Shown one piece after another: positions 1 through 63,730 of a stretch of 63,730 bases of DNA. A program made the position numbers and the translations under genes. Source of the DNA: an uncultured Bacteroidota bacterium. Lineage in GTDB: Bacteria > Bacteroidota > Bacteroidia > Bacteroidales > UBA12077. The DNA lies in contig CAJXLK010000026.1 in the NCBI GenBank assembly GCA_913055635.1, positions 1-63,730 on the forward strand, read 5' to 3'. How positions within the stretch are numbered: position 1 is the stretch's first letter; the number at the start of each line of letters is the position of its first letter. The notes under the pieces were generated by a model, which ran no database searches, was not told where the DNA came from, and saw only the letters and a program-made list of their open reading frames with translations.

Positions 1-172
1 GAAATACAAACTGTTAATTAAACTTTATACGAATGAAACCCGCATGCAAGGACTTACACAACAAGGACATGGATATAGATGCGGGTTCCATAATGATTGA
101 TCACATAATGTCTGTTTTAAGATTCAGACCATATTGAGTTACAAACTATTAATTAAGTTATATCCGTATGAA
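1..172 (+). repeat. Dispersed hairpin element upstream of lepB (copy 1)
   Basis: Two direct repeats of about 33 bp (5-37 and 140-172, both beginning TACAAACT and sharing TTAATTAA) flank an inverted repeat with arms AACCCGCAT (37-45) and ATGCGGGTT (79-87). The second direct repeat ends in CGTATGAA and contains the lepB start codon at 168. The same end sequence contains the pheT start codon at the other end of the window (63629-63661, minus strand), and hairpin-like copies lie near 24318 and 55769. One frame reads as a short peptide (NETRMQGLTQQGHGYRCGF, then stop near 109), and part of this wording recurs at 55.8 kb. Function unknown; no transposase is linked to it. Confidence 0.7.
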
Positions 173-1571
173 CGTGAAAACAATCTTCAAGAATCGTTAT
201 TTTAAGTTTGGTTTAACCGCCATCATCTTTATCCTGTGGGTAATCTGGCTTGAAGAGCCCTGGTTCCTTCTGGGCCTGGGCATCATTTTTGACTGGTTCA
301 TTACTAAAAAAGTCAATTGGACTTTTTGGAAAAAACGCGGCAAGAAACCTTCCAAGTTGATTGAATGGGTTGATGCTTTGATTTTTGCTGTTATTGCAGC
401 TTCACTGATCCGGCTTTTCCTGATCGAAGCCTATACCATTCCCACCTCCTCGATGGAAAAGACCCTGCTGGCCGGTGATTATCTTTTTGTCAGCAAGGTC
501 AGCTACGGGCCCAAGATGCCCAATACACCCATTTCCTTTCCTTTCGCCCACAATACCCTTCCCCTGACTCAAAGCACCAAATCCTACCTGGAATGGGTCA
601 AGTGGCCCTATAATCGGCTCGACGGGCTGGGTCAAGTCGAACGCAATGACATTGTGGTTTTTAATTTCCCCGCCGGCGATACCGTGATCCTTCAAATGCA
701 GGACAAAGATTACTATTCGATCGTCCGCCAGTATGCCCATGAATTGAAAAACCGCGACATCAACAACGGGGAGCCGGTTAAATCACTGGCCCAATATAAA
801 GGCACCGCCCGCGAATACATCCGCCAACAGTATGATGTAACCACCCGACCGGTGGATAAACGTACCAACTACATCAAGCGATGCGTCGGGCTGCCCGGTG
901 ACACCCTGAAAATAGAACACAGCCAGGTTTATGTCAACAGCTCCGAACAGCCCCATTTCGATAAAATGCAGTACAACCACTATGTTAAAACCAACGGAAC
1001 CAAGATCAATTCTGTACTGCTCGAGCGCATGGGCATCAACCCCAATGACATCCGTTATATCCCCAGCAGTTCGCTGTATCAAATGCCACTTACCCGCAAA
1101 AACCGAAAGAAAATCTCTGATTTTTCCAATGTGGTCAATGTTCGAAAATACGAAAACACCTCGCCGGGGTCGGTTAATCATGCCATTTTTCCATTTGATC
1201 AGGATTATCCCTGGACCGAGGACAATTTTGGCCCCCTCTATATCCCCGAGAAAGGTAAGACCATTCAACTCTCGATGAAGAACCTTCCCTTGTATGAACG
1301 GGTGATTGGCACTTTTGAGGACAATGACCTGGAGGTGCGCGACAGCACCATTTATATCAATGGCCAAGCGGCGGATACCTATACCTTCAAGATGGACTAC
1401 TATTTTATGATGGGCGACAACCGGCATAATTCAGCGGATTCCCGCTACTGGGGCTTTGTGCCCGAGAACCATGTGGTGGGCAAAGCCGTCTTTATATGGC
1501 TATCGATCAATAAATACGGCAATTTCCTGGATAAGGTCCGCTGGAACCGCCTCTTTACGGTGATCGACTAA
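168..1571 (+). CDS. lepB: Signal peptidase I
   Basis: Type I signal peptidase, a membrane serine protease that removes signal peptides from exported preproteins on the periplasmic face of the inner membrane. N-terminal hydrophobic segments lie at about residues 13-45 and 68-88. The nucleophile is Ser95 in the SSME motif and the general base is Lys237 in YIKRCVGLPGD. The C-terminal MGDNRHNSADSRYWG box is intact. At 467 residues it is longer than E. coli LepB; the extra length lies between the Ser and Lys motifs and before the last box, as in other Bacteroidota enzymes. The start lies inside a dispersed repeat end (140-172), so its 5' leader is repeat-derived. Confidence 0.95.
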   Translation: MNVKTIFKNRYFKFGLTAIIFILWVIWLEEPWFLLGLGIIFDWFITKKVNWTFWKKRGKKPSKLIEWVDALIFAVIAASLIRLFLIEAYTIPTSSMEKTLLAGDYLFVSKVSYGPKMPNTPISFPFAHNTLPLTQSTKSYLEWVKWPYNRLDGLGQVERNDIVVFNFPAGDTVILQMQDKDYYSIVRQYAHELKNRDINNGEPVKSLAQYKGTAREYIRQQYDVTTRPVDKRTNYIKRCVGLPGDTLKIEHSQVYVNSSEQPHFDKMQYNHYVKTNGTKINSVLLERMGINPNDIRYIPSSSLYQMPLTRKNRKKISDFSNVVNVRKYENTSPGSVNHAIFPFDQDYPWTEDNFGPLYIPEKGKTIQLSMKNLPLYERVIGTFEDNDLEVRDSTIYINGQAADTYTFKMDYYFMMGDNRHNSADSRYWGFVPENHVVGKAVFIWLSINKYGNFLDKVRWNRLFTVID

Positions 1572-1596
1572 CCCAGGGGCGAAACCTCGCTGAAGA

Positions 1597-1716
1597 AACC
1601 CCGCTTAGCGGGGTTAACTATCAACAGACCCCGCTTAGCGGGGTTGCCCACAGACTGACCCCGCTTAGCGGGGTTAACTACCAACAGACCCCGCTTAGCG
1701 GGGTGGGGCTAAGCGA
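1597..1716. repeat. Palindromic repeat array A, 30-bp period
   Basis: Four copies of the perfect palindrome ACCCCGCTTAGCGGGGT at 1598-1614, 1628-1644, 1658-1674 and 1688-1704, followed by a degenerate half copy (GGGGCTAAGCGAG). Spacers of about 13 bp carry related text (TTAACTATCAACAG, TTAACTACCAACAG). The array fills the gap between lepB and the WbqC gene. The same palindrome recurs at 18116-18236 and 38485-38589. Each unit could form an 8-bp stem in RNA or DNA. It may act as a transcription terminator or a REP-like element; no U-tract follows. Confidence 0.85.
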
Positions 1717-1749
1717 GAGTTGCTCCAATGCCGACAAAAAAGATGCCTT

Positions 1750-2394
1750 ATGGCCAAAGCCAGCAATGTCTTGCTTTCACCGGTCTATCTGGGCCCGGTT
1801 AAGTATTTTACAAAGTTTCTCCTCTATGATGGGGTTTGGATCGAAACCGCCGAGAATTATCAAAAGCAAAGCTACCGCAACCGGTGTAATATACTGGCGG
1901 CCAATGGACAGATGGCCCTAACCATTCCCGTTACCAAAGACCAGCCCAAAATCTGCACCCGGGATGTGAGGATCGACAATACCCTGGAATGGCAGAAGAA
2001 CCATTGGACTTCCATTGAGTCGGCCTATAGCTCTTCGCCCTATTTTGAGTTCCTTGCGGATGACTTTGCCCCCCTCTACCGCAAACACTATCGTTATCTG
2101 CTCGATTTTGACCTGGATCTCGTGCGCATTGTCCTTGATCACCTTGATATATCACCCGAGTTTCATACCACCGGCGAGTTTGTCAGAAACCCGGGGGCCG
2201 CTTATGATGACCTGCGCGAGCGCATTCACCCCAAAAAGCGCATGCAAGAGGCGGACGAGGATTTTTATCCGGCCTTTTATTACCAGGTTTTCCAGGATCG
2301 GTACGGTTTTATCCCCAATCTCAGCATTGTCGATTTGTTGTTCAATGAGGGCCCCAATGCCGAAAACATTCTGAAGCAGTCCATTACCCCTTAA
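1750..2394 (+). CDS. WbqC family protein
   Basis: WbqC-like protein of 214 residues. Members of this family occur in surface polysaccharide clusters and in housekeeping contexts of Bacteroidota, where they are often described as thioredoxin-like or transferase-like without a settled reaction. The text LLSPVYLGPVKYF near the start and WKNHW-like text (WQKNHWTSIESAY) are typical. I chose ATG 1750 because the residues upstream of it come from the repeat array and the family normally begins just before LLSPVYLGP. It follows lepB on the same strand across the palindromic array. The biochemical role cannot be read from the sequence. Confidence 0.8.
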   Translation: MAKASNVLLSPVYLGPVKYFTKFLLYDGVWIETAENYQKQSYRNRCNILAANGQMALTIPVTKDQPKICTRDVRIDNTLEWQKNHWTSIESAYSSSPYFEFLADDFAPLYRKHYRYLLDFDLDLVRIVLDHLDISPEFHTTGEFVRNPGAAYDDLRERIHPKKRMQEADEDFYPAFYYQVFQDRYGFIPNLSIVDLLFNEGPNAENILKQSITP

Positions 2395-2465
2395 TGTTCT
2401 TCCCAGGCCGCCATTATAAAGAGGAGGGATTGCAAATGGCAATCTTCTGGTTTACGGGATGGGGC

Positions 2466-3182
2466 TTAATGCTTTTGCGGGGCCGCCAGGATAAAGATGG
2501 TGGGTCGCTTGTGCAGGTCAGGGGCGTGCCCTTTCCACGCCCCAATGGTACGGGTACGGATCATGCTGTTTTCAGTGGTGATGTCCCGGGCAATGCATAG
2601 ATAGGTCTCTTCCTTGCAATGGGAAAGCAGATCATTCAATAGTTTGTTGTTGCGGTAGGGGGTTTCCATGAAGATCTGGGTTTGTCCCTCATATTTTGAT
2701 TGTTTTTCCAGGGCCTTTAGCTTTTTTATCCGCCCCGACTGATGAATGGGCAGATAACCATGGAAGGCAAAATGCTCGCCGTTCAATCCACTTCCCATCA
2801 GGGCCAGAGTGATCGAAGAAGGCCCCGTTAATGGAATGACTTGAATTTCCTGCTCCTGGGCATACCACACCACCCTCTCCCCCGGATCAGCAATGCCCGG
2901 AACACCCGCCTCCGACATCACCCCCATGTCCCTGCCCTGGTGAAGCGGGGTTAAAAATCCCGGAATCTCCTCCATTGCCGTGTGCTTGTTGAGGGTATAG
3001 AAGGTCAAATCATCAATCGACTGATCCGGGCAAACTCTTTTGATGAACCGCCTGGCCGTACGCACATTTTCTACAATGAAATGACTCAGTTGGCCAATAA
3101 CACCAACTACACCCGAGGGAATAACCATCTCGATGTTGTCACTCCCCAGTGTAGTGGGTATGAGATAAATTTTTCCTTTCAT
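2466..3182 (-). CDS. RsmI-like SAM-dependent methyltransferase (tetrapyrrole methylase fold)
   Basis: A 238-residue protein of the tetrapyrrole/rRNA methylase superfamily, related to RsmI, which 2'-O-methylates C1402 of 16S rRNA. Visible family signatures are IYLIPTTLG at the N-terminus, SEAGVPGIADPG (the SAM-binding loop) and LTGPSSITLALMGSGLNG. RsmI proper begins with a LYVVxTPIGN-like motif; this one has PTTLG, which fits the paralogue found beside RsmI in many Bacteroidota, so RNA methylation is family-based inference. The start at 3182 gives MKGKIYLIP; a longer in-frame start at 3260 would add a non-conserved tail. It converges on the WbqC gene. Confidence 0.85.
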   Translation of the reverse strand: MKGKIYLIPTTLGSDNIEMVIPSGVVGVIGQLSHFIVENVRTARRFIKRVCPDQSIDDLTFYTLNKHTAMEEIPGFLTPLHQGRDMGVMSEAGVPGIADPGERVVWYAQEQEIQVIPLTGPSSITLALMGSGLNGEHFAFHGYLPIHQSGRIKKLKALEKQSKYEGQTQIFMETPYRNNKLLNDLLSHCKEETYLCIARDITTENSMIRTRTIGAWKGHAPDLHKRPTIFILAAPQKH

Positions 3183-3643
3183 AGTTGATGGAAATTGTGA
3201 GCCTGGAGCCCCTTCCCGGCGGGTCAAACCACCACAGAACAGACCCCTTGATTGATTCATTCCTGCACCTGCAAATTAACCAAGAATTTTTTGAATGAAT
3301 ACCTCAAGAAGATCCCCCTTGATTGAGGGCATTCCATTCCCTGCAAAATAACCAAGAATTTTTAAAATGAGTGTCTGCGGAGCCTCCATATTTTTATCCT
3401 GGCGTGCTGAAGACACCTCGTTTGTCTGTTTTTCTGGTTTTGCTGGGGTTATCTGTTCTACAGGTCTAACCTAATAATTTCTTATACATTAGAATCTGGT
3501 TTAAAAGCGCATTTGGCCTAAACAGGAGGTTTTCATACTTTAAAATCTGTTCTGTCCGGGAACCTGTTGTCGATCAAGGCTTTTTATTCATTACAGAAGA
3601 GGCCGGTTTCCGCGGGCAAGCCTTTAAGCTGTTAGAGTTTTAT
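3183..3643. repeat. Intergenic region with an imperfect 72-bp tandem duplication
   Basis: This non-coding gap separates the divergent methyltransferase and MBL genes. Two related segments begin at about 3245 and 3317 with a 72-bp offset: both run from a CCCTTGATTGA block through TGCAAA to an AACCAAGAATTTT block (3278-3290 and 3350-3362). I see no gene in the rest of the gap. A promoter-like site for the MBL gene follows at 3644. Confidence 0.6.
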
Positions 3644-3651
3644 TATATTTG
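3644..3651 (+). promoter_or_regulatory. Putative -7 promoter element for the MBL-fold gene
   Basis: TATATTTG is an exact match to the Bacteroidota primary sigma -7 consensus TAnnTTTG. It lies 41 bases upstream of the TTG start at 3692. Confidence 0.6.
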
Positions 3652-3691
3652 TCGTTTTGAACCACAGCAATACCCGTAAATACATCTCAAT

Positions 3692-4453
3692 TTGAAGGTA
3701 ACATTTTTAGGTACAGGAACTTCACAGGGAGTTCCGGTGATAGGATGTAATTGTGACGTTTGCCGTTCAGATGACGACAGGGATAAACGCTTGAGAGCCT
3801 CTGTCATGGTAGAATGGGGCGATCAGGTGATTGTCATCGATACAGGACCGGATTTTCGCCAGCAGATGCTCAGGGAAGGGGTTACCAACATCAATGCCAT
3901 CGTTTATACCCACGAACACCGCGATCATATTGCCGGATTGGACGATGTAAGGCCGATCAATTTTCTCAAGCAAAAGCCCATGCACGTGTATGCCGAGGAA
4001 AGGGTACTTGAGGCGCTTAAACAAATGTTGCCTTATGCTTTCAAGGAAAATAAATATCCCGGGGTTCCAGACATCCATCTCAATGAGATTCAGAACCATA
4101 TATTTGAAATCAGCGGCATTCCCATTCAGCCCATTCGGGTGTATCATTATAAATTACCGGTGATGGGGTTCCGAATCGGCGATTTTACTTACATTACCGA
4201 TGCCAATTATATACCCGAGGAAGAAAAAGAAAAGATCATTGGTACAAAATATTTGGTGGTCAATGCCTTGAGAAGGAAGAAGCATGTCTCCCATTTCTCT
4301 CTTTCCGAAGCCCTCGAATTGGTGCAGGAGTTCAGCCCCCGTAAGGCCTTTTTTACTCATATGAGCCATCAAATGGGCCTTCACGCAAAGGTTAACGCTG
4401 AGTTACCCGAAAATGTTATGCTCGCTTACGACGGGCTCAATTTCGAGGTATAA
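3692..4453 (+). CDS. MBL-fold metallo-hydrolase, PhnP-like
   Basis: Metallo-beta-lactamase-fold hydrolase of 253 residues. The zinc motif HEHRDH (HxHxDH) is followed by downstream ligands including ITDAN and a terminal THMSH motif. The N-terminal GTGTSQGVPVIGC and the CNCDVC cysteine cluster place it in the PhnP/Lpp-like group, whose best studied member is a cyclic phosphodiesterase. The Bacteroidota substrate is not established. The predicted start is TTG at 3692, directly giving the conserved MKVTFLGTGTSQG; no ATG fits. Its 3' end, including the stop codon, is duplicated in tandem just downstream. It is transcribed alone. Confidence 0.85.
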   Translation: MKVTFLGTGTSQGVPVIGCNCDVCRSDDDRDKRLRASVMVEWGDQVIVIDTGPDFRQQMLREGVTNINAIVYTHEHRDHIAGLDDVRPINFLKQKPMHVYAEERVLEALKQMLPYAFKENKYPGVPDIHLNEIQNHIFEISGIPIQPIRVYHYKLPVMGFRIGDFTYITDANYIPEEEKEKIIGTKYLVVNALRRKKHVSHFSLSEALELVQEFSPRKAFFTHMSHQMGLHAKVNAELPENVMLAYDGLNFEV

Positions 4454-4585
4454 ATCATATTGGATTTTATTTTACGGGTAGTTTTACCGGACCAATCACT
4501 CAGGCTGCGTCTGAAGTTCGAGGTTTAAGTCATATTGGTTTTAGCTTGTCGGTCGTTTTACCGGACCAATCACTCAGGCAGCACC
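4442..4585. repeat. 74-bp tandem duplication of the MBL gene 3' end
   Basis: The last codons and stop of the MBL gene plus trailing sequence (TTCGAGGTATAAATCATATTGG, from 4442) reappear at 4517 as TTCGAGGTTTAAGTCATATTGG. The block GTTTTACCGGACCAATCACT occurs at 4481 and again at 4555. The copies have diverged, so the event is not recent. Similar 3'-end duplications occur at 38.5 kb and 60.4 kb. Confidence 0.8.
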
Positions 4586-4946
4586 TGAAATTTTCGGTTT
4601 TGGCAAGATCGTGCCAAACCTCCTTTTGATAAACGGAGACATTTGATAAACCGATCACAGGCCCGGATCATATCCATTGTCTTTGCTATGATTGTTTTGT
4701 AAATGCCGGCAGAATGAATCGCGCATTTGATCCTTCCCGGCTGTCTATCTGTCCCGTGGTTTTTGGTCTCATGTTGTTGCTTCCTCTAGTGATCAATTGC
4801 CTGATTTGAACATCTATTCGAGCTCCTGCAATCTTTTTGTTGTTTAAAGAATTAAGTGTTTAAGGTACTGATTATGTGTGTGTTATATATTTTTTAGTGA
4901 TTTTTTATAGATTTTTTTAAGGGATCAAGGGTTTTGATGTGTATAA
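4586..4946. other. Non-coding leader region of the FecR-SusCD locus
   Basis: AT-rich gap of about 360 bases before the FecR gene, particularly poor in GC over the last 100 bases. No gene and no match to the TAnnTTTG promoter consensus was found. This fits transcription of the downstream locus by an alternative (ECF) sigma factor, but that is inference. In most FecR-SusCD loci an ECF sigma gene would occupy this place; here it is absent. Confidence 0.4.
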
Positions 4947-5972
4947 ATGAGTGTAAGCTTTAAAAATATGAGACCGAAACTTAATTACAGGGTATTTGCA
5001 AGGTTTTTTTGGGGGCTGGCCTCAGAGAAGGAGAAAGATCATGTGTACGGTTCGCAGGAGTCCCATCAGATGATGCGCAGGCAATGGGAAGCTGGATCGG
5101 AAGCCCCTTATGGGGAAGAATTAGTGGATGAGCTGTTTGAGCGCATCCGGCCCCGCCCATCGGCTTCCCGAAAGTCCCGTCGAATATGGCGGCCAAGGCT
5201 TGCGCGTATTGCCGCGGTGGTTTTGGTTTTCATCGGACTGGGTACGGTGACGTATTTACTGGGCTTTCATTCCCAGTTGCTGGAGCCACCGGTAAATTAT
5301 GTAGAGAAGTCCAATCCCGGGGGACAACGATCCCTTATTGTATTGCCTGATGATTCAAGGGTATGGCTGAATGCGGAGAGTTCCCTGCGTTATCCCGACA
5401 CCTTTAAGGGTCAAAAAAGGCGGGTTGTCAAATTAAGCGGGGAAGCCTATTTTGAAGTAGCTTCCCGGGGGGCGAAGGCATTTGTGGTGCGTACCAGTGA
5501 CTTATCGGTAAAAGTTACCGGCACCCGGTTCAATGTCAGGGCTTATCCGGAAGAGCAACACATTGAAACCACCCTGGTTGAGGGCCGTGTGGTGGTGGAT
5601 CCCCAGTGTGATTCGAAGGCCCGGGACCTCAAACCCGGCCACCAGGCCTCCTATTCCCGGACCCATCATGTGCTGGAAATCATCCCCGACGTCAACGTGC
5701 AGGAGAAGATTGCCTGGAAAAACGGGCGGCTGATTTTTAATAATGACCCGTTTGTTGAAGTAGCCAGGGATTTGGAACGGTGGTACGGGGTGGATATCCA
5801 TCTCTCGCCCGGATTAAAAGGAAAACATCGCTACACCATGACCATTACGGATGAAAGCCTGCGGGAAGTCTGTGAAATGCTGCGCACTACCACCCCGCTT
5901 TCCTGCACGGTTAGAAATCAAAAGGTGTATTTCTCAACGGCAGGTTCGGTGAAGGAAGAAAAAAATCATTGA
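4947..5972 (+). CDS. FecR-family anti-sigma factor
   Basis: Inner-membrane anti-sigma regulator of 341 residues. A short cytoplasmic N-terminal part (1-85) would hold the sigma factor, one membrane helix spans about 87-106, the periplasmic FecR domain covers about 128-220 (LPDDSRVWLNAESSLRYP, LSGEAYFEV, VTGTRFNVRAY, TTLVEGRV), and a C-terminal domain of the DUF4974 type covers about 265-335 (RDLERWYGVDI). In this family, substrate binding by a STN-domain SusC is relayed through FecR to an ECF sigma factor. The SusC gene follows 27 bases later, which supports pairing. No sigma gene lies upstream; the only ECF sigma in the window is at 17481. Confidence 0.93.
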   Translation: MSVSFKNMRPKLNYRVFARFFWGLASEKEKDHVYGSQESHQMMRRQWEAGSEAPYGEELVDELFERIRPRPSASRKSRRIWRPRLARIAAVVLVFIGLGTVTYLLGFHSQLLEPPVNYVEKSNPGGQRSLIVLPDDSRVWLNAESSLRYPDTFKGQKRRVVKLSGEAYFEVASRGAKAFVVRTSDLSVKVTGTRFNVRAYPEEQHIETTLVEGRVVVDPQCDSKARDLKPGHQASYSRTHHVLEIIPDVNVQEKIAWKNGRLIFNNDPFVEVARDLERWYGVDIHLSPGLKGKHRYTMTITDESLREVCEMLRTTTPLSCTVRNQKVYFSTAGSVKEEKNH

Positions 5973-5999
5973 ATGTTTTAACAATAATTCCTAATTTGT

Positions 6000-8900
6000 A
6001 TGAAGAAACATTTTTCATTCATCCCTGGCAGTTGTTCTAAATTTCTATGGTTAGCCATGCGGACAACGATATTTTTATTGCTCTTAAGTACTTTCCAGTT
6101 GTTTGCTGCCCATGATTATGCCCAGGAAAAACAGCTTTCTTTGAACCTGGAGGATGTTCCTTTGAAAGTTGCCTTAAAGCAGATCGAGCAACAGAGCCGG
6201 TTTTATTTTATGTACAATGATGCCCAGGTAGATGTGCAGCAGAAGGTAAGTGTGGATTTGGACGCACGCACTATTCATCAGGTTCTCAGTCGTTTGTTGG
6301 CTGACCGGGGCATTGCCTACCAGGTGATGGACAAACAGATTGTTCTGAAACCCGACCGCCATGATCGGCCTGCAATGATTAACCAGCAGGGCAACCCTAT
6401 TACCGGGGTGGTTACCGATGAACAAGGCAATCCATTGCCGGGGGTTAACATCACCATTAAAGGCACCACCCGCGGGGTGATCACTGATGTAGAGGGCAAC
6501 TACCGCATCGAAGTAGAGGGCGGCGACCAGGTGCTGGTCTTTTCCTTTGTAGGATACCAGAAACAGGAGATACCGGTAAAGGGGCGGGATACCCTGAATG
6601 TAACCCTGGAAAAGAAGATGGAGAAGCTGGAAGAGGTGGTGGTGATTGGATATGGTTCTTCCAGCAAAAAGTTGCTGACCAGTTCAGTGGCCAGTGTTCA
6701 GGCCGAGGACCTTGAAAATTCCATTTCATCCGGCATTGAATCTGCCTTGCAGGGGCGCACTTCCGGGGTGAACATCAACCAGAATTCAGGAACCCCGGGG
6801 GCGGCGGCAACCATTAACATCCGCGGCATTAGCTCCATATCGGCCGGAACCCAACCCCTTTATGTGGTCGACGGCATCCCTGTGAACAGCGGCAACTACA
6901 GTCAGATTAGCATGGAAGGCCAGGATATCAGTGCCATTTCCAACTTGAATCCCAATAACATCAAATCAATCAGCATCCTTAAGGATGCCTCTGCCGCTGC
7001 CATCTATGGCGCCCGTGCCGGCAACGGGGTGGTTTTGATTGAAACCAAAACAGGTTCCCAGGGAGAAACGCAGTTTAACTTCCAATCCTATTACGGCATT
7101 CAGGAAATCTACGAAAAACTGGATGTGCTCAACGCCCGGGAATGGAAGGATTATATTGTAAATTTTGAAGGGGTCAGCGACAATTTTGGCGGGCTGCATC
7201 CCAACCTGCGAAAGGAGTGGTTTGAGCAAGATAACCATACCGACTGGTTGGATCAGGTCTTTCGCAGGGCCCCGGTGCAGAATTATGAACTTTCAGCCTC
7301 CGGGGCGAAGGATAAAACCACGTTTTTTGTCTCGGGCCGCTATTTCAAACAAAAAGGCACGGTGCTGGGCACCGATTATGACAAATTCAACGGGCGGGTC
7401 AATGTCGATTACCATGTTTCCGACCAGCTCAACCTGGGGGCGAAGATCACCACCACTTACTCGGTCAACCAACGGGTAAGGGGCGATCAATCGGTCAACG
7501 GCCCCCTGCCCAACGCCGTTTCTGCCCCGCCCGTGGCCCCGGTGAAGGATAGCCTCGGCAATTATCCCCTGGCCGGATGGTGGGACAACCCCGTGGCCAT
7601 TGGCCGCGAAGTGGTCAATACCGCCGAGACTTTCCATACCATCTCCAACCTTTACGGTCAATACAATATATTGCCCCAACTGAAGCTTAAAAACCAGTGG
7701 GGTTTTGATTATTACAACCTCCAGGAACGCCGCTTTGAACCCTCCTTTGTCAAATCGGCCAAGGAGTCCAATGGCTATGGCGCCGACGGCAGTTCCAACG
7801 TCTTTAAGATCACTCAGCAAACCACCCTGAATTATATCGCCGAATTCGGCGAGAAACACAACCTGAACGTGCTGTTGGGGTATAGTTTTGAGAAATGGTC
7901 TGAGAAATACCTGTTCATGAGTGGAACCCAGTTTCCTAATAATCAGCTGCGTTATCTGGAATCTGCCGCGGTGATTGACCAGGAAGATACCCAGTCGGAG
8001 TATTTTGAATCGGGCCTGACTTCCTGGTTTGGCCGTGTCAAGTACAATTATGATAACAAATATCTTTTAACCCTGACATTGCGCCGCGATGGTTCTTCCA
8101 ATTTTGGAAAAAACAACCGCTATGCTTATCTTCCGTCGGCTTCTCTTGCCTGGCGGGCAGGAGAGGAGGACTTCATGGCCAGCCTGCCTTTTGTCAGTGA
8201 ACTGAAATTGAAAGCCAGCTATGGCCTCACCGGTAATGACGATATTGGCGCCTTTGGTTCTTTGAACCTATACAGCTCCGGTTACAATTATTATGGCCGT
8301 TCGGGCATCATTCCCACTCAAATCCCCAACCCCGATCTCAAATGGGAAACCACGGCCAATTATAATGTTGGGATCGATCTGGGGTTGTTCGATAACCGGA
8401 TACTGCTGACGGGCGATGTGTATTACAACCACACCACCGACCTTTTGCTGGCCCGTCCTGTTCCTCCCAATTCAGGCTTTACCAGTATGGATGCCAATGT
8501 CGGAGAGCTGGAAAACAGGGGCCTGGAGCTGGAACTGACCACCGATAACCTGACCGGAAAAATCAAGTGGTCCAGCAGCTTCAACATTTCATTCAACCGC
8601 AACAAAGTCCTTTCGCTTTACAACGATCAGCCCCTGACCCCGGATAACCGCGGCAATAATGCCGTATTGGTAGGTGAGCCCATTGGCGTGTTTTATATGT
8701 ATGAATCCCAGGGAGTGGATCCTTCCACCGGCCAGTTGGTGATTGAAGACGTGAACCAGGACGGCACCATCAGCGATGCCGACCGCCAGGTGGTAGGCAG
8801 CCCGCACCCTGACTTTACCGGCGGATTGTCCAATAAACTGAATTATGGCGCTTTCAGCCTCGATTTCTTCTTTCAGTTTACTTATGGCAACGAAATTTTC

Positions 8901-9305
8901 AATGGCGTGCGTCAGTATGCTGAAAATATGACCATTATCAATGACAATCAATTGACCACCGTTAAGGACCGCTGGCAACAGCCCGGCGATGAAACTTATG
9001 TGCCCAGGCTCAACGGGCGCTACAACAACGAAATTACTTCTCATTACATAGAAGATGGCTCCTATTTGAGGCTGAAAAATCTGACCTTTTCCTATCAATT
9101 GCCTGTGAACAAGATGAAGGGCCTTGATTTTATTGACCATTTCCGGATCTATGTCAGGGGCCAGAATTTGTGGACCCTGACCCCTTACAGTGGGATGGAT
9201 CCCGAGGTCAATTATGCAGGGGTAAGCAACATTACCCGGGGGGTGGATTTTTTCACCTATCCTCAGGTGCGCACTTATTCGGTGGGAATCAATATGAAAT
9301 TTTAA
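6000..9305 (+). CDS. SusC/RagA-family TonB-dependent outer-membrane transporter with STN domain
   Basis: Outer-membrane active transporter of 1101 residues. After a signal peptide (about 1-41, ending near FAAHDYAQ) comes a STN domain at about 44-118 (LSLNLEDVPLKVALKQIEQQ), the signalling domain that contacts FecR. A carboxypeptidase-regulatory-like domain follows (ITGVVTDEQGNPLPGVNITIKG, about 138-215), then the SusC region EEVVVIGYG, the plug (LYVVDGIPV, ILKDASAAAIYGARAGNGVV) and a large beta-barrel ending in an aromatic-rich C-terminus (YSVGINMKF). Length and order are normal for the family. Gene order FecR-SusC-SusD indicates a regulated nutrient uptake locus; the cargo is inferred as beta-aspartyl peptides from the downstream enzymes. 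Confidence 0.96.
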   Translation: MKKHFSFIPGSCSKFLWLAMRTTIFLLLLSTFQLFAAHDYAQEKQLSLNLEDVPLKVALKQIEQQSRFYFMYNDAQVDVQQKVSVDLDARTIHQVLSRLLADRGIAYQVMDKQIVLKPDRHDRPAMINQQGNPITGVVTDEQGNPLPGVNITIKGTTRGVITDVEGNYRIEVEGGDQVLVFSFVGYQKQEIPVKGRDTLNVTLEKKMEKLEEVVVIGYGSSSKKLLTSSVASVQAEDLENSISSGIESALQGRTSGVNINQNSGTPGAAATINIRGISSISAGTQPLYVVDGIPVNSGNYSQISMEGQDISAISNLNPNNIKSISILKDASAAAIYGARAGNGVVLIETKTGSQGETQFNFQSYYGIQEIYEKLDVLNAREWKDYIVNFEGVSDNFGGLHPNLRKEWFEQDNHTDWLDQVFRRAPVQNYELSASGAKDKTTFFVSGRYFKQKGTVLGTDYDKFNGRVNVDYHVSDQLNLGAKITTTYSVNQRVRGDQSVNGPLPNAVSAPPVAPVKDSLGNYPLAGWWDNPVAIGREVVNTAETFHTISNLYGQYNILPQLKLKNQWGFDYYNLQERRFEPSFVKSAKESNGYGADGSSNVFKITQQTTLNYIAEFGEKHNLNVLLGYSFEKWSEKYLFMSGTQFPNNQLRYLESAAVIDQEDTQSEYFESGLTSWFGRVKYNYDNKYLLTLTLRRDGSSNFGKNNRYAYLPSASLAWRAGEEDFMASLPFVSELKLKASYGLTGNDDIGAFGSLNLYSSGYNYYGRSGIIPTQIPNPDLKWETTANYNVGIDLGLFDNRILLTGDVYYNHTTDLLLARPVPPNSGFTSMDANVGELENRGLELELTTDNLTGKIKWSSSFNISFNRNKVLSLYNDQPLTPDNRGNNAVLVGEPIGVFYMYESQGVDPSTGQLVIEDVNQDGTISDADRQVVGSPHPDFTGGLSNKLNYGAFSLDFFFQFTYGNEIFNGVRQYAENMTIINDNQLTTVKDRWQQPGDETYVPRLNGRYNNEITSHYIEDGSYLRLKNLTFSYQLPVNKMKGLDFIDHFRIYVRGQNLWTLTPYSGMDPEVNYAGVSNITRGVDFFTYPQVRTYSVGINMKF

Positions 9306-9326
9306 GACCATATTAAATTTTTAGCT

Positions 9327-10697
9327 ATGAGACATTTCCTGTTCATCATACTATTGGTTGGCCTGACCACCTCCTGTGAGATACTCGATGTGGAACCAAC
9401 CGACAAGATTGCCGGGGAGACGGCGATCACTGATTTAAACGGACTGGAAGCTGCCGTCAACGGGGCTTATGACCAGATGCAGCAGGTGGGTTTTGCAGAA
9501 GATGCCGTTATATTTGGTGATCTGGCGGCCGATAACTGGATCCATGTAGGTTCAAAGAAGGAATACCGTCAGGTGGATGACAACCAGTTGATGGCCACCA
9601 ATGGTTATGTGGGCGGTATATGGAGCAGTTGTTACGACGGGATCAACCGGGTCAACAATATCCTGGTTCAGATTCCCAAACTCGATAATCTGCCCCCGCA
9701 GGTACTGGATCGACGTGAGGGGGAGTGCCGTTTTTTAAGGGCTTTGAATTACTTCACCCTGGTCAAATATTTTGGGGGTGTGCCCTTGCGGAAGGAGCCC
9801 ACGCGTTCGGCATCCAATGAAGAGTTGTTCAAACAGCGGGCTACGGTGGAAGCGACCTACCGGTTCATCATCAGCGACCTGAAGCAAGCTGAGCAATTGC
9901 TGGAAGGAGCCCCCATCAATCCTTCCATGGCCCATGCCTATGCGGCCAAAGCTTTACTGGCCCGGGTTTATCTGTATTTCAGTCAGTATGAAAACCATTG
10001 GCAGCAGGCCGCTGATAAGGCCGGCCAGGTGATTGAAAGCGGAGAGTTTGCCCTGGTCAGCGGCGACAACTATGGGGGCCTCTATGATGAGGAAACCACC
10101 AATAACGAGATCATCTTCCAAAATGATTTCTTCAATGACGATGATCAAAACGCCATTGCTGACTGGACCCGCCATGACGGCCGCCTGGAGGTGGCTGCCT
10201 GGGATACGGAGGCCCGTGAAAAAAGCATTTATCATGCCTTTCCTCCTGGCGACAAACGCCGCGATGCTACTGTCTATGAAAGCGGCGGCTCGTATTACTC
10301 CAATAAGTACGAGGATACCGGCAACGGCAAAGACAATGTCATCCTCCTGCGTCTGGCCGAGATGTATTTGATCCGGGCCGAAGCCCTGAATGAAATGGGC
10401 TATATCCCCAATGGAGGGGCATTTAAAGCTTTGAATCAAATCCGCGAGCGGGCCGGCCTTTCTAAATTTTATGCCGGGGATTTGCAGAACAAACAGCAAT
10501 TCCGCCTGGCCCTGGAACAGGAGCGGCGCCTGGAGCTGGCCTATGAAGGCCATCGCTTCTTCGACCTGGTGCGCACCAATCGCGCCGGAGAAGTGCTCGG
10601 AGATAAAGGCAACCTGGCCGACAACTCCTGGCTGTTCCCCATCCCCCAAGGTGAGATGGATACCAATGATAAAATGGAACAAAATGGCAACTATTAA
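9327..10697 (+). CDS. RagB/SusD-family nutrient-binding lipoprotein
   Basis: Surface lipoprotein of 456 residues that acts as the lid and binding protein of the adjacent SusC. A lipoprotein signal ends at the lipobox TTSC (Cys17). The N-terminal SusD region (ITDLNGLEAAVNGAYDQM), the TPR-bearing helical core (RRGE-like REGECRFLRALNYFTLVKYFGGVPL) and the C-terminal part with IRERAGL and ELAYEGHRFFDLVR are all present. It starts 21 bases after SusC, so the two are certainly cotranscribed. The ligand is not readable from the sequence. Confidence 0.96.
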   Translation: MRHFLFIILLVGLTTSCEILDVEPTDKIAGETAITDLNGLEAAVNGAYDQMQQVGFAEDAVIFGDLAADNWIHVGSKKEYRQVDDNQLMATNGYVGGIWSSCYDGINRVNNILVQIPKLDNLPPQVLDRREGECRFLRALNYFTLVKYFGGVPLRKEPTRSASNEELFKQRATVEATYRFIISDLKQAEQLLEGAPINPSMAHAYAAKALLARVYLYFSQYENHWQQAADKAGQVIESGEFALVSGDNYGGLYDEETTNNEIIFQNDFFNDDDQNAIADWTRHDGRLEVAAWDTEAREKSIYHAFPPGDKRRDATVYESGGSYYSNKYEDTGNGKDNVILLRLAEMYLIRAEALNEMGYIPNGGAFKALNQIRERAGLSKFYAGDLQNKQQFRLALEQERRLELAYEGHRFFDLVRTNRAGEVLGDKGNLADNSWLFPIPQGEMDTNDKMEQNGNY

Positions 10698-10708
10698 ATC
10701 CTTAACCT

Positions 10709-11686
10709 ATGTATGCATTGTATCATAAAAAACATCCCTACTGTTTGATATTTCCTGCCTTGCTGATTCTATTGCTCGGCGTGGCCGCCTGTGAGGACTA
10801 TACCGAAGATTATAGCGTACCCCCGGCTCAACTGGTGGCCGAGTTTTCGGTAACCCCCACCCAGAACCTTTCCCCTTCCAGTCGCATTAAGTTTACCAAT
10901 AACTCGCTGATCCCCATCCGTGTGAGTGACCCCGTGTTTCATTGGGATTTTGGCGACGGCCATGATACCACCATCACCGACTACGACCAGGTGGTGCTCG
11001 AACGCGGCGATGTGCGCCAGATCATGGACTCGGTCAAATATTCCTATGATACCGCCGGTACCTATGTGGTGGAGTTGTCCATTAGTGCCGGTAGCGGTGA
11101 TTCAGCAAGTTATACAAGAAAGCTTAACATTAACCCGTTTGGACGGGTTTTGTTTGAAGAAGATTTTGAAGACACCAACCTCATTCCTTCCGGCTGGAAA
11201 TTGGTGAATGGAGATGGCGGGACGGTTGCCAGCGGCAATGCAGCTTTTCAGAACCTCTCCGACAGTGCCTGGATCGTATGGAACAGCGGGTTGTTTGAGA
11301 GCAATGTGGCCATTGCCACCTCCTGGTACAACGAGGAAGTCGATGCCGATGACTGGATGATCACCCCGGCCATTGAACTCACCGGTACCTGTCAGCTCTC
11401 CTGGGATGCCGCCTCACTGACCACTACAGGAGATTACCCCGATGATTACCAGGTTTTTGTGTCAACCACCGACCAAACGGTACAGGGATGCCTTGATAAC
11501 GGCACCCAGCTTTATATAGACGATGAATCAACCGGCGAGGATGTTGGAGGAGAAGGCATTCAACGCCGACAGCTTAGCCTGGAAGAATTTGCCGGACAAA
11601 CCGTTTATATCGGCTTCCGGCTGGTTACCCCTTATCCCGGCGGCGACCGCCTGGGAATCGACAACATCAAAGTTATGGAACTTTAA
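10709..11686 (+). CDS. PKD-domain surface lipoprotein with choice-of-anchor J-type domain
   Basis: Lipoprotein of 325 residues. The signal peptide ends in the lipobox GVAAC. A PKD domain spans about residues 40-145 (FHWDFGDGHDT), followed by a jelly-roll domain at about 148-325 of the choice-of-anchor J or MAM-like type (FEEDFEDTNLIPSGWKLVNG, DDWMITPAIELTG, VYIGFRLV, LGIDNIKV). Such proteins are common third members of SusCD operons and usually bind substrate at the cell surface. It starts 11 bases after SusD. Its second domain resembles those of the next gene product, suggesting a shared ligand or duplicated module. Binding function is inference. Confidence 0.85.
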   Translation: MYALYHKKHPYCLIFPALLILLLGVAACEDYTEDYSVPPAQLVAEFSVTPTQNLSPSSRIKFTNNSLIPIRVSDPVFHWDFGDGHDTTITDYDQVVLERGDVRQIMDSVKYSYDTAGTYVVELSISAGSGDSASYTRKLNINPFGRVLFEEDFEDTNLIPSGWKLVNGDGGTVASGNAAFQNLSDSAWIVWNSGLFESNVAIATSWYNEEVDADDWMITPAIELTGTCQLSWDAASLTTTGDYPDDYQVFVSTTDQTVQGCLDNGTQLYIDDESTGEDVGGEGIQRRQLSLEEFAGQTVYIGFRLVTPYPGGDRLGIDNIKVMEL

Positions 11687-11806
11687 CCCATGGAACTTTT
11701 ATTTGTGGAATGCCCCCGGGCTTCCATTCAAGCATTTAATCTCCGCCTTCGTTTTACTGCGTCGGGGTAGGCATTCAATCATTTAATCATTCAAAAAACT
11801 AAGCTT

Positions 11807-14008
11807 ATGAAAAAATTACTACTTTGTACCCTGCTTCTGTCTCTGGTCGGGTTTATCCAGGCCCAGTCCATAGATGAGGATTTCAACTCAGGCATGCCCT
11901 CCGGGTGGACCACCATTGACGGAGGAGAAAATGATGGTACCTGGTATTATGAGGATGGGGGATTTGGTTTAAACGGTACCAACGCCCTTTCTATTGACAC
12001 CTATCCCGGCCCGGCCGGCGACCACCTGATCACACCCCAGTACACTGTACAGGCTGGCGATGTCGTCTCTTTCTATGCCAACTGCTCTCATACCGATTAC
12101 CGGGATAACCTTTATGTGCTGGTTTCCCATACCGGAACCGAAGCAGCTGACTTCACCGATACCATTGCCCATATTGAAGAGCTGCCCAATGATTACCAGC
12201 AATTCAAGTATGATTTGACCGCCCAGGAATTCATTGCTGGCGGCGATCAGATCTATGTTGCCCTTTATACCAATAGCGAAGGGGAATACATCAACCTGGA
12301 CAATTTTGTCATGGGGCCACCCACTGAGTTGATTTACGAGGAGTTTTCCGACAGCATCCCCGAAGGATGGACGGTGATTGATGAGGGTTCCAACATCAAT
12401 ACCTGGACCGATACCTCGGAGTTGGGGTATAATGATAGTCCTTGTCTGTGGGTCGATTGTTTTGAGAGTGGCCTGCCCAACGACGGGGCCTGCGACGACT
12501 GGCTGATTACCCCGAAGTTCAGCGTGCGCCAGGGTGATTACCTGTCTTTCTGGGGCTTTGGAGGTTATTATTCGGATGCCACCGGGGCCCTCTACGATAC
12601 CATTTTTGTGAAGATCTCCAAAACCGGGGTAGAGAAGGCCGATTTCACCATTAAGGCCGACACCGTGGCGATGACTGAAAACGATGGCTTCCAGAAGATG
12701 AGTTGGCTGCTCACTGACATTGAAAATGTAGCTGCCGGCGACCAGATCCATGTAGCCCTGCATGCCCGTTCCAATGGCTCGAAGATTTACCTGGACAATT
12801 TCCGGGTCGGCCAGTATGTACCTCCGCAATTTACCGACATCCATGCCACATCAGATACCTCTGTGGCAGTAGTCTATGATGTGCCGGTGACCGACAAGGA
12901 CCTGAATTTGCCCAACATCAAACTGCAGGGCAGCGATGGTACCCTCACCTTTGAGTCTTATCAGATTGATCCGGCCAACGACAAGGTGGTCCATTATACC
13001 GGTGCATCGGCTGCCATGAGCCCGGACAATGAAGTGGATACCCTGATCAACAGTGCGCTGGAGGATTCCATTGCTTTTTATTCAGGCATCCTGCCGCTTT
13101 CCTATGCCAGCCTGACCAATCCCGACGGGACCCTGATCAGCGACGGGCCGACTGCCACCTTCAAGGGAATCGTTACCTTCATCAACGGCATTGGCGATCG
13201 GGTATGGCTCAATGATGCTGCTGGAGCACACCATGGCATCAACACCTATCAGAGCTCCGGTGTGCTTGCCGATTCTGTAAATGTGGGCGATGAGGTGCTG
13301 GTATATGGCAGCATGAGCCCCTTTGCAAACCAAACCGAAATTTATCCGGCCGATTACCTGGCCACCCTTTCCACCGGTAATGATCTGTTCGATCCAACTG
13401 TGGTGACCGGGGCTGATATTGATTCTTCCCTGCAGGCCGATACCGACCCGGCCGAAAAATACGAGGGTACCCTCCTGCAGGTGGATAGTGCCGAAGTACT
13501 GGAATATGTCAGCGTGGAACCCAGCCAGGGCGATACCCTGCACTATTTTGTCTGCGACGATGGGGAAGGCAAATTCCTGGTAGGCGATTACTACCGATTG
13601 GATATCTATACCGGCGAGATGAGCGAGTCTACAATGGAAGTGGGTAAAAAGTACAGGATAACCGGTATACTGATTAACCGGGGTGGCGATTATATGCTGG
13701 CTCCCCGTTATGAGGCGGATATGTCAGAACAGCAGGAGCCTGTCGGAATGGAAGAAGAGGTTGGTCAACCTGCCCTGGAGGTGTATCCCAACCCGGTGGT
13801 CAATCACCTGAGGATTGAAGCCAAACAGCGGTTCGACCGCATTGTAATTTACAATGCCATAGGTCAGCGGGTTGAACAGATAGCACCCGAGGCTCGAAAG
13901 CATCTGACCCTTGATACCGGCGGCATGAAAGAAGGCGTTTATTTTATTACCTTTGAAAAGGACGGAGAGGTTCAACAAACCCGGCGGATTATCAAGCGCA
14001 GTCAATAA
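11807..14008 (+). CDS. T9SS-exported protein with two choice-of-anchor J-type domains and an OB-like domain
   Basis: Secreted protein of 733 residues. A signal peptide (ending near GFIQAQ) is followed by two similar jelly-roll domains at about 20-168 and 175-335 (EDFNSGMPSGWTTID and EEFSDSIPEGWTVIDEG mark their starts), an Ig-like segment, and an OB-like domain at about 450-640 resembling DUF5689 or nuclease-associated domains (TFKGIVTFINGIGDRVWLND). The C-terminal 75 residues form a T9SS type A sorting domain (LEVYPNPVVNHLRIE, GVYFITFEKDG). No catalytic motif was recognised. It probably binds polymer or partner enzymes outside the cell. A 120-base gap separates it from the lipoprotein gene. 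Confidence 0.82.
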   Translation: MKKLLLCTLLLSLVGFIQAQSIDEDFNSGMPSGWTTIDGGENDGTWYYEDGGFGLNGTNALSIDTYPGPAGDHLITPQYTVQAGDVVSFYANCSHTDYRDNLYVLVSHTGTEAADFTDTIAHIEELPNDYQQFKYDLTAQEFIAGGDQIYVALYTNSEGEYINLDNFVMGPPTELIYEEFSDSIPEGWTVIDEGSNINTWTDTSELGYNDSPCLWVDCFESGLPNDGACDDWLITPKFSVRQGDYLSFWGFGGYYSDATGALYDTIFVKISKTGVEKADFTIKADTVAMTENDGFQKMSWLLTDIENVAAGDQIHVALHARSNGSKIYLDNFRVGQYVPPQFTDIHATSDTSVAVVYDVPVTDKDLNLPNIKLQGSDGTLTFESYQIDPANDKVVHYTGASAAMSPDNEVDTLINSALEDSIAFYSGILPLSYASLTNPDGTLISDGPTATFKGIVTFINGIGDRVWLNDAAGAHHGINTYQSSGVLADSVNVGDEVLVYGSMSPFANQTEIYPADYLATLSTGNDLFDPTVVTGADIDSSLQADTDPAEKYEGTLLQVDSAEVLEYVSVEPSQGDTLHYFVCDDGEGKFLVGDYYRLDIYTGEMSESTMEVGKKYRITGILINRGGDYMLAPRYEADMSEQQEPVGMEEEVGQPALEVYPNPVVNHLRIEAKQRFDRIVIYNAIGQRVEQIAPEARKHLTLDTGGMKEGVYFITFEKDGEVQQTRRIIKRSQ

Positions 14009-14029
14009 GGGAGACAGCAAGCAACAGCC

Positions 14030-14062
14030 AATGATGGGGAGTTCGCTGTGCTCCCCATCATT
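14030..14062 (+). terminator. Perfect 12-bp inverted repeat between T9SS cargo genes
   Basis: Arms AATGATGGGGAG (14030-14041) and CTCCCCATCATT (14051-14062) form a perfect stem with a 9-base loop. No U-tract follows, so it may stabilise or attenuate the upstream mRNA rather than terminate fully. Confidence 0.5.
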
Positions 14063-14083
14063 GCTTAAATCAAATGGTTTTCT

Positions 14084-16087
14084 ATGAAGCGGTTTCTGCT
14101 CGTGTTTTTGTATTTTTTGAGTTGCATCAGCACCGGCCATGGCGGGTCGGGCAGTTTGTTGCTGATCGGTGGCGGCACTGAGCGGGCCGGCTTGGAAGGC
14201 TGGAATGGCAAAGCCTTTCAGTGGGCGGTGAATCAATCCGATAACCGGCGTGTGGCAGTGATCACCTTTTATCAGGGCAGTGCCACCGACTGGATGCCCG
14301 AGCATTTCGTTTGTGATTGGGGAGCCGCCGGAGCCCGCAATTTTGTCATCAATACCACCCCCGTAGCCAATGATCCTGCTACCTATGATTCGCTGATGAA
14401 CTACGATGTGTTCTACATCAAAGGAGGCAACCAGGCCGACTATTATCAGACTTATAACGATACCCGGGTGGAGCAAGCCATTGGCGATAAGTATGAGCAA
14501 GGGGGGGTGATATGTGGAACATCGGCCGGTCTTGCTATACTGGGTGAAGTGGATTTTACCGCCCTCAATGGCACGGTTTATCCCGATGAATGCCTTCAGA
14601 ACTGGGACAATCAATACGTTACCCTGGCCAATGATTTCCTGCCGGATTTGATGGCGGGAACCATCATGGACACCCATTTTGTTCAACGGGGGCGTTTTGC
14701 CCGTTTACTGGCCTTCATGGCCAACTGGCAGTTTCAAAACGGCCAGGATCTTACCGGAATCGGACTGGATGATCTGACGGCCCTGGCCATTGATTCGACC
14801 GGGATGGGCCAGGTTTATGGCACCGGATGCGCCAACCTCTATACCGGCTATTCGAATCAGCCCTTCCACCAGGAAGGCAACCGTTTCTCGGTCGACTCTC
14901 TCCGGGTCAGGCAGCTGCTTCAGGGGTGCCGCATCGATTTTTCAAAGGCTCAGGTAAGTGGTTTTGACCACCAGGCCATTCCCGAAAAAAAGCGGGAGAC
15001 ACGGGATTATTCGTTGATGTTAAGCGGCAGCAACGGGGTATCGGAAAATCAGCCATTACTTGAGCATTTGGTGCATCTCGCGGGAGGCGAACAGGATACC
15101 ATCATTGTCTTCACCGGCAAAGATGCGACACAGGCTGAAAAGTTCCGAAACGCTTTATATGGGGAAGACGCAGAGCATGTGATGGTCTATACGGCAGAGG
15201 AAGGTGCGGCGGATGATGATTTGCTGGCTCAGCGGATTCGCCAGGCCACCAAATTCGTTTTTGTCGCCAACGACCTGGATCGCCTTAAAGGGTTCATGAA
15301 GGCCGGGGGCACCGGTGATGTTTTGGCCCAACGCCTGGGCAACCCTCGCGTAACGGCTGCCTTCATAGGCGGAGATAGTCGTTTTGCAGGCCGCATCGTT
15401 GCTAAGGGTTACCTGGATCCGGGTGCCAATTACAACAGTGAGATGAGCTATTGCGCCGGATTGTCTTTGTTGCAAACCACGGCGGTGATGCCCCATACCT
15501 ATCACGATCCTCAGGTCTACGAAAATACGGCAGCCGCTCTGCCCTATGCGATGGTTCAGCATGATCTGGCCTATGGTCTTTGGCTCGCCTCGGGCGGATA
15601 TGTGCACTATACCAGCGATGGTGATCAGCTCCTGCTGAAAGCCCATGGAGATATGCCTTCAATGGTCCTGCGGAACAGAGGAACCCGCGCAGGCATTTCC
15701 CAACAAACCTCCACAGCCGATCCAGCCCAGGAACCCAGACAGGTGGCCGGCTTCAAATCGATGGATCTTACCGTTTTGAGCCCCGGCCAGCAATACCCGA
15801 TTGGACAGGTGGCCGATACCCAGGCCACTGCCCGATTCGGACCACAACAGAGCTCTGGCGGCGAACCCTTGGTCTATCAAAGCAACCAGCAACTGGTGGT
15901 GCAGTGGAAGGGGCATCGCTATGGTCTGGAATTGGTGGGGTTGGATGGTAAAGTATGGCTGCGAAAGAATCACCTTCAAAATCGTGAAGTGCTCCGTGTT
16001 AACCATCTTTCACCCAATCTGTATATCGCATTTTTATATGACCATCGATCGGGCATAAAAAAGTCGGTTAAAATGATGATCCGGTGA
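14084..16087 (+). CDS. Cyanophycinase-like (peptidase S51) T9SS-exported protein with a second degenerate domain
   Basis: Exported protein of 667 residues. After a signal peptide (about 1-20) comes a cyanophycinase-like S51 domain at about 21-290 with a conserved GGNQ motif (Gln117), nucleophile Ser147 in CGTSAG, His198 in DTHFVQRGRFAR, and GIGLDDLTAL. From about 305 to 540 a second domain of similar plan begins (LMLSGSNG, IIVFTGKDATQ), but the GTSAG position reads IGGDSRFAG and the DxHF-RxR motif is missing, so it looks non-catalytic. The last 65 residues resemble a T9SS sorting domain. Cyanophycinases release beta-Asp-Arg dipeptides from cyanophycin. The first domain has Thr197 where CphB, as I recall, has a substrate-binding Gln, so specificity may differ. 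Confidence 0.82.
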   Translation: MKRFLLVFLYFLSCISTGHGGSGSLLLIGGGTERAGLEGWNGKAFQWAVNQSDNRRVAVITFYQGSATDWMPEHFVCDWGAAGARNFVINTTPVANDPATYDSLMNYDVFYIKGGNQADYYQTYNDTRVEQAIGDKYEQGGVICGTSAGLAILGEVDFTALNGTVYPDECLQNWDNQYVTLANDFLPDLMAGTIMDTHFVQRGRFARLLAFMANWQFQNGQDLTGIGLDDLTALAIDSTGMGQVYGTGCANLYTGYSNQPFHQEGNRFSVDSLRVRQLLQGCRIDFSKAQVSGFDHQAIPEKKRETRDYSLMLSGSNGVSENQPLLEHLVHLAGGEQDTIIVFTGKDATQAEKFRNALYGEDAEHVMVYTAEEGAADDDLLAQRIRQATKFVFVANDLDRLKGFMKAGGTGDVLAQRLGNPRVTAAFIGGDSRFAGRIVAKGYLDPGANYNSEMSYCAGLSLLQTTAVMPHTYHDPQVYENTAAALPYAMVQHDLAYGLWLASGGYVHYTSDGDQLLLKAHGDMPSMVLRNRGTRAGISQQTSTADPAQEPRQVAGFKSMDLTVLSPGQQYPIGQVADTQATARFGPQQSSGGEPLVYQSNQQLVVQWKGHRYGLELVGLDGKVWLRKNHLQNREVLRVNHLSPNLYIAFLYDHRSGIKKSVKMMIR

Positions 16088-16256
16088 GGGAGATCCTCAT
16101 TAAATTGTTCATTGATATTAGCATAAAGATTTAATTGTCAGCCATCTCTCAGGATATCGGGGATGATCATTGCTTTTTGGGCGTATGATGGCTATTTGAT
16201 CATGATGTTCATTAGATGATTCAGCGATTTTATTTATTTAAACAAATACTTTCAAT

Positions 16257-17426
16257 ATGTTGGTAGTGATAGAACAGGTTTCATTGTACATGCCTGAATA
16301 CGTTGGGAAAAAGGATGTTCTCGTAGCAGCGGGTAAAATTGCAGCTGTGGAGGATAAGATTGATTTGTCTTCATTGCGGGGGGTAGATATTGATCAGGTT
16401 GATGGATCGGGCCTGGTGATGGTTCCCGGGTTGGTCGATTCACATGTACATATAGCCGGGGCAGGAGGGGAAGGGGGTCCCGCAACGCGCACCGGCGAAA
16501 TCCCGTTGAAGGAGCTTCTGGAGGCGGGGGTGAGTTCGGTGGTGGGGTGTCTCGGCACCGATGGTATAACGCGGGATGTGAGGAGTGTTTTGATGAAAGT
16601 CAAGGCCCTTCGCGAGCTGGGGTTGTCGGGATGGATGTACACCGGCGCCTACCAGGTTCCCCCTCCGTCTATAACGGGGGATTCCGCCCGGGATGTTGCC
16701 CTGATTGAAGAAGTCATCGGAGCCGGAGAAATAGCCCTATCAGATCACCGCAGCTCTCATCCCTGTGCTGATGCCTTAATCAAACTGGCCTCGGAGGTGA
16801 GGGTGGCCGGCATGCTTGCTGGTAAAGCCGGTATCATCAATGTGCATCTGGGTGATGCCCCGCATCCCTTCCAGCCCCTCTACCAGGCAGTCGAAAACAG
16901 CCAGTTGCCCCTGAAGCAGTTTTACCCAACCCACTGCAACCGAAATAACCAAATATACCTGGAGGCCAAAACATATGGCAGGAAAGGCTACCTCGACCTG
17001 ACTTCCAGCGCTTATCCCTACTTTAAGGAGGATGAGGTCAAACCCTCGCGGGCCGTGAAAGGACTCCTGGAAGCAGGTATCCCACTGGAACACATCAGCA
17101 TCTCTTCCGATGCCAATGGTTCATTGCCCGCTTTTGATGCCCGGGGCAACCTGATTCGCCTGGAAAAGGGAAAACCCAAAGCCAGCCTCCAGGAAATCAA
17201 GGATATGGTGGAACAGGAAAAAATACCCCTGGAGCAAGCCATTCAAACTGTCTCGACTACACCGGCCGCCATTCTTAAATTGAAGGGAAAAGGAAGGCTC
17301 CAACCAGGCTTCGATGCCGACGGCCTTCTGCTGGACAGGGATTTGAATATCCGTTATATGTTGGCCAATGGCAAAATGATGATCAAAGATTATCAAATCA
17401 TCCGCAAAGCCCATTATGAAGAATAA
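16257..17426 (+). CDS. iadA: Isoaspartyl dipeptidase (beta-aspartyl peptidase)
   Basis: Amidohydrolase-superfamily enzyme of 389 residues, nearly the length of E. coli IadA (390). It hydrolyses beta-aspartyl dipeptides in the cytosol; beta-Asp-Arg would give Asp and Arg. Metal ligands are His63 and His65 (DSHVH), His197 (NVHLGD), His226 (PTHCNRN) and Asp285 (SSDANGS), with the substrate-contact text GEGGPATRTGE. The bridging residue, a carboxylated Lys162 in E. coli, is Glu158 here (GEIALSDHRSS), a variant I recall from clostridial homologues. No signal peptide. It lies between the two cyanophycinase genes, which strongly suggests a role in cyanophycin dipeptide breakdown. Confidence 0.93.
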   Translation: MLVVIEQVSLYMPEYVGKKDVLVAAGKIAAVEDKIDLSSLRGVDIDQVDGSGLVMVPGLVDSHVHIAGAGGEGGPATRTGEIPLKELLEAGVSSVVGCLGTDGITRDVRSVLMKVKALRELGLSGWMYTGAYQVPPPSITGDSARDVALIEEVIGAGEIALSDHRSSHPCADALIKLASEVRVAGMLAGKAGIINVHLGDAPHPFQPLYQAVENSQLPLKQFYPTHCNRNNQIYLEAKTYGRKGYLDLTSSAYPYFKEDEVKPSRAVKGLLEAGIPLEHISISSDANGSLPAFDARGNLIRLEKGKPKASLQEIKDMVEQEKIPLEQAIQTVSTTPAAILKLKGKGRLQPGFDADGLLLDRDLNIRYMLANGKMMIKDYQIIRKAHYEE

Positions 17427-17480
17427 GTGGACGTTTGCTTCAGACCATGGGTCGGCTCATTTACCGAACCTTCAACTTGA

Positions 17481-18092
17481 TTGGATGTGAAAACACAGCG
17501 CTTAAACGACCAGATTGACCGGCAAATCGTTAGGAAACTCCGCCAGGGCGATCAGGGGGCTTTTCATCTGCTCTACCAGCAGTATGCCGGTAAAATCTTT
17601 CATTTTGCCTTGCGCTATCTGAAAACCCAAGAAGATGCCGAAAACCTGACCCAGGATATCTTTTTGAAAATCTGGGAAAACCACGAGACCTTGAATCCTG
17701 ACCTTTCGTTGAATGCTTATATCTTCACGATCACCAAGAATACCATTTTTAATCAAAACCGGAAAAAAGTCAATGAGCAGTTGTATCTCAGCGACATGAA
17801 AGAGTACCTGGACAGTTGTATTGGTCGTACCGAAAACGATATATTGTTGAATGAGGTGAAAAATATGATTGATCAGGCGATGGATCAGCTTCCGCGAAAA
17901 AGGAAGAAGATTTTCCGGTTAAGTCGGTTTGAATGCCTTTCTCATCGCGAAATAGCCCAGCAGATGAATATTTCGGAAAAGACGGTGGAGGCGCACATTC
18001 GTCTGGCCCTTAAATCAATACGTTCTTTTTTGAACCGAAACATGAGTCTTATCCTCCTGTGGTGCATTGCATTGGCCAGGAGCCTTTTCTGA
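17481..18092 (+). CDS. ECF (FecI-like) RNA polymerase sigma factor
   Basis: Sigma-70 family ECF factor of 203 residues. Region 2 is at about 25-95 (LYQQYAGKIFHFALRYLKTQEDAENLTQDIFLKIWE), region 4 at about 130-185 (LPRKRKKIFRLSRFECLSHREIAQQMNISEKTVEAHIRLALKSI is split here by helix-turn-helix text), with the short hydrophobic tail often seen in Bacteroidota FecI-like factors. The predicted start is TTG at 17481. It sits 54 bases after iadA instead of upstream of FecR, the normal place. It is the only sigma gene in the window, so it is the likely partner of the FecR at 4947, which would regulate its activity by protein contact. Confidence 0.92.
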   Translation: MDVKTQRLNDQIDRQIVRKLRQGDQGAFHLLYQQYAGKIFHFALRYLKTQEDAENLTQDIFLKIWENHETLNPDLSLNAYIFTITKNTIFNQNRKKVNEQLYLSDMKEYLDSCIGRTENDILLNEVKNMIDQAMDQLPRKRKKIFRLSRFECLSHREIAQQMNISEKTVEAHIRLALKSIRSFLNRNMSLILLWCIALARSLF

Positions 18093-18115
18093 TGGAAGTT
18101 AACCCCGCTTTGACT

Positions 18116-18275
18116 ACCCCGCTTAGCGGGGTAAAATACCCCCGCTTAGCGGGGTAAACCCATGACCACCCCGCTAAGCGGGGTCAGTTTAGCAGAAGGG
18201 TAAGCTAATTCCAATAATGACCCCGCTAAGCGGGGTCAGTTTAGCAGAGGGGTAAGCTAATTCCAATATTATACT
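18116..18275. repeat. Palindromic repeat array B
   Basis: Four palindromes of the array A type: 18116-18132, 18140-18154, 18168-18184 and 18220-18236. The last two, with GCTAAGC cores, head a direct repeat of 52-bp period that runs from ACCCCGCTAAGCGGGGT through CAGTTTAGCAGA and GGGTAAGCTAATTCCAATA. The array occupies the 213-base gap between the ECF sigma gene and the lipoprotein cyanophycinase gene. It may separate two transcription units. Confidence 0.85.
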
Positions 18276-18305
18276 GATTTTGAATCGTAAAAAGTCTTAA
18301 CAGAA

Positions 18306-19214
18306 ATGAAAAGATTGGAGAGAAAATATGCCGTGCTACCCGTTCTAATTGTGCTGATGTCTCTGCTGGTGTGTTGCTCTGATCAGGGGAGTACTGGTTC
18401 GGCCGGCGAAAATGAAACAGCAGCCAAAGGCAAACTATTTATTATAGGAGGGGGTGACCGGCCGGCGCCGATGATTAAAAATCTGATCGAAATTGCCGGG
18501 GTTGATTCGGCCGGATACATTGTTATTCTGCCCATGTCGAGCTCAGCACCTGATACATCGGCCTACTATGCAAAGAAACAATTCACCGAACAAGGGATTG
18601 ACAACATTCACACTTTCAACCTTCAATCGGAGCAACAGATGAAGCCATCAGTAATGGATTCGGTGGTGGATGCTGGTTTGATCTACATGACGGGAGGCAA
18701 TCAGAATCGTTTCATGGAAATTGTGAGAGATACGGAGTTAGAGCGTCAAATAAGGGCGGCTTATCAGCAGGGAAGCGTTATTGCAGGCACCAGTGCCGGG
18801 GCAGCGGTAATGAGTGAACTGATGATCACCGGGGATGAGCGCAAACACCCGGAATATACCGGTAATTTCCGGACCATCGAGGCGAATAATATCATTCTCG
18901 AGTCCGGGCTGGGTCTGATCAGTCAGGCAATTATCGATCAGCACTTTATAAAGCGGATGCGTATGAATCGATTGATTTCCGCCTGCCTGGAACATCCCGG
19001 TAAGGTTGGTGTCGGCATTGACGAGGCCACAGCCATCCTGGTTGAGGGCAACAGGGCAAAAGTTTACGGGGAGGGCCAGGTGATGGTTTTGCGTACGATG
19101 AATCAAGAAGTCATCATTAAAGAGGGTTTGTTGGGGGGGCAATTTTCCACGGCCATATATTTGCCCGGTCAGCAGTTTTCAATTCAGCCCTCAAAGAGCA
19201 AAGGGGCGGGGTAG
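18306..19214 (+). CDS. Cyanophycinase (peptidase S51), lipoprotein
   Basis: CphB-like serine hydrolase of 302 residues with a lipoprotein signal (LLVCC, Cys23 or Cys24) that would anchor it in the envelope. Nucleophile Ser163 lies in AGTSAG, His213 in DQHFIKRMRMNR and Glu240 in GVGIDEATAI. Comparing with what I recall of CphB (Ser132, His174, Glu201; substrate contacts Gln101, Asp172, Gln173, Arg178, Arg180, Arg183), the equivalents Gln133, Asp211, Gln212, Arg217, Arg219 and Arg222 are all present with the same spacing. This makes true cyanophycin hydrolysis to beta-Asp-Arg the best reading. It is longer than cytosolic CphB only by the signal and linker. It follows the ECF sigma gene after a palindrome array. 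Confidence 0.88.
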   Translation: MKRLERKYAVLPVLIVLMSLLVCCSDQGSTGSAGENETAAKGKLFIIGGGDRPAPMIKNLIEIAGVDSAGYIVILPMSSSAPDTSAYYAKKQFTEQGIDNIHTFNLQSEQQMKPSVMDSVVDAGLIYMTGGNQNRFMEIVRDTELERQIRAAYQQGSVIAGTSAGAAVMSELMITGDERKHPEYTGNFRTIEANNIILESGLGLISQAIIDQHFIKRMRMNRLISACLEHPGKVGVGIDEATAILVEGNRAKVYGEGQVMVLRTMNQEVIIKEGLLGGQFSTAIYLPGQQFSIQPSKSKGAG

Positions 19215-19580
19215 CAATAGGGACATCGCCCCTGGACTGGCCAGGAAAATCATGGTACTGATAAGAGGAAAACAGGTTTCCGCTTCAAAACCAACATTGA
19301 TTGGCTCCATCAGGGCCTGTTGCCCCAAAAGTCAGCAAGTTAGACATTACCCCTGGAACAAAGCCAATATTGAATTAACTCGTTAATTAATGTTAGTCAG
19401 TATGTTAGAAACGTTCAACTTGTCTTTGAAACAAGACAATTCATTGTTTGATGTGCCAGTTCCCTGTAATCCAAAACTTTATCAAGGTCGATATGACCTC
19501 TGGAACAAAACTTTTGTAGATTCATGTCCACCCGCAAAAATCTATTATTTTTAAGCCCCTTTAATTAAAATGTGGTGTAT
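19215..19580. other. Intergenic region before the YfcC gene
   Basis: Gap of about 365 bases without a recognisable gene. It contains a small inverted repeat TTGTCTT/AAGACAA near 19420-19440 and an AT-rich stretch before the transporter start. No clear TAnnTTTG site or U-tract terminator was seen. Confidence 0.4.
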
Positions 19581-21182
19581 ATGGCCAAAAAAGTCAAAGT
19601 TCCCCATACTTTTGTCATCATCTTTTTTATCATCGTTATCGGTGCGCTGTTAACCTGGTTCATTCCAGGCGGTGAGTATGAGCGTGAAGTGGTGATGGAC
19701 AATGGCGTAAAGCGGGAGGTGGTAAAGAGCGGATCTTTTGAATATACCCAGAACGATCCCCAGACCTGGCAGGTTTTTTCCTCGCTTTATCATGGATTCA
19801 TTTCGAAGAGCAACATCATTGTTTTCATATTGATGGTAGGGGGTGCTTTTTGGATCATGAATGAAAGCCGGGCCATTGATGTGGGCATTTTTTCTTTTTT
19901 GCGTTTCACCCGCAAGCTGGAGTCCAACCGGGTGATCAAGGCCCTGGGGGTGGATAATATTGTGATTGCATTGATCATGCTGATGTTCAGTTTGTTTGGT
20001 GCGGTCTTCGGCATGAGTGAAGAGACCATTGCTTTTGTAATCATTTTTGTGCCCCTGTCAATCTCCATGGGGTATGATTCGATTGTCGGGGTATCCATGT
20101 GTTTTGTAGCAGCGGGCCTGGGTTTTGCCGGGGCCATGCTGAATCCCTTTACCATTGGCATTGCTCAGGGATTGGCCGATATACCCCTGTTTTCGGGCAT
20201 CGAATACCGTTTCTTTACCTGGGTGGTCTTGAACATCGTAGGCATAACTTATGTGCTGGGTTATGTGAAGAAGCTGCGGAAGGATCCCACCCGCTCGCCG
20301 GTATATGAAGATGATGCCCAATGGCGTGACAGCAGCCGGCAAGACGTGGAAAAGATCGAATATACCCGACCTGTTTCAGCCTGGATCACCTATTTTATTA
20401 TCCTGGCCGGATTGATCATTTTTTCCTTCCAATATGCCATGACCACCCTTGAGATTGGCAACAGCAGTTTCCAGATGCCAATTGTGCCTGTGCTGACCGG
20501 TCTTTATGCCATAACCGCCTTTATGGGTCTGAGACGCTCGGTTCATTTTTATATTTTGAATTTGCTTTTGTATACCATCCTGTTTTTGATTGTTGGTGTA
20601 ATGGGCTATGACTGGTACATTATGAAGATCGCCACCATTTTTATGGCCATGGGCATTTTTGCCGGCATTGCCTATAATGAATCGGGCAACAACATTGCCC
20701 AGTTGTTTCTTAAGGGGGTGAAGGATATGATGACTGCAGCCATTGTGGTAGGCCTGGCCGGTGGCATCGTGTTTCTTTTGGACCAGGGCAATATCATTGA
20801 TACCCTGTTGCATTACATGGCTGAAGGGATGGAAGATGTTGGCAAAGTTGGATCGGTTGGGGTGATGTATGTTTTCCAGACCCTGTTGAACATCCTGATG
20901 CCCTCTGGTTCAGGCCAGGCTGCCCTGACTATGCCCATTATGGCACCTTTTTCCGATTTGATCGGGATATCCAGACAAACAGCCGTGTTGGTTTTCCAAT
21001 TCGGCGATGGTTTCACCAACATGATCACCCCCACCTCGGGTGTGCTGATGGGGGTTTTGGGCATGGCCAAAATTCCCTATGACAAATGGTTCCGTTGGTT
21101 TATTCCTTTCCTGGGCATTCTGGTTTTGGTGGGCATTCTCCTTTTAATCCCCACCGTGCTGATGGATATTGCCGGGTTTTAG
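19581..21182 (+). CDS. YfcC-family amino-acid or C4-dicarboxylate carrier
   Basis: Inner-membrane carrier of 533 residues with about 12-13 hydrophobic segments. Typical features of the YfcC/DcuC-type family are PHTFVIIFFIIVIGALLTWFIPGGEYER at the start (cut here by family variation), FGMSEETIAFVIIF in the middle, and NILMPSGSGQAALTMPIM plus FGDGFTNMITPTSG near the end. Members have been linked to basic amino acids, peptides or dicarboxylates, and the substrate cannot be fixed from sequence. I chose ATG 19581 over GTG 19572 because MAKKVKVPHTFV is the normal family start. As the last gene of the locus it could exchange arginine, ornithine or aspartate. It converges on folD. Confidence 0.85.
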   Translation: MAKKVKVPHTFVIIFFIIVIGALLTWFIPGGEYEREVVMDNGVKREVVKSGSFEYTQNDPQTWQVFSSLYHGFISKSNIIVFILMVGGAFWIMNESRAIDVGIFSFLRFTRKLESNRVIKALGVDNIVIALIMLMFSLFGAVFGMSEETIAFVIIFVPLSISMGYDSIVGVSMCFVAAGLGFAGAMLNPFTIGIAQGLADIPLFSGIEYRFFTWVVLNIVGITYVLGYVKKLRKDPTRSPVYEDDAQWRDSSRQDVEKIEYTRPVSAWITYFIILAGLIIFSFQYAMTTLEIGNSSFQMPIVPVLTGLYAITAFMGLRRSVHFYILNLLLYTILFLIVGVMGYDWYIMKIATIFMAMGIFAGIAYNESGNNIAQLFLKGVKDMMTAAIVVGLAGGIVFLLDQGNIIDTLLHYMAEGMEDVGKVGSVGVMYVFQTLLNILMPSGSGQAALTMPIMAPFSDLIGISRQTAVLVFQFGDGFTNMITPTSGVLMGVLGMAKIPYDKWFRWFIPFLGILVLVGILLLIPTVLMDIAGF

Positions 21183-21191
21183 GAGGGACAA

Positions 21192-21236
21192 AGAAATGAT
21201 TCAATGATTCAATCATTGTAGCATTCAATCATTTCT
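21192..21236. terminator. Inverted repeat between convergent yfcC-type gene and folD
   Basis: Arms AGAAATGATT (21192-21201) and AATCATTTCT (21227-21236) could form a hairpin at the meeting point of the convergent genes. The inner sequence repeats ATTCAAT several times. No strong U-tract is seen. Confidence 0.4.
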
Positions 21237-22119
21237 ATTCCCCGTAAATTCTATTCTGAGAAGCGGCAATGGTGTTTTTCAGCAGCGATACAATGGTCAT
21301 TGGTCCCACGCCACCGGGCACGGGGGTGATGAAGCTTGCTTTTTCACTAACTTCGTCGAACTTCACATCGCCCCTTAGTTTCCATCCGGATTTGGTTTTA
21401 TCGGAAGGAATGCGGTGAATGCCAACGTCTATGACCACGGCATTGTCCTTGACCATATCGGCTGTGACAAATTCGCGTTTGCCCATGGCTACGATTAAGA
21501 TATCGGCCTGTTGGGTATAGGCTTGCAGGTTTTGGGTGCGGCTGTGGCACACGGTAACGGTGGTGTTGCCGGGATAAGCTTTTTGAAGCATCAGGTTGGC
21601 GATGGGTTTGCCTACGATGTTGCTTCGCCCCAGTACCACACAGTTTTTTCCTTCGGTTTCTATTTCGTAGCGTTTGAGTAACTCCAGGATACCGGCGGGA
21701 GTAGCCGAAAGGTAGGCCGGCAGTCCGATTACCATCCGGCCCATATTGATTGGGTGGAACCCGTCAACGTCCTTTTTCGGATCAATGGCTTCAATAATCT
21801 TCTGTTCATCAATGTGATCGGGCAGGGGCAGCTGTACGATGAACCCGTCCACCTGGGGGTCCTGGTTGAGCTGGTCGACCTTTTTCAGCAGTTCCTCCTG
21901 GGAAATATCGGCATTGAGCCGCCATACCTCCGATTCCATGCCTACTTTATTGCAGGCTTTTTCTTTGTGGGAGACATAAGTCTCACTGGCCGGGTCATCC
22001 CCGACTAAAACGGCAACCAGATGAGGTGTTTTTCCGCCCTGCTGCTTGATTTGTTCAATTTCCCGGGCGATTTCTTCTTTGATCTGAGCTGAGATTTTTT
22101 TGCCATCTATGCGTTCCAT
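21235..22119 (-). CDS. folD: Bifunctional methylenetetrahydrofolate dehydrogenase/cyclohydrolase
   Basis: FolD of 294 residues interconverts 5,10-methylene-THF and 10-formyl-THF in the cytosol. Conserved texts are [14 protein letters not shown] (with the catalytic Lys), [40 protein letters not shown] (NADP site) and [13 protein letters not shown]. It begins 11 bases after ffh, and the two are probably cotranscribed. Confidence 0.97.
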
Positions 22120-22130
22120 AACCTGTTGTT

Positions 22131-23474
22131 TTACATGTTGCCGTTCATTTGCTGCATGTTTTGCATCATGCTCTTCATATTGCCCTTGCCGTTTTTCATT
22201 TTCTTCATCATCTTCCGGGTTTCGGAAAACTGCTTAATGAGTTTGTTGACTTCCTGCACATTGGTACCGCTCCCGTGGGCAATTCTTTTGCGGCGGCTGC
22301 CATTGAGTATTTTGGGGTTTTTCCGCTCTTCGGGGGTCATTGAGTGAATGATGGCTTCAATGCCCTTAAAGGCGTCGTCATCCATGTCCATATTCCGCAG
22401 GGCCTTGCCCATGCCCGGGATCATAGAGGCCAGGTCTTTGAAATTGCCCATTTTCTTGATTTGGTTGATCTGGGAGAGGAAGTCATCAAAATCAAATTCG
22501 TTGGTGGCAATTTTTTTGCTGAGTTGGCGGGCCTCTTTATCGTCGTATTGCTCCTGGGCCTTTTCTACCAGCGATACGATATCGCCCATGCCAAGGATCC
22601 GGTCGGCCATGCGGTCGGGGTGAAACACGTCAATATTGTCCATCTTTTCGCCGGTTCCGATGAACTTGATGGGTTTATCGACCACTGAGCGGATGGATAA
22701 AGCGGCCCCGCCCCGGGTGTCCCCGTCAAGTTTGGTGAGGATGACCCCTTCATAATCGAGGCGTTCATTAAATGCTTTGGCGGTGTTTACTGCGTCCTGG
22801 CCCGTCATGGCATCTACGATGAATAAGGTTTCGTGGGGTTCCACGGCTTTTTTGATGCCGGCCACCTCATTCATCATCTCTTCGTCAATGGCCAGGCGTC
22901 CGGCCGTGTCAATGATCACTGTATCATGGCCCTGTTTTTTGGCTTGTTTGATGCCTGCCTTGGCAATCTTGACCGGATCTTTGTTTTCGTCCTCGGTATA
23001 TACGGGCACTTCAACCTGCTCGCCCACTACCTTCAGCTGATCGATCGCTGCTGGGCGGTAAACGTCGCCGGCGATCATCATGGGTTGCTTGTTGTGTTTT
23101 TTGCGCAGAAACTGAGCCAGCTTACCGGCAAAGGTGGTTTTACCCGAACCCTGCAAACCGGCCAGCAATATCACCGTTGGGTTGCCTTCCAGGTTGAGTT
23201 CAGCTGCTGTTCCCCCCATCAGACGGGCCAACTCATCATGCACGATCTTGACCATCAGCTGACCCGGCTTAACCGATTCAACCACCTTCTGGCCCAGGGC
23301 TTTTTCCTTGACCGTATTGGTGAAGTTCTTGGCAATCTTATAGTTGACGTCGGCATCCAATAAGGCCCGACGTACGTCCTTCAGGGTCTCGGCAATGTTG
23401 ACCTCCGAGATGCGACCCTGCCCCTTGAGCATTTTGAACGACTGTTCCAGACGATCTGATAAACTCTCAAACAT
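22131..23474 (-). CDS. ffh: Signal recognition particle protein
   Basis: Ffh/SRP54 of 447 residues delivers ribosomes carrying membrane proteins to FtsY. The helical N domain covers 1-90, the GTPase G domain about 95-295 ([41 protein letters not shown]), and the methionine-rich M domain about 320-447 ends in many Met residues ([13 protein letters not shown]). It is preceded by a good -7 promoter match at 23512-23519 and followed by folD. Confidence 0.98.
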
Positions 23475-23511
23475 ATCTTGCTACCTTTCTTTTACAATTG
23501 GAAATGAACCC

Positions 23512-23519
23512 CAAAATTA
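23512..23519 (-). promoter_or_regulatory. Putative -7 promoter element for ffh
   Basis: On the minus strand this reads TAATTTTG, matching TAnnTTTG, about 38 bases before the ffh start. Confidence 0.55.
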
Positions 23520-23654
23520 ATAAAAATATAACCAATCTGTAAATGAACTGACAGGTTGGGCTGGCTTCTTGTTCACCGGGTAGATAAAAGCCAAAGCCCC
23601 AATGGCCACCACCTCTTCCAGTTCGGTTTCTGTTGGCCGGTGTCTTGTTCACCG

Positions 23655-23685
23655 AAAAAAAGGCCCCTTTATAAGGAAGGGGCCC
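23655..23685 (-). terminator. Intrinsic terminator after the RidA gene
   Basis: On the minus strand the arms GGCCCCTT and AAGGGGCC (23677-23684 and 23662-23669) form a GC-rich stem followed by a run of seven T. It lies about 50 bases past the RidA stop. Confidence 0.85.
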
Positions 23686-23732
23686 AAAGAAGCGTTATTT
23701 CATGCTGAGGGATTGTCTTCCTGAGCAATTCC

Positions 23733-24107
23733 TCATTTGGCCGCGATGGTTTCGATTTCAATTTTTGCGCCTTTGGGCAGGTTGCCCACCTCATAAGCAG
23801 ATCGGGCCGGCGGGTCCTGTTGATAGTATTTGCCGTAGACCTGGTTCATCTTTTGAAAATCGTTGATGTCGTCGAGGAAAATGGTGGATTTAACCACGTT
23901 TTGGTAATCATAACCGGCTTCCCGGAGGATGGCGCCGGTGTTTTTCATGACCTGTTCGGCTTGTTCCTCGAGCGAATCGGGCATATTCATGGTTTGGGGG
24001 TCCAATGGCAGCTGACCGGAGATATAAAGGGTGTTGTTAATTTCTACGGCCTGGCTGTAGGGGCCAATGGCTGCGGGTGCTTTGTCGGTTTGAATGATCT
24101 TTTTCAT
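23733..24107 (-). CDS. RidA family enamine/imine deaminase
   Basis: A 124-residue RidA (YjgF/UK114) protein, which hydrolyses reactive enamine/imine intermediates made by PLP enzymes. Family marks are APAAIGPYSQAVEINNTLYISGQ at the start, VVKSTIFLDDINDF, and the active-site Arg in PARSAYEVGNLPKGAKIEIE. It is a single-gene unit closed by a strong terminator. Confidence 0.95.
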   Translation of the reverse strand: MKKIIQTDKAPAAIGPYSQAVEINNTLYISGQLPLDPQTMNMPDSLEEQAEQVMKNTGAILREAGYDYQNVVKSTIFLDDINDFQKMNQVYGKYYQQDPPARSAYEVGNLPKGAKIEIETIAAK

Positions 24108-24317
24108 AACAGCTTAGTTTTGGGTTTACAAATTTTGTTCAACCCGGGCTTTGCCATTAGTCCGGGAAATGAGGTACATGGATCTGTTGATATTCATTTG
24201 AAGAACAGCAGGGGTATAAATTTAATAAAACATCCCGGAACATGGCCTTAGAATGAAACCTTATTATAATGGTGCAAATGGATGTTGTTGGCTGGCCATC
24301 ATTGTAGTTAGATCCAA

Positions 24318-24380
24318 CATGATGAACCCGCATGCTTTAAGGTGTCCGGTGAAGGGCCTTGCATGCGGGTTTCATCATAT
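24318..24380 (-). repeat. Dispersed hairpin element (copy 2)
   Basis: Inverted repeat with arms AACCCGCATGC (24325-24335) and GCATGCGGGTT (24361-24371). Read on the minus strand it begins ATGAAACCCGCATGCAAGG, identical over 19 bases to copy 1 at the window start. The inner loop differs and the 33-bp flanking direct repeat is absent. It lies in the 293-base gap between the RidA gene and the M13 peptidase stop codon. Confidence 0.7.
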
Positions 24381-24400
24381 TGCTTTTTGGTTAAGGGGGG

Positions 24401-26443
24401 TTACCAGATTTTGGCCCTTTTATCTTCGGGCAGGTAAAGCTCATCTTCCCGGGTAACATTAAAGGCATCGTAGAAGGCATCGATGTTGACCAACGGGCCG
24501 TTGACCCTGTGCACGCCCAAACTGTGGACGTCTTCTTTGGTGCGTCGAAGGATCTCTTCATCGCGGATGTTCTGAGCCCAGACCCTTGCCCATGACAGGA
24601 AGAACCTTTGATCGGGGGAGTAGCCGTCGATTTTTTCAGGGAGGTTTTTGTCGCGGGTGGCCTTTTTAAAGGCGGTGTAGGCAATGCTCAAACCACCCAG
24701 GTCGGCGATGTTTTCGCCCAGGGTCAGTTCACCGTCGGCGTGAACGGTGTCCAGTACCGTCTTTTTATTGTATTGTTCCACCAGGCGCTGACTTCTTTTG
24801 TTGAAGCGTTTGGTATCTTTTGGGGTCCACCAGTTGTTCAGGTTGCCTTCTTTGTCATATTGGCGGCCTTTATCGTCAAAGCCATGGGTCATTTCGTGTC
24901 CGATAACGCCTCCGATGGCCCCGTAATTGATGGCATCATCGCCTTCCATATAGAAGAAGGGAGGTTGAAGGATGCCGGCCGGGAAGCATATTTCGTTCAT
25001 CGATGGAGAATAGTAAGCATTGACGGTTTGAGGCGGCATGAACCATTCATCCTCATCCACCGGCTGGCCAATCTTGCTGAGCTGGTAATTTTTGTTGAAC
25101 CGGCGGGAGGCCATGACATTTTCGATGTAGGCATCGCCGTTGATGGTTAAATCAGAATAATCGCGCCATTGATCGGGATAGCCGATTTTCACGTTCATGA
25201 CCTGGAGCTTTTCCAGGGCTTTTTGTTGGGTGGTGTCGCTCATCCATTGGAGGTTTTTGATGCGTTGGGCAAAGGCATCTTTCAGGTTACCAACCAGGTT
25301 GGTCATGCGCTTTTTGGCTTTGGGTGGAAAATGGGCTTCCACGAACTTTTTGCCCACAGCAAAGCCCAGGGCCCGGTTGGTCACATTGAGCACCCTTCTC
25401 CATCTGGGCTTCATTTCTTTTTGGCCCTGCATGGTCTTGCCATAAAAGTTGAAACGGGCTTTGACGTATTCATCGCTCAGGTAGGAGGCAGAGCTATTGA
25501 GCAGGTTCCATTTAAAATAGGTTTTCCACTGGTCGATCGGGACTTCCCCAAGCATTTGGTTGACCTGCTTGAAAAATTGGGGTTGACGTACATTGATGTC
25601 TTCGGGAACCTCAATGTTCAGGCCGGTGAAGTAGCCTTTCCAGTCCATGGCCGGGCACAGCTGTTGCAACTCTTTGGCGTTCATCTTGTGGTAGGTTTTT
25701 TGGGGATCCCTTCTTTCCAGGCGGGTCATGGAAGCTTTGGCCAGGCGGGTTTCCATATCCATGATGGTTTGAACCTTTTGATCAGCTTCCTTTTTGCTCT
25801 CGCCCGAGAGGATGAAGATTTTACGCATGTAATCGCGGTAAGCCTCCCGGATCTTGGTGCTGCGTTTGTCATCTTTCAGGTAATAATCGCGCGAAGACAT
25901 GCCCAAACCACCCTGGGAAAGCTGGGCAATGACCATGTCACTGTTCTTTGCATCTGCACCTGAACTCAGCCTGAAGAGCGAGCCGATTCCATAGTGATGA
26001 AAATGGCGAACCTGTTGCTGGAGGTCTTGGGTATTGTTAAGCTGCTCAATCCGTTTTATTTCATCGGCGATGGGATCTAACCCCTGTTCGTTGACTTTCC
26101 CGGTGTTCATGGCCAGGGTGTAAAAATCCCCGATTTTTTGTTCAATGGTGCCTTGTTGATGATCGGCTTCGGCCAGGTTTTTGACCAGGTTTTTCACCTT
26201 GGTTTTGGTTTTTTTGGCCAGCAGGTCAAATGATCCGAAACGGCTTTCATCGTCGGGCAGGGGATGGGCTTCAATCCAGCCATCGTTGGCAAAGCGGTAA
26301 AAATTATCGCCCGGGTCGATCGAATCATTGATGTAGTTGACTTTTAAATCCTGTTTTGCTTTTTCACCAGGTCCCTGACTGCAGGTGGCGAAAAACAGCG
26401 GTACGGTGACGGCGAATAAGAGCGCCAGTGATTTGCTTTTCAT
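24401..26443 (-). CDS. M13-family metallopeptidase, lipoprotein
   Basis: Neprilysin/PepO-type zinc endopeptidase of 680 residues. A lipoprotein signal ends in FATC (Cys21), placing it in the envelope. The N-terminal M13 domain (PGDNFYRFANDGWIE) is followed by the catalytic domain with zinc motif HEMTH in IGHEMTHGFDDKG, the third ligand Glu in GENIADLGGL, and substrate-binding NAYYSPSMNEICFPAGIL. The C-terminal CRVW of most family members appears as the ending KIW here. It probably degrades oligopeptides in the periplasm. A terminator lies between it and the upstream rocD gene, so it is likely transcribed alone. Confidence 0.95.
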   Translation of the reverse strand: MKSKSLALLFAVTVPLFFATCSQGPGEKAKQDLKVNYINDSIDPGDNFYRFANDGWIEAHPLPDDESRFGSFDLLAKKTKTKVKNLVKNLAEADHQQGTIEQKIGDFYTLAMNTGKVNEQGLDPIADEIKRIEQLNNTQDLQQQVRHFHHYGIGSLFRLSSGADAKNSDMVIAQLSQGGLGMSSRDYYLKDDKRSTKIREAYRDYMRKIFILSGESKKEADQKVQTIMDMETRLAKASMTRLERRDPQKTYHKMNAKELQQLCPAMDWKGYFTGLNIEVPEDINVRQPQFFKQVNQMLGEVPIDQWKTYFKWNLLNSSASYLSDEYVKARFNFYGKTMQGQKEMKPRWRRVLNVTNRALGFAVGKKFVEAHFPPKAKKRMTNLVGNLKDAFAQRIKNLQWMSDTTQQKALEKLQVMNVKIGYPDQWRDYSDLTINGDAYIENVMASRRFNKNYQLSKIGQPVDEDEWFMPPQTVNAYYSPSMNEICFPAGILQPPFFYMEGDDAINYGAIGGVIGHEMTHGFDDKGRQYDKEGNLNNWWTPKDTKRFNKRSQRLVEQYNKKTVLDTVHADGELTLGENIADLGGLSIAYTAFKKATRDKNLPEKIDGYSPDQRFFLSWARVWAQNIRDEEILRRTKEDVHSLGVHRVNGPLVNIDAFYDAFNVTREDELYLPEDKRAKIW

Positions 26444-26476
26444 TGTAAAGATTTTTGGTTTGGGTTCATTTTAAAT

Positions 26477-26510
26477 AAAAAAAGCTGCCTGGATATAGAC
26501 AGCTTTTTTT
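26477..26510 (-). terminator. Intrinsic terminator after rocD
   Basis: Symmetric hairpin with arms AAAAAAAGCTG and CAGCTTTTTTT around a 12-base loop. On the minus strand the T-run follows the stem, as expected for the end of rocD; because of the symmetry it could work in both directions. Confidence 0.8.
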
Positions 26511-26549
26511 ATGGATCGTTTAATGGGGTGTTACTTGAAGCTTAACGGC

Positions 26550-27779
26550 TTATTCAAATTCCTTAAAGGTGGCTTTGATTTTTTCCATGGCATCGCGCAG
26601 TTGCTCTTCGGTGATGATCAGGGGAGGGGCAAAGCGGATGATGTCGCCATGGGTGGGTTTGGCCAGCACGCCATGCTCTTTCATGGCCACACAGACATCC
26701 CAGGCGGTTTTACCGTTTTTGGGTTTGATCACCACGGCATTGAGCAGGCCTTTACCACGGACTTCAGAGATCATCTCACTTTGGATGCTCTTGAATTCCT
26801 CGCGGAAGATTTTTCCCAGTCTTTCTGCGTTTTCGGCCAGGTTTTCTTCTTTGATCACATCCAGTGCGGCGATGGCCACGCGAGCGGCCAGCGGACTGCC
26901 ACCGAAGGTAGAGCCATGTTCACCGGGTTGAATGGTCAGCATGACCGGATCGTCGGCCAGCACGGCTGAGACAGGATACAGGCCACCGGAGATGGCTTTG
27001 CCCAGGATCAGTACATCGGGGCGAACCCCTTCATGGTCGCAGGCCAGCATTTTGCCGGTGCGGGCAATGCCCGACTGGACCTCATCGGCCATGAACAGGA
27101 CATTGTATTTTTGACACAGCTCATAGGCTTTTTTCAGGTACCCATCGTCAGGTATATTCACACCAGCCTCGCCCTGGATGGGCTCGACCAGGAAGCCGGC
27201 TACATTGGGATCCTGAAGCTCTTTTTCCAGGGCTTCGGTGTCATTGTAAGGGATGGTTACAAATCCCGGGGTATAAGGGCCATAGTCGGCACGGGCATCG
27301 GGATCGGTCGACATCGATACAATGGTGATGGTACGGCCGTGGAAATTGTCCTCTACTACAACGATTTTCGCCTGGTTCTGCGGAATGCCCTTTTTCTTAT
27401 ATGCCCACTTGCGGCAAAGCTTGATGGCCGTCTCATCAGCTTCAGCACCCGTGTTCATGGGCAATACCTTGTCATAACCAAAATATTTGGTCACGTATTC
27501 TTCGTATTCGCCAAGTACACTGTTGTAAAATGCCCTTGAGGTTAAAGAAAGCTTCTGAGCCTGCTCGGTCAGGGCCTGTACAATTCTCGGATGGTTGTGC
27601 CCCTGGTTCAGGGCAGAGTAGGAGGAAAGGAAATCATAATACTGTTTGCCTTCAACATCCCATACATGAACACCTTCTCCTTTGTCCAGTACAACCGGCA
27701 GTGGATGATAATTGTGTGCCCCGTATTGCTCTTCTCTTTTCATGAAATCTTGTGTGGTCATAGACGTGGTTGTTGCCAT
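26550..27779 (-). CDS. rocD: Ornithine--oxo-acid aminotransferase
   Basis: Class III PLP aminotransferase of 409 residues that converts ornithine and 2-oxoglutarate to glutamate semialdehyde and glutamate. The N-terminal [13 protein letters not shown] is characteristic of ornithine aminotransferase; other marks are [34 protein letters not shown] and the PLP-binding Lys in [11 protein letters not shown] chose ATG 27779 ([12 protein letters not shown]) over the upstream ATG at 27827. With an arginase or similar enzyme elsewhere, it would feed arginine nitrogen and carbon into glutamate, so it may serve the cyanophycin locus 5 kb away. Confidence 0.95.
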
Positions 27780-27977
27780 AGCCCTTTTATTTTTAGCGGT
27801 TAACATTTGATTCGATTGGAAGCACAATCTTAAGCAAAAGTTTTTTGATTGTCAAATGCCAGCAGAGGAATTTTAAGGCTTATGGCCTTTTTTACAACAT
27901 ATTATAAATATACAGGTGAAGTGGGCTTTTATGAGGGTTTTTTAGACTTAGCACTTCATGATGTGCTGTAGAAATGT

Positions 27978-27985
27978 TATCTTTG
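27978..27985 (+). promoter_or_regulatory. Putative -7 promoter element for the DUF4293 gene
   Basis: TATCTTTG matches TAnnTTTG 15 bases before the ATG at 28001. The promoter position rules out the alternative start at 27974. Just upstream, AGCAC and GTGCT arms form a small inverted repeat around 27950-27967. Confidence 0.55.
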
Positions 27986-28000
27986 TGGCAAAAAGGCAAC

Positions 28001-28462
28001 ATGATACAAAGAATACAAACCCTCTACCTGTTCGTTTCTTTCATTTTGATGTTGATGATGTTCTTCTTCCCTCTGGCCGAACTGCTCCCGCAGGGTGGCG
28101 AAACCTACACTTTCCGCTTTGACGGTCTATATTACCAGGATTCAACCACCATATACTATCAGGCAATTCCCCCGATCATTTTGCTGTCAGTGATTACCCT
28201 GCTGAACTTCATCACCATCTTCCTCTACAAAAGACGCATCATCCAGATGCGCATCAGCTTTATCAATATCCTTTTGATGTTGGGCTATGTGGGGCTGCTG
28301 TATTTTTATGTGAGCGATTTTTCCAATCGCCTGGAAGCAGAAACGGTGAGTTACCGCATTTTTGATGTCTTCCCGGTTGCTGCTGCCATTTTGACTTATT
28401 TGGCCATTCGCGCCATAGGAAAGGATGAAGCTTTAATCCGTTCGATTGATCGGATCAGATAA
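28001..28462 (+). CDS. DUF4293 membrane protein
   Basis: Small integral membrane protein of 153 residues with four hydrophobic segments (about 5-22, 54-76, 86-105 and 120-140). MIQRIQTLYLF at the start and the four-helix plan are typical of DUF4293, a family of unknown function found in Bacteroidota. A tight promoter match precedes it, giving a leader of only a few bases. It stands alone between minus-strand genes. Confidence 0.85.
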   Translation: MIQRIQTLYLFVSFILMLMMFFFPLAELLPQGGETYTFRFDGLYYQDSTTIYYQAIPPIILLSVITLLNFITIFLYKRRIIQMRISFINILLMLGYVGLLYFYVSDFSNRLEAETVSYRIFDVFPVAAAILTYLAIRAIGKDEALIRSIDRIR

Positions 28463-28565
28463 CCAAAAACCCCCTCCATTTGCGGATATTGGAACGGATG
28501 GATGGCTCCTTCCTCCTGTCAGGTTTGTTTGCCGGTCTTAAATGGCATGATCCGCCCGGGGTGCA

Positions 28566-29036
28566 CTAAAACACCTCCATATCTTCCGGATCAGTGATTT
28601 TCTCGCAATAATGACACTTTAAGGCTACCTTTTCCTTGTCCTTGGGCAGGACATAAAATGCGGTGTTGACATGGTCATTATTGGTGATGCAATTGGGGTT
28701 GCCACATTTGGCAATGCCTTTGATCTTTTCCGGGACTTGCACCTCACTTTTTTCGGTGACCTTGAAATTTTTGATGATGTTTAGCTTGGCGTGGGGTGCG
28801 ATCAGGGCAATTTTATTGATGTCTTCATCCTTGAAAAAGACTTCCGAGAGTTTGATGATCGCTTTGTGGCCAAGTTTTTTGCTTTCCAGGTTGGTACCGA
28901 AGGTGATTTGGGTGGTGATTTTATCCAGCCCCAGGATAGCGATGACTTTGAACAGGTGTTTGGCCGGGACATGATCGATCACCGTGCCATTTCTAATGGC
29001 GCTGACCTGAAGTTTTGGTTTGCTGCTGTCTGCCAT
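28566..29036 (-). CDS. pyrI: Aspartate carbamoyltransferase regulatory subunit
   Basis: PyrI of 156 residues, the allosteric nucleotide-binding subunit of aspartate transcarbamoylase. The N-terminal allosteric domain (VSAIRNGTVIDHVPA, LGLDK) is followed by the zinc domain with four Cys (KCGNPNC and LKCHYC), which contacts PyrB. It starts 18 bases after pyrB, as is usual for this pair. Confidence 0.97.
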   Translation of the reverse strand: MADSSKPKLQVSAIRNGTVIDHVPAKHLFKVIAILGLDKITTQITFGTNLESKKLGHKAIIKLSEVFFKDEDINKIALIAPHAKLNIIKNFKVTEKSEVQVPEKIKGIAKCGNPNCITNNDHVNTAFYVLPKDKEKVALKCHYCEKITDPEDMEVF

Positions 29037-29054
29037 TGTTTCGATTTTTTTGGA

Positions 29055-29960
29055 TTAGAGACCCAGGATTGAACTCATGATGGCCATTCGGGTATACACC
29101 CCGTTAAGGGCCTGTGGAAAATAGTAGGCCTTTTTGTTTTCATCCACGTCATCATGGATTTCGTTGACCCGTGGAAGGGGGTGGAGAATGCGCAGATTGT
29201 CTTTGGTGCCTTCCAACATGCTGTTTCTAAGCACGTAGGAGTTTTTGGTCTTTTCGTATTCCATCGGATCGGAAAAACGTTCACGCTGAATCCGGGTCAT
29301 ATAAATGATGTCGGCATCACTTATGATATCAGTGAAATCGGTATGCTCGTGAAACTTCAATTTTTTCTCTTTCAAAAACATTTTATACTCTTCCGGGACT
29401 CTAAGTTCCGGTGGGGAGACAAAGTGGTAGGTGGTATTAAAATTGGACATGGCCATTAAAAGGGAATGGACGGTACGGCCGTACTTCAAATCCCCTACCA
29501 GAAAAAGGTTGAGGTCATCGAGTTTTCCCTGGGTTTGGCGGATTGAATAGAGATCCAGCAGGGTTTGGGTAGGATGCTGGTTGGCGCCGTCGCCGGCGTT
29601 AATCACCGGTACATCGGCTACCTCACTGGCATACCGGGCACTGCCTTCCAGGGGATGGCGCATAATGATCAGATCACAGTAATTGTTGACGGTTTTGATG
29701 GTATCCTTCAGTGATTCGCCCTTTTGGACACTTGAACTGTCCTTGCTGGCAAAACCAATTACTTTACCTCCCAGGCGGCTGATGGCACTCTCAAAACTCA
29801 GCCGGGTCCGGGTGGAGGGTTCGAAAAAAAGGCTGGCAATCACCTTGCCTTCCAACAGGGGCTGATGGGGATTTCTTTCAAAATCCTCCGCCCGGTCCAG
29901 GGTATTGATGATATCCGCCTTGGAGTAATCATCGATGGAAATGAGGCTTTTGTCTTTCAT
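29055..29960 (-). CDS. pyrB: Aspartate carbamoyltransferase catalytic subunit
   Basis: PyrB of 301 residues condenses carbamoyl phosphate and aspartate to carbamoyl aspartate in pyrimidine synthesis. Carbamoyl-phosphate motif [14 protein letters not shown], the swinging loop SSVQKGES, the [17 protein letters not shown] motif and [11 protein letters not shown] are present, with [10 protein letters not shown] near the end. ATG 29960 ([14 protein letters not shown]) fits the family start; ATG 29972 is an alternative. It is cotranscribed with pyrI. Confidence 0.97.
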
Positions 29961-30043
29961 GCGGCGATTCATTTTTGGAGGATAAAATTAAACACTCTGG
30001 TGGATTAAATCGAATCATCTTTTTCGATTTTTATAACAATTTA

Positions 30044-30670
30044 TTAAACATTCCGGATGATGGATTGATCAAGGGGTTTAAGCCGGATCTCCGGAATGGT
30101 TTGGAAAAGTTCGCTCAGTTGTTCCTGTCGGCTTTGCCGCAGGGCGAGGGTAAATCTGCATATTTCGGTAAATTCCCGCTTTTCCGGGGGGATTTGGTGT
30201 TCATCCAGGATGCGCATGACCTGGTTTATTTTGTCATAGTTAAATTCCAACAGGTATAACGAATGCACCCTTTGAGTTATGATGCGGGCATGGTCGAGGG
30301 TTGTGGCGGCAGCGGTTTTATAGGCGCGAATCAGCCCGCTGGTGCCCAGTAAGGTGCCACCGAAATAGCGGACCACAACAACCAGGACATTGGTCAGGTT
30401 GTGCGAGATGATCTGGCCGTAAATGGGTTTGCCTGCCGTCGAGGAAGGTTCCCCGTCGTCATTCATACGGTATAGCTCCATATCCGGTCCCAGCCTGTAT
30501 GCGTAGCAGTGGTGGCGCGCATCATGGTATTGGCTTTTTAATTCCTGGAGGTGTTCCTTGACTTGATCCTCGGAGTGGGCCGGGCGGGCAAAGCCAAGGA
30601 ATTTGCTTCCCTTTTCCTTGTAGCTTCCTTCTGCAGGAGCAGAGATGGTGAGAAATTCATCCTTTTCCAT
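30044..30670 (-). CDS. YigZ/IMPACT family protein
   Basis: Protein of 208 residues with the UPF0029 (IMPACT) N-terminal domain: GSKFLGFA, HHCYAYRLG, NDDGEPSSTAGKPIYGQI and VVVVRYFGGTLLGTSGLIRAY. A DUF1949-type C-terminal domain covers about 140-205. Bacterial YigZ proteins have no agreed reaction; the IMPACT domain has been connected with translation control. It begins six bases after the permease gene, so both lie in one unit. Confidence 0.93.
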   Translation of the reverse strand: MEKDEFLTISAPAEGSYKEKGSKFLGFARPAHSEDQVKEHLQELKSQYHDARHHCYAYRLGPDMELYRMNDDGEPSSTAGKPIYGQIISHNLTNVLVVVVRYFGGTLLGTSGLIRAYKTAAATTLDHARIITQRVHSLYLLEFNYDKINQVMRILDEHQIPPEKREFTEICRFTLALRQSRQEQLSELFQTIPEIRLKPLDQSIIRNV

Positions 30671-30676
30671 AGCCGG

Positions 30677-31564
30677 TCAGGTTGCGGTATAGGATAAAAT
30701 GTAGATGGCCACAAACGAGAGCACAATGCCGGCCCAGTTCAAGAACGTCAGCTTTTCACGAAATACCAGCAATCCGAGAATCACCGAAAGCCCGACGATC
30801 CCAATGTTGTTGATGCCAAAAACCACCGAACCGTCGATCGGGGTTCCCGAAGGGGTTTTATGGTTAAGGGCCAGGATCAGGAAATAGATCGACCCGTAAT
30901 TGCCAATGCCCAGCAGACTCCCCAGCATCAGGGTTCTTGGCTTGAAAAGAGAGCGGAACGAGGTGCCCTGGAGGATATTGGTAGCCAGACCTATTATAGC
31001 AGCCATCGAAAACAAAATGGCCGAAAACAATGTGGAGCTGCCATCTTCAATGTATTTAAACTGGGCCAGCTTGATGATCGAATCGATCACTCCCATCCCC
31101 AAAAAAAGAATCAGCGGCAGGTAAAGGTTCCGCGGATCAAAATCAATTTTTCTTTTGCGGTACACCGTGAAAAATACGGCAAACAGGGCTGTAACGATCC
31201 CAATGAGCTTGAGGTTGGTGATGTGGTCGGCCGGATCGTACAAAAGGGAAAACGAGATGGGAATGATCACCGACATTTTACTGGCTACTGTTGTGATGGC
31301 AATGCCTACCTTTTGAGAGGACTTGCCAATCAAAACAAAACCAATCACAAACAAAATCCCGATGGTAATGGCATAAGGAAACCAGGGATTGGCATATATG
31401 GGGAAGAATCCGGGATCATAATTGCTGATGGAAAAACCCAAAATGGAGGCAATGATGTAATTGATGATGATCACATCAAAATTCCTGATCCCGTATCGAT
31501 CAACGTATTTAAAGATCACAAAGAGCGAAGTGGAAGAAAGAATGCTCAATATCAAAAATATCAT
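30677..31564 (-). CDS. EamA/DMT-type permease
   Basis: Drug/metabolite transporter family membrane protein of 295 residues with about ten hydrophobic segments in two halves, the second ending IYILSYTAT. The family exports or imports amino acids, sugars or other metabolites; no residue here fixes the substrate. It is followed at once by the YigZ gene. It is preceded by the dnaA terminator region on the same strand. Confidence 0.8.
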   Translation of the reverse strand: MIFLILSILSSTSLFVIFKYVDRYGIRNFDVIIINYIIASILGFSISNYDPGFFPIYANPWFPYAITIGILFVIGFVLIGKSSQKVGIAITTVASKMSVIIPISFSLLYDPADHITNLKLIGIVTALFAVFFTVYRKRKIDFDPRNLYLPLILFLGMGVIDSIIKLAQFKYIEDGSSTLFSAILFSMAAIIGLATNILQGTSFRSLFKPRTLMLGSLLGIGNYGSIYFLILALNHKTPSGTPIDGSVVFGINNIGIVGLSVILGLLVFREKLTFLNWAGIVLSFVAIYILSYTAT

Positions 31565-31637
31565 AGGCCAGAGACGATATTGCGATGCTTGGTTGCTTTA
31601 AAAATTAATCAGGGCAAAGCTAAGGCCTATTGGGTAG

Positions 31638-31673
31638 AAAAAAAACAGGTTCTTGTCGGGGAGAACCTGTTTT
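31638..31673 (-). terminator. Intrinsic terminator after dnaA
   Basis: Arms AACAGGTTCT (31644-31653) and AGAACCTGTT (31662-31671) with a short loop. On the minus strand a run of T follows the stem, 28 bases past the dnaA stop. Confidence 0.85.
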
Positions 31674-31700
31674 CCAGCATCGGTAAGTGTCGTGTTGTGT

Positions 31701-33134
31701 TCATATCTTTAATTTTTTCTCAATGTTATCGACCGTCTGCTTAAAGCGTTTGTCGGTGTCAACCAGGTTGTTGACTGTTTTGCAGGCGTGCAGCACAGTG
31801 GCATGATCCTTGCCTCCTATTTGAGAGCCAATGGATGCCAGGGAGGCTTTGGTCATTGATTTGGAGAAATACATCGCAATTTGCCTGGCCTGAACGATTT
31901 CCCTCTTGCGGGTTTTGGAATGCAACTGGTCGGGCGAAATATCAAAATAATCGCAGACAATCTTCTGGATGTAATCCACCGATATTTCTTTCTTGGAATT
32001 TTTAACCAGCTTGTCGATCACCTGTTTGGCCAGGGAGATGTTGATTTCTTTTTTGTTCAGGGTCGATTGGGCCAGCAGGGAGATAAGGGCTCCCTCCAGC
32101 TCCCTGATGTTGATGGTAATGTTAGAGGCGATGTATTCAATGATGTCATCTTTCATTTCGATGCCATCATGATAAATTTTGTGGCGCAGAATCTTCAGGC
32201 GGGTGTCGAAGTCCGGTGCCTGAAGGTCAGCAGACAAACCCCATTTGAAGCGTGAAAGCAGCCGCTGTTCGATGCCCTGCATTTCAATCGGGGGCTTATC
32301 GGAAGTCAGGATCAATTGCTTGCCGGTTTGATGTAAATGATTGAAGATATGGAAGAATATTTCCTGGGTTTTTTCCTTTCCGGCCAGCTCATGGATGTCA
32401 TCAATGATCAGCACGTCGATCATTTGGTAAAAGTGCAGGAAATCGTTCTGGTTGTTGTTGCGTACCGACTCCACAAACTGGGTCTGAAATTTATGGGAGT
32501 TGACGTAAAGCACCGTTTTTTCCGGGAAACGCTCCTTAACCTTAATACCAATGGCCTGGGAAAGATGGGTTTTCCCCAGTCCTGAATCCCCGTAAATGAA
32601 CAATGGATTGAAAGCCGTTCCCCCCGGATTTTCTGCTACCGCTTCGCCGGCCGATCGCGCCAATCGATTGCATTCCCCCTCAATGAAATTGGTGAAGGAG
32701 TTGTCCGGATTGAGCCGCGGATCTACATGCAGCTTTTTGATGCCGGGAATGACAAAGGGATTTTTGATGGAATTTTCCTCGGTCTTCAAGGGCACGGTAA
32801 CCGGCTTGTTGTTGAGTTGGGTCTTATTGTTGGTCGGGAATTTTACCGTTGTAGGCTTCTGTTTTCGTGACGTATTGTTCTCCATCACTACGCTATACTC
32901 CAGTTTTGCTTGATTCCCCAATTCCTTGCGCAACGTCTTGCGTAGGATGTCAATATACTGCTCCTCTAAGTATTCGTAAAAGAACGGGCTGGGTACCTGG
33001 ATGGTCAAAACATTGTTTTCCAGCTTTAAGGGAACTATGGGCTCAAACCACGTACGGTAGCTGATTGCCGGAACATTATCTTTTATGATCTCAAGACAGC
33101 GGTTCCAAACTTCGACGTGTTTTTGATCGTTCAT
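31701..33134 (-). CDS. dnaA: Chromosomal replication initiator protein
   Basis: DnaA of 477 residues. Domain I at about 1-85, a linker, the AAA+ domain III from about 145 with Walker A GDSGLGKT (182-189) and Walker B LIIDDIHEL, and domain IV at the C-terminus with the DNA-binding signature ending GGKDHATVLHACK. It binds DnaA boxes at oriC to open the origin. The gene stands alone: dnaN is not next to it, common in Bacteroidota. Confidence 0.98.
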   Translation of the reverse strand: MNDQKHVEVWNRCLEIIKDNVPAISYRTWFEPIVPLKLENNVLTIQVPSPFFYEYLEEQYIDILRKTLRKELGNQAKLEYSVVMENNTSRKQKPTTVKFPTNNKTQLNNKPVTVPLKTEENSIKNPFVIPGIKKLHVDPRLNPDNSFTNFIEGECNRLARSAGEAVAENPGGTAFNPLFIYGDSGLGKTHLSQAIGIKVKERFPEKTVLYVNSHKFQTQFVESVRNNNQNDFLHFYQMIDVLIIDDIHELAGKEKTQEIFFHIFNHLHQTGKQLILTSDKPPIEMQGIEQRLLSRFKWGLSADLQAPDFDTRLKILRHKIYHDGIEMKDDIIEYIASNITINIRELEGALISLLAQSTLNKKEINISLAKQVIDKLVKNSKKEISVDYIQKIVCDYFDISPDQLHSKTRKREIVQARQIAMYFSKSMTKASLASIGSQIGGKDHATVLHACKTVNNLVDTDKRFKQTVDNIEKKLKI

Positions 33135-33424
33135 TTACTTTTAGGTATTTAAAAATTTCCACAATGATTTTGTTCTCTAACAAATGTGGGAAAAAATTCT
33201 TTAAAAAAAAACGCAGTTGCGTTTGTTATTTTGGCGAAAATTATATGGTTTTTTAAGTCAGCTCACTATTTTTTTAAATTTCTGCAATTTTTTTATTTCT
33301 TTGTATATCAGTGTTTTACACAGAAAACGTTTTAAATTATTGTTAATTAAATCAATATTCAATTTAATTCAAGTGAAGCAATAAAATGTCCCTGGATCGG
33401 TAAGTATAAATACCTATTCGCGGT
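33135..33424. other. AT-rich gap upstream of dnaA
   Basis: A 290-base, strongly AT-rich gap between dnaA and the MCE gene. Weak DnaA-box-like words occur (ATTTCCACA near 33156, TTTTACACA near 33312) but no perfect TTATNCACA cluster. It holds the dnaA promoter and could include part of an origin, but the evidence is thin. Confidence 0.3.
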
Positions 33425-34366
33425 TTAATTTTTCTTTCCAAATACGGAGATGTGGATATATCTGCCGGGATTCTCCTTCATATCGCGCATCAGGGTATTC
33501 ATATTTTTGGTGGTTTCTTTCAGGTTGATATAAAGGGAGTCGTCCGTGGCCATCATCCCCAGGGTGCCCTTTCCTTTTTTTATACCCATAAGCAGGCTGT
33601 CGGTGGAAGCCAGGGTATTTTCCAGGTGGAAGAGGGTTTGGTTGAGATTGGCCTTTCTGAGGGAATCGGAAATATCCGAGAGGTTGTTCAAAGAATTGGC
33701 GATTTGCTGGTTGTGATCTTTCAGGTTGCTGGTCACCGATGCCGCGTCATTAACGATGCCATTAATTTGTTGGTGGTTCTGGCTCAGCATTTGATTCAGC
33801 TTCTGGGAACTTTGGCGGAGGTTTGCGCTGGTTTGGTGAATATTGGAGATGGAGTGGCGAATATTGTTGCGTGTCAGGTGATCGAATACCATCAGCACCG
33901 AATCCAGCGAGGAGATGACTTTTTCAGCCCGGCTTTTGATGGGTTGAATTTCGGTATAGATTTGTTCGGTAACACTGGCTTCCAAACCTGTAGGAAGGGT
34001 ATCGCCGCTGGAATAATAGGTTTGGCCGTTGGAGAATTTAAGTTTAATGGCTTTGGTGCCCATCAAATCTGCATTATAGATGACAGACTTTGAATTTTTG
34101 GGGATTTTCAGATTTTTACGAAGGGTGAAGCGAACCAGAAGCCGGTTGCTCGGGTCGTCAGTCAGCCGTATATTTTCAACCAGGCCCACTTCATAACCAT
34201 TGAGGTATACCGGGCTCGCCTCTTCGAGGCCTCCGATTTCGTTGTACAGGGCATAGTAATGGTCGGTGTCTTTGAGGATGTTTTTGCCTTTCAAAAAGTT
34301 GATGCCCCATATCAATAAGGCAATAAGGAAAGTGGCAATTAATCCTATTTTGAGTTCTTTGGACAT
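33425..34366 (-). CDS. MlaD/MCE-family lipid transport protein
   Basis: Protein of 313 residues with one N-terminal membrane helix (about 8-25) and an MCE domain at about 38-120 (YYALYNEIGGLEEASPVYLNGYEVGLVENI, cut here by variation). A long helical part follows at about 140-300 with many Asn, Gln and Ser. MCE proteins of this type hold lipids in transit between inner and outer membranes. It starts 11 bases after the amidase gene and is the second gene of that unit. The usual MlaE/MlaF partners are not in this window. Confidence 0.92.
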   Translation of the reverse strand: MSKELKIGLIATFLIALLIWGINFLKGKNILKDTDHYYALYNEIGGLEEASPVYLNGYEVGLVENIRLTDDPSNRLLVRFTLRKNLKIPKNSKSVIYNADLMGTKAIKLKFSNGQTYYSSGDTLPTGLEASVTEQIYTEIQPIKSRAEKVISSLDSVLMVFDHLTRNNIRHSISNIHQTSANLRQSSQKLNQMLSQNHQQINGIVNDAASVTSNLKDHNQQIANSLNNLSDISDSLRKANLNQTLFHLENTLASTDSLLMGIKKGKGTLGMMATDDSLYINLKETTKNMNTLMRDMKENPGRYIHISVFGKKN

Positions 34367-34377
34367 ATCTTCAGGGA

Positions 34378-35496
34378 TTATTGATCATTGATTTTACTTA
34401 GGGCTTTATCCACCGGAATGGTGGTTCGATTTTGAAAGGCAACGATGAAGGCCCCCGGAAAATCATCCCGGAGCTTTTTCTTCATTTTTTCGGCCTGGCT
34501 GTAATCCTGGAAATTTCCGATGGTATATTTATATTGTTCATCCGTTTGATGTTCCTCTACGTTGGTGTGGCCTTTGAAGTAGTCGGAGTCCAGGGGGATG
34601 GGATTCTGCGAAGCAGCCACCTGCACCTTAAACCGGATCGCATTTTTTGGGGAATTTTCCTTGAGGCTGTCCCCGGCCAGCATCACGCTCTGGCTTTCCA
34701 GTTTTTGTTTGTATTCCCCGAAGGCCTTGCCAATGGCCCGGGCAATATGGGAGCGCCCCTGCTCCGAGTTGAGGTATTTTTCCTGGCGGGGGTTGGACAA
34801 AAAACCGGCTTCTACCAATACCCGAGGCATCGAGGTTTTATAAAGGACCAAAAAACCGGCCTGCTTGACTCCCCGGTTTTTCATCGGGGTGACCTGTTTA
34901 AAATTTTTCTGTACGGAAGAGGCGAACTTTAAGCTTTGTTTTAAATAGGCATTTTGCATCAATGAAAAGATGATATAGGATTCGGCCGAATTCGGATCAA
35001 AACCTTCGTATTTGCGGGTATGATCTTCTTCATAGAGAATTGCGGCGTTTTCCTTTTTGGCCACTTCCAGATTGCTTTGGGTCTTGTGCAGGCCCATCAC
35101 ATAGGTTTCGGTGCCCCTGGCATGATGGTCGTCGTTGGCATTGATGTGAAGGGAAATAAAAAGATCGGCCTGATTCTTATTGGCAATTTCAGCCCTCCTG
35201 AAAAGGGGGATAAAGGTATCTGTCTTTCGTGTATAAATCACTTCTACTTCAGGAAACTGTTGTTTGATGTATTGGCCTAATTTCAGCCCAATATCGAGCA
35301 CAAGGTCCTTCTCATCAAGGATATCCCCTGGAGCCCCCGGGTCTTTGCCGCCATGACCCGGATCTATCACCACCTTTTTCAGCTCATAATGCGCCTTCTT
35401 CTGGGCTGAAACCGAACCCATCCCAATCCCAGCAATGAAAAAGAAAATGATCAGGAATATATCGAGTTTGGCATGAATTTTTAATTTCTTTCCCAT
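34378..35496 (-). CDS. N-acetylmuramoyl-L-alanine amidase, AmiC-like, with SPOR-like end
   Basis: Exported amidase_3 enzyme of 372 residues that cuts the bond between MurNAc and the stem peptide. A signal segment (about 15-32, ending SVSAQ) precedes the catalytic domain with VVIDPGHGGKDPG (zinc His), the second ligand Glu, LFISLHINAND (zinc His) and RVLVEAGFLSN (catalytic Glu). The last 75 residues (FKVQVAASQNPIPL, YKYTIGNFQDYSQAEKMKKKL) resemble a SPOR domain that binds denuded glycan. ATG 35496 fits a signal peptide and leaves room for the divergent promoter region; the longer frame would start at 35598 inside lptD. Cotranscribed with the MCE gene. Confidence 0.92.
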   Translation of the reverse strand: MGKKLKIHAKLDIFLIIFFFIAGIGMGSVSAQKKAHYELKKVVIDPGHGGKDPGAPGDILDEKDLVLDIGLKLGQYIKQQFPEVEVIYTRKTDTFIPLFRRAEIANKNQADLFISLHINANDDHHARGTETYVMGLHKTQSNLEVAKKENAAILYEEDHTRKYEGFDPNSAESYIIFSLMQNAYLKQSLKFASSVQKNFKQVTPMKNRGVKQAGFLVLYKTSMPRVLVEAGFLSNPRQEKYLNSEQGRSHIARAIGKAFGEYKQKLESQSVMLAGDSLKENSPKNAIRFKVQVAASQNPIPLDSDYFKGHTNVEEHQTDEQYKYTIGNFQDYSQAEKMKKKLRDDFPGAFIVAFQNRTTIPVDKALSKINDQ

Positions 35497-35516
35497 AACG
35501 AAACTAATATTTTCAT

Positions 35517-35524
35517 TAGCTTTG
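35517..35524 (+). promoter_or_regulatory. Putative -7 promoter element for lptD
   Basis: TAGCTTTG matches TAnnTTTG 37 bases before the TTG start of lptD. It lies only 18 bases from an opposite-strand site for the amidase operon (35543-35550), so the two promoters interleave. Confidence 0.5.
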
Positions 35525-35542
35525 ACCGGCCGTTTGATATTG

Positions 35543-35550
35543 CAAAAATA
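35543..35550 (-). promoter_or_regulatory. Putative -7 promoter element for the amidase-MCE operon
   Basis: On the minus strand this reads TATTTTTG, matching TAnnTTTG, 46 bases before the chosen amidase start at 35496. Confidence 0.5.
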
Positions 35551-35561
35551 GCACATAGAAA

Positions 35562-38477
35562 TTGCAAATAAAATTACTGGATCATATTTTAAAGCCATTT
35601 GTTGGTCTGTTGGCCCTTTTTTTGTTGCCGGCTGCTGTTGGACCGATGGTTTACGGCACCTCTACGGCCTTCCACACCGGCGGATATGATTTTCACAACA
35701 CCACCCGGGCCTTTCTCCCGGAGCAGGATACTTCGATCCAGGATGCTTCTGCTTCCCCGGGTAATAAGGAGTCCATCCCCTCAGCCGACCCCCCCCGGCC
35801 CAAGCCTTTAATGAACGATACAGCCCAACCAGGTACTTCCCCGGGCGATACCATAGAGCCAGGGGCTTTCCCGGGCGATACCGCCCGCCGACCCGCCACC
35901 TTTGCCTTAGATACAGCCAGGAGAGCCGATACCGCCCGCCGACCCGCCGATACCCTTGCCGTGGATACTGCCGGGGCAGGTGATACCAGCGAGACCTTCC
36001 TGAAGACAAAAATTGATTACAATGCCAAAGATTCCATTGTTTTTTCCCGAACCGATAACAAGGTCTATTTATATGAAGATGCCGTGGTTACTTATGGCAA
36101 TATTGAGCTGAAGGCCGATTACATTGAATACCTGCAGGACAGCAATATGGTTTTTGCCCGCGGGGTGAAGGATTCCACCGGTCAATTGGTGGGGACTCCC
36201 GTATTTAAAGAGGGCAAAAAAAGTTATGATGCCCGTAAATTGCGTTACAATTTCAAGACCCAGCAGGGATATATTCGGCGCATTGTCACCAAGGAACAGG
36301 AGGGCTTTTTGCACAGCAGGGTCACCAAAAAGCATCAGGACAATCAGTTCCACTTTAAAAGGGGAAAATTCACCACCTGCGATAAGGACCACCCCGATTT
36401 TTATATCGCCATGACCAAAGGCAAGGTGATTCCCAATAAACGGATTGTAGCGGGGCCCTCCTATTTGGTGCTGGAAGATATCCCGCTTCCGGTGGGGGTA
36501 CCTTTTGGCTTTTTTCCCATCCAGAACCGTCAAACATCGGGAATCACCATTCCCAGTGTGGGTGAGGATTCGGATAAGGGCTTCAGCCTGGAGGGATTGG
36601 GCTTGTATTTGGCCATCAGTGAACACATGGATGTCAAACTCAATACCAGCATCTACAGCAAGGGCAGTTGGGGGGCCAATCTGAATCTGCGCCTGCAGAA
36701 ACGTTATAAATATACCAGCCGCCTGGACCTGGAATATCAGCGGGAGATATTTGGCGACCAGGGTGCCCCTGATTTTTCGAGCAAACGCACCTTCCGCGTT
36801 ACCTGGAACCATTCCCAATCCTCCAAAGCCAATCCCTACAGCGATTTTTCTGCCAACGTCAATTATAGCACTTTCGGCCACGATAAGCGCCATGGCCGAA
36901 CCATGGAAGACCGCACTTCAAGCCAAAAACGCTCGAACATCACCTACCGGCGCTCCTGGCCCAACAGCCCCTTCTCGCTGAACAGCAACCTGAGCCTGAA
37001 CCAAAACAAACGAACCCGCTCCGTCAACTTTACCCTGCCCTCGGCTTCTTTTAGCATGAGCCGCCAATATCCCCTGCGGGGAATAGACAACAACGGGCAA
37101 ACCGACTGGTATGAAAACCTCCAGGTAAGCTACAGTGCTGATATGAAAAATCAATTGGATACCAAAGATTCGCTGTTGTTTAAAGAAACCACCTGGCGCG
37201 ATTTTGAAAATGGTTTCCAGCACCGCATACCGGTGAGCCTTAATTTTAAGGTGCTTAAGTATATCAATATCACCCCCAATGTGAATTATAAAGGGGTGCT
37301 TTATCCCCGCTATATTGAACGCAAGTGGCAACCCGACTATTATGACCCGGTTCAGGACTCAACCTATGGACGGGTAGTGGAAGACACCGTTCACCGCGTA
37401 CGTTATGCCCAGTCGCTGGAGCCTTCAATCAGTGTCAGTGCCAGCCCCAAATTTTTTGGGATGTTTCAGTTTAAAAATCCCGAATCGAAGGTACAGGCGA
37501 TTCGCCATGTCCTTACCCCCAGTGCCAGTTTGAGCTTCCGGCCCAGTCTGGGCGGGATGACCGACGCCTATTATGACCGCTATCAGTATAATGAGAAGGG
37601 AGATACCCGCCAATATTCCTATTTTGACGGTCAGCTCTACAGCCCCCCTTCATCCCCCAGGCGCAGCGGAAGTGTGAACCTGAGCCTGAGCAACAATCTG
37701 GAGATGAAAGTACGCCCCGGTACCGATACCACCGATGAAATGAAAAAAGTAAAAATCCTGGATAATTTAAGCTTCAACTCCAGTTACAATATTTTTGCCG
37801 ATTCGCTCAATTGGTCTCCCATTAGGTTTAACGGCCGCACCAATTTATTCAATAATAAGGTCAATTTGAATTTTGGCGGTACCCTCGATCCCTACGCCCT
37901 GAGTGACGAAGGTAACACGTTGAATACCAGTGAATTAAAAGCTAATGGCCGCCTGGCCCGCCTAACCAATTTTCGTGTATCCATGGGCATGCAGCTGGGC
38001 GCTGGCGGAGATCAGCAAGGGCAGGGAGGCCAACAGGGCGGCAGAAGCCGGGGCAATGCCCCGGCTGGCCGGGGTCAGCAATCCGGCCCGCAGGCTGGTG
38101 AGTCCGAACAGAAAGCCATCGGGGGCAACTATCAGTATTTTAACATCCCCTGGAGCCTGAATCTCGATTATTCGTTCCGCTATTCCAAACCGGCTTTTGA
38201 GTCACGAGTTACCCAAACCATTGGTGTTAATGGCAACCTGAGCCTTACCCCCAAATGGAAGATTCAATTCAACACCAATTACGACATTAAAAAAGACAAA
38301 ATTGGTCCGACCAATATCAGCATCACCCGTGATCTGCATTGTTTCACCATGTCGTTTGAGTGGGTGCCGATAGGTTACCGCCGCCGCTATAACTTCAGTA
38401 TTCGGGTGAACTCCGGCATGCTGCGCGATTTTCTCAAGTATGAGAAAAACCGAACCTTCTACGACAATAATTTCTAG
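35562..38477 (+). CDS. lptD: LPS-assembly outer-membrane protein LptD-like
   Basis: Outer-membrane protein of 971 residues that inserts lipopolysaccharide into the outer leaflet. After a signal segment, residues 45-145 are a low-complexity Pro/Asp/Thr-rich linker with repeats of GDTA and DTARRPA. An OstA/LptD_N-like jelly-roll domain follows (DSIVFSRTDNKVYLYEDAVV, LKADYIEY), then the barrel (FGFFPIQNRQTSGITIPSVGED). A Gly/Gln-rich insert at about 815-850 sits in a barrel loop. The predicted start is TTG 35562. The amidase operon diverges from it, so envelope genes share one regulatory gap. LptE is not adjacent. Confidence 0.9.
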   Translation: MQIKLLDHILKPFVGLLALFLLPAAVGPMVYGTSTAFHTGGYDFHNTTRAFLPEQDTSIQDASASPGNKESIPSADPPRPKPLMNDTAQPGTSPGDTIEPGAFPGDTARRPATFALDTARRADTARRPADTLAVDTAGAGDTSETFLKTKIDYNAKDSIVFSRTDNKVYLYEDAVVTYGNIELKADYIEYLQDSNMVFARGVKDSTGQLVGTPVFKEGKKSYDARKLRYNFKTQQGYIRRIVTKEQEGFLHSRVTKKHQDNQFHFKRGKFTTCDKDHPDFYIAMTKGKVIPNKRIVAGPSYLVLEDIPLPVGVPFGFFPIQNRQTSGITIPSVGEDSDKGFSLEGLGLYLAISEHMDVKLNTSIYSKGSWGANLNLRLQKRYKYTSRLDLEYQREIFGDQGAPDFSSKRTFRVTWNHSQSSKANPYSDFSANVNYSTFGHDKRHGRTMEDRTSSQKRSNITYRRSWPNSPFSLNSNLSLNQNKRTRSVNFTLPSASFSMSRQYPLRGIDNNGQTDWYENLQVSYSADMKNQLDTKDSLLFKETTWRDFENGFQHRIPVSLNFKVLKYINITPNVNYKGVLYPRYIERKWQPDYYDPVQDSTYGRVVEDTVHRVRYAQSLEPSISVSASPKFFGMFQFKNPESKVQAIRHVLTPSASLSFRPSLGGMTDAYYDRYQYNEKGDTRQYSYFDGQLYSPPSSPRRSGSVNLSLSNNLEMKVRPGTDTTDEMKKVKILDNLSFNSSYNIFADSLNWSPIRFNGRTNLFNNKVNLNFGGTLDPYALSDEGNTLNTSELKANGRLARLTNFRVSMGMQLGAGGDQQGQGGQQGGRSRGNAPAGRGQQSGPQAGESEQKAIGGNYQYFNIPWSLNLDYSFRYSKPAFESRVTQTIGVNGNLSLTPKWKIQFNTNYDIKKDKIGPTNISITRDLHCFTMSFEWVPIGYRRRYNFSIRVNSGMLRDFLKYEKNRTFYDNNF

Positions 38478-38484
38478 GCAGGTG

Positions 38485-38605
38485 ACCCCGCTAAGCGGAC
38501 CTCCGCTAAGCGGGGTCGGGATGCAATTGGTAGGAACCCCGCTAAGCGGACCCCCGCTAAGCGGGGGTAGGAACCCCGCTAAGCGGGGTCGGGATGCAAT
38601 TGGGT
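38485..38605. repeat. Palindromic repeat array C with 73-bp tandem duplication
   Basis: Five copies or partial copies of the GCTAAGC-type palindrome: 38485-38498, 38499-38516, 38536-38549, 38550-38568 and 38573-38589. The text CGGGGTCGGGATGCAATTGG occurs at 38511 and at 38584, an offset of 73 bp. The array lies between convergent lptD and the GNAT-like gene, and the last unit contains the stop codon of the GNAT-like gene. Confidence 0.85.
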
Positions 38606-39061
38606 TTGATACAGGTTGAAAGGTATAGCAGAATCAGCCGGGGTGTACTGACCGGTATAATCAAGGCCCTGGTCCCTGTAAAAGGTGTTCAACTTTTCAT
38701 GCTGGCTGGGGATGTGGAAAACCAGGGTATGGTGATTTTGCTCAAGGGCCATGTTTTTGGAAAATCTGAGGACTTCCTCAATGGTTTGACGATTAATCCA
38801 GTAAGAGGCAATAATGACCCCGCTTATTTCCAGCCTGCCTCCAGCGGTCTGACCATCCGGAGGCCCGGCCCCCACCGAAAAAGTTCCGATGCTGATTCGA
38901 TGGTGCTTCATGATGAATAGCCTGCCCCGGGCAATGCTTTTACGGAGGGAATCGTAGGGTGGACCGGCCGGCCCTTCCTGGGAAGTGAAAGGCCCCATTT
39001 CCCGTTTCCACAAGTATAAGATATCGATGATATCGGTCTCCTGGGCTGGTTTGATATCCAT
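38579..39061 (-). CDS. GNAT-like acetyltransferase family protein
   Basis: Protein of 160 residues with the outline of a GNAT N-acetyltransferase: N-terminal strand-helix (MDIKPAQETDIIDILYLWKR), a central ISGVIIASYWI strand, and a C-terminal part where FYRDQGLDYTGQY resembles the usual Y-x-x-x-GF end. The acetyl-CoA loop (Q/RxxGxG/A) is not clear, so activity is uncertain. Its final codons and stop (TAG at 38581-38579) lie within a palindromic repeat unit, so the C-terminus LHPDPA is repeat-encoded. A good promoter match lies at 39099-39106. Confidence 0.6.
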   Translation of the reverse strand: MDIKPAQETDIIDILYLWKREMGPFTSQEGPAGPPYDSLRKSIARGRLFIMKHHRISIGTFSVGAGPPDGQTAGGRLEISGVIIASYWINRQTIEEVLRFSKNMALEQNHHTLVFHIPSQHEKLNTFYRDQGLDYTGQYTPADSAIPFNLYQTQLHPDPA

Positions 39062-39098
39062 AGGGCTGATTTTTCAACTTACAGATTTCATTCCTTTT

Positions 39099-39106
39099 CA
39101 AAAATA
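39099..39106 (-). promoter_or_regulatory. Putative -7 promoter element for the GNAT-like gene
   Basis: Minus-strand TATTTTTG, matching TAnnTTTG, 38 bases before the start at 39061. Confidence 0.5.
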
Positions 39107-39119
39107 TAATTAATTCCCT

Positions 39120-39127
39120 TATTTTTG
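39120..39127 (+). promoter_or_regulatory. Putative -7 promoter element for the phosphatase-ppk unit
   Basis: TATTTTTG matches TAnnTTTG about 103 bases before the phosphatase ATG. It faces away from the site at 39099-39106, again a close divergent pair. Confidence 0.45.
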
Positions 39128-39230
39128 TGTTCATAAGTTGGTTTTTTGATGAAAAGTTCTTTTCTGATAACCATTTATTATTTTGAACACTTGAATTGCC
39201 TTGCTGTATCAAGGGAAATAAGATGATTTT

Positions 39231-39932
39231 ATGAGGTATGCAATAGGAGACATTCACGGTTGTTATAAAACGATGGTGCACCTTTTGGAACAGGTCTTGA
39301 AGGTATCGCAGGAAGATCAGGTCTATTTCATCGGCGATTATATTGACCGGGGGCCTGGCTCTCGGCAGGTGGTTGATTATTTGATGGAGAAGCAGCAGGA
39401 GGGATATGCTTTCACCCCCTTACGGGGCAATCATGAAGAGATGCTGGTTGAAGCCTGGGTTAACCGGACCCCCGACGATTTCATGCTGTGGATGTTGAAT
39501 GGTGCCCAGGAAACCCTTATGAGCTATGATATAGATTATGACCGGCAGGTCCGTGAGGCTGCCCTTGATGAACTGCCGGAGGCCCATGTGGATTTTTTAC
39601 GCCGGATGCCCTATTATATTGAATTGGAAGATTATATACTGGTCCATGCGGGCATCAATTTTAAGGCCAGCGAACCCTTTCAGGATACCCGTTCCATGGT
39701 CTGGTGCAGGGATTGTGAAAATGACCTTAAAAAGTCGGGCAACCGGCTCCTTGTTTTTGGCCATACCCCAACCCCCCTGGAGCTGATCCGCAAGCAGGTC
39801 AGCAAGAAGCATCCCCGCGGAATGAATGTTGATGCCGGATGCGTCTATAAAGGGTATACAGGTATGGGGCATCTGGCCGCCCTGGATTTGGACCATTTAT
39901 CCCTTTACTGGCAGGAAAACATCGATTTTTGA
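39231..39932 (+). CDS. PPP-family metallophosphatase (serine/threonine phosphatase type)
   Basis: Phosphoesterase of 233 residues with the full PPP signature: GDIHGCY, GDYIDRGPGSRQVVDYL, LRGNHEEML, then VHAGIN and FGHTP. The two-metal site (Asp, His, Asp, Asn, His, His) is therefore complete. Relatives include PrpA/PrpB-type protein phosphatases and ApaH; its length fits the former. The substrate is unknown. It is 127 bases upstream of ppk, on the same strand. Confidence 0.9.
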   Translation: MRYAIGDIHGCYKTMVHLLEQVLKVSQEDQVYFIGDYIDRGPGSRQVVDYLMEKQQEGYAFTPLRGNHEEMLVEAWVNRTPDDFMLWMLNGAQETLMSYDIDYDRQVREAALDELPEAHVDFLRRMPYYIELEDYILVHAGINFKASEPFQDTRSMVWCRDCENDLKKSGNRLLVFGHTPTPLELIRKQVSKKHPRGMNVDAGCVYKGYTGMGHLAALDLDHLSLYWQENIDF

Positions 39933-40059
39933 GACCAACCGGGGCAGGGGTTTCATGCCCATTCACTGGAATAAAATTGTGGTGGTTTTTGAGAGATTGC
40001 CCCCCCTTATTTGGCGTTTACCTGAAAATGTTGTATTGAATAAAGCTAAAGATTCCATT

Positions 40060-42156
40060 ATGGAGCCAAACTATATATCAGAACGATTCATTAACCGGGA
40101 GATCAGCTGGTTGTCTTTCAACCACCGGGTGCTGCAGGAGGCCGCCGACCGGAACAATCCCCTGATCCAGAGGATGCGTTTTTTGGGTATTTTTTCCAAT
40201 AACCGGGACGAATTTTTCCGGGTGCGTGTGGCGACGGTTCGCCGAATCGCAGCTCTACGGGGCAAAAAGAAACTCCTGGGCAACCGCACCCCGCAGGAAT
40301 TGATTCAGGAGATTCAGAACATTGTGGTCGGACAGCAGACCAAATTTGAGGAGATCTATCAGGAGTTGATCAAGGAGATGGAGCGGTATGATATTTATGT
40401 GGTCAACGAAACCCAACTAACGCCGGAACAGGGCGAGTTTGTCGAGCATTTTTACCATGAACGCATCCGCCCGATTCTGGTGCCCATTATGCTGCAGTAT
40501 ACCCGGGAATTTCCTTACCTGAGGGACAAGCCCATATATTTTGCCGTCAAACTTTCCAAAGAAAATGAACCCCGTAAAACCCGTTATGCCCTGCTGGATT
40601 TGGCCACGGAAATATTGCCGCGCTTTGTGATATTGCCCCGGGCAGGTCATAAGAAATACATCATCATCCTCGATGACATTGTCCGCTATACCCTGAATGA
40701 CATTTTTTCATTTTTTGATTACGACAAAGCCGAGGCTTATACCATTAAGATCACCCGGGATGCTGAGCTGGACATCGACGATGACATATCCAAGAGCTTT
40801 ATGGAGAAGATGTCTTTGGGCCTGGAGAAGCGTAAGAAAGGGCAACCGGTGCGGTTTGTCTATGACGCCTCCATGCCAGAGGATCTGTTGAATTATTTCA
40901 AACGACGTATGCGACTGGGGCGCGAAGACAACATCATCGCCGGAGGCCGCTATCACAATTTCAAGGATTTCATTGATTTTCCCAATATTGGCCCTGAACA
41001 TTTTGAGAACAATATGAAACCTTATGTTCCGGCTATGTATCTGGAACATAACAAGAGCATCCTGGAAGAGATCAAAAAGCGGGATCATATCCTGCACTTT
41101 CCTTATCAGTCGTTCCGGTATTATATTGATATGTTGCGGGAGGCAGCCATTGATCCGCGGGTCGAGACCATACAGATCACCCTTTACCGGGTGGCCAAAA
41201 AATCGATGGTGGTCAACTCATTGATCAACGCTGCCCGCAACGGTAAAAATGTGGTGGTGGTCATTGAGCTCCAGGCCCGGTTCGATGAGGAGGCCAACAT
41301 TGACTGGTCGAACCGCCTGCAGGAGGTCGGGGCCAAAGTGATCCATGGCATACCGGGGTTGAAGGTTCACTCTAAATTGACCCTGATCACCCGTAGGATC
41401 AACCGCCGCCAGGAGCATTTTGCCTACATCGGGACAGGCAATTTTCAGGAAGAAACGGCCAAATATTATGGGGATGAGGGATTGTTTACCTTCGACAAAC
41501 GCATCACCAATGATGTGGTGAAGGTTTTTGAGTTTTTCGATAAGAACTATAAACAACATGTCTTTAACCACATCATCCTGTCCCCGTTTACCACCCGCCA
41601 GCATTTCACCTATCACATTGATCATGAGATCAAAAATGCCCGGGAAGGCAAAAAAGCTTATATGATCATCAAGATGAACAGCCTGGTAGATGAGGGGATG
41701 ATGGAGAAGCTCTATGAGGCCAGCCAGGCCGGGGTGCGGGTCAAGCTGATCATTCGCGGCATATGCTCCTTAAAACCGGGTGTTCCGGGACTGAGTGAAA
41801 ATATTGAAGCCATCAGCATTGTGGATAAATTTTTGGAGCACTCCCGCATTTTCTATTTTTACCATGGCGGCAACGAAAAGCTTTATATTTCTTCAGCAGA
41901 TTGGATGGTGCGAAACCTGGACCGAAGGATTGAGCTGACCTGTCCGATATATGATTCGGAGGTCAAGCGGGAGCTTAAGCAGCAATTGAAAATCCAGTTG
42001 AATGACAATGTAAAGGCCCGTATCCTGGATGATGTTCAGGACAATAAGTATGTGCGCAACAACGGCAAACCTGTCCGGGCCCAGGAAGCCTATTACCATT
42101 ATCTGAAGCGCCGCAAGGGCCAGATTGACGCCAAAAACCGGAAAAAAGGAGGATGA
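40060..42156 (+). CDS. ppk1: Polyphosphate kinase 1
   Basis: Ppk1 of 698 residues makes polyphosphate from ATP. The N-terminal domain begins FINREISWLSFNHRVLQEA, the head domain follows, and the C-terminal phospholipase-D-like halves carry KVHSKLTLITRR (autophosphorylated His) and HFAYIGTGNFQEETAKYYGD. I chose ATG 40060; the open frame extends upstream into the phosphatase gene, but those residues match nothing in the family. The next gene begins four bases after the stop. Confidence 0.97.
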   Translation: MEPNYISERFINREISWLSFNHRVLQEAADRNNPLIQRMRFLGIFSNNRDEFFRVRVATVRRIAALRGKKKLLGNRTPQELIQEIQNIVVGQQTKFEEIYQELIKEMERYDIYVVNETQLTPEQGEFVEHFYHERIRPILVPIMLQYTREFPYLRDKPIYFAVKLSKENEPRKTRYALLDLATEILPRFVILPRAGHKKYIIILDDIVRYTLNDIFSFFDYDKAEAYTIKITRDAELDIDDDISKSFMEKMSLGLEKRKKGQPVRFVYDASMPEDLLNYFKRRMRLGREDNIIAGGRYHNFKDFIDFPNIGPEHFENNMKPYVPAMYLEHNKSILEEIKKRDHILHFPYQSFRYYIDMLREAAIDPRVETIQITLYRVAKKSMVVNSLINAARNGKNVVVVIELQARFDEEANIDWSNRLQEVGAKVIHGIPGLKVHSKLTLITRRINRRQEHFAYIGTGNFQEETAKYYGDEGLFTFDKRITNDVVKVFEFFDKNYKQHVFNHIILSPFTTRQHFTYHIDHEIKNAREGKKAYMIIKMNSLVDEGMMEKLYEASQAGVRVKLIIRGICSLKPGVPGLSENIEAISIVDKFLEHSRIFYFYHGGNEKLYISSADWMVRNLDRRIELTCPIYDSEVKRELKQQLKIQLNDNVKARILDDVQDNKYVRNNGKPVRAQEAYYHYLKRRKGQIDAKNRKKGG
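42146..42152 (+). promoter_or_regulatory. Strong Shine-Dalgarno site for the asparaginase gene
   Basis: AAGGAGG lies eight bases before ATG 42161 and inside the end of ppk. Such strong sites are uncommon in Bacteroidota and it decides the start against the upstream in-frame ATG at 42125. Confidence 0.6.
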
Positions 42157-42160
42157 ATTC

Positions 42161-43180
42161 ATGGCAGTCTTACTGGTGGAAGAAACCCGGGGTGAAGTGG
42201 TCGAGAGTTTATCCCGGGGCGATATAGCCGTCACCAACCGGGAGGGTCAGCTTTTATTTTACGCTGGTGATCCGGGCAAATACACCTTTATGCGTTCGGC
42301 GGCCAAACCCATTCAGGCCATGGAAGTCGTGCTTTCGGGGGCTGGGGATTATTTTGGTTTCAATGACCGCGAGCTGGCCATTATGTGCGCCTCTCATTTT
42401 GGCCAGCCAATGCACCGGCAAACCGTTGAAGGCATTTTGAACAAGATCGGTCTGACCCGGGATCACATCCTGGCCGGAGCCGTCACCTCCAGGAACCCCG
42501 ATTATGCCCTTGAACTGGCCCGTAAGGGCTTGCCTGCCGACCCCCTGTTCAACGATTGTTCCGGAAAACATGCCGGCATGCTTGCCGTGTGCCGTTATAA
42601 GGGCTACCCCGTGGAAAACTACACCGACACCGATCATCCCCTTCAACAGGAAATATTGCAAACCATCGCCTCTATCACCGACTGCCAGGCGCATCAGATT
42701 ACCCTGGGCATTGATGGATGTTCGCTACCGGTTCATGCCCTCCCCCTTGACCGTATGGCCCGTGCTTACGCCCGCCTGGCCAATCCCGGTCATTTGAGCC
42801 AACCCCACCGTAAGGCTGCCCGCATCATCTATGATGCCATGAACCGCAATCCCGAAATGATTGCAGGAACCAACGGCTTTTGCAGCGATCTCTTGCGCCT
42901 TACCTCCGGTAAAATGATCGCTAAGATCGGCGCCCAGGGCATTTATTGTATTGGAATTCAAAATAAAAATAGGGGGCTGGCTGTTAAGATGGAGGACGGA
43001 TCGATGAAAAGACTCCCCCCGGCGGTGATCAGTATACTGGATCAGCTCGATGTGCTCGATCAAGAAGAAGCCCGGGCCCTGGACCAATACCGGAAACCGG
43101 ACAATCTGAATGATGCCAGACATAAAGTGGGGGAGATCCGACCCGCTTTTCAACTGCGGCCGATCGACTCGGAGATATAG
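42161..43180 (+). CDS. Asparaginase (PF06089-type)
   Basis: Protein of 339 residues of the asparaginase II family, thought to hydrolyse L-asparagine to aspartate and ammonia. Family text: ESLSRGDIAVTN, FMRSAAKPIQAM, CASHFGQPMHRQTV, FNDCSGKHAGMLAVC, GIDGCSLPVHALPL and the C-terminal GTNGFCSDLLRL. No signal peptide. It follows ppk with a four-base gap and is surely cotranscribed, though the functional link is unclear. Only a few family members are characterised. Confidence 0.88.
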   Translation: MAVLLVEETRGEVVESLSRGDIAVTNREGQLLFYAGDPGKYTFMRSAAKPIQAMEVVLSGAGDYFGFNDRELAIMCASHFGQPMHRQTVEGILNKIGLTRDHILAGAVTSRNPDYALELARKGLPADPLFNDCSGKHAGMLAVCRYKGYPVENYTDTDHPLQQEILQTIASITDCQAHQITLGIDGCSLPVHALPLDRMARAYARLANPGHLSQPHRKAARIIYDAMNRNPEMIAGTNGFCSDLLRLTSGKMIAKIGAQGIYCIGIQNKNRGLAVKMEDGSMKRLPPAVISILDQLDVLDQEEARALDQYRKPDNLNDARHKVGEIRPAFQLRPIDSEI

Positions 43181-43411
43181 CCACCGCTGAACGATGAGTT
43201 CTTTCCAATGGGCCCGCGATCTGACATTTTTTAAGGGGGCTTTATGCGATCAGAACCCATTGAAAAATGGTGAAATTGGTTGTATCTTAAATTTTCGGCA
43301 CAAATAAATGGTTGTACTTTACATCCCAGGCAACCAGCACAATAAGGAGATCAATAGATGAGATGGCTCGATGCTGAAGGATGTTTATATACAGCTCAAT
43401 GGTTTTAAGTG

Positions 43412-43663
43412 ATGGGACCCGAAGAACAACTGACCTACCTCTATTCCGATTCGCAGATTAATGCTGCCTTCATCAGTGAATTTTTGCAGGAGAATGGCAT
43501 CCCGTGTTTCATTCGCAATGACATGTTTTCAGGAGTTTCAGCAGGTTTTGGTGCAGCTTTTCCCGGCAGTGAAAGCAAACTGTTTGTCAAGAAAAAGCAT
43601 TTCATGCAGGCCCGGATACTGCTCGACAAATACCTTCAAGTCAGAGAAGAGGGCGAGATCTGA
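43412..43663 (+). CDS. DUF2007 family small protein
   Basis: Protein of 83 residues of the DUF2007 (putative signal-transducing) family: LYSDSQINAAFISEFLQENGIPCFIRND, cut here by family variation, and KLFVKKKHFMQARILLDKYL, a small ferredoxin-like fold. Function unknown. ATG 43412 directly follows GTG 43409. A strong convergent terminator lies downstream. Confidence 0.8.
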   Translation: MGPEEQLTYLYSDSQINAAFISEFLQENGIPCFIRNDMFSGVSAGFGAAFPGSESKLFVKKKHFMQARILLDKYLQVREEGEI

Positions 43664-43719
43664 TGGCGCTGGTTTTTATCTCTATAAATAGCATCCCAAT
43701 GGCGTGATGGCCCATCCAG

Positions 43720-43772
43720 AAAGGATCGCCTTTTTTCTGGTTATCAAGAAACATGCAAAAAGGCGATCCTTC
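43720..43772. terminator. Bidirectional terminator between DUF2007 and acyl-CoA synthetase genes
   Basis: Perfect arms AAGGATCGCCTTTTT (43721-43735) and AAAAAGGCGATCCTT (43757-43771) around a 21-base loop, with T-runs usable in both directions. It separates convergent genes. Confidence 0.8.
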
Positions 43773-43837
43773 CGCCTGGGACCTTCCAATTATCTGGTAA
43801 AGGGCCTGGTTGAAAACAGGCCAGGCATGGGCCTTGA

Positions 43838-45739
43838 TCAAAACCGGCTGACGATGGTTTTGTTCTGATGGTTAAAGATGTCTTTGCCTTCCGGGGTATA
43901 GAGGTACTCGATTCTTTGTTTGTAGTTTTTCTCGATGTTACGGCGTACGATCTTGAGGGTGCTGTTGAGCATATGGTTTTCCTCGGTAAAGCCTTCACCC
44001 AGCACAGCAATGGCTGAGGGCACCCAACGGTCGGGGAACATATTCTCATATTTGCCGCCTTTTTTGAACTGGTCTATTTCAGACTGGATCAGCTCAAGGG
44101 CTGCATTCTGGCCTTCTTCACTTTGAAGGGAAAGATCTTTTTGTACCACCTCATTTTTAATGGCTTCTTTATTGGGCACGATAAGCCCGATGGTGTAGGG
44201 GTCCTGATTGTTGTGAAGCATGCATTGTTCAATATAGGGGGAATGCTCAATCAGGGCTTCTTCAATGGATTCAGGGCTGTACTTTTCCCCGTCGTTTGCA
44301 ATCAGAAGGCTTTTATAACGTCCCAATACATAGAGGAACCCGTCCTTATCGAGGTATCCCAAATCGCCGGTAAAGAACCAACCGTTTTGAATACTTTTTT
44401 CGGTGGCTTCCTGGTTTTTCCAGTAACCGACCATCACGTTTTCACCCCGCACAACGATTTCGCCTTTTTCTTCCAATGGCAATTCCTGGCCATTTTCGTC
44501 ACAAATTTTCAGTTCGAGGTTTTCGACCAGAAAGCCGGAGGAGCCCAGTTTATGTTTGTCGGGGGCGTTGGAAGAGATAATCGGTGCTGTTTCGGAAAGC
44601 CCGTACCCCTGGTACATGGGTATTCCAATGGCATAGAAAAAACGCTGAAGTTCAATATCCAGCAAAGCGCCACCGCCAATAAAAAAATCCAGTTCTCCAC
44701 CAAAACCCTCCCGGATTTTGCTGAAGAGCATTTTATCGTAGAGGTTGATCAGGGGTTTTTTCAGGGCCTGTAAGCCTTTGCCCCGGTTATGGCCTTCTTT
44801 GTTGTATTTGTAGGCGGTTTTCAGGGCCTGTTTGAAGAGTTTCTCTGCCCGTGGCCCCTTTTCACTGATACCCTTTTCAATGTTTTTACGGAAACTCTTG
44901 GCCAGGGCCGGCACACTCAGCAGAAGGTTGGGCTTGAATTCCCTGATGTTTTTGGGAACGTTGCGCAGGGTTTCCACCTGGTTTCTACCCACTTCGACCA
45001 TTCCAATGCTGGCCCCGCTGGCGATAAAGCTGTATATGCCGGCAGTGTGGGCAAAGGAGTGATCGAGGGGCAGGATGAGCAGGGTTTTATAATAGGTGGG
45101 AATGTCCATCAAAGTTAGTGCCTGTTCCACGTTGGCGGTATAGTTCCGGTGGGAGAGAATAATGCCTTTGGGATCGGCCGTTGTACCGGATGTATAGCAA
45201 ATATTGGCGTAATCCGAGCCTTGTATGGACTGATAGATGTGTTCAAAATCGTCTTTATTGGTTTTGAGATAGTTGGCCCCCAGGTTGTAGACTTCTTCTT
45301 TGGGCAACTCGTCACGTTCGTACTTTTCCTTGGGGTCCAGGTAGATGATGTTTTCCAGCTCGGGCAGGTCATTTTTGATCTGATCGATCTTCGAGGCTTG
45401 ATTGCCTGAGACGATCACAATTTTGCAACCGCTGTGGGACAGGCGGAACTTTAACTCGGTGGTGGCTTCCAGTTTCACCGATAAGGGCACGTTGATGGCA
45501 CCACTGTAGAGCACCGCCAGTTCTCCGATGATCCAGTCGTTTCGCCCTTCTGATAAAAGGGCGATTCGGTCGCCTTTCTGAACCCCCATATTAAGCAGTC
45601 CGGCAGCAAACTGTCTTACTTTTTCCCGGGTTTCCGCATAAGTGGTAGGGGTATACTGTCCGTTTTGTTTTTCCCAGAGCATCGGCCGGTCAGCATGCTC
45701 CTTTACTTTTTCCTCAAAGAGGCTGATCAGTGTCTTCAT
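43838..45739 (-). CDS. Long-chain acyl-CoA synthetase (AMP-forming)
   Basis: AMP-binding enzyme of 633 residues that activates fatty acids with ATP and CoA. The P-loop YTSGTTADPKGIILSH, GYGLSETAP, TGDLGYLDKDGFLYVLGR and the C-terminal lysine region (NDGEKYSPESIEEAL) are intact. The length and the insert before GYGLSETAP fit the FadD15-like group. ATG 45739 is supported by the promoter at 45770-45777, which excludes the ATG at 45772. It is a single-gene unit. Confidence 0.93.
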   Translation of the reverse strand: MKTLISLFEEKVKEHADRPMLWEKQNGQYTPTTYAETREKVRQFAAGLLNMGVQKGDRIALLSEGRNDWIIGELAVLYSGAINVPLSVKLEATTELKFRLSHSGCKIVIVSGNQASKIDQIKNDLPELENIIYLDPKEKYERDELPKEEVYNLGANYLKTNKDDFEHIYQSIQGSDYANICYTSGTTADPKGIILSHRNYTANVEQALTLMDIPTYYKTLLILPLDHSFAHTAGIYSFIASGASIGMVEVGRNQVETLRNVPKNIREFKPNLLLSVPALAKSFRKNIEKGISEKGPRAEKLFKQALKTAYKYNKEGHNRGKGLQALKKPLINLYDKMLFSKIREGFGGELDFFIGGGALLDIELQRFFYAIGIPMYQGYGLSETAPIISSNAPDKHKLGSSGFLVENLELKICDENGQELPLEEKGEIVVRGENVMVGYWKNQEATEKSIQNGWFFTGDLGYLDKDGFLYVLGRYKSLLIANDGEKYSPESIEEALIEHSPYIEQCMLHNNQDPYTIGLIVPNKEAIKNEVVQKDLSLQSEEGQNAALELIQSEIDQFKKGGKYENMFPDRWVPSAIAVLGEGFTEENHMLNSTLKIVRRNIEKNYKQRIEYLYTPEGKDIFNHQNKTIVSRF

Positions 45740-45769
45740 ATCTTTAGATTTATAGCCATTCCATGCATT

Positions 45770-45777
45770 CAAATATA
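45770..45777 (-). promoter_or_regulatory. Putative -7 promoter element for the acyl-CoA synthetase gene
   Basis: Minus-strand TATATTTG, an exact TAnnTTTG match, 31 bases before the start at 45739. Confidence 0.6.
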
Positions 45778-45920
45778 AAAATAAATTCGTTCATTGATAT
45801 TTTCGGGAGTCAATCAAACTTGAAGCTGGTTTGTCGATATACCAGGGGATGAATGCACATATGATCAGGAAAAAATTGCAGGGCGGGCTTTATAATTTTC
45901 ATATCTCTGCAATTTTTAGT

Positions 45921-45928
45921 TATATTTG
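45921..45928 (+). promoter_or_regulatory. Putative -7 promoter element for the SPOR lipoprotein gene
   Basis: TATATTTG, an exact TAnnTTTG match, 31 bases before ATG 45959. Confidence 0.6.
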
Positions 45929-45958
45929 TATTAAACCGGTCAAAAAAAATATTCGCTT

Positions 45959-46435
45959 ATGAAACGATTACTCATATTAGCATTGCTGATCGCTCCCCTT
46001 TTTCAATCCTGTGATTTTTTTCAGAAGAAAGATCTTTTCTCCAATAACGAGGATTCGGTGAAAGTATACCAGCAAAAGCAGGATAGCCTCAAATATGTTG
46101 ATTCTATACGGGAGCTTCAGCAAAAGGTGAATCATTTGAAAAGTCAACACCGCCAGCTTCTCGATTCCCTACGCAATAGCAGGTCAGACCAACCTTCAGG
46201 GGGGAGTTATAAATATCATGTCATTTTAGGGAGCTTTAAAAACCCTGAATATCTCAAATCCTACAATCAATATGTTCAGGACCGGGGTTTCGAGACCACC
46301 ATTTTGGAGAACCAGTATAGTTTTCAAATGGTGGCCGTTGAGTCGACCAACAGTTGGCAGAAGGCAGTGCGCACCCTTGAAGAATTAAGAAAAGGATTTG
46401 AGAAGACCGCATGGATTTATGCGGCCAAGCAGTAG
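45959..46435 (+). CDS. SPOR-domain lipoprotein
   Basis: Small lipoprotein of 158 residues. The lipobox FQSC gives Cys18; residues 40-75 are a likely coiled coil (KQDSLKYVDSIRELQQKVNH); a SPOR-like domain covers about 83-155 (YKYHVILGSFKNPEYLKSYN, MVAVESTNSWQKAVRTLEEL). SPOR domains bind septal glycan strands lacking stem peptides, so a cell-division or cell-wall role is likely but not shown. It is transcribed from its own promoter. Confidence 0.82.
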   Translation: MKRLLILALLIAPLFQSCDFFQKKDLFSNNEDSVKVYQQKQDSLKYVDSIRELQQKVNHLKSQHRQLLDSLRNSRSDQPSGGSYKYHVILGSFKNPEYLKSYNQYVQDRGFETTILENQYSFQMVAVESTNSWQKAVRTLEELRKGFEKTAWIYAAKQ

Positions 46436-46622
46436 CGGCCTATCAACAGCTCGAGTCGATCAATGGCACGCGCGTAATAAAACTGAATGGAGTCTGAGGC
46501 ATCGGGCTCCATTTTTTCTTTAATCGCTTGTAAGTTCGGCCCTCAGAAGCGAGCCTTGCCAGGACGGTATTTTTTATTGGTCCAGCCTTGTGTGTAACAT
46601 TTGAGAAGTTGGGGAAAAATTT

Positions 46623-46630
46623 TAGATTTG
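46623..46630 (+). promoter_or_regulatory. Putative -7 promoter element for the MFS gene
   Basis: TAGATTTG matches TAnnTTTG 41 bases before ATG 46671. Confidence 0.55.
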
Positions 46631-46670
46631 GGAGCCCTATTTTTCAGACAAACCTTAAAAACCGCAAATA

Positions 46671-48596
46671 ATGACACAAAAGACGCTCAAAGATTCGCCA
46701 TTCGCACGTTGGCTGGTATTGTTGCTGACAAGCGCTGTGATGTTTTTCAACTATTATTTCTATGATGCTTTGTCGCCCCTGAAAGATTTGATGCAGGAAA
46801 ATCTGGGATTTACCTCCTCTGAATATGGCACGTTCATGTCGGCCTATTCAGTACCTAATGTTTTCCTGGCTATGGCAGTGGTAGGGGGCATCATCCTGGA
46901 CCGGATCGGTATCCGCATCACAGGTTTTGTCTTTGTTCTTTTTATGGCCATAGGTACGACCCTGACGGCCTATGGAGCTTCAGATGTTTATCTGAGCGGA
47001 GGCTTTGGTTATGAATTCATGAGTTCTTTCTGGCCGGATGTTTCTCCTGCCCTTAAGATGATGTATTTAGGATTCTTCCTGTTCGGGTTGGGGGCCGAGA
47101 CCAGCATTGTGGTCCTATCCAAAGCCATTGTCAAGTGGTTCAAGGGCAAAGAGATTGCCCTGGCCCTGGGGCTGAACGTGGCCATTGGAAGGCTGGGAAC
47201 GGCACTGGCTCTGAATTTGAGCCCGTCCCTGGCTGAAGTGCAATGGACCAACGCCATCTGGTTCGGCGCCATGCTGCTTTGGATTGGTCTGCTGACGTTC
47301 ATCATTTATATGCTGATGGATTTGAAGATCGACCGGCAGATCAAGGAAACCCTGCCCCACGATGCCGAAGATGAGTTCCGTTGGAAAGACCTGAAATTTT
47401 TGGTCACCAACCGTACCTTCATTTTTATTACCCTGTTGTGTGTCACGTTTTATTCGGCGGTATTCCCCTTTGTCAAGTATGCCCCTGACCTTTTGATGAA
47501 TAAGTTCAACCTGCCCCGGCAAATCGCAGGCAATATCTCTTCCATTTTGATGTACGGGACCATTGTGCTCACCCCGGTTTTTGGCTGGATTGCCGATTAT
47601 AAGGGAAAGAGCGCAACGCTGATGTACCTGGGCTCGGTTCTGTTGATCGCAGCCCACCTGATGTTTGCCAAAACGATGATTAGCCCTTTTATCCCCATTT
47701 TCATCCTGGGGGTTGCCTTTGCCCTGGTGCCGGCGGCCATGTGGCCTGCGGTGACCAAAATCGTTGGGGAGAATAAAATCGGAACGGCTTATGGGTTTAT
47801 GTTCTCTGTTCAGAACATTGGACTGTGGGGCTTGCCCATCCTGATCGGTGTGGTCCTGGATTCTTCCAACCCCAATTATGCCACTGAATTGACCCAGCAA
47901 CAGTTTATATCTTTACAGAAAAATCAGGTATACGAGGAGGTATACGATAATACCTCGGGGGAAGTGATGAAAAACAACCGGCTCAATGTGAAGTATATTG
48001 TTCACAAAGGCGACTGCACCGGCGATATTGTATGGAAGGCGATTCATGAGGTAAAGACCGATGACCAGGGCAAATTCCGGGTTAAACTGGACGAATATGA
48101 CCGGCTGAACATCGCCAGTTTTGACCTGGTCAATGTGGATGCCTATGACCTGGGCATTCGGATTCAGAACCTGGAGCGCGACAGTGCTATGATAGCCAAA
48201 GACACCCTTGTATGGAGTTCAGGAGGCCGTAGCTATAGCAATGTTTATAAGGTCAACGGTCAACCTCTTTCACAGGAAGGATTTGATGCGCTGATCACCA
48301 TTTACAACCGCTCCAACGGCGAGCTGATCTTCCAGGAGAAACAGAATCTGACTACCAACGAAAAAGGGGTTTATACGGCTAAACTGGGTGCCGGTGTGGC
48401 CCAGAAGGCTGACTATGATTATTATTCTTTCGAGCAGGGCCAATACTGCGCCGAGATCGTTAAACCCCTGGATTATACCAATTCGATGTTGATGCTGGCG
48501 GGTCTTGGTGTCCTGGGCATCCTGTTTGCCTTCCTGTTGAAGCGGGATGATAAGGTTTCGGGTTATGGCCTTGAAAAACCCAATAAAATGGATTAA
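46671..48596 (+). CDS. MFS permease with a large soluble insert
   Basis: Major facilitator permease of 641 residues, about 200 longer than a normal one. Helices 1-11 occupy residues 12-398 (with GGIILDRIGIRITG between helices 2 and 3). Residues about 400-605 are hydrophilic (YATELTQQQFISLQKNQVYE, LVWSSGGRSYSNVYKVNGQP) and are followed by a last helix at about 608-628. The insert thus sits between helices 11 and 12 and should be on the outer face if the N-terminus is cytosolic. The substrate is unknown. A strong terminator follows. Confidence 0.88.
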   Translation: MTQKTLKDSPFARWLVLLLTSAVMFFNYYFYDALSPLKDLMQENLGFTSSEYGTFMSAYSVPNVFLAMAVVGGIILDRIGIRITGFVFVLFMAIGTTLTAYGASDVYLSGGFGYEFMSSFWPDVSPALKMMYLGFFLFGLGAETSIVVLSKAIVKWFKGKEIALALGLNVAIGRLGTALALNLSPSLAEVQWTNAIWFGAMLLWIGLLTFIIYMLMDLKIDRQIKETLPHDAEDEFRWKDLKFLVTNRTFIFITLLCVTFYSAVFPFVKYAPDLLMNKFNLPRQIAGNISSILMYGTIVLTPVFGWIADYKGKSATLMYLGSVLLIAAHLMFAKTMISPFIPIFILGVAFALVPAAMWPAVTKIVGENKIGTAYGFMFSVQNIGLWGLPILIGVVLDSSNPNYATELTQQQFISLQKNQVYEEVYDNTSGEVMKNNRLNVKYIVHKGDCTGDIVWKAIHEVKTDDQGKFRVKLDEYDRLNIASFDLVNVDAYDLGIRIQNLERDSAMIAKDTLVWSSGGRSYSNVYKVNGQPLSQEGFDALITIYNRSNGELIFQEKQNLTTNEKGVYTAKLGAGVAQKADYDYYSFEQGQYCAEIVKPLDYTNSMLMLAGLGVLGILFAFLLKRDDKVSGYGLEKPNKMD

Positions 48597-48629
48597 TGAT
48601 CCGGGTGGTTCATCCATCGAACCCCAATT

Positions 48630-48667
48630 AAAAAAGCGGTCCGGCCCTGCCGAACCGCTTTTTTTTG
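48630..48667 (+). terminator. Intrinsic terminator after the MFS gene
   Basis: AGCGGTCCGGC and GCCGAACCGCT form an 11-bp stem with one mismatch, flanked by A-run and T-run. It lies about 35 bases past the stop. Confidence 0.85.
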
Positions 48668-48884
48668 GGTGGGGATTTTTGTATTTATAGGCTCCTGGCC
48701 ATGTTGGATTTTCTGTTTTTAACAGGCTCCCTGCTTATGGTGGGATTTCTGGATGTGATAAAGCGCTGATTGGCTCGCTGGTGCACCTGTCTATGCTCCA
48801 ATAACCGGGGGCTTTGTTTCCGTGGAATGCCCATCTTCCCTGCTGATTGTTTTGCTCAGGACCAGGTATGACAGCGGAAAAGGG

Positions 48885-50153
48885 CTAATCTTTTTCGATC
48901 AGGCTGTCTCTGGAGGGGCCGGTTGAAATAAGACGGACAGTGATGCCGGTTTGTTTTTCAATGAAATGGACATATTTACGAAAGGCCTCTGGAAGTTCAC
49001 TGAAGTAGGTGGCCCCGGATATGTCCGCATTCCATCCCTCCAATTCCTGATAGATGGGTTCGGCCACTTCGTACTGGTTATAGGGAAAATGACGGATGGT
49101 GCTGCCATCGTTCATTTTATAACCGGTACAGACCTTGACGGTGTCGAACTGGCTCATCACATCGGCTTTGGTCATCACCAGCTGAGTTACCCCGTTGAGC
49201 ATGATGGCGTAATTCAGGGCAGGCAGATCGAGCCAGCCGCAACGCCGGGGTCTGCCGGTGGTGGCCCCGTATTCATTGCCCTGTTCCTGAAGCTGGCGGC
49301 CTTCGGCATTGGTCAGTTCAGTGGGAAAAGGGCCACTGCCCACCCGGGTGCAATAAGCCTTGAACACCCCAAAGACTTCCCCCACATTTTTGGGAGAAAC
49401 CCCCAGGCCGATGCAGGCTCCGGCGCATATGGTATTGGAAGAGGTCACATAGGGATAGGATCCAAAATCAATATCCAGCAGCGTTCCCTGGGCGCCTTCG
49501 GCCAGCACCGATTTGTCCTGGCCCAGGTATTGGTTGATCAGGTGTTCACTGTCGACAAAAGCAAATTGCCGCAGGCTTTCAACGGCCTCAAACCACTCTT
49601 TTTCCTTGTCTTCCAGGCTGTATTGAAAGTCATACTGGGCCAGCAAATCCTGATGCTTCTTCTTTAGAAAATTATACTTCTCGCGAAAATCATGGCTTTC
49701 AATGTCGCCAACCCGCAAACCGTTGCGCCCGGTCTTGTCCATATAAGTGGGTCCAATGCCTTTCAGGGTAGAGCCTATCTTCGATTTGCCCTTGGCCGAT
49801 TCAGAAGCCGCATCCAGAATGCGATGGGTCGGTAAAATTAAATGGGCTTTGCGTGAAATGGCCAGGTTGTTGTTCAGGTTTATCCCCTTGTGCTTCAGTT
49901 CTTCCACTTCCTCGCGAAAAATTACCGGGTCCAGTACAACGCCATTGCCAATCACGTTGTGGATGTTCTTATGAAAAACCCCCGAGGGGATGTTGTGCAA
50001 AATGTGCTTGACATTGCCAAATTCCAACGAATGACCGGCATTTGGCCCGCCCTGGAAACGCGCTACCACATCATACCGCGAGGCAAATACATCTACTATC
50101 TTACCTTTGCCTTCGTCGCCCCATTGCAGGCCAAGTAATACGTTTAATTTCAT
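48885..50153 (-). CDS. purA: Adenylosuccinate synthase
   Basis: PurA of 422 residues joins IMP and aspartate using GTP, the first step to AMP. Motifs GLQWGDEGKGKIVD (catalytic Asp), GGPNAGHSLEF (catalytic His), GIGPTYMDKTGRNGLR, and EGAQGTLLDIDFGSYPYVTSSN are present; these confirm a full-length enzyme. It follows fur on the same strand, after a terminator. Confidence 0.98.
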   Translation of the reverse strand: MKLNVLLGLQWGDEGKGKIVDVFASRYDVVARFQGGPNAGHSLEFGNVKHILHNIPSGVFHKNIHNVIGNGVVLDPVIFREEVEELKHKGINLNNNLAISRKAHLILPTHRILDAASESAKGKSKIGSTLKGIGPTYMDKTGRNGLRVGDIESHDFREKYNFLKKKHQDLLAQYDFQYSLEDKEKEWFEAVESLRQFAFVDSEHLINQYLGQDKSVLAEGAQGTLLDIDFGSYPYVTSSNTICAGACIGLGVSPKNVGEVFGVFKAYCTRVGSGPFPTELTNAEGRQLQEQGNEYGATTGRPRRCGWLDLPALNYAIMLNGVTQLVMTKADVMSQFDTVKVCTGYKMNDGSTIRHFPYNQYEVAEPIYQELEGWNADISGATYFSELPEAFRKYVHFIEKQTGITVRLISTGPSRDSLIEKD

Positions 50154-50196
50154 AGTCCTTCCTTTTAACGATGATTTTTTAACCAGTCCCTAAAAA

Positions 50197-50226
50197 TAAA
50201 AAAATCCCCTTTGATATAAAGGGGAA
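50197..50226 (-). terminator. Intrinsic terminator after the Fur-family gene
   Basis: Arms TCCCCTTT (50205-50212) and AAAGGGGA (50218-50225) with a 5-base loop and a run of seven T on the minus strand, about 30 bases past the fur stop. Confidence 0.8.
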
Positions 50227-50254
50227 GAAAAAGTTTTTTCTAAACAAAAGCGGT

Positions 50255-50722
50255 TTAGGCTTTCCGGTTTAGCTTTTTGTCTTTACAGTCTTTGCATAGC
50301 CCGTAAAAGTAAAGCGAATGGTAGCTGATGTCAAAATCCATCAGGTCGGAGATGGTGTTTTGTATTTCCTGAATCCGCGGATCACAAAATTCAATGACCT
50401 TGCCACACTCCTGACAAATCAGATGATCGTGTTGCTTACATTGGTAAGCCTTTTCGAACTGCGCAATGTTCTTGCCAAACTGATGCTTCACCACCAGGTT
50501 GCTCTCCAATAACAATTCAATGGTATTATATAATGTAGCCCTGCTCACCCGGTAGTTTTTGTTCTTCATACTGATGTAGAGGGTCTCAATGTCGAAATGG
50601 TTGTCCCTGGAATAAATCTCATCCAGTATGGCGTATCTTTCAGGAGTTTTTCTATGGCCATGTTTTTCCAGGTAGCTTGTGAAAATATTTTTGACGGTGT
50701 CTTTGGTTTCACTACATACCAT
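50255..50722 (-). CDS. Fur-family transcriptional regulator
   Basis: Metal-dependent repressor of 155 residues. The winged helix domain covers about 10-85 ([27 protein letters not shown], cut by variation), and the metal/dimer domain has [16 protein letters not shown] with a CxxC pair and a second CKDCKD pair near the end that should hold structural zinc. It may be Fur, PerR or Zur; the residues do not decide. The AT-rich upstream gap may contain its own operator, but none is clear. Confidence 0.92.
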
Positions 50723-51289
50723 AATCCTGAATCATTTAATTTTAGTATAAAATTAGAATAAAAATTTGGATTAAGGAATAATTATTTAGAATTATTTTAA
50801 AAAAAAATAATGTCCTCGATCATGTGGCTCTGGGTCGTGGTCGGATTGACCGGACCCTGATTATTCAGAATGCCGTCTGGGTCGGTTGTGCCGCAAAATT
50901 GCAACGGAATGGGGGAGGGGAGGATTATAGAGAAAGATTTGATTATCAATAATTTAGGCAATTAAAAAAAACCGGATTTGGCTTCAATAAGTGGCCGGGA
51001 TTCAGAAGATATTTCTGAAAGACGGAAGGATCGGGTGTCATGGTATGGCTTTACCAGTGGGGTTAGGTTCAGACCGGGAAAAATGGGCTTCATTCCTCCT
51101 GATATGGCGGGGTTATGATCTCAGGTTGGCAGACCCGCTTTAAGGAGGTTAGGGACCCCCCTTAAGGAGGTTAGGGACCCACCTTAAGGGGGTTAAGGAC
51201 CCGCTTTAAGGTGGTCTAAGCAGGTCACAACGTTTTTTGAATGAAGGCAAAAAATTTTTCCGGGGAAAAATGCTGGAGCTTCAGGGAGT
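50723..51289. other. Gap between the Fur gene and the RSH gene
   Basis: 567 bases without a gene. The first 100 are AT-rich and should hold the fur promoter. The middle shows nothing. A 22-bp tandem palindromic array fills 51132-51219. Confidence 0.5.
51132..51219. repeat. 22-bp tandem palindromic array D
   Basis: Four units starting at 51132, 51154, 51176 and 51198 with an exact 22-bp period. Each begins GACCC and has an imperfect palindrome around CTTTAAGG or CCTTAAGG (for example GACCCCCCTTAAGGAGGTTA). The design ACC-core-GGT resembles arrays A-C, but the core is TTAA instead of TTAG. It lies about 70 bases past the RSH stop. Confidence 0.85.
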
Positions 51290-53551
51290 TTAAACGTCTT
51301 CAAATCTTTTGACGGAATCGACCCCTTTGATTTTACTGATATTGAGGATCAGGTTGTTCAGGTCGGAAACATTGTGCACGTAAAGTTCGATATAACCTTC
51401 AAAGACCCCGTCGAAAGATTCAAAGGAAATCTTATTGATGTTGGCATTTAATTCATTGGATATTAATGTGATAATGTCTTTAGCCACGCCAATGCGGTCA
51501 ATCCCTTTGATGCTCAGTTTGGCAAGGAAGGATAGGAATTTGTGGGTGGTCCACTGGGCAGGGACAATATATTGGCCTTCGCTGGACATCAACTTGATGG
51601 CATTGGGACATTTGGCCTTATGGACAACGATTACATCGGAACTGGGATTTTTGTACCCCACTACATCATCGCCGGGAATGGGATGGCAGCAGCTGGCCAC
51701 CTGGTAAGGCAACTGATTCTCATCGATGTCTTCCTTAATGATAAAGGGGGATTTGTAGTTGAACTGATCTTTGTTCTTAGAGGAAGAATCGTGGTTTTTG
51801 GCCAGGGTTTTGTGGGCTGTTCGGGAGAGTTGCAGCCCCCAGTAGCGGATAAATTTGCTGCGCGAATGCTTTTTGATGACTTTGTCAATGCCTTCGAGCG
51901 AAATGATGCCACTGCCTATTTTGCTGTAAAGCTCTTCTTTGGAGGAAACCTCGTAAGCATTGATCAGTTTGCGCACCAAATTGGAATTGGGGTACAGCCC
52001 CCTTTCATCGAGTTTCTTCTTCAGTTCGTTTTTACCCTTATAGATTCGGTTTTTGGTTTCAGCTTTGATGGCGTTGGTGATGGCTGCTTTGGCTTTGGCG
52101 GTTCGCGCATAGTTGAGCCATTCCTGCTGGATCTTTTGATTTTCTGAGGTCAGGATTTCTACCTGATCGCCATTTTGTATTTCATGGCTCAGGGGAACCA
52201 ACTGGTGATTGACTTTGGCGCCAATGGCTTTGTTACCCACCTGGGTATGAATTTCGTATGCAAAATCCAGGGCAGTGGCATTTTTGGGCAGGGTTTTGGT
52301 GTCACCCTTGGGTGTAAATACAAATATTTCTGAGGAGAAAAGGTTGAGGCGAAACTCGTCGAGGAATTCGAGGCTGTCGGGTTTAGGGCTGTCCAGGTGT
52401 TCTTTGATTTTGGAGAGCCATTTATCGAGTTCGTCGTTGCGTTCGTTGTGATTTTTGTATTTCCACCGGGCGGCAAATCCTTTTTTGGCGAAATCATCCA
52501 TTCGTTTAGAGCGAATCTGCACTTCCATCCAGTGGCCTTGGGGCCCCATAACGGTTACATGGAGGGCTTCATACCCGTTCGATTTGGGGCTGCTGATCCA
52601 ATCGCGGATGCGTTCGGGTTTGGGCACATATATGTCGGTCAACAGGGAATAAACATCCCAGCATTGGGCCTTTTCAGGTTTATCCTGTGTGGGATGAATG
52701 ACAATCCGGATATTGAGCAGGTTGGAGATCTCATGAAAAGAGATGTTTTCCTGCTGCATGATGTTCCAGATGGAATAAATGGTTTTGGGTTTGGCTACAA
52801 TGTGATAATCAATGCCGTTTTCCCTGAGTTTATTGTGGATGGGGGTGGTAAATTCCTCTATTTCTTTTTTCCTTTGTTCTTTGGTGGCTTCCAGTTGATC
52901 GACTATTTCCTGGTAGGTATTGGGGTGGCGGTATTTGAGGCTGAGGTCTTCCAGTTCGTTTTTGAGGGAATAAAGGCCTAAGCGATGGGCCAGGGGGGCG
53001 TAAAAGTAAATGGTTTCTCCGGAAATTTTAATTTGTTTGTTCGGGGGCATTGAATCCAGGGTGCGCATATTGTGCAGGCGGTCGGCCAGTTTGATGATGA
53101 TTACCCGTACATCGTGGGTCAGGGTCATCAGGATTTTCCGGAAGTTTTCAGCCTGCAGCGACTTTTTCCGGTCGAACACCTCGGCGATTTTCGTGAGCCC
53201 ATCGATAATCACGCCAATGCGATCGCCGAACTCCTGCTTAATATCTTTAATGGTGGAAGGAGTGTCTTCTACCACATCATGTAGCAGGGCAGAGGCGACC
53301 GCTTCGCCCTCGAGTCCGATTTCCTCGTTAACAATACGGGCCACTGCCAGAGGATGGATGATGTATGGCTCGCCTGAATTGCGGTGAACTCCATCATGCA
53401 TTTTGTTGGCCAGGTGGAAAGCTCTGCGCACCAGATCCAACTCGTCTTCTCCCATTGACGTAGCACAACTATCCATTAACAGGTTATATTGCTCCTGGAT
53501 ATATTGTTCCTCCTTACTGGAGATATTTCTTGCCTTTGTTGTCGTGTCCAT
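51290..53551 (-). CDS. RelA/SpoT homologue, SpoT-like hydrolase with degenerate synthetase site
   Basis: RSH protein of 753 residues with HD hydrolase (about 25-200), synthetase-like (about 240-365), TGS (about 410-470), helical and ACT (about 675-750) domains. The hydrolase motifs are intact: His66, HDVVED with His91-Asp92, and KLADRLHNMRT. The synthetase-like domain keeps SNGYEALH and Glu343 in EVQIRS, but Asn277 replaces the metal-binding Asp of the DLxxIR motif, Ile264 stands where WNKM has Lys, Lys356 replaces Glu and Arg362 replaces His in the AExGxAAHW motif. I infer a (p)ppGpp hydrolase with weak or no synthetase. A separate synthetase would be expected elsewhere. Confidence 0.9.
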   Translation of the reverse strand: MDTTTKARNISSKEEQYIQEQYNLLMDSCATSMGEDELDLVRRAFHLANKMHDGVHRNSGEPYIIHPLAVARIVNEEIGLEGEAVASALLHDVVEDTPSTIKDIKQEFGDRIGVIIDGLTKIAEVFDRKKSLQAENFRKILMTLTHDVRVIIIKLADRLHNMRTLDSMPPNKQIKISGETIYFYAPLAHRLGLYSLKNELEDLSLKYRHPNTYQEIVDQLEATKEQRKKEIEEFTTPIHNKLRENGIDYHIVAKPKTIYSIWNIMQQENISFHEISNLLNIRIVIHPTQDKPEKAQCWDVYSLLTDIYVPKPERIRDWISSPKSNGYEALHVTVMGPQGHWMEVQIRSKRMDDFAKKGFAARWKYKNHNERNDELDKWLSKIKEHLDSPKPDSLEFLDEFRLNLFSSEIFVFTPKGDTKTLPKNATALDFAYEIHTQVGNKAIGAKVNHQLVPLSHEIQNGDQVEILTSENQKIQQEWLNYARTAKAKAAITNAIKAETKNRIYKGKNELKKKLDERGLYPNSNLVRKLINAYEVSSKEELYSKIGSGIISLEGIDKVIKKHSRSKFIRYWGLQLSRTAHKTLAKNHDSSSKNKDQFNYKSPFIIKEDIDENQLPYQVASCCHPIPGDDVVGYKNPSSDVIVVHKAKCPNAIKLMSSEGQYIVPAQWTTHKFLSFLAKLSIKGIDRIGVAKDIITLISNELNANINKISFESFDGVFEGYIELYVHNVSDLNNLILNISKIKGVDSVKRFEDV

Positions 53552-54109
53552 GGCGCAGCCCCCTTTGCATATTTCATCACCAACCTAAGGTACTAATATA
53601 AAAAATCTATCTTAGATTGATGCCACCTCCTTGATACTGATTATCAACAATTTCTTCAACAATACCCTTTCCCCTGGGCCAAATATCTGTAATTGATTAA
53701 CTTCAAAGGCGGCATTTTTAGTATTTCGGACCAATAAATTCCTTTTTGAGTATACTGATAAGTGGAAAAAAAGTTGCACCTGCCCCATTAATTTTTTCCA
53801 TATCAGGTGATTCATTAAGAAAAGGGTTGGGAATTATTTTTATATGTTTTTTATGCACATCTTTTCGTAAACGTTTGCAAAGGGGGTTTTGGTATTTTTT
53901 CAGGATGGTTCCTCTGGAATCGAATAAGGATTGTACCGCTTTTGGAGCAAAGGAATGCAATGGACACTTGTTTTAAAAGCGAGGTGACGGGGACTATTAA
54001 GGAAGAAATTGTTTAATAAGCATAAAAAATGTGAATGGGATCTTTTATTCTACAGGATTTAGATCTCTGGTTGTATGGAAATCCGTGGGCGGGGTACCGG
54101 GAATATGTT
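53552..54109. other. Gap between the RSH gene and the T9SS type B gene
   Basis: 558 bases with only weak short frames. One minus-strand frame of 80 codons (53718-53960) and one of 67 codons (53612-53815) show no family text and overlap each other, so I do not call them genes. The RSH promoter should lie at the left edge. Otherwise I see nothing. Confidence 0.4.
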
Positions 54110-55699
54110 TTATCGGTTGTAAATAACCGTAACCGAGCCTCTTTTTCGAATGAAGGGTTCTCCGGGGTTTTTTATTTCCAGGTAGTAAATATAGGATCCC
54201 CCCGGCGCCTTTTGACCGCCGCGTATCCTTCCTTTCCAGCCTTTGTCATACGCTTTGGTCTGAAAAACTTTACGGCCCTGTCGGTCATAGACGATCAGCA
54301 GATATTTTTCAGGAATGAAGGTTAATTGAGGTTTAAACACATTATTGTTCGGGTCATTGGGTATGATGGCATTGGGGATGAAAAGATCCGGTTGGATGTA
54401 AATGCACCTTTTAAAGGAGGCGATATGGGTGGTCAAATTGTTATCCTGGCGGACTTCCGCGGTGACATAATAGCAAAACTTGCTGCTGACATCGTTTCCC
54501 TTGTAATCGGCTATCTCATCGTCCTGAATTGGTGGGTATTCGTGGCTTATGATTTGGGTATAGCCCATTTCGCCGCCAACCTTTCGTAAGACGAAATACG
54601 TCACATCATTGAATGGTGTATTGGTAAAACTGGTCAATTCAGACCAGCCTATTTTGGCAGAGAGATGATTTTTTTCCAGGGTGATCAGAAGGTTGTGCAG
54701 GGTGTCTGAGCGGGTGGAAAGGTTGCCGCAGCGGTTCACCGCCGCCAGGTGGTAGTAATATCGCTGGCTGCGGGGATTGAAGGCCTCATCGGTATAGGAT
54801 ATCTTTTTGGATGAGGTCTGGAAGGTTTCAACCGTGTCGTAGGGCCCTTGATAGTTGGGTGAGCGCAGCAGCAGGTATTCATTGAGCTGTGAAGCGGTGT
54901 CAATGGTGAAGCTAAGTCTTACGGCCCGGCTGGTCGATATGATGCTGTCGATGTTGATGTATTGCGGGGCCGCGGGCATATTGACGTTAAAATTTACCCG
55001 GTTGGATTTGGATGGCAAATAGGGGTCTTCTTTAGGCACCATTTCCACATAGTAACTGTAATCGCGGTTATATTCAATGTCCCCGTCGGTGTAGGTCGTG
55101 TCAATTCGGATGGTATCGCTTTCAGAGGCGTTTTCGGGGGCTTCTATCGTTTCGATTTTTTGGTAGTCACCACCTGCCTCTGATTTCCAGATGTTATATC
55201 GATTGACCTCAATGGTGTCGTTGGGGTTGATAGGGTTGTAATTTGCATGCTGAACAAAACGGGTCCACTGGAGCTTAACGGTTTGTTTACATGTATCTGT
55301 AGTCTGAGTTAATAATGTGGTAGAAAACTTATTGCTTGGGTATATGTCGGATTCCAAATCGTATAAGACTCTATAGGCATGGGTTTGTTTATTGGCCTGA
55401 GTGTTTTTATCGATCCATGAAATAGTGCTGGTATCTTCTATGGAATGAATGATAACAAAGTTATCACCTTCTTTTTTATAACGTATAATCTTAATGCTTG
55501 CCTCTATGGTATCGGTTAATTTCCACCTCAATTCCACATCTCCTTTTTCATTCACTATAGAAGCCTTTTGAAGTATGGGAGGAGAATTTTTTCCATCACT
55601 CTCCTGTGAAAAGCCCGTTAATGAAATCGTTAACGCAGCTATAATTAGAGCAGCCCGACCTACTTCTTTTTTTATTTTGCTTTTTAATGTCATTCGCAT
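54110..55699 (-). CDS. Fibronectin-type-III-like T9SS type B exported protein
   Basis: Exported protein of 529 residues. A signal segment covers about 15-32 (ending LTGFSQ). Four or so beta-sandwich repeats of the fibronectin type III kind follow (VELRWKLTDT, VKLQWTRF, VRLSFTIDT, KIGWSEL each begin one). The last 90 residues are a T9SS type B (gliding-motility-associated, CHU_C-like) sorting domain: LFIPNAIIPNDPNNNVFKP, LLIVYDRQGRKVFQT, GGSYIYYLEI. No catalytic motif. It is probably a surface adhesin or structural protein. It follows the M16 pair on the same strand. Confidence 0.85.
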   Translation of the reverse strand: MRMTLKSKIKKEVGRAALIIAALTISLTGFSQESDGKNSPPILQKASIVNEKGDVELRWKLTDTIEASIKIIRYKKEGDNFVIIHSIEDTSTISWIDKNTQANKQTHAYRVLYDLESDIYPSNKFSTTLLTQTTDTCKQTVKLQWTRFVQHANYNPINPNDTIEVNRYNIWKSEAGGDYQKIETIEAPENASESDTIRIDTTYTDGDIEYNRDYSYYVEMVPKEDPYLPSKSNRVNFNVNMPAAPQYINIDSIISTSRAVRLSFTIDTASQLNEYLLLRSPNYQGPYDTVETFQTSSKKISYTDEAFNPRSQRYYYHLAAVNRCGNLSTRSDTLHNLLITLEKNHLSAKIGWSELTSFTNTPFNDVTYFVLRKVGGEMGYTQIISHEYPPIQDDEIADYKGNDVSSKFCYYVTAEVRQDNNLTTHIASFKRCIYIQPDLFIPNAIIPNDPNNNVFKPQLTFIPEKYLLIVYDRQGRKVFQTKAYDKGWKGRIRGGQKAPGGSYIYYLEIKNPGEPFIRKRGSVTVIYNR

Positions 55700-55887
55700 A
55701 AAAACTTATTAACAGGCTTATATGGGGCTAATATTGCACCAACATCCATTTCTATCGGTTCTCTTTGGCATGGAACCAGCATTTTGTATGCATGGCCTTG
55801 TTGTTTAAGTCTGTGAATGCGGGTTTCATATAGATTGCTTATGATTTTTTTTCCCGGGAAAATGGATTCATCTTGTCCTATTCGCAT
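55690..55887 (-). other. Short open frame overlapping repeat copy 3 (doubtful gene)
   Basis: A 65-codon frame starts inside the end of the M16 gene (10-base overlap) and ends inside the start of the T9SS gene (10-base overlap), a spacing typical of coupled genes. However, its middle (YETRIHRLKQQGHAYK) is the translated form of the dispersed hairpin element, and no protein family was recognised. It may be a real small protein or an accidental frame through the repeat. Confidence 0.25.
55769..55834 (-). repeat. Dispersed hairpin element (copy 3)
   Basis: On the minus strand the text runs ATGAAACCCGCAT, then ACTTAAACAACAAGGCCATG, and ends GCTGGTTCCATG; copy 1 has ATGAAACCCGCAT, ACTTACACAACAAGGACATG and GCGGGTTCCAT at the same spacing. 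The right arm of the hairpin is imperfect here. It sits between the second M16 gene and the T9SS type B gene. Confidence 0.65.
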
Positions 55888-57176
55888 TTACCGGCCACCG
55901 AGCGGACCATCTCCTGTTCGTTCAGGTATTTATTGGCCAGCTCGCGGATATCTTCGGGGGTAATATTGTTGACGGTATAAACGACCCGTTGATAATAATC
56001 TTCATCCAGATTCATCTCCATAAGCGACATATAGGTGGAAGCCGTGGGCAGGGGGCCGTCGAAAGCCCGCAGCAGCTGGCCCATCATATAATTCCTGACC
56101 ATGGTCAGTTCCGGTTGGCCCACCTTCTCCTCGCGCAACTTTTTGATTTCCTCATAAATGGCGTCAATGGCTTTACGACACACGTTGGCCCCCACTTCCG
56201 AGGCGATGGTCAGGTACCCTTCATTGACCATCGGTACGAGCACTGAAAAGATGCCGTAGGTATAGCCTTTTTCTTCCCGGATTTTTTTCATCAACCGCGA
56301 GCCAAAATAGCCGCCCAGGATGGTATTGACCACCTGGAGGCCTGGAAAATCGGGATGCCGCTTGTTAAAGAGTACTTTCCCAATGCGCAGGGCACTTTGA
56401 ACCGCGTCGGGTTTGGGGGTGAATACTTCCGTTTCGGTCGTGGTAAAGGGCCTAAAATCAGGAGTTTGAATCGTGTTGCCCGAACCCTTCCAGTCTTCAC
56501 CTCCCAGTTGTTCCTCCAGGCTTTGAAATACGGATTCGTCGATCTTTCCGGTCACCAGTAAGGCACATTGATCGGCCGTATAATGTTTTTGATGAAAATC
56601 CCCTAGGTCATCCCGGCCAACCTGGTCATGGTCTTCCAACTGCAGAATCCGCCCGTAAGGATGGTGACTGCCAAAGAGGGCTTCGTTAAAGTGGACTTTG
56701 GAGAGGGTGTTGACTTTGGTGTATTCCAGCTGATAATGTTGTTTTTTATTGTTGAGATATGTGATCAGTTCCTGTTGGGGAAAAGTAGGTTTTTTAACCA
56801 CATCGGCAAGCACCTGGAGGGTAGGGGACAGGTATTTTTTCAGGGTCAGCAGCGAGACATTGGCCACATCTTTGTTGGCGGCGGTTCTTAAAAAGGCGCC
56901 ATAGTAATCCATCTGGGCTGCAATTTGACGGGAGGTATAATTTTGGGAGCCTTCACTGAGCATTTCGCAGGTTGCTTCCGCCACCAGCGGTTTGGGCTGA
57001 AACCAGTTGCCCGCACGAAAGAGCAGGTCCACTTTCACAATGTCTTCGGTTCCTGATTCAATCGCATAAACCGGGAGCCCGTTGGAGAGGGTGTGTTGTT
57101 GGGCCCTTGCAATATGGATGGAAGATATGGTTTGTATTGCCGGTTGTTGGGTTCTTTCGGGATTTTCCATGGTCAT
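55878..57176 (-). CDS. M16-family peptidase-like subunit without zinc motif
   Basis: M16 (pitrilysin-like) protein of 432 residues. The fold is recognisable (GNWFQPKPLVAEATCEMLSEGS, YGAFLRTAANKD, YFGSRLMKKIREEKGYTYGI), but the HxxEH zinc motif is replaced by ATCEM, so this is the non-catalytic partner. The RLMKKIREEKGYTYG text, which binds substrate, is conserved. Its start ATG overlaps the TGA of the upstream catalytic gene as ATGA, so the two are translated in step and likely form a heterodimer. Confidence 0.92.
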   Translation of the reverse strand: MTMENPERTQQPAIQTISSIHIARAQQHTLSNGLPVYAIESGTEDIVKVDLLFRAGNWFQPKPLVAEATCEMLSEGSQNYTSRQIAAQMDYYGAFLRTAANKDVANVSLLTLKKYLSPTLQVLADVVKKPTFPQQELITYLNNKKQHYQLEYTKVNTLSKVHFNEALFGSHHPYGRILQLEDHDQVGRDDLGDFHQKHYTADQCALLVTGKIDESVFQSLEEQLGGEDWKGSGNTIQTPDFRPFTTTETEVFTPKPDAVQSALRIGKVLFNKRHPDFPGLQVVNTILGGYFGSRLMKKIREEKGYTYGIFSVLVPMVNEGYLTIASEVGANVCRKAIDAIYEEIKKLREEKVGQPELTMVRNYMMGQLLRAFDGPLPTASTYMSLMEMNLDEDYYQRVVYTVNNITPEDIRELANKYLNEQEMVRSVAGKCE

Positions 57177-58414
57177 TGAGCTTTTGCGTAATAATACAAG
57201 GTCGAACAATTGTTTTCATCCAGCACCTTCTGGCTGACGCGTTGTACATCGGCCGGGGTAACCTTTTGGTAGGCCTGGTCTTCGGTGTTGATGCGGTTGG
57301 CATCACCCAGCAACTCAAAATAGGAGAGGTTCAGGGCTTTATGCAGGGCGCTGGTTTTGGTATAGGTATGAACGGCTTCCACCTTATTTTTGACCTTTTG
57401 AAGTTCCTGTTCATCGACCGGTTCGTTTTTAAGGCGCGCGAGTTCTTCCAGCAGGGCTTCTTCCCCCTGTTTCATGCCGGTGTTGGGGGTCAAAGTACCA
57501 CTGATCAACAACAGGCCTTCATCCACATCACCTGTGATATGGGCATCCAGGTTGCTGAACATTTTTTTGCCTTTGACCAGATTCTGATACAGGCGGGCTG
57601 AATTACCATTGGCCAGCAGGTCGGAGATCAGATCAGCAGGGATGTAGTCGGGGTGGTTGTGATCATTCATATGGTAGGCCTTATAAATGACATTATGGGG
57701 AACATCACGGGTTACCTCCCGGCTTCGGGCCTCTTCCTGGACCGGCTCGCGGGGTATATCCTTTTGGGCTATTTCCCGTGATGGGATGGGTCCAAACCAC
57801 CTATTGGCCATTTCTTTTACCTTTTCGGGTTCTATGTTGCCCACCACTGTAAGGATGGCATTGTTGGGGGCGTAATGACGGTAGAAAAACGCGCGGACTT
57901 CTTCACCGGTAGCCCCCTCGATATGGCTGATGTCCTTCCCGATGGTTGACCATTGGTAGGGATGAACCTTATAGGCCATCTCCCGCAACAACATCATGGC
58001 GTCGCCGTATGGTTGATTCCGGTAACGCTGGTTGAATTCTTCAATCACCACATTCTTCTGAACCCGGATCTTTTCTTCGGTTAAATTGAGCCCCAGCATG
58101 CGATCCGATTCCAGCCAAAAACCCGTCTCCAGGTTTTCTACCGGCAGGGTCAGGTAGTAATTGGTGATGTCATTGGAAGTGAAAGCATTGTTTTCTCCCC
58201 CTGCCTTCTGCAGCGGGGTATCATAGGAGGGTATATGGACCGAACCCTCAAACATCAAATGTTCAAATAAATGAGCAAATCCCGTTCGCTCCGGGTTTTC
58301 ATGCTTTGCCCCCACATTGTATAACAAATTGACCGTGCCAATCGGGGTGGAAGCATCCGGGTGTACAATTACTTTCAGTCCGTTATCCAGGGTGTATTTT
58401 GTAAAATCAACCAT
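57173..58414 (-). CDS. M16-family zinc metallopeptidase, catalytic subunit
   Basis: M16 peptidase of 413 residues. The inverted zinc motif HLFEH lies at residues 48-52 in FAHLFEHLMFEGS, with the third ligand Glu in the VVIEEFNQR helix. AGGENNAFTSNDITNYY is the substrate-edge strand. There is no signal peptide at the N-terminus, so it probably cuts peptides in the cytoplasm. It heads a unit with the inactive M16 partner (ATGA overlap). A promoter match lies at 58434-58441. Confidence 0.94.
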   Translation of the reverse strand: MVDFTKYTLDNGLKVIVHPDASTPIGTVNLLYNVGAKHENPERTGFAHLFEHLMFEGSVHIPSYDTPLQKAGGENNAFTSNDITNYYLTLPVENLETGFWLESDRMLGLNLTEEKIRVQKNVVIEEFNQRYRNQPYGDAMMLLREMAYKVHPYQWSTIGKDISHIEGATGEEVRAFFYRHYAPNNAILTVVGNIEPEKVKEMANRWFGPIPSREIAQKDIPREPVQEEARSREVTRDVPHNVIYKAYHMNDHNHPDYIPADLISDLLANGNSARLYQNLVKGKKMFSNLDAHITGDVDEGLLLISGTLTPNTGMKQGEEALLEELARLKNEPVDEQELQKVKNKVEAVHTYTKTSALHKALNLSYFELLGDANRINTEDQAYQKVTPADVQRVSQKVLDENNCSTLYYYAKAQ

Positions 58415-58433
58415 AAGCTTTATTTAGGTTATA

Positions 58434-58441
58434 CAAACTTA
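58434..58441 (-). promoter_or_regulatory. Putative -7 promoter element for the M16 operon
   Basis: Minus-strand TAAGTTTG matches TAnnTTTG 20 bases before ATG 58414, giving a short leader. Confidence 0.55.
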
Positions 58442-58583
58442 CATAAATGATCCCATTTAAAAAAAACAGCTAAGGTTTATCTTTTATAAACCATCCAGGG
58501 GGTTCACCAGCAAAATGTTATCCCGATACATTAGAGGTTGGTAAAAAATAAGACCAAGATGCATTTTGATTGAAAGGAAATTT

Positions 58584-58591
58584 TAATTTTG
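58584..58591 (+). promoter_or_regulatory. Putative -7 promoter element for the CLC channel gene
   Basis: TAATTTTG matches TAnnTTTG only nine bases before ATG 58600. If used, the mRNA would begin almost at the start codon, and the in-frame TTG at 58570 would be excluded. Confidence 0.45.
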
Positions 58592-58599
58592 TGGCCGTT

Positions 58600-60375
58600 A
58601 TGAAACGACCGACGCGACTGGGTAAAATATTGGTATGGAGACGCCAGCACATTAGTGATAAGCAACTTATCATGATTTTGAGTGTGGTGGTTGGATTGAC
58701 ATCGGGTTTTGCCGCTGTTTTGATCAAAAATGCCGTTCATCTGATTAAAGCCCTTTTAACCAGTGGATTTGTGGAGCAATATCACAATTATTTGTATGTG
58801 GTCCTTCCAGCCATCGGTATTTTAGCTTCGGTTTTGTTCATGCATTTTATACTGAAACAGAGGGTAGGCCATGGGATACCCATCACCCTGGCAGCCATTT
58901 CCAAGAGTGGAGGGCGCATCAAGCCGCATAACATGTATTCGTCGGTTTTGACCAGTGCCCTGACCGTTGGTTTTGGCGGGTCGGTCGGTTTGGAGGGACC
59001 TACTGTCGCCACTGGAGCAGCCTGGGGTTCAAACATCGCCCGTTTTTTTAAACTCAATTACCGCCAGGTGTTGCTGCTTTTGGCCTGCGCCAGTGCCGGG
59101 GCTATGTCGGCCATTTTTAAGGCCCCCATCGCCGGCATCGTTTTCGTTCTGGAAGTGATCATGCTCGATTTGACCATGTCTTCGCTGATTCCCCTGCTGC
59201 TTTCTTCCCTTACCGGCGCCCTGGTTTCTTTCCTGTTTTTGGGCATGGATGTCCTCGTGCCTGCAGAGATTCAGCATGAATTCATCATCAGTGAGGTGCC
59301 TTATTACATCTTGCTGGGCGTATTTACCGGTTTTGTTTCTCTTTACTTCACCCGGATGTATAAGAGAATTGAACAATCCTTTGATCACATCAAGAACCGC
59401 TATACCAAATGGATCGTGGGAAGTGTTGCCCTGGGGCTGATCATCTTCTTTTTCCCCGCTTTATATGGTGAAGGATATGATGTGATTAATTCCGCCCTTC
59501 ATGGCAATTTTAGTTATCTCTTTGACAAAAGCCTCTTCTATGGACTACAAGACAACATGTTCGTTGTCTTTCTGTTTTTCATTGTCATCATCTTACTCAA
59601 AGTGATCGCTACCTCCATCACTTTTGGCAGTGGTGGTATCGGCGGTATTTTTGCCCCGACCCTGTTTATGGGTGTGAACAGTGGCCTGTTTTTTGCCAAG
59701 GTCTTCAATTATTTCGACATCCGTGCCCTGACTGAAAACCATTTTGCCCTGGCCGGTATGGGGGGGTTAATAGCCGGGGTATTGCATGCCCCCCTGACCG
59801 GCATGTTTTTGATTGCTGAAATTACCGGTGGATATGCCTTGATCTTCCCGCTGATGATCACCGCTACCATATCCTATGCCATCATTCGTATCTTTGAGCG
59901 TTATTCGGTTTATACCTATCAATTGGGAAGAAGGGGAGAGCTTTTCACCCATGACAAGGACAAGGTGGTGCTGTCGATCATGAAGGTCAGGGATTTAATT
60001 GAGACCAACTTTCAAACCATCCGTGAAAATTCAACCCTGGGCGATCTGGTCAAAGTCATCTCTAAATCCCAGCGCAACATCGTTCCGGTGGTTGATGGCG
60101 ACAACAACCTGAAGGGCATTGTTTTCATCAACGACATCCGCCACATCATGTTTGATCAGGATCAGTATGACAAGGTCAATGTAAACGAGCTGATGTACAT
60201 GCCCAGCCCTGTAGTAATGCCTGATGAGTCGATGGAAGATGTAGCCCAGAAGTTCCAGAACACCAAGCATTACAACCTCCCGGTGGTTGAGGAGGGCAAG
60301 TATCGGGGTTTTGTATCGCGGGCCAATGTATTTTCTGCCTACCGCCGGCTGCTGCGGTCTTTTTCCGAAGACTGA
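58600..60375 (+). CDS. CLC-family chloride channel/antiporter with CBS pair
   Basis: Membrane protein of 591 residues with a CLC core of about 18 helices (residues 25-435). Selectivity-filter motifs are GSVGLEGPTV (GxEGP with gating Glu), GSGGIGGIFAPTL and the preceding AIFKAPIAG. The last 140 residues form two CBS domains (VRDLIETNFQTIRENSTLGDL and YMPSPVVMPDESMEDVAQ), which commonly bind adenine nucleotides. Whether it is a channel or a Cl-/H+ antiporter cannot be settled here. It is transcribed away from the M16 operon. Confidence 0.93.
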   Translation: MKRPTRLGKILVWRRQHISDKQLIMILSVVVGLTSGFAAVLIKNAVHLIKALLTSGFVEQYHNYLYVVLPAIGILASVLFMHFILKQRVGHGIPITLAAISKSGGRIKPHNMYSSVLTSALTVGFGGSVGLEGPTVATGAAWGSNIARFFKLNYRQVLLLLACASAGAMSAIFKAPIAGIVFVLEVIMLDLTMSSLIPLLLSSLTGALVSFLFLGMDVLVPAEIQHEFIISEVPYYILLGVFTGFVSLYFTRMYKRIEQSFDHIKNRYTKWIVGSVALGLIIFFFPALYGEGYDVINSALHGNFSYLFDKSLFYGLQDNMFVVFLFFIVIILLKVIATSITFGSGGIGGIFAPTLFMGVNSGLFFAKVFNYFDIRALTENHFALAGMGGLIAGVLHAPLTGMFLIAEITGGYALIFPLMITATISYAIIRIFERYSVYTYQLGRRGELFTHDKDKVVLSIMKVRDLIETNFQTIRENSTLGDLVKVISKSQRNIVPVVDGDNNLKGIVFINDIRHIMFDQDQYDKVNVNELMYMPSPVVMPDESMEDVAQKFQNTKHYNLPVVEEGKYRGFVSRANVFSAYRRLLRSFSED

Positions 60376-60427
60376 TGCGAGATATCTAAGTGCCCCATTT
60401 CTCGAGCGATGATGAGTCGGTGCCTGT

Positions 60428-60552
60428 ATGGGGCGCACGGCATTTGCCTTTTATGCCCCCGGGTGCTGGCGCTCCCCTCATCGAACTTCATATAGCATTA
60501 GTTACCTTATTGGCGCACGGCATTTGCCTTTTATTCGCCCAGGTGCTCCTGC
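60428..60552. repeat. 83-bp tandem duplication of the macrodomain gene 3' end
   Basis: The block GGCGCACGGCATTTGCCTTT occurs at about 60430 and again at about 60513, in each case followed by TTAT and a GGTGCT-containing tail. The right copy contains the last codons and stop of the macrodomain gene; the left copy is a diverged duplicate of this end. The block contains the small hairpin GGCATTTGCC. Confidence 0.75.
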
Positions 60553-61052
60553 AGCTTTTTCTCGTAGAGCTGATGATTTTCCTGGTCAAAGCACACGAAA
60601 TAGACCTTTTGGATCTCGGTGTGGTCACTCAGAAAATCCATGACCGTGCTGATGGCGATATCGGCCGCTGCCTTTTTGGGAAAACCATACACACCGGTGC
60701 TGATGTTGGGAAAAGCGATGGTTTGAAGCCCGTGGCGGGAGGCCAGTTGCAGGCTGCTGGTGTAGCAGCTGGCCAGCAATTCGCTCTCCTTTCTTTTGCC
60801 CCCTTTCCATACCGGCCCCACCGTATGGATGACGTATTTGGCCGGGAGTTTGTAACCGGAAGTGATCTTGGCCTGGCCTGTTTGACAACCATTGAGGGTT
60901 TTGGTCTCTTCAAGCAGCTCGGGCCCGGCAGCCCGGTGTATCGCCCCGTCTACTCCGCCGCCTCCCAAAAGCGACCTGTTGGCGGCATTGACAATGGCAT
61001 CCACCTCCAATCGGGTGATGTCTCCGTGAACCAGTTCAATCTTTTCCTTCAT
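60531..61052 (-). CDS. Macrodomain protein (O-acetyl-ADP-ribose deacetylase type)
   Basis: Macrodomain of 173 residues that binds ADP-ribose and in this group removes acetyl or ADP-ribosyl groups. Conserved text: [26 protein letters not shown] (cut by variation), catalytic-loop Asn and Asp, [20 protein letters not shown], and [19 protein letters not shown]. It matches the MacroD/YmdB-like family. It stands alone downstream of pheT on the same strand. Confidence 0.93.
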
Positions 61053-61179
61053 AATGCAGTGGTTTTATGAGGTTTTGGGTTGAGCCTGACCATGTGCCTC
61101 TTATTGCATGCTTTAGCCTTCAGCCTGCCTTATCCTGTCGATGCTTTGGCGATAAATGGCCTTTATTTTTAAGTGCGCT

Positions 61180-63633
61180 TTAACGTATCTCGGCCCCCAG
61201 CTTGTCCTGGAAGGTTTTGATCAGCTTATTGATGATCTTGTCGATCTGTTTGTCTTTTAGGGTTTGTTTTTCATCCTGGAGGATGAAACTCACGGCATAG
61301 GATTTTTTGTTTTTTCCCAGCTTTTCGCCCTGGTAAACGTCAAACAGCGAGACTTCGCGCAGTACCTTTCTTTCGCTTTGAAAAGCCAGCGATTCGATCT
61401 GGTCAAACCGCACGCCTTGATCCACCAACAAGGCCAGATCCCTTCTGACCCGGGGAAATTTGGATATCTCCCGGTACTCCACCACATTGTTCTGAGCATA
61501 AGCCAGCAGCTGGTCCCAGTTCAGGTCACCATAAAACACCGGGTTCTCAATGTCGAAACGTTTGAGCAGCTGGTCATCAACCATGGCTACCCGGGCAATG
61601 GGTCTCTTTTTGAATTTATAGATCAGGGCCTGGGCGTAGATGTCGTTCTCCAGCTCTTCTTTTTTGAATTGCCTGGGGTTAAAGCCCAGTTTGGCGAGGA
61701 TGGCCTCGATGTAGCCTTTCATGTGGAAGAAGCTGGCCTGCTTTTGTTCCAGCATCCAGTTTTCACGGGTGAAGTTGCCGGTAAGGAACAGGCCCAGATG
61801 ATTTTGTTCGTGGTACTGGCTGAGCGGATCACCCTGATCTTGGGATTGGGGTCGGCGGCTGTAGCAGTTGCCAAGCTCAAAGAGCTTGAGATCAGATTTT
61901 TGCCGCTTGATGTTGTGGGCAATGGCTTCAAGCCCGCCAAAAAGCAGGCTCTGGCGCATGCTGTTCAGATCCTGGCTCAGGGGGTTATGCAGGTACACCA
62001 GCTGTTGTTCGGGTAAACTGGTCAGGTTCTTGTAATAATCGGATTTGGTCAGCGAATTGGACATGATCTCGTAAAAGCCCATTCCGGTCAAAAGGGTGCT
62101 GATCTGCTCGGTGTATTTTTCTTTATCGAGGCCCTGGGTATGGGTCAAACTGGTGTTGAGCTTTTCGGAGGTTTCTATTTGGTTGAATCCGTATATCCGC
62201 AGTATTTCTTCGATCACATCTACCTCTCGTGTCACGTCAACCCGGTAGGTGGGGATGCGCAATTCAAGGGCTTCATTTTGTTCATGTTCGATGGATATAT
62301 CGAGTGATTGAAGGATTTGCCGGACTTTGTCGGTGGGTATGGTTTGGCCGGTCATATGGTACAGGTGGCTCAAATGAAGTCTGACCCGGGCCCGTTCAAT
62401 GGGTTCGGGATAAACATCCACGATATCGCAGGCGATTTGGCCCCCGGCTATTTGTTTGACCAGAATGGCGGCCCGCTTAAGGGCGTAAAGGGTGTTGTTG
62501 GGGTCAGCCCCCCGTTCAAAGCGATAGGAAGCATCCGTGGAGAGCATGTGCCTTTTTGCCGTGTTGCGGATGGTTTTGGGATTGAAATAGGCGCTTTCGA
62601 TGAAGATGCGGGTGGTGTTTTCACTCACCCCCGATTCGACACCCCCCATCACCCCTGCCATGGCAATGGGTTTTTCGGCATCACAAATCATCAGGTCATC
62701 CCCTGAAAGGCTGCGCTCTTCCTGGTCGAGGGTCTTAAACGGGGTGCCTTCCGGAAGTTTCTGAACAATGATTTTTCCCCCGCCAATTTGATCGGCATCA
62801 AAGAAGTGCAAGGGATGACCCGTTTCCATTAGCACATAATTGGAGATGTCTACCAGGTTGTTGATCGGGTTGAGCCCTACAGCTTTTAGCCGGTTTTGGA
62901 GCCACTCGGGAGAGGAGGCCACCTGAATGCCTTCTATGGTGAGGCCACTGTAACGCGGGCAGGCCTTTTGATCAACCACTTCCACCGGGATGTTCAGCCC
63001 GTCGGTATCTTTGGCGAACGATGCTGTGGAGGGCAGGTGCAGGGAGGTGGGCTCCTGCAGGTTCAAAAAGGCGGCCAGATCCCTGGCTGCCCCAATGTGG
63101 CTGGCCCCGTCGATGCGATTGGGCGTTAAATCAAACTCAAAAACCGTATCTTTTTCCACGTTGAAATAGTCTTTCAGGGGCTTGCCAACGGGGGCCTCGT
63201 CATCCAAAACAATGATCCCTTCATGCGTGTCACCCAGGCCTGCTTCATCTTCAGCACATATCATGCCCTCTGAAACTTCACCCCGTATTTTGGTCTTTTT
63301 GATCTCCAGGGGCTGGCCTTTTACCGACAAAGTCGTGCCTACCGGAGCCACCACCACTTTCTGGCCTTCCGCTACATTGGGCGCCCCACAGACAATGGGA
63401 AGCTCGCGGTCGCCCCCAATATCCACCGTGGTGGTGCTTAGCTTATCGGCGTTGGGATGCTGCCGGCAGGAAGTGACCCTCCCTACATACAGGCCTTCCA
63501 AACCCCCTTCCACCGAATCAAAATGTTCGATGCCTTCAACCTCCAGGCCGGTGTTGGTTAATATCTTTGCCGCCTCTTCCGCAGGGAGCTCAGTCGAAAT
63601 ATAATCTCTCAACCAGTTATAGGATACTTTCAT
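61180..63633 (-). CDS. pheT: Phenylalanyl-tRNA synthetase beta subunit
   Basis: PheT of 817 residues charges tRNA-Phe together with PheS. The N-terminal tRNA-binding (OB) domain is at about 40-155 (VGRVTSCRQHPNADKLS), then B3/B4 (editing) and B5 domains (FDLTPNRIDGASHIGAARDLAAFL), the catalytic-like core (ERGADPNNTLYALKRAA) and the anticodon-binding FDX-ACB domain at the end (FPRVRRDLALLVDQGVRFDQI). It begins normally (MKVSYNWLRDYI). Its start codon is inside a 33-bp sequence shared with lepB. pheS is not in the window. Confidence 0.97.
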   Translation of the reverse strand: MKVSYNWLRDYISTELPAEEAAKILTNTGLEVEGIEHFDSVEGGLEGLYVGRVTSCRQHPNADKLSTTTVDIGGDRELPIVCGAPNVAEGQKVVVAPVGTTLSVKGQPLEIKKTKIRGEVSEGMICAEDEAGLGDTHEGIIVLDDEAPVGKPLKDYFNVEKDTVFEFDLTPNRIDGASHIGAARDLAAFLNLQEPTSLHLPSTASFAKDTDGLNIPVEVVDQKACPRYSGLTIEGIQVASSPEWLQNRLKAVGLNPINNLVDISNYVLMETGHPLHFFDADQIGGGKIIVQKLPEGTPFKTLDQEERSLSGDDLMICDAEKPIAMAGVMGGVESGVSENTTRIFIESAYFNPKTIRNTAKRHMLSTDASYRFERGADPNNTLYALKRAAILVKQIAGGQIACDIVDVYPEPIERARVRLHLSHLYHMTGQTIPTDKVRQILQSLDISIEHEQNEALELRIPTYRVDVTREVDVIEEILRIYGFNQIETSEKLNTSLTHTQGLDKEKYTEQISTLLTGMGFYEIMSNSLTKSDYYKNLTSLPEQQLVYLHNPLSQDLNSMRQSLLFGGLEAIAHNIKRQKSDLKLFELGNCYSRRPQSQDQGDPLSQYHEQNHLGLFLTGNFTRENWMLEQKQASFFHMKGYIEAILAKLGFNPRQFKKEELENDIYAQALIYKFKKRPIARVAMVDDQLLKRFDIENPVFYGDLNWDQLLAYAQNNVVEYREISKFPRVRRDLALLVDQGVRFDQIESLAFQSERKVLREVSLFDVYQGEKLGKNKKSYAVSFILQDEKQTLKDKQIDKIINKLIKTFQDKLGAEIR

Positions 63634-63723
63634 ACGGATATACTTTAATTAAAAGTTTGTATTTCAGTATAATAATAGCATGTAATTCGTTGGTCTCGGT
63701 AACCTCTGCCATGGAACCCTCAT
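63629..63723 (-). repeat. Dispersed hairpin element upstream of pheT (copy 4, cut by window end)
   Basis: Minus strand 63661-63629 reads TACAAACTTTTAATTAAAGT and then ATATCCGTATGAA, differing in few places from the lepB-leader repeat at 140-172, and contains the pheT ATG. ATGAGGGTTCCAT at 63723-63711 (minus) stands 90 bases before the ATG, almost exactly where ATGCGGGTTCCAT stands before lepB. The rest of the hairpin would lie beyond the window. Confidence 0.7.
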
Positions 63724-63730
63724 GTTTTAT

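Follow-up and report, generated by a model that had tools for sequence, protein, structure and literature searches.

Ten genes, all on the + strand, occupy positions 4947-21182 of the window, i.e. the whole 63,730-nucleotide stretch of Bacteroidota DNA that was analysed, and profile searches returned the coordinates and families first noted in a sequence-only reading, confirming its FecR, STN-bearing SusC, SusD, two S51 proteins, IadA and ECF sigma factor. Two S51 proteins, an IadA scoring above its cut-off, a SusC-SusD (SusCD) pair and a DcuC-type carrier are thereby found within 16 kb. The regulatory genes encode a FecR-type anti-sigma factor (4947-5972; PF04773 and PF16344, 64 bits) and an ECF sigma factor (17481-18092; TIGR02985, 162.5 bits, cut-off 126.4). 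Matches to the Bacteroidota-type promoter pattern numbered 4 in the window against 2.75 expected, with none inside 4947-21182; a sigma-70 scan gave 24 hits where 20.8 were expected, close to chance, Rfam gave no match at gathering scores, and a single weak arginase match scored 21.9 bits (23.7 with neighbours) at a cut-off of 22.

The genes for a SusC/RagA TonB-dependent transporter with an STN domain (6000-9305; TIGR04056, 908 bits, cut-off 368; STN, 34.9 bits) and a SusD-type surface lipoprotein (9327-10697; PF07980, 112.9 bits; PF14322, 96.4 bits), in which by eye a Cys follows the hydrophobic N-terminus, are adjacent, as in SusCD importers. They are followed by genes for two proteins that had been read as surface or secreted binding-type proteins. 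Both contain choice-of-anchor-J domains: one is a probable surface binding protein with a lipoprotein-like N-terminus by eye (10709-11686; NF038128, 80.9 bits), whose PKD domain (PKD_4) scores just below cut-off, and the other a probable secreted binding protein with two such domains and a T9SS sorting tail (11807-14008; NF038128 and TIGR04183, both above cut-off).

The shorter of the two S51 proteins, a lipoprotein (18306-19214), scores 166.5 bits with the cyanophycinase equivalog profile TIGR02069, above the cut-off of 126.6. Relative to Synechocystis CphB (3en0; CphB residue numbers are the chain numbers minus 20), it keeps 9/9 of the residues checked, which we take to be active-site and binding residues: Q101, S132, D172, Q173 and H174 of CphB correspond to Q133, S163, D211, Q212 and H213, and R178, R180, R183 and E201 to R217, R219, R222 and E240. 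All nine are invariant in 7/7 aligned rows.

The long S51 protein (14084-16087; PF03575) is more complex. Both enzymes had been described as exported members of the cyanophycinase family; the S51 assignment stands for both, but the long protein falls below the TIGR02069 cut-off (70.4 against 126.6 bits), and its second fold had been missed. In AlphaFold2 models compared with VIA-align, it is predicted to consist of two tandem cyanophycinase folds, the second degenerate, plus a T9SS-like tail. Domain 1 (residues 23-294; 14150-14965; Z 23.4 to 7uqv and 23.0 to 3en0) has a GTSAG elbow with Ser147, followed by His198 and Asp229/Asp230; CphB Q173 is replaced by Thr197 (Ser or Thr in 9/9 rows) and E201 by Asp. 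Structure matches of the whole model were mostly to the tail, so domain 2 (residues 306-575; 14999-15808) was modelled separately, and it gave Z 25.6 to 7uqv and 25.2 to 7uqw, with an rmsd of 2.5-2.7 over 240-246 residues; this second fold has no Pfam match. The GTSAG motif is present in domain 1 in 14/14 rows and in domain 2 in 0/14. A G-x-[DN]-[SA]-[RK] stretch of domain 2, with Ser in 12/14 rows and Ala in 2, was considered as the site of a nucleophile and rejected, its Ser being unpaired in the hhalign alignment and in strand positions likewise. The tail (residues 592-667; 15857-16084) is probably a T9SS-type C-terminal domain, matching those of RemA (8gl6, Z 9.8) and NucA (8glk, Z 9.4), tied with DUF3244 Ig-like domains (Z 9.9-10.3); a Pfam T9SS tail is found in 5/9 rows, with no match in the window's copy. 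A signal peptide is recognized by eye only. SprA of the T9SS is encoded in the genome, and the long protein would probably be exported by this system. A first scan of genome contigs with the long protein alone as query gave no match.

The IadA isoaspartyl dipeptidase (16257-17426; TIGR01975, 441 bits, cut-off 331) has no visible signal peptide, consistent with a cytosolic location, and is the only match to IadA in the genome. Besides passing the equivalog cut-off, it has the metal ligands: His63, His65 and Glu158 align to H68, H70 and K162 of E. coli IadA, Glu158 standing where the E. coli enzyme has carboxylated K162, and the L. mucor enzyme likewise has a glutamate, E159, at this position according to the available part of PMC10206079. 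The same source, as far as available, states that IadA and IaaA take many beta-aspartyl dipeptides (PMC10206079), so neither enzyme is a marker of cyanophycin in particular. The last gene (19572-21182, with an alternative ATG start possible at 19581) encodes an inner-membrane carrier. It had been called YfcC-type; the DcuC family is well supported (PF03606, 344 bits), but at 379 bits against the 500 of the YfcC basic amino acid antiporter profile NF008611, only a YfcC-like member of the DcuC family can be claimed. By sequence the carrier has no solved relative at E <= 0.001.

The clustering of these genes recurs in other loci, but the full set is patchily distributed. Near relatives of the S51 lipoprotein are encoded in at least 361 loci, from genera such as Flavobacterium, Aequorivita and Chryseolinea. 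In the best 80 of these, a SusC-SusD pair was found in 54, the carrier in 42, a second S51 protein matching the long one in 36 and IadA in 15, with the pair, IadA and carrier all together in only 6. Under the rule used for counting pairs, 30 of these 80 loci had incomplete flanks, and in the other 50 the pair was present in 39 and absent in 11; under the M20-count rule 27 were set aside and 53 kept. By comparison, SusC, SusD or the carrier occurred in 0/12 more distant S51 loci used as control (10 from relatives and 2 from the window's own genome, with L156, L160, L163 and L165 among them on short contigs), and IadA in 2/12. Conversely, CphA was found at the same threshold in 5/12 control loci and in 0/80 of the best related ones. 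Of 8 relatives whose genomes encode a strong S51 lipoprotein, 6 have their best-matching SusC, of only 7 candidates scored per genome, on the same contig at about 12 kb or less.

The dipeptidase is not of one type across these top 80 loci (of at least 361): besides IadA there are IaaA and an exported M20 peptidase (the IaaA and M20 labels were each extended by clustering from one scanned representative), and 14 of the 80 have such an M20 close to the S51 lipoprotein. In this sample, the carrier accompanies a cytosolic IadA or IaaA in 15/20 loci and an exported M20 in 0/14. This pattern suggests that the carrier imports beta-Asp-Arg. The exported M20 had suggested itself as the beta-Asp-Arg dipeptidase missing from flavobacteria, but the family as a whole was rejected as a dedicated one: of 392 genomes of the phylum, 44 had a relative of this M20 (E <= 1e-60), and only 1 of these 44 (G323, where the two are adjacent) also the S51 lipoprotein (E <= 1e-50). 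Only the nearest M20 subgroup (75% identity in G323, at most 59% in other rows) may be tied to cyanophycin.

A tree was built from 20 unlinked SusCs, hand-picked from genome scans, and from those SusCs of the 80 best S51 lipoprotein loci (of at least 361) whose alignment exceeded 800 residues. The window's SusC falls inside a clade of 39 S51-linked rows (SH-aLRT 99) with 0/20 unlinked rows within, and linked/unlinked labels change 6 times on the tree, against 17.8 after shuffling. Nevertheless, 18/57 linked SusCs lie outside this clade and many branches are long, implying either repeated recruitment of SusC or an incidental placement of some neighbours.

Cyanophycin is a nitrogen-storage polymer of cyanobacteria, and the locus very probably serves to scavenge it. 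Surface cutting, SusCD uptake and completion by cytosolic IadA, as originally proposed for this locus, are supported by the active-site residues, the conserved neighbourhoods and the SusC clade. From these observations, the gene content and the folds modelled for the long S51 protein, we infer the substrate, the side of the outer membrane faced by the S51 lipoprotein, the cargo of the carrier and the regulation as follows. Extracellular cyanophycin would be cut into short chains or beta-Asp-Arg by the tandem-fold S51 protein and the S51 lipoprotein, with the PKD/anchor-J binding proteins assisting; the products would be caught by SusD and imported across the outer membrane through SusC, powered by TonB; beta-Asp-Arg would then cross the inner membrane via the DcuC/YfcC-like carrier and be split by IadA to Asp and Arg in the cytosol. 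The locus would be switched on by the STN domain of SusC, FecR and the ECF sigma factor.

A SusCD pair, as in the window's locus, is not expected in Citromicrobium JLT1363, since this strain is alphaproteobacterial. There, a TonB-dependent receptor lies beside a cyanophycinase, and uptake of cyanophycin was predicted from this neighbourhood in 2012, according to the available part of PMC3400609. The nearest solved relatives of the window's SusC are, in order, 8aa4, 5t3r and RagA (sequence match 7e-100), and they do not tell its cargo. RagAB of Porphyromonas gingivalis is a SusCD-type importer of ordinary oligopeptides; we know of no S51 or IadA genes beside it. Glycan SusCD loci (PULs) generally comprise an STN-SusC, SusD, surface lipoproteins, ECF sigma/FecR regulators, an exported depolymerase and a cytosolic finishing enzyme, all of which have counterparts in the window's locus; unlike in PULs, 0/10 of its genes encode a glycan enzyme, and its predicted cargo is a polyamide. 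Ben Hania et al. in 2017 (Environ Microbiol 19:1134) reportedly called the transport complex of a Bacteroidota locus homologous to polysaccharide utilization loci. The sequence-only reading knew of no described SusCD locus for cyanophycin, a statement overtaken by this 2017 publication, which the available part of PMC10206079 cites for a "cyanophycin utilization locus" in Salinivirga cyanobacteriivorans (strain L21-Spi-D4), with a Bacteroidetes clade in the cited title. Strain L21-Spi-D4 has two S51 proteins, as does the window's locus, also from Bacteroidota, and one of the former carries a Por (T9SS) domain (available part of PMC6243061). What is new here is the tandem-fold long S51 protein, a separate storage pair, and the exchangeable dipeptidase with its carrier pattern.

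A broader reading, which we put forward only tentatively, would see across the phylum a distinct SusC lineage for cyanophycin, some loci with a T9SS-exported tandem cyanophycinase whose second, degenerate fold would hold the polymer or feed it in the manner of a carbohydrate-binding module, and an interchangeable last step, i.e. either a YfcC-like importer of beta-Asp-Arg paired with IadA or IaaA in the cytosol, or an exported M20 that makes do without an importer. The window's locus extends one published Bacteroidota case for a non-glycan polymer to a recurring gene set, which could allow genomes to be used to predict where a major nitrogen store of cyanobacteria is recycled, and specific questions can be framed on the role of the degenerate cyanophycinase fold and the identity of the beta-Asp-Arg importer.

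The locus could instead take up other beta-linked or acidic peptides, such as isoaspartyl-rich ones from aged protein, through a RagAB-like SusCD and with an S51 enzyme that has drifted into an exopeptidase. The S51 family does include peptidase E-type enzymes, the long protein lacks the equivalent of CphB Gln173, RagA is among the solved relatives of SusC, and IadA is promiscuous (PMC10206079, available part). Still, the S51 lipoprotein keeps the full set of CphB residues and passes the equivalog cut-off, and two separate S51 proteins in one cluster would be unexpected if it handled peptides in general, so we regard this as unlikely. Far less credible is the idea that a SusCD pair and peptidase genes came together by accident: SusC genes are common, with 12 above cut-off in the 4.08 Mb genome, but from this density the expected chance of one in a comparable 20 kb stretch is about 0.07, against the 39/50 full-flank loci with a pair (a binomial value for which ignores relatedness) and none in the control loci. 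These counts refute it unless sampling bias lies behind them.

We also think it very improbable that the locus serves the organism's own cyanophycin, released from lysed sister cells, rather than the cyanobacterial polymer, although the two uses are compatible. On contig C4 the genome does encode a CphA (1219 bits against a cut-off of 850) next to a further S51 protein, but the exported system lies on a different contig, and the absence of CphA from the stretches searched around the best 80 relatives of the S51 lipoprotein argues in the same direction. With this separate CphA-S51 pair in addition to the scavenging locus, the organism probably stores cyanophycin as well as scavenging it. The cyanophycin synthetase had been outside the view of the sequence-only reading. 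Like the window's locus, the storage cluster carries a cyanophycinase-family gene; its product shares 31% identity with the S51 lipoprotein of the window, and this gene adjoins cphA, with no SusCD or carrier in the stretch searched. The scavenging clusters discussed in the available part of PMC10206079 are from genomes without cphA1, whereas the genome of the window has cphA.

The ten genes of the locus at 4947-21182 all lie on the plus strand at the positions assigned to them by the sequence-only reading, and family scans concur with their identification. They are arranged in the order fecR, susC, susD, genes for a PKD/anchor-J lipoprotein and an anchor-J T9SS protein, the long S51 protein (14084..16087), iadA, an ECF sigma factor, the S51 lipoprotein (18306..19214) and a DcuC/YfcC-like inner-membrane carrier (19572..21182), with intergenic gaps of 11 to 357 bases. 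Genes for tetrahydrofolate dehydrogenase/cyclohydrolase and SRP54 follow beyond the locus on the opposite strand. The S51 lipoprotein scores 166.5 bits against a cyanophycinase equivalog cut-off of 126.6. Aligned to the Synechocystis cyanophycinase CphB (3en0), it retains the nucleophile Ser and the catalytic His and Glu, as well as the Gln, Asp, Gln and three Arg of CphB which we take to form the substrate pocket. The residues checked are invariant in 7/7 aligned rows, all of which also show, by eye, a Cys after a hydrophobic N-terminus, as expected of a lipoprotein. IadA exceeds its own family cut-off. The source genome shows no second IadA match, and a search of it for a plant-type asparaginase (IaaA) found none. 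Glu158 of IadA occupies the position of the carboxylated lysine of E. coli IadA; in the IadA of a Leucothrix mucor cyanophycin cluster this Glu coordinates zinc (PMC10206079).

The reading of this locus as a cyanophycin-scavenging system, with exported cutting by S51 enzymes, SusCD uptake and completion by cytosolic IadA, is probably right. The abstract of Ben Hania et al. 2017 reportedly compares the transport complex with polysaccharide utilization loci. The statement that no SusCD locus for this polymer had been described does not hold, since such a system is already published (Ben Hania et al. 2017, as related in PMC10206079). The kind of system is thus known, and it is some of the anatomy of this locus that is new. 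Elsewhere in the literature, cyanophycinase and dipeptidase genes are clustered in 45 of 52 genomes having both but lacking cphA1 (PMC10206079), one of the two S51 proteins of S. cyanobacteriivorans bears a Por secretion domain (PMC6243061), and cyanophycin uptake was predicted in 2012 for a Citromicrobium TonB receptor encoded beside a cyanophycinase (PMC3400609).

The predicted co-occurrence of SusCD, S51 and IadA genes was found in other genomes. Among 98 genomes (the source and 97 relatives), the long S51 protein finds a match at E <= 0.001 in 22, the source included, most of these matches being weak, and at E <= 1e-100 in seven relatives. Twelve stretches from ten of the matching genomes were compared for gene content. 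SusC, SusD, S51 and IadA occur within approximately 20 kb in six genomes (G007, G014, G037, G044, G048 and G056), and G007 has 9/10 locus genes in identical order, the expected position of fecR falling outside the compared stretch. G034, at a contig edge, has SusD, both S51 proteins, IadA, sigma factor and carrier, and three genomes (G055, G059, G063) have S51 only in the stretches compared. In an even sample of the phylum, 22 of 392 genomes, source included, encode the S51 lipoprotein at E <= 1e-50. A wider set of S51 lipoprotein loci from named records, the best 80 of at least 361, spans Bacteroidales, Flavobacteriaceae, Fulvivirgaceae, Cyclobacteriaceae, Cryomorphaceae, a Balneolaceae record and others. 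Within these best 80, a same-strand SusC-SusD pair is present in 54 loci, the carrier in 42, a second S51 protein resembling the long one in 36 and IadA in 15; all of these occur jointly with the S51 lipoprotein in 4.

As a control, twelve S51 loci at greater distance were examined, ten of them in relatives and two in the source genome. None contains SusC, SusD or the carrier, two contain IadA, and CphA (cyanophycin synthetase) is found in 5/12, whereas at equal threshold it is found in 0/80 S51 lipoprotein loci (best 80 of at least 361). Storage and scavenging cyanophycinases therefore occupy different neighbourhoods. In a SusC tree of 77 rows (57 S51-linked, 20 unlinked), built by a quick method and carrying a long-branch warning, the window SusC falls within a clade of 39 S51-linked SusCs; all 20 unlinked rows, ten of them from the source genome itself, lie outside it, as do 18 S51-linked rows, ten of which form a second clade. 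Linkage was also scored with seven SusC candidates per genome in eight relatives having the S51 lipoprotein at E <= 1e-60: in six of them the top SusC match detected shares a contig with it at a distance of no more than about 12 kb, a contig edge prevented the test in G034, and in G006 the match is not so placed. At the G006 locus (G006:C20:45000-64900) the S51 lipoprotein gene is interrupted by an in-frame stop, lacks a neighbouring SusCD and looks like a decaying copy.

Pfam detects a single S51 stretch in the long S51 protein. An AlphaFold2 model from 14 sequences (mean pLDDT 81.3) has three parts: residues 23-294 resemble cyanophycinase (Z 23.4 and 23.0), residues 306-575 resemble a second S51 fold (Z 14.5 to dipeptidase E), and residues 592-667 resemble T9SS C-terminal domains (Z 9.8 and 9.4) and DUF3244 Ig-like domains (Z 9.9 to 10.3) about equally well. 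Folded alone (pLDDT 88.7), the middle part best matches cyanophycinase, with Z 25.6 to 7uqv and 25.2 to cyanophycin-bound 7uqw (rmsd 2.5-2.7 across 240-246 residues; Foldseek E 1e-14); hhalign gives it weak support (probability 61%, E 8e-5). The nucleophile motif GTSAG is present in 14/14 rows in domain 1 and 0/14 in domain 2, the domain 2 position that hhalign aligns to the catalytic His holds a histidine in the window copy only (1/14), and no counterparts of the CphB arginines were seen by eye in domain 2. With the fold occurring twice and motif residues missing from domain 2, the long S51 protein is, as modelled, a tandem cyanophycinase whose second fold is probably inactive and may serve in polymer holding or as an internal pseudo-dimer. 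Export by T9SS is plausible because SprA is encoded in the source genome (2788 bits) and 5/9 rows have the Pfam T9SS tail. Among the 36 second S51 proteins of the best 80 loci of at least 361, 13 have full double length and many others have about 430 residues and one S51 domain; both of the two such proteins scanned have the T9SS tail.

Other neighbours in the best 80 of at least 361 loci were grouped by clustering, with one representative of each family scanned. The IaaA family (plant-type asparaginase/beta-aspartyl peptidase, PF01112) occurs in 15 of these loci, and 14 loci, mostly from Flavobacteriaceae, encode an exported carboxypeptidase G2 relative of the M20 family; one M20 example (L068 10880-12199) is more weakly related to the poly(aspartic acid) hydrolase 7ljh. 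In each of the 80 loci at most one of IadA, IaaA and M20 occurs within 9.5 kb, all three being absent from 37. Where the flanks are complete (53 of these loci), the carrier is found alongside IadA in 6/10, IaaA in 9/10, M20 in 0/14 and no dipeptidase in 8/19 (Fisher 1e-5 for M20 versus the IadA and IaaA kinds, relatedness ignored). By eye, export signals are present in M20 rows and absent from IaaA rows and the window IadA. Most simply read, the carrier would import beta-Asp-Arg for a cytosolic enzyme and be dispensable where cleavage of the dipeptide takes place outside the cytoplasm. Since the M20 family is frequent among genomes lacking this S51, this reading is a lead only. The literature searched gave no match for cyanophycin together with YfcC.

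The source organism probably also makes cyanophycin. Its contig C4 encodes CphA (1219 bits, cut-off 850), in a cluster (L131 5100-12609) where cphA is divergent to another S51 gene, with an ATP-grasp gene also present and an S15/CocE-type hydrolase gene directly downstream of cphA. According to PMC10206079, genes with weak similarity to cocaine esterase that stand beside cphA1-cyanophycinase are possible isoaspartyl dipeptidases, those of Bacteroidota being still undiscovered. The S15/CocE-type hydrolase is a candidate beta-Asp-Arg hydrolase for storage clusters in Bacteroidota. Contig C34 of the source genome encodes a further S51 protein (L132 7233-8171), which has a GSSAGA elbow and probably a signal peptide; neither SusCD nor CphA is nearby.

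A REP-type-like palindrome, CCCCGCTTAGCGGGG, is clustered at 1599-1703, 18117-18235 and 38486-38588 of the window, with 24 matches at <=2 mismatches, both strands counted, against 0.04 expected. Of these clusters, the middle one, which could form an 18-pair hairpin, is flanked by the sigma factor and S51 lipoprotein genes. On the minus strand at 2466-3260, a tetrapyrrole-methylase-like match reaches 27.4 bits against a cut-off of 27.8; the protein is probably an ordinary SAM methyltransferase.
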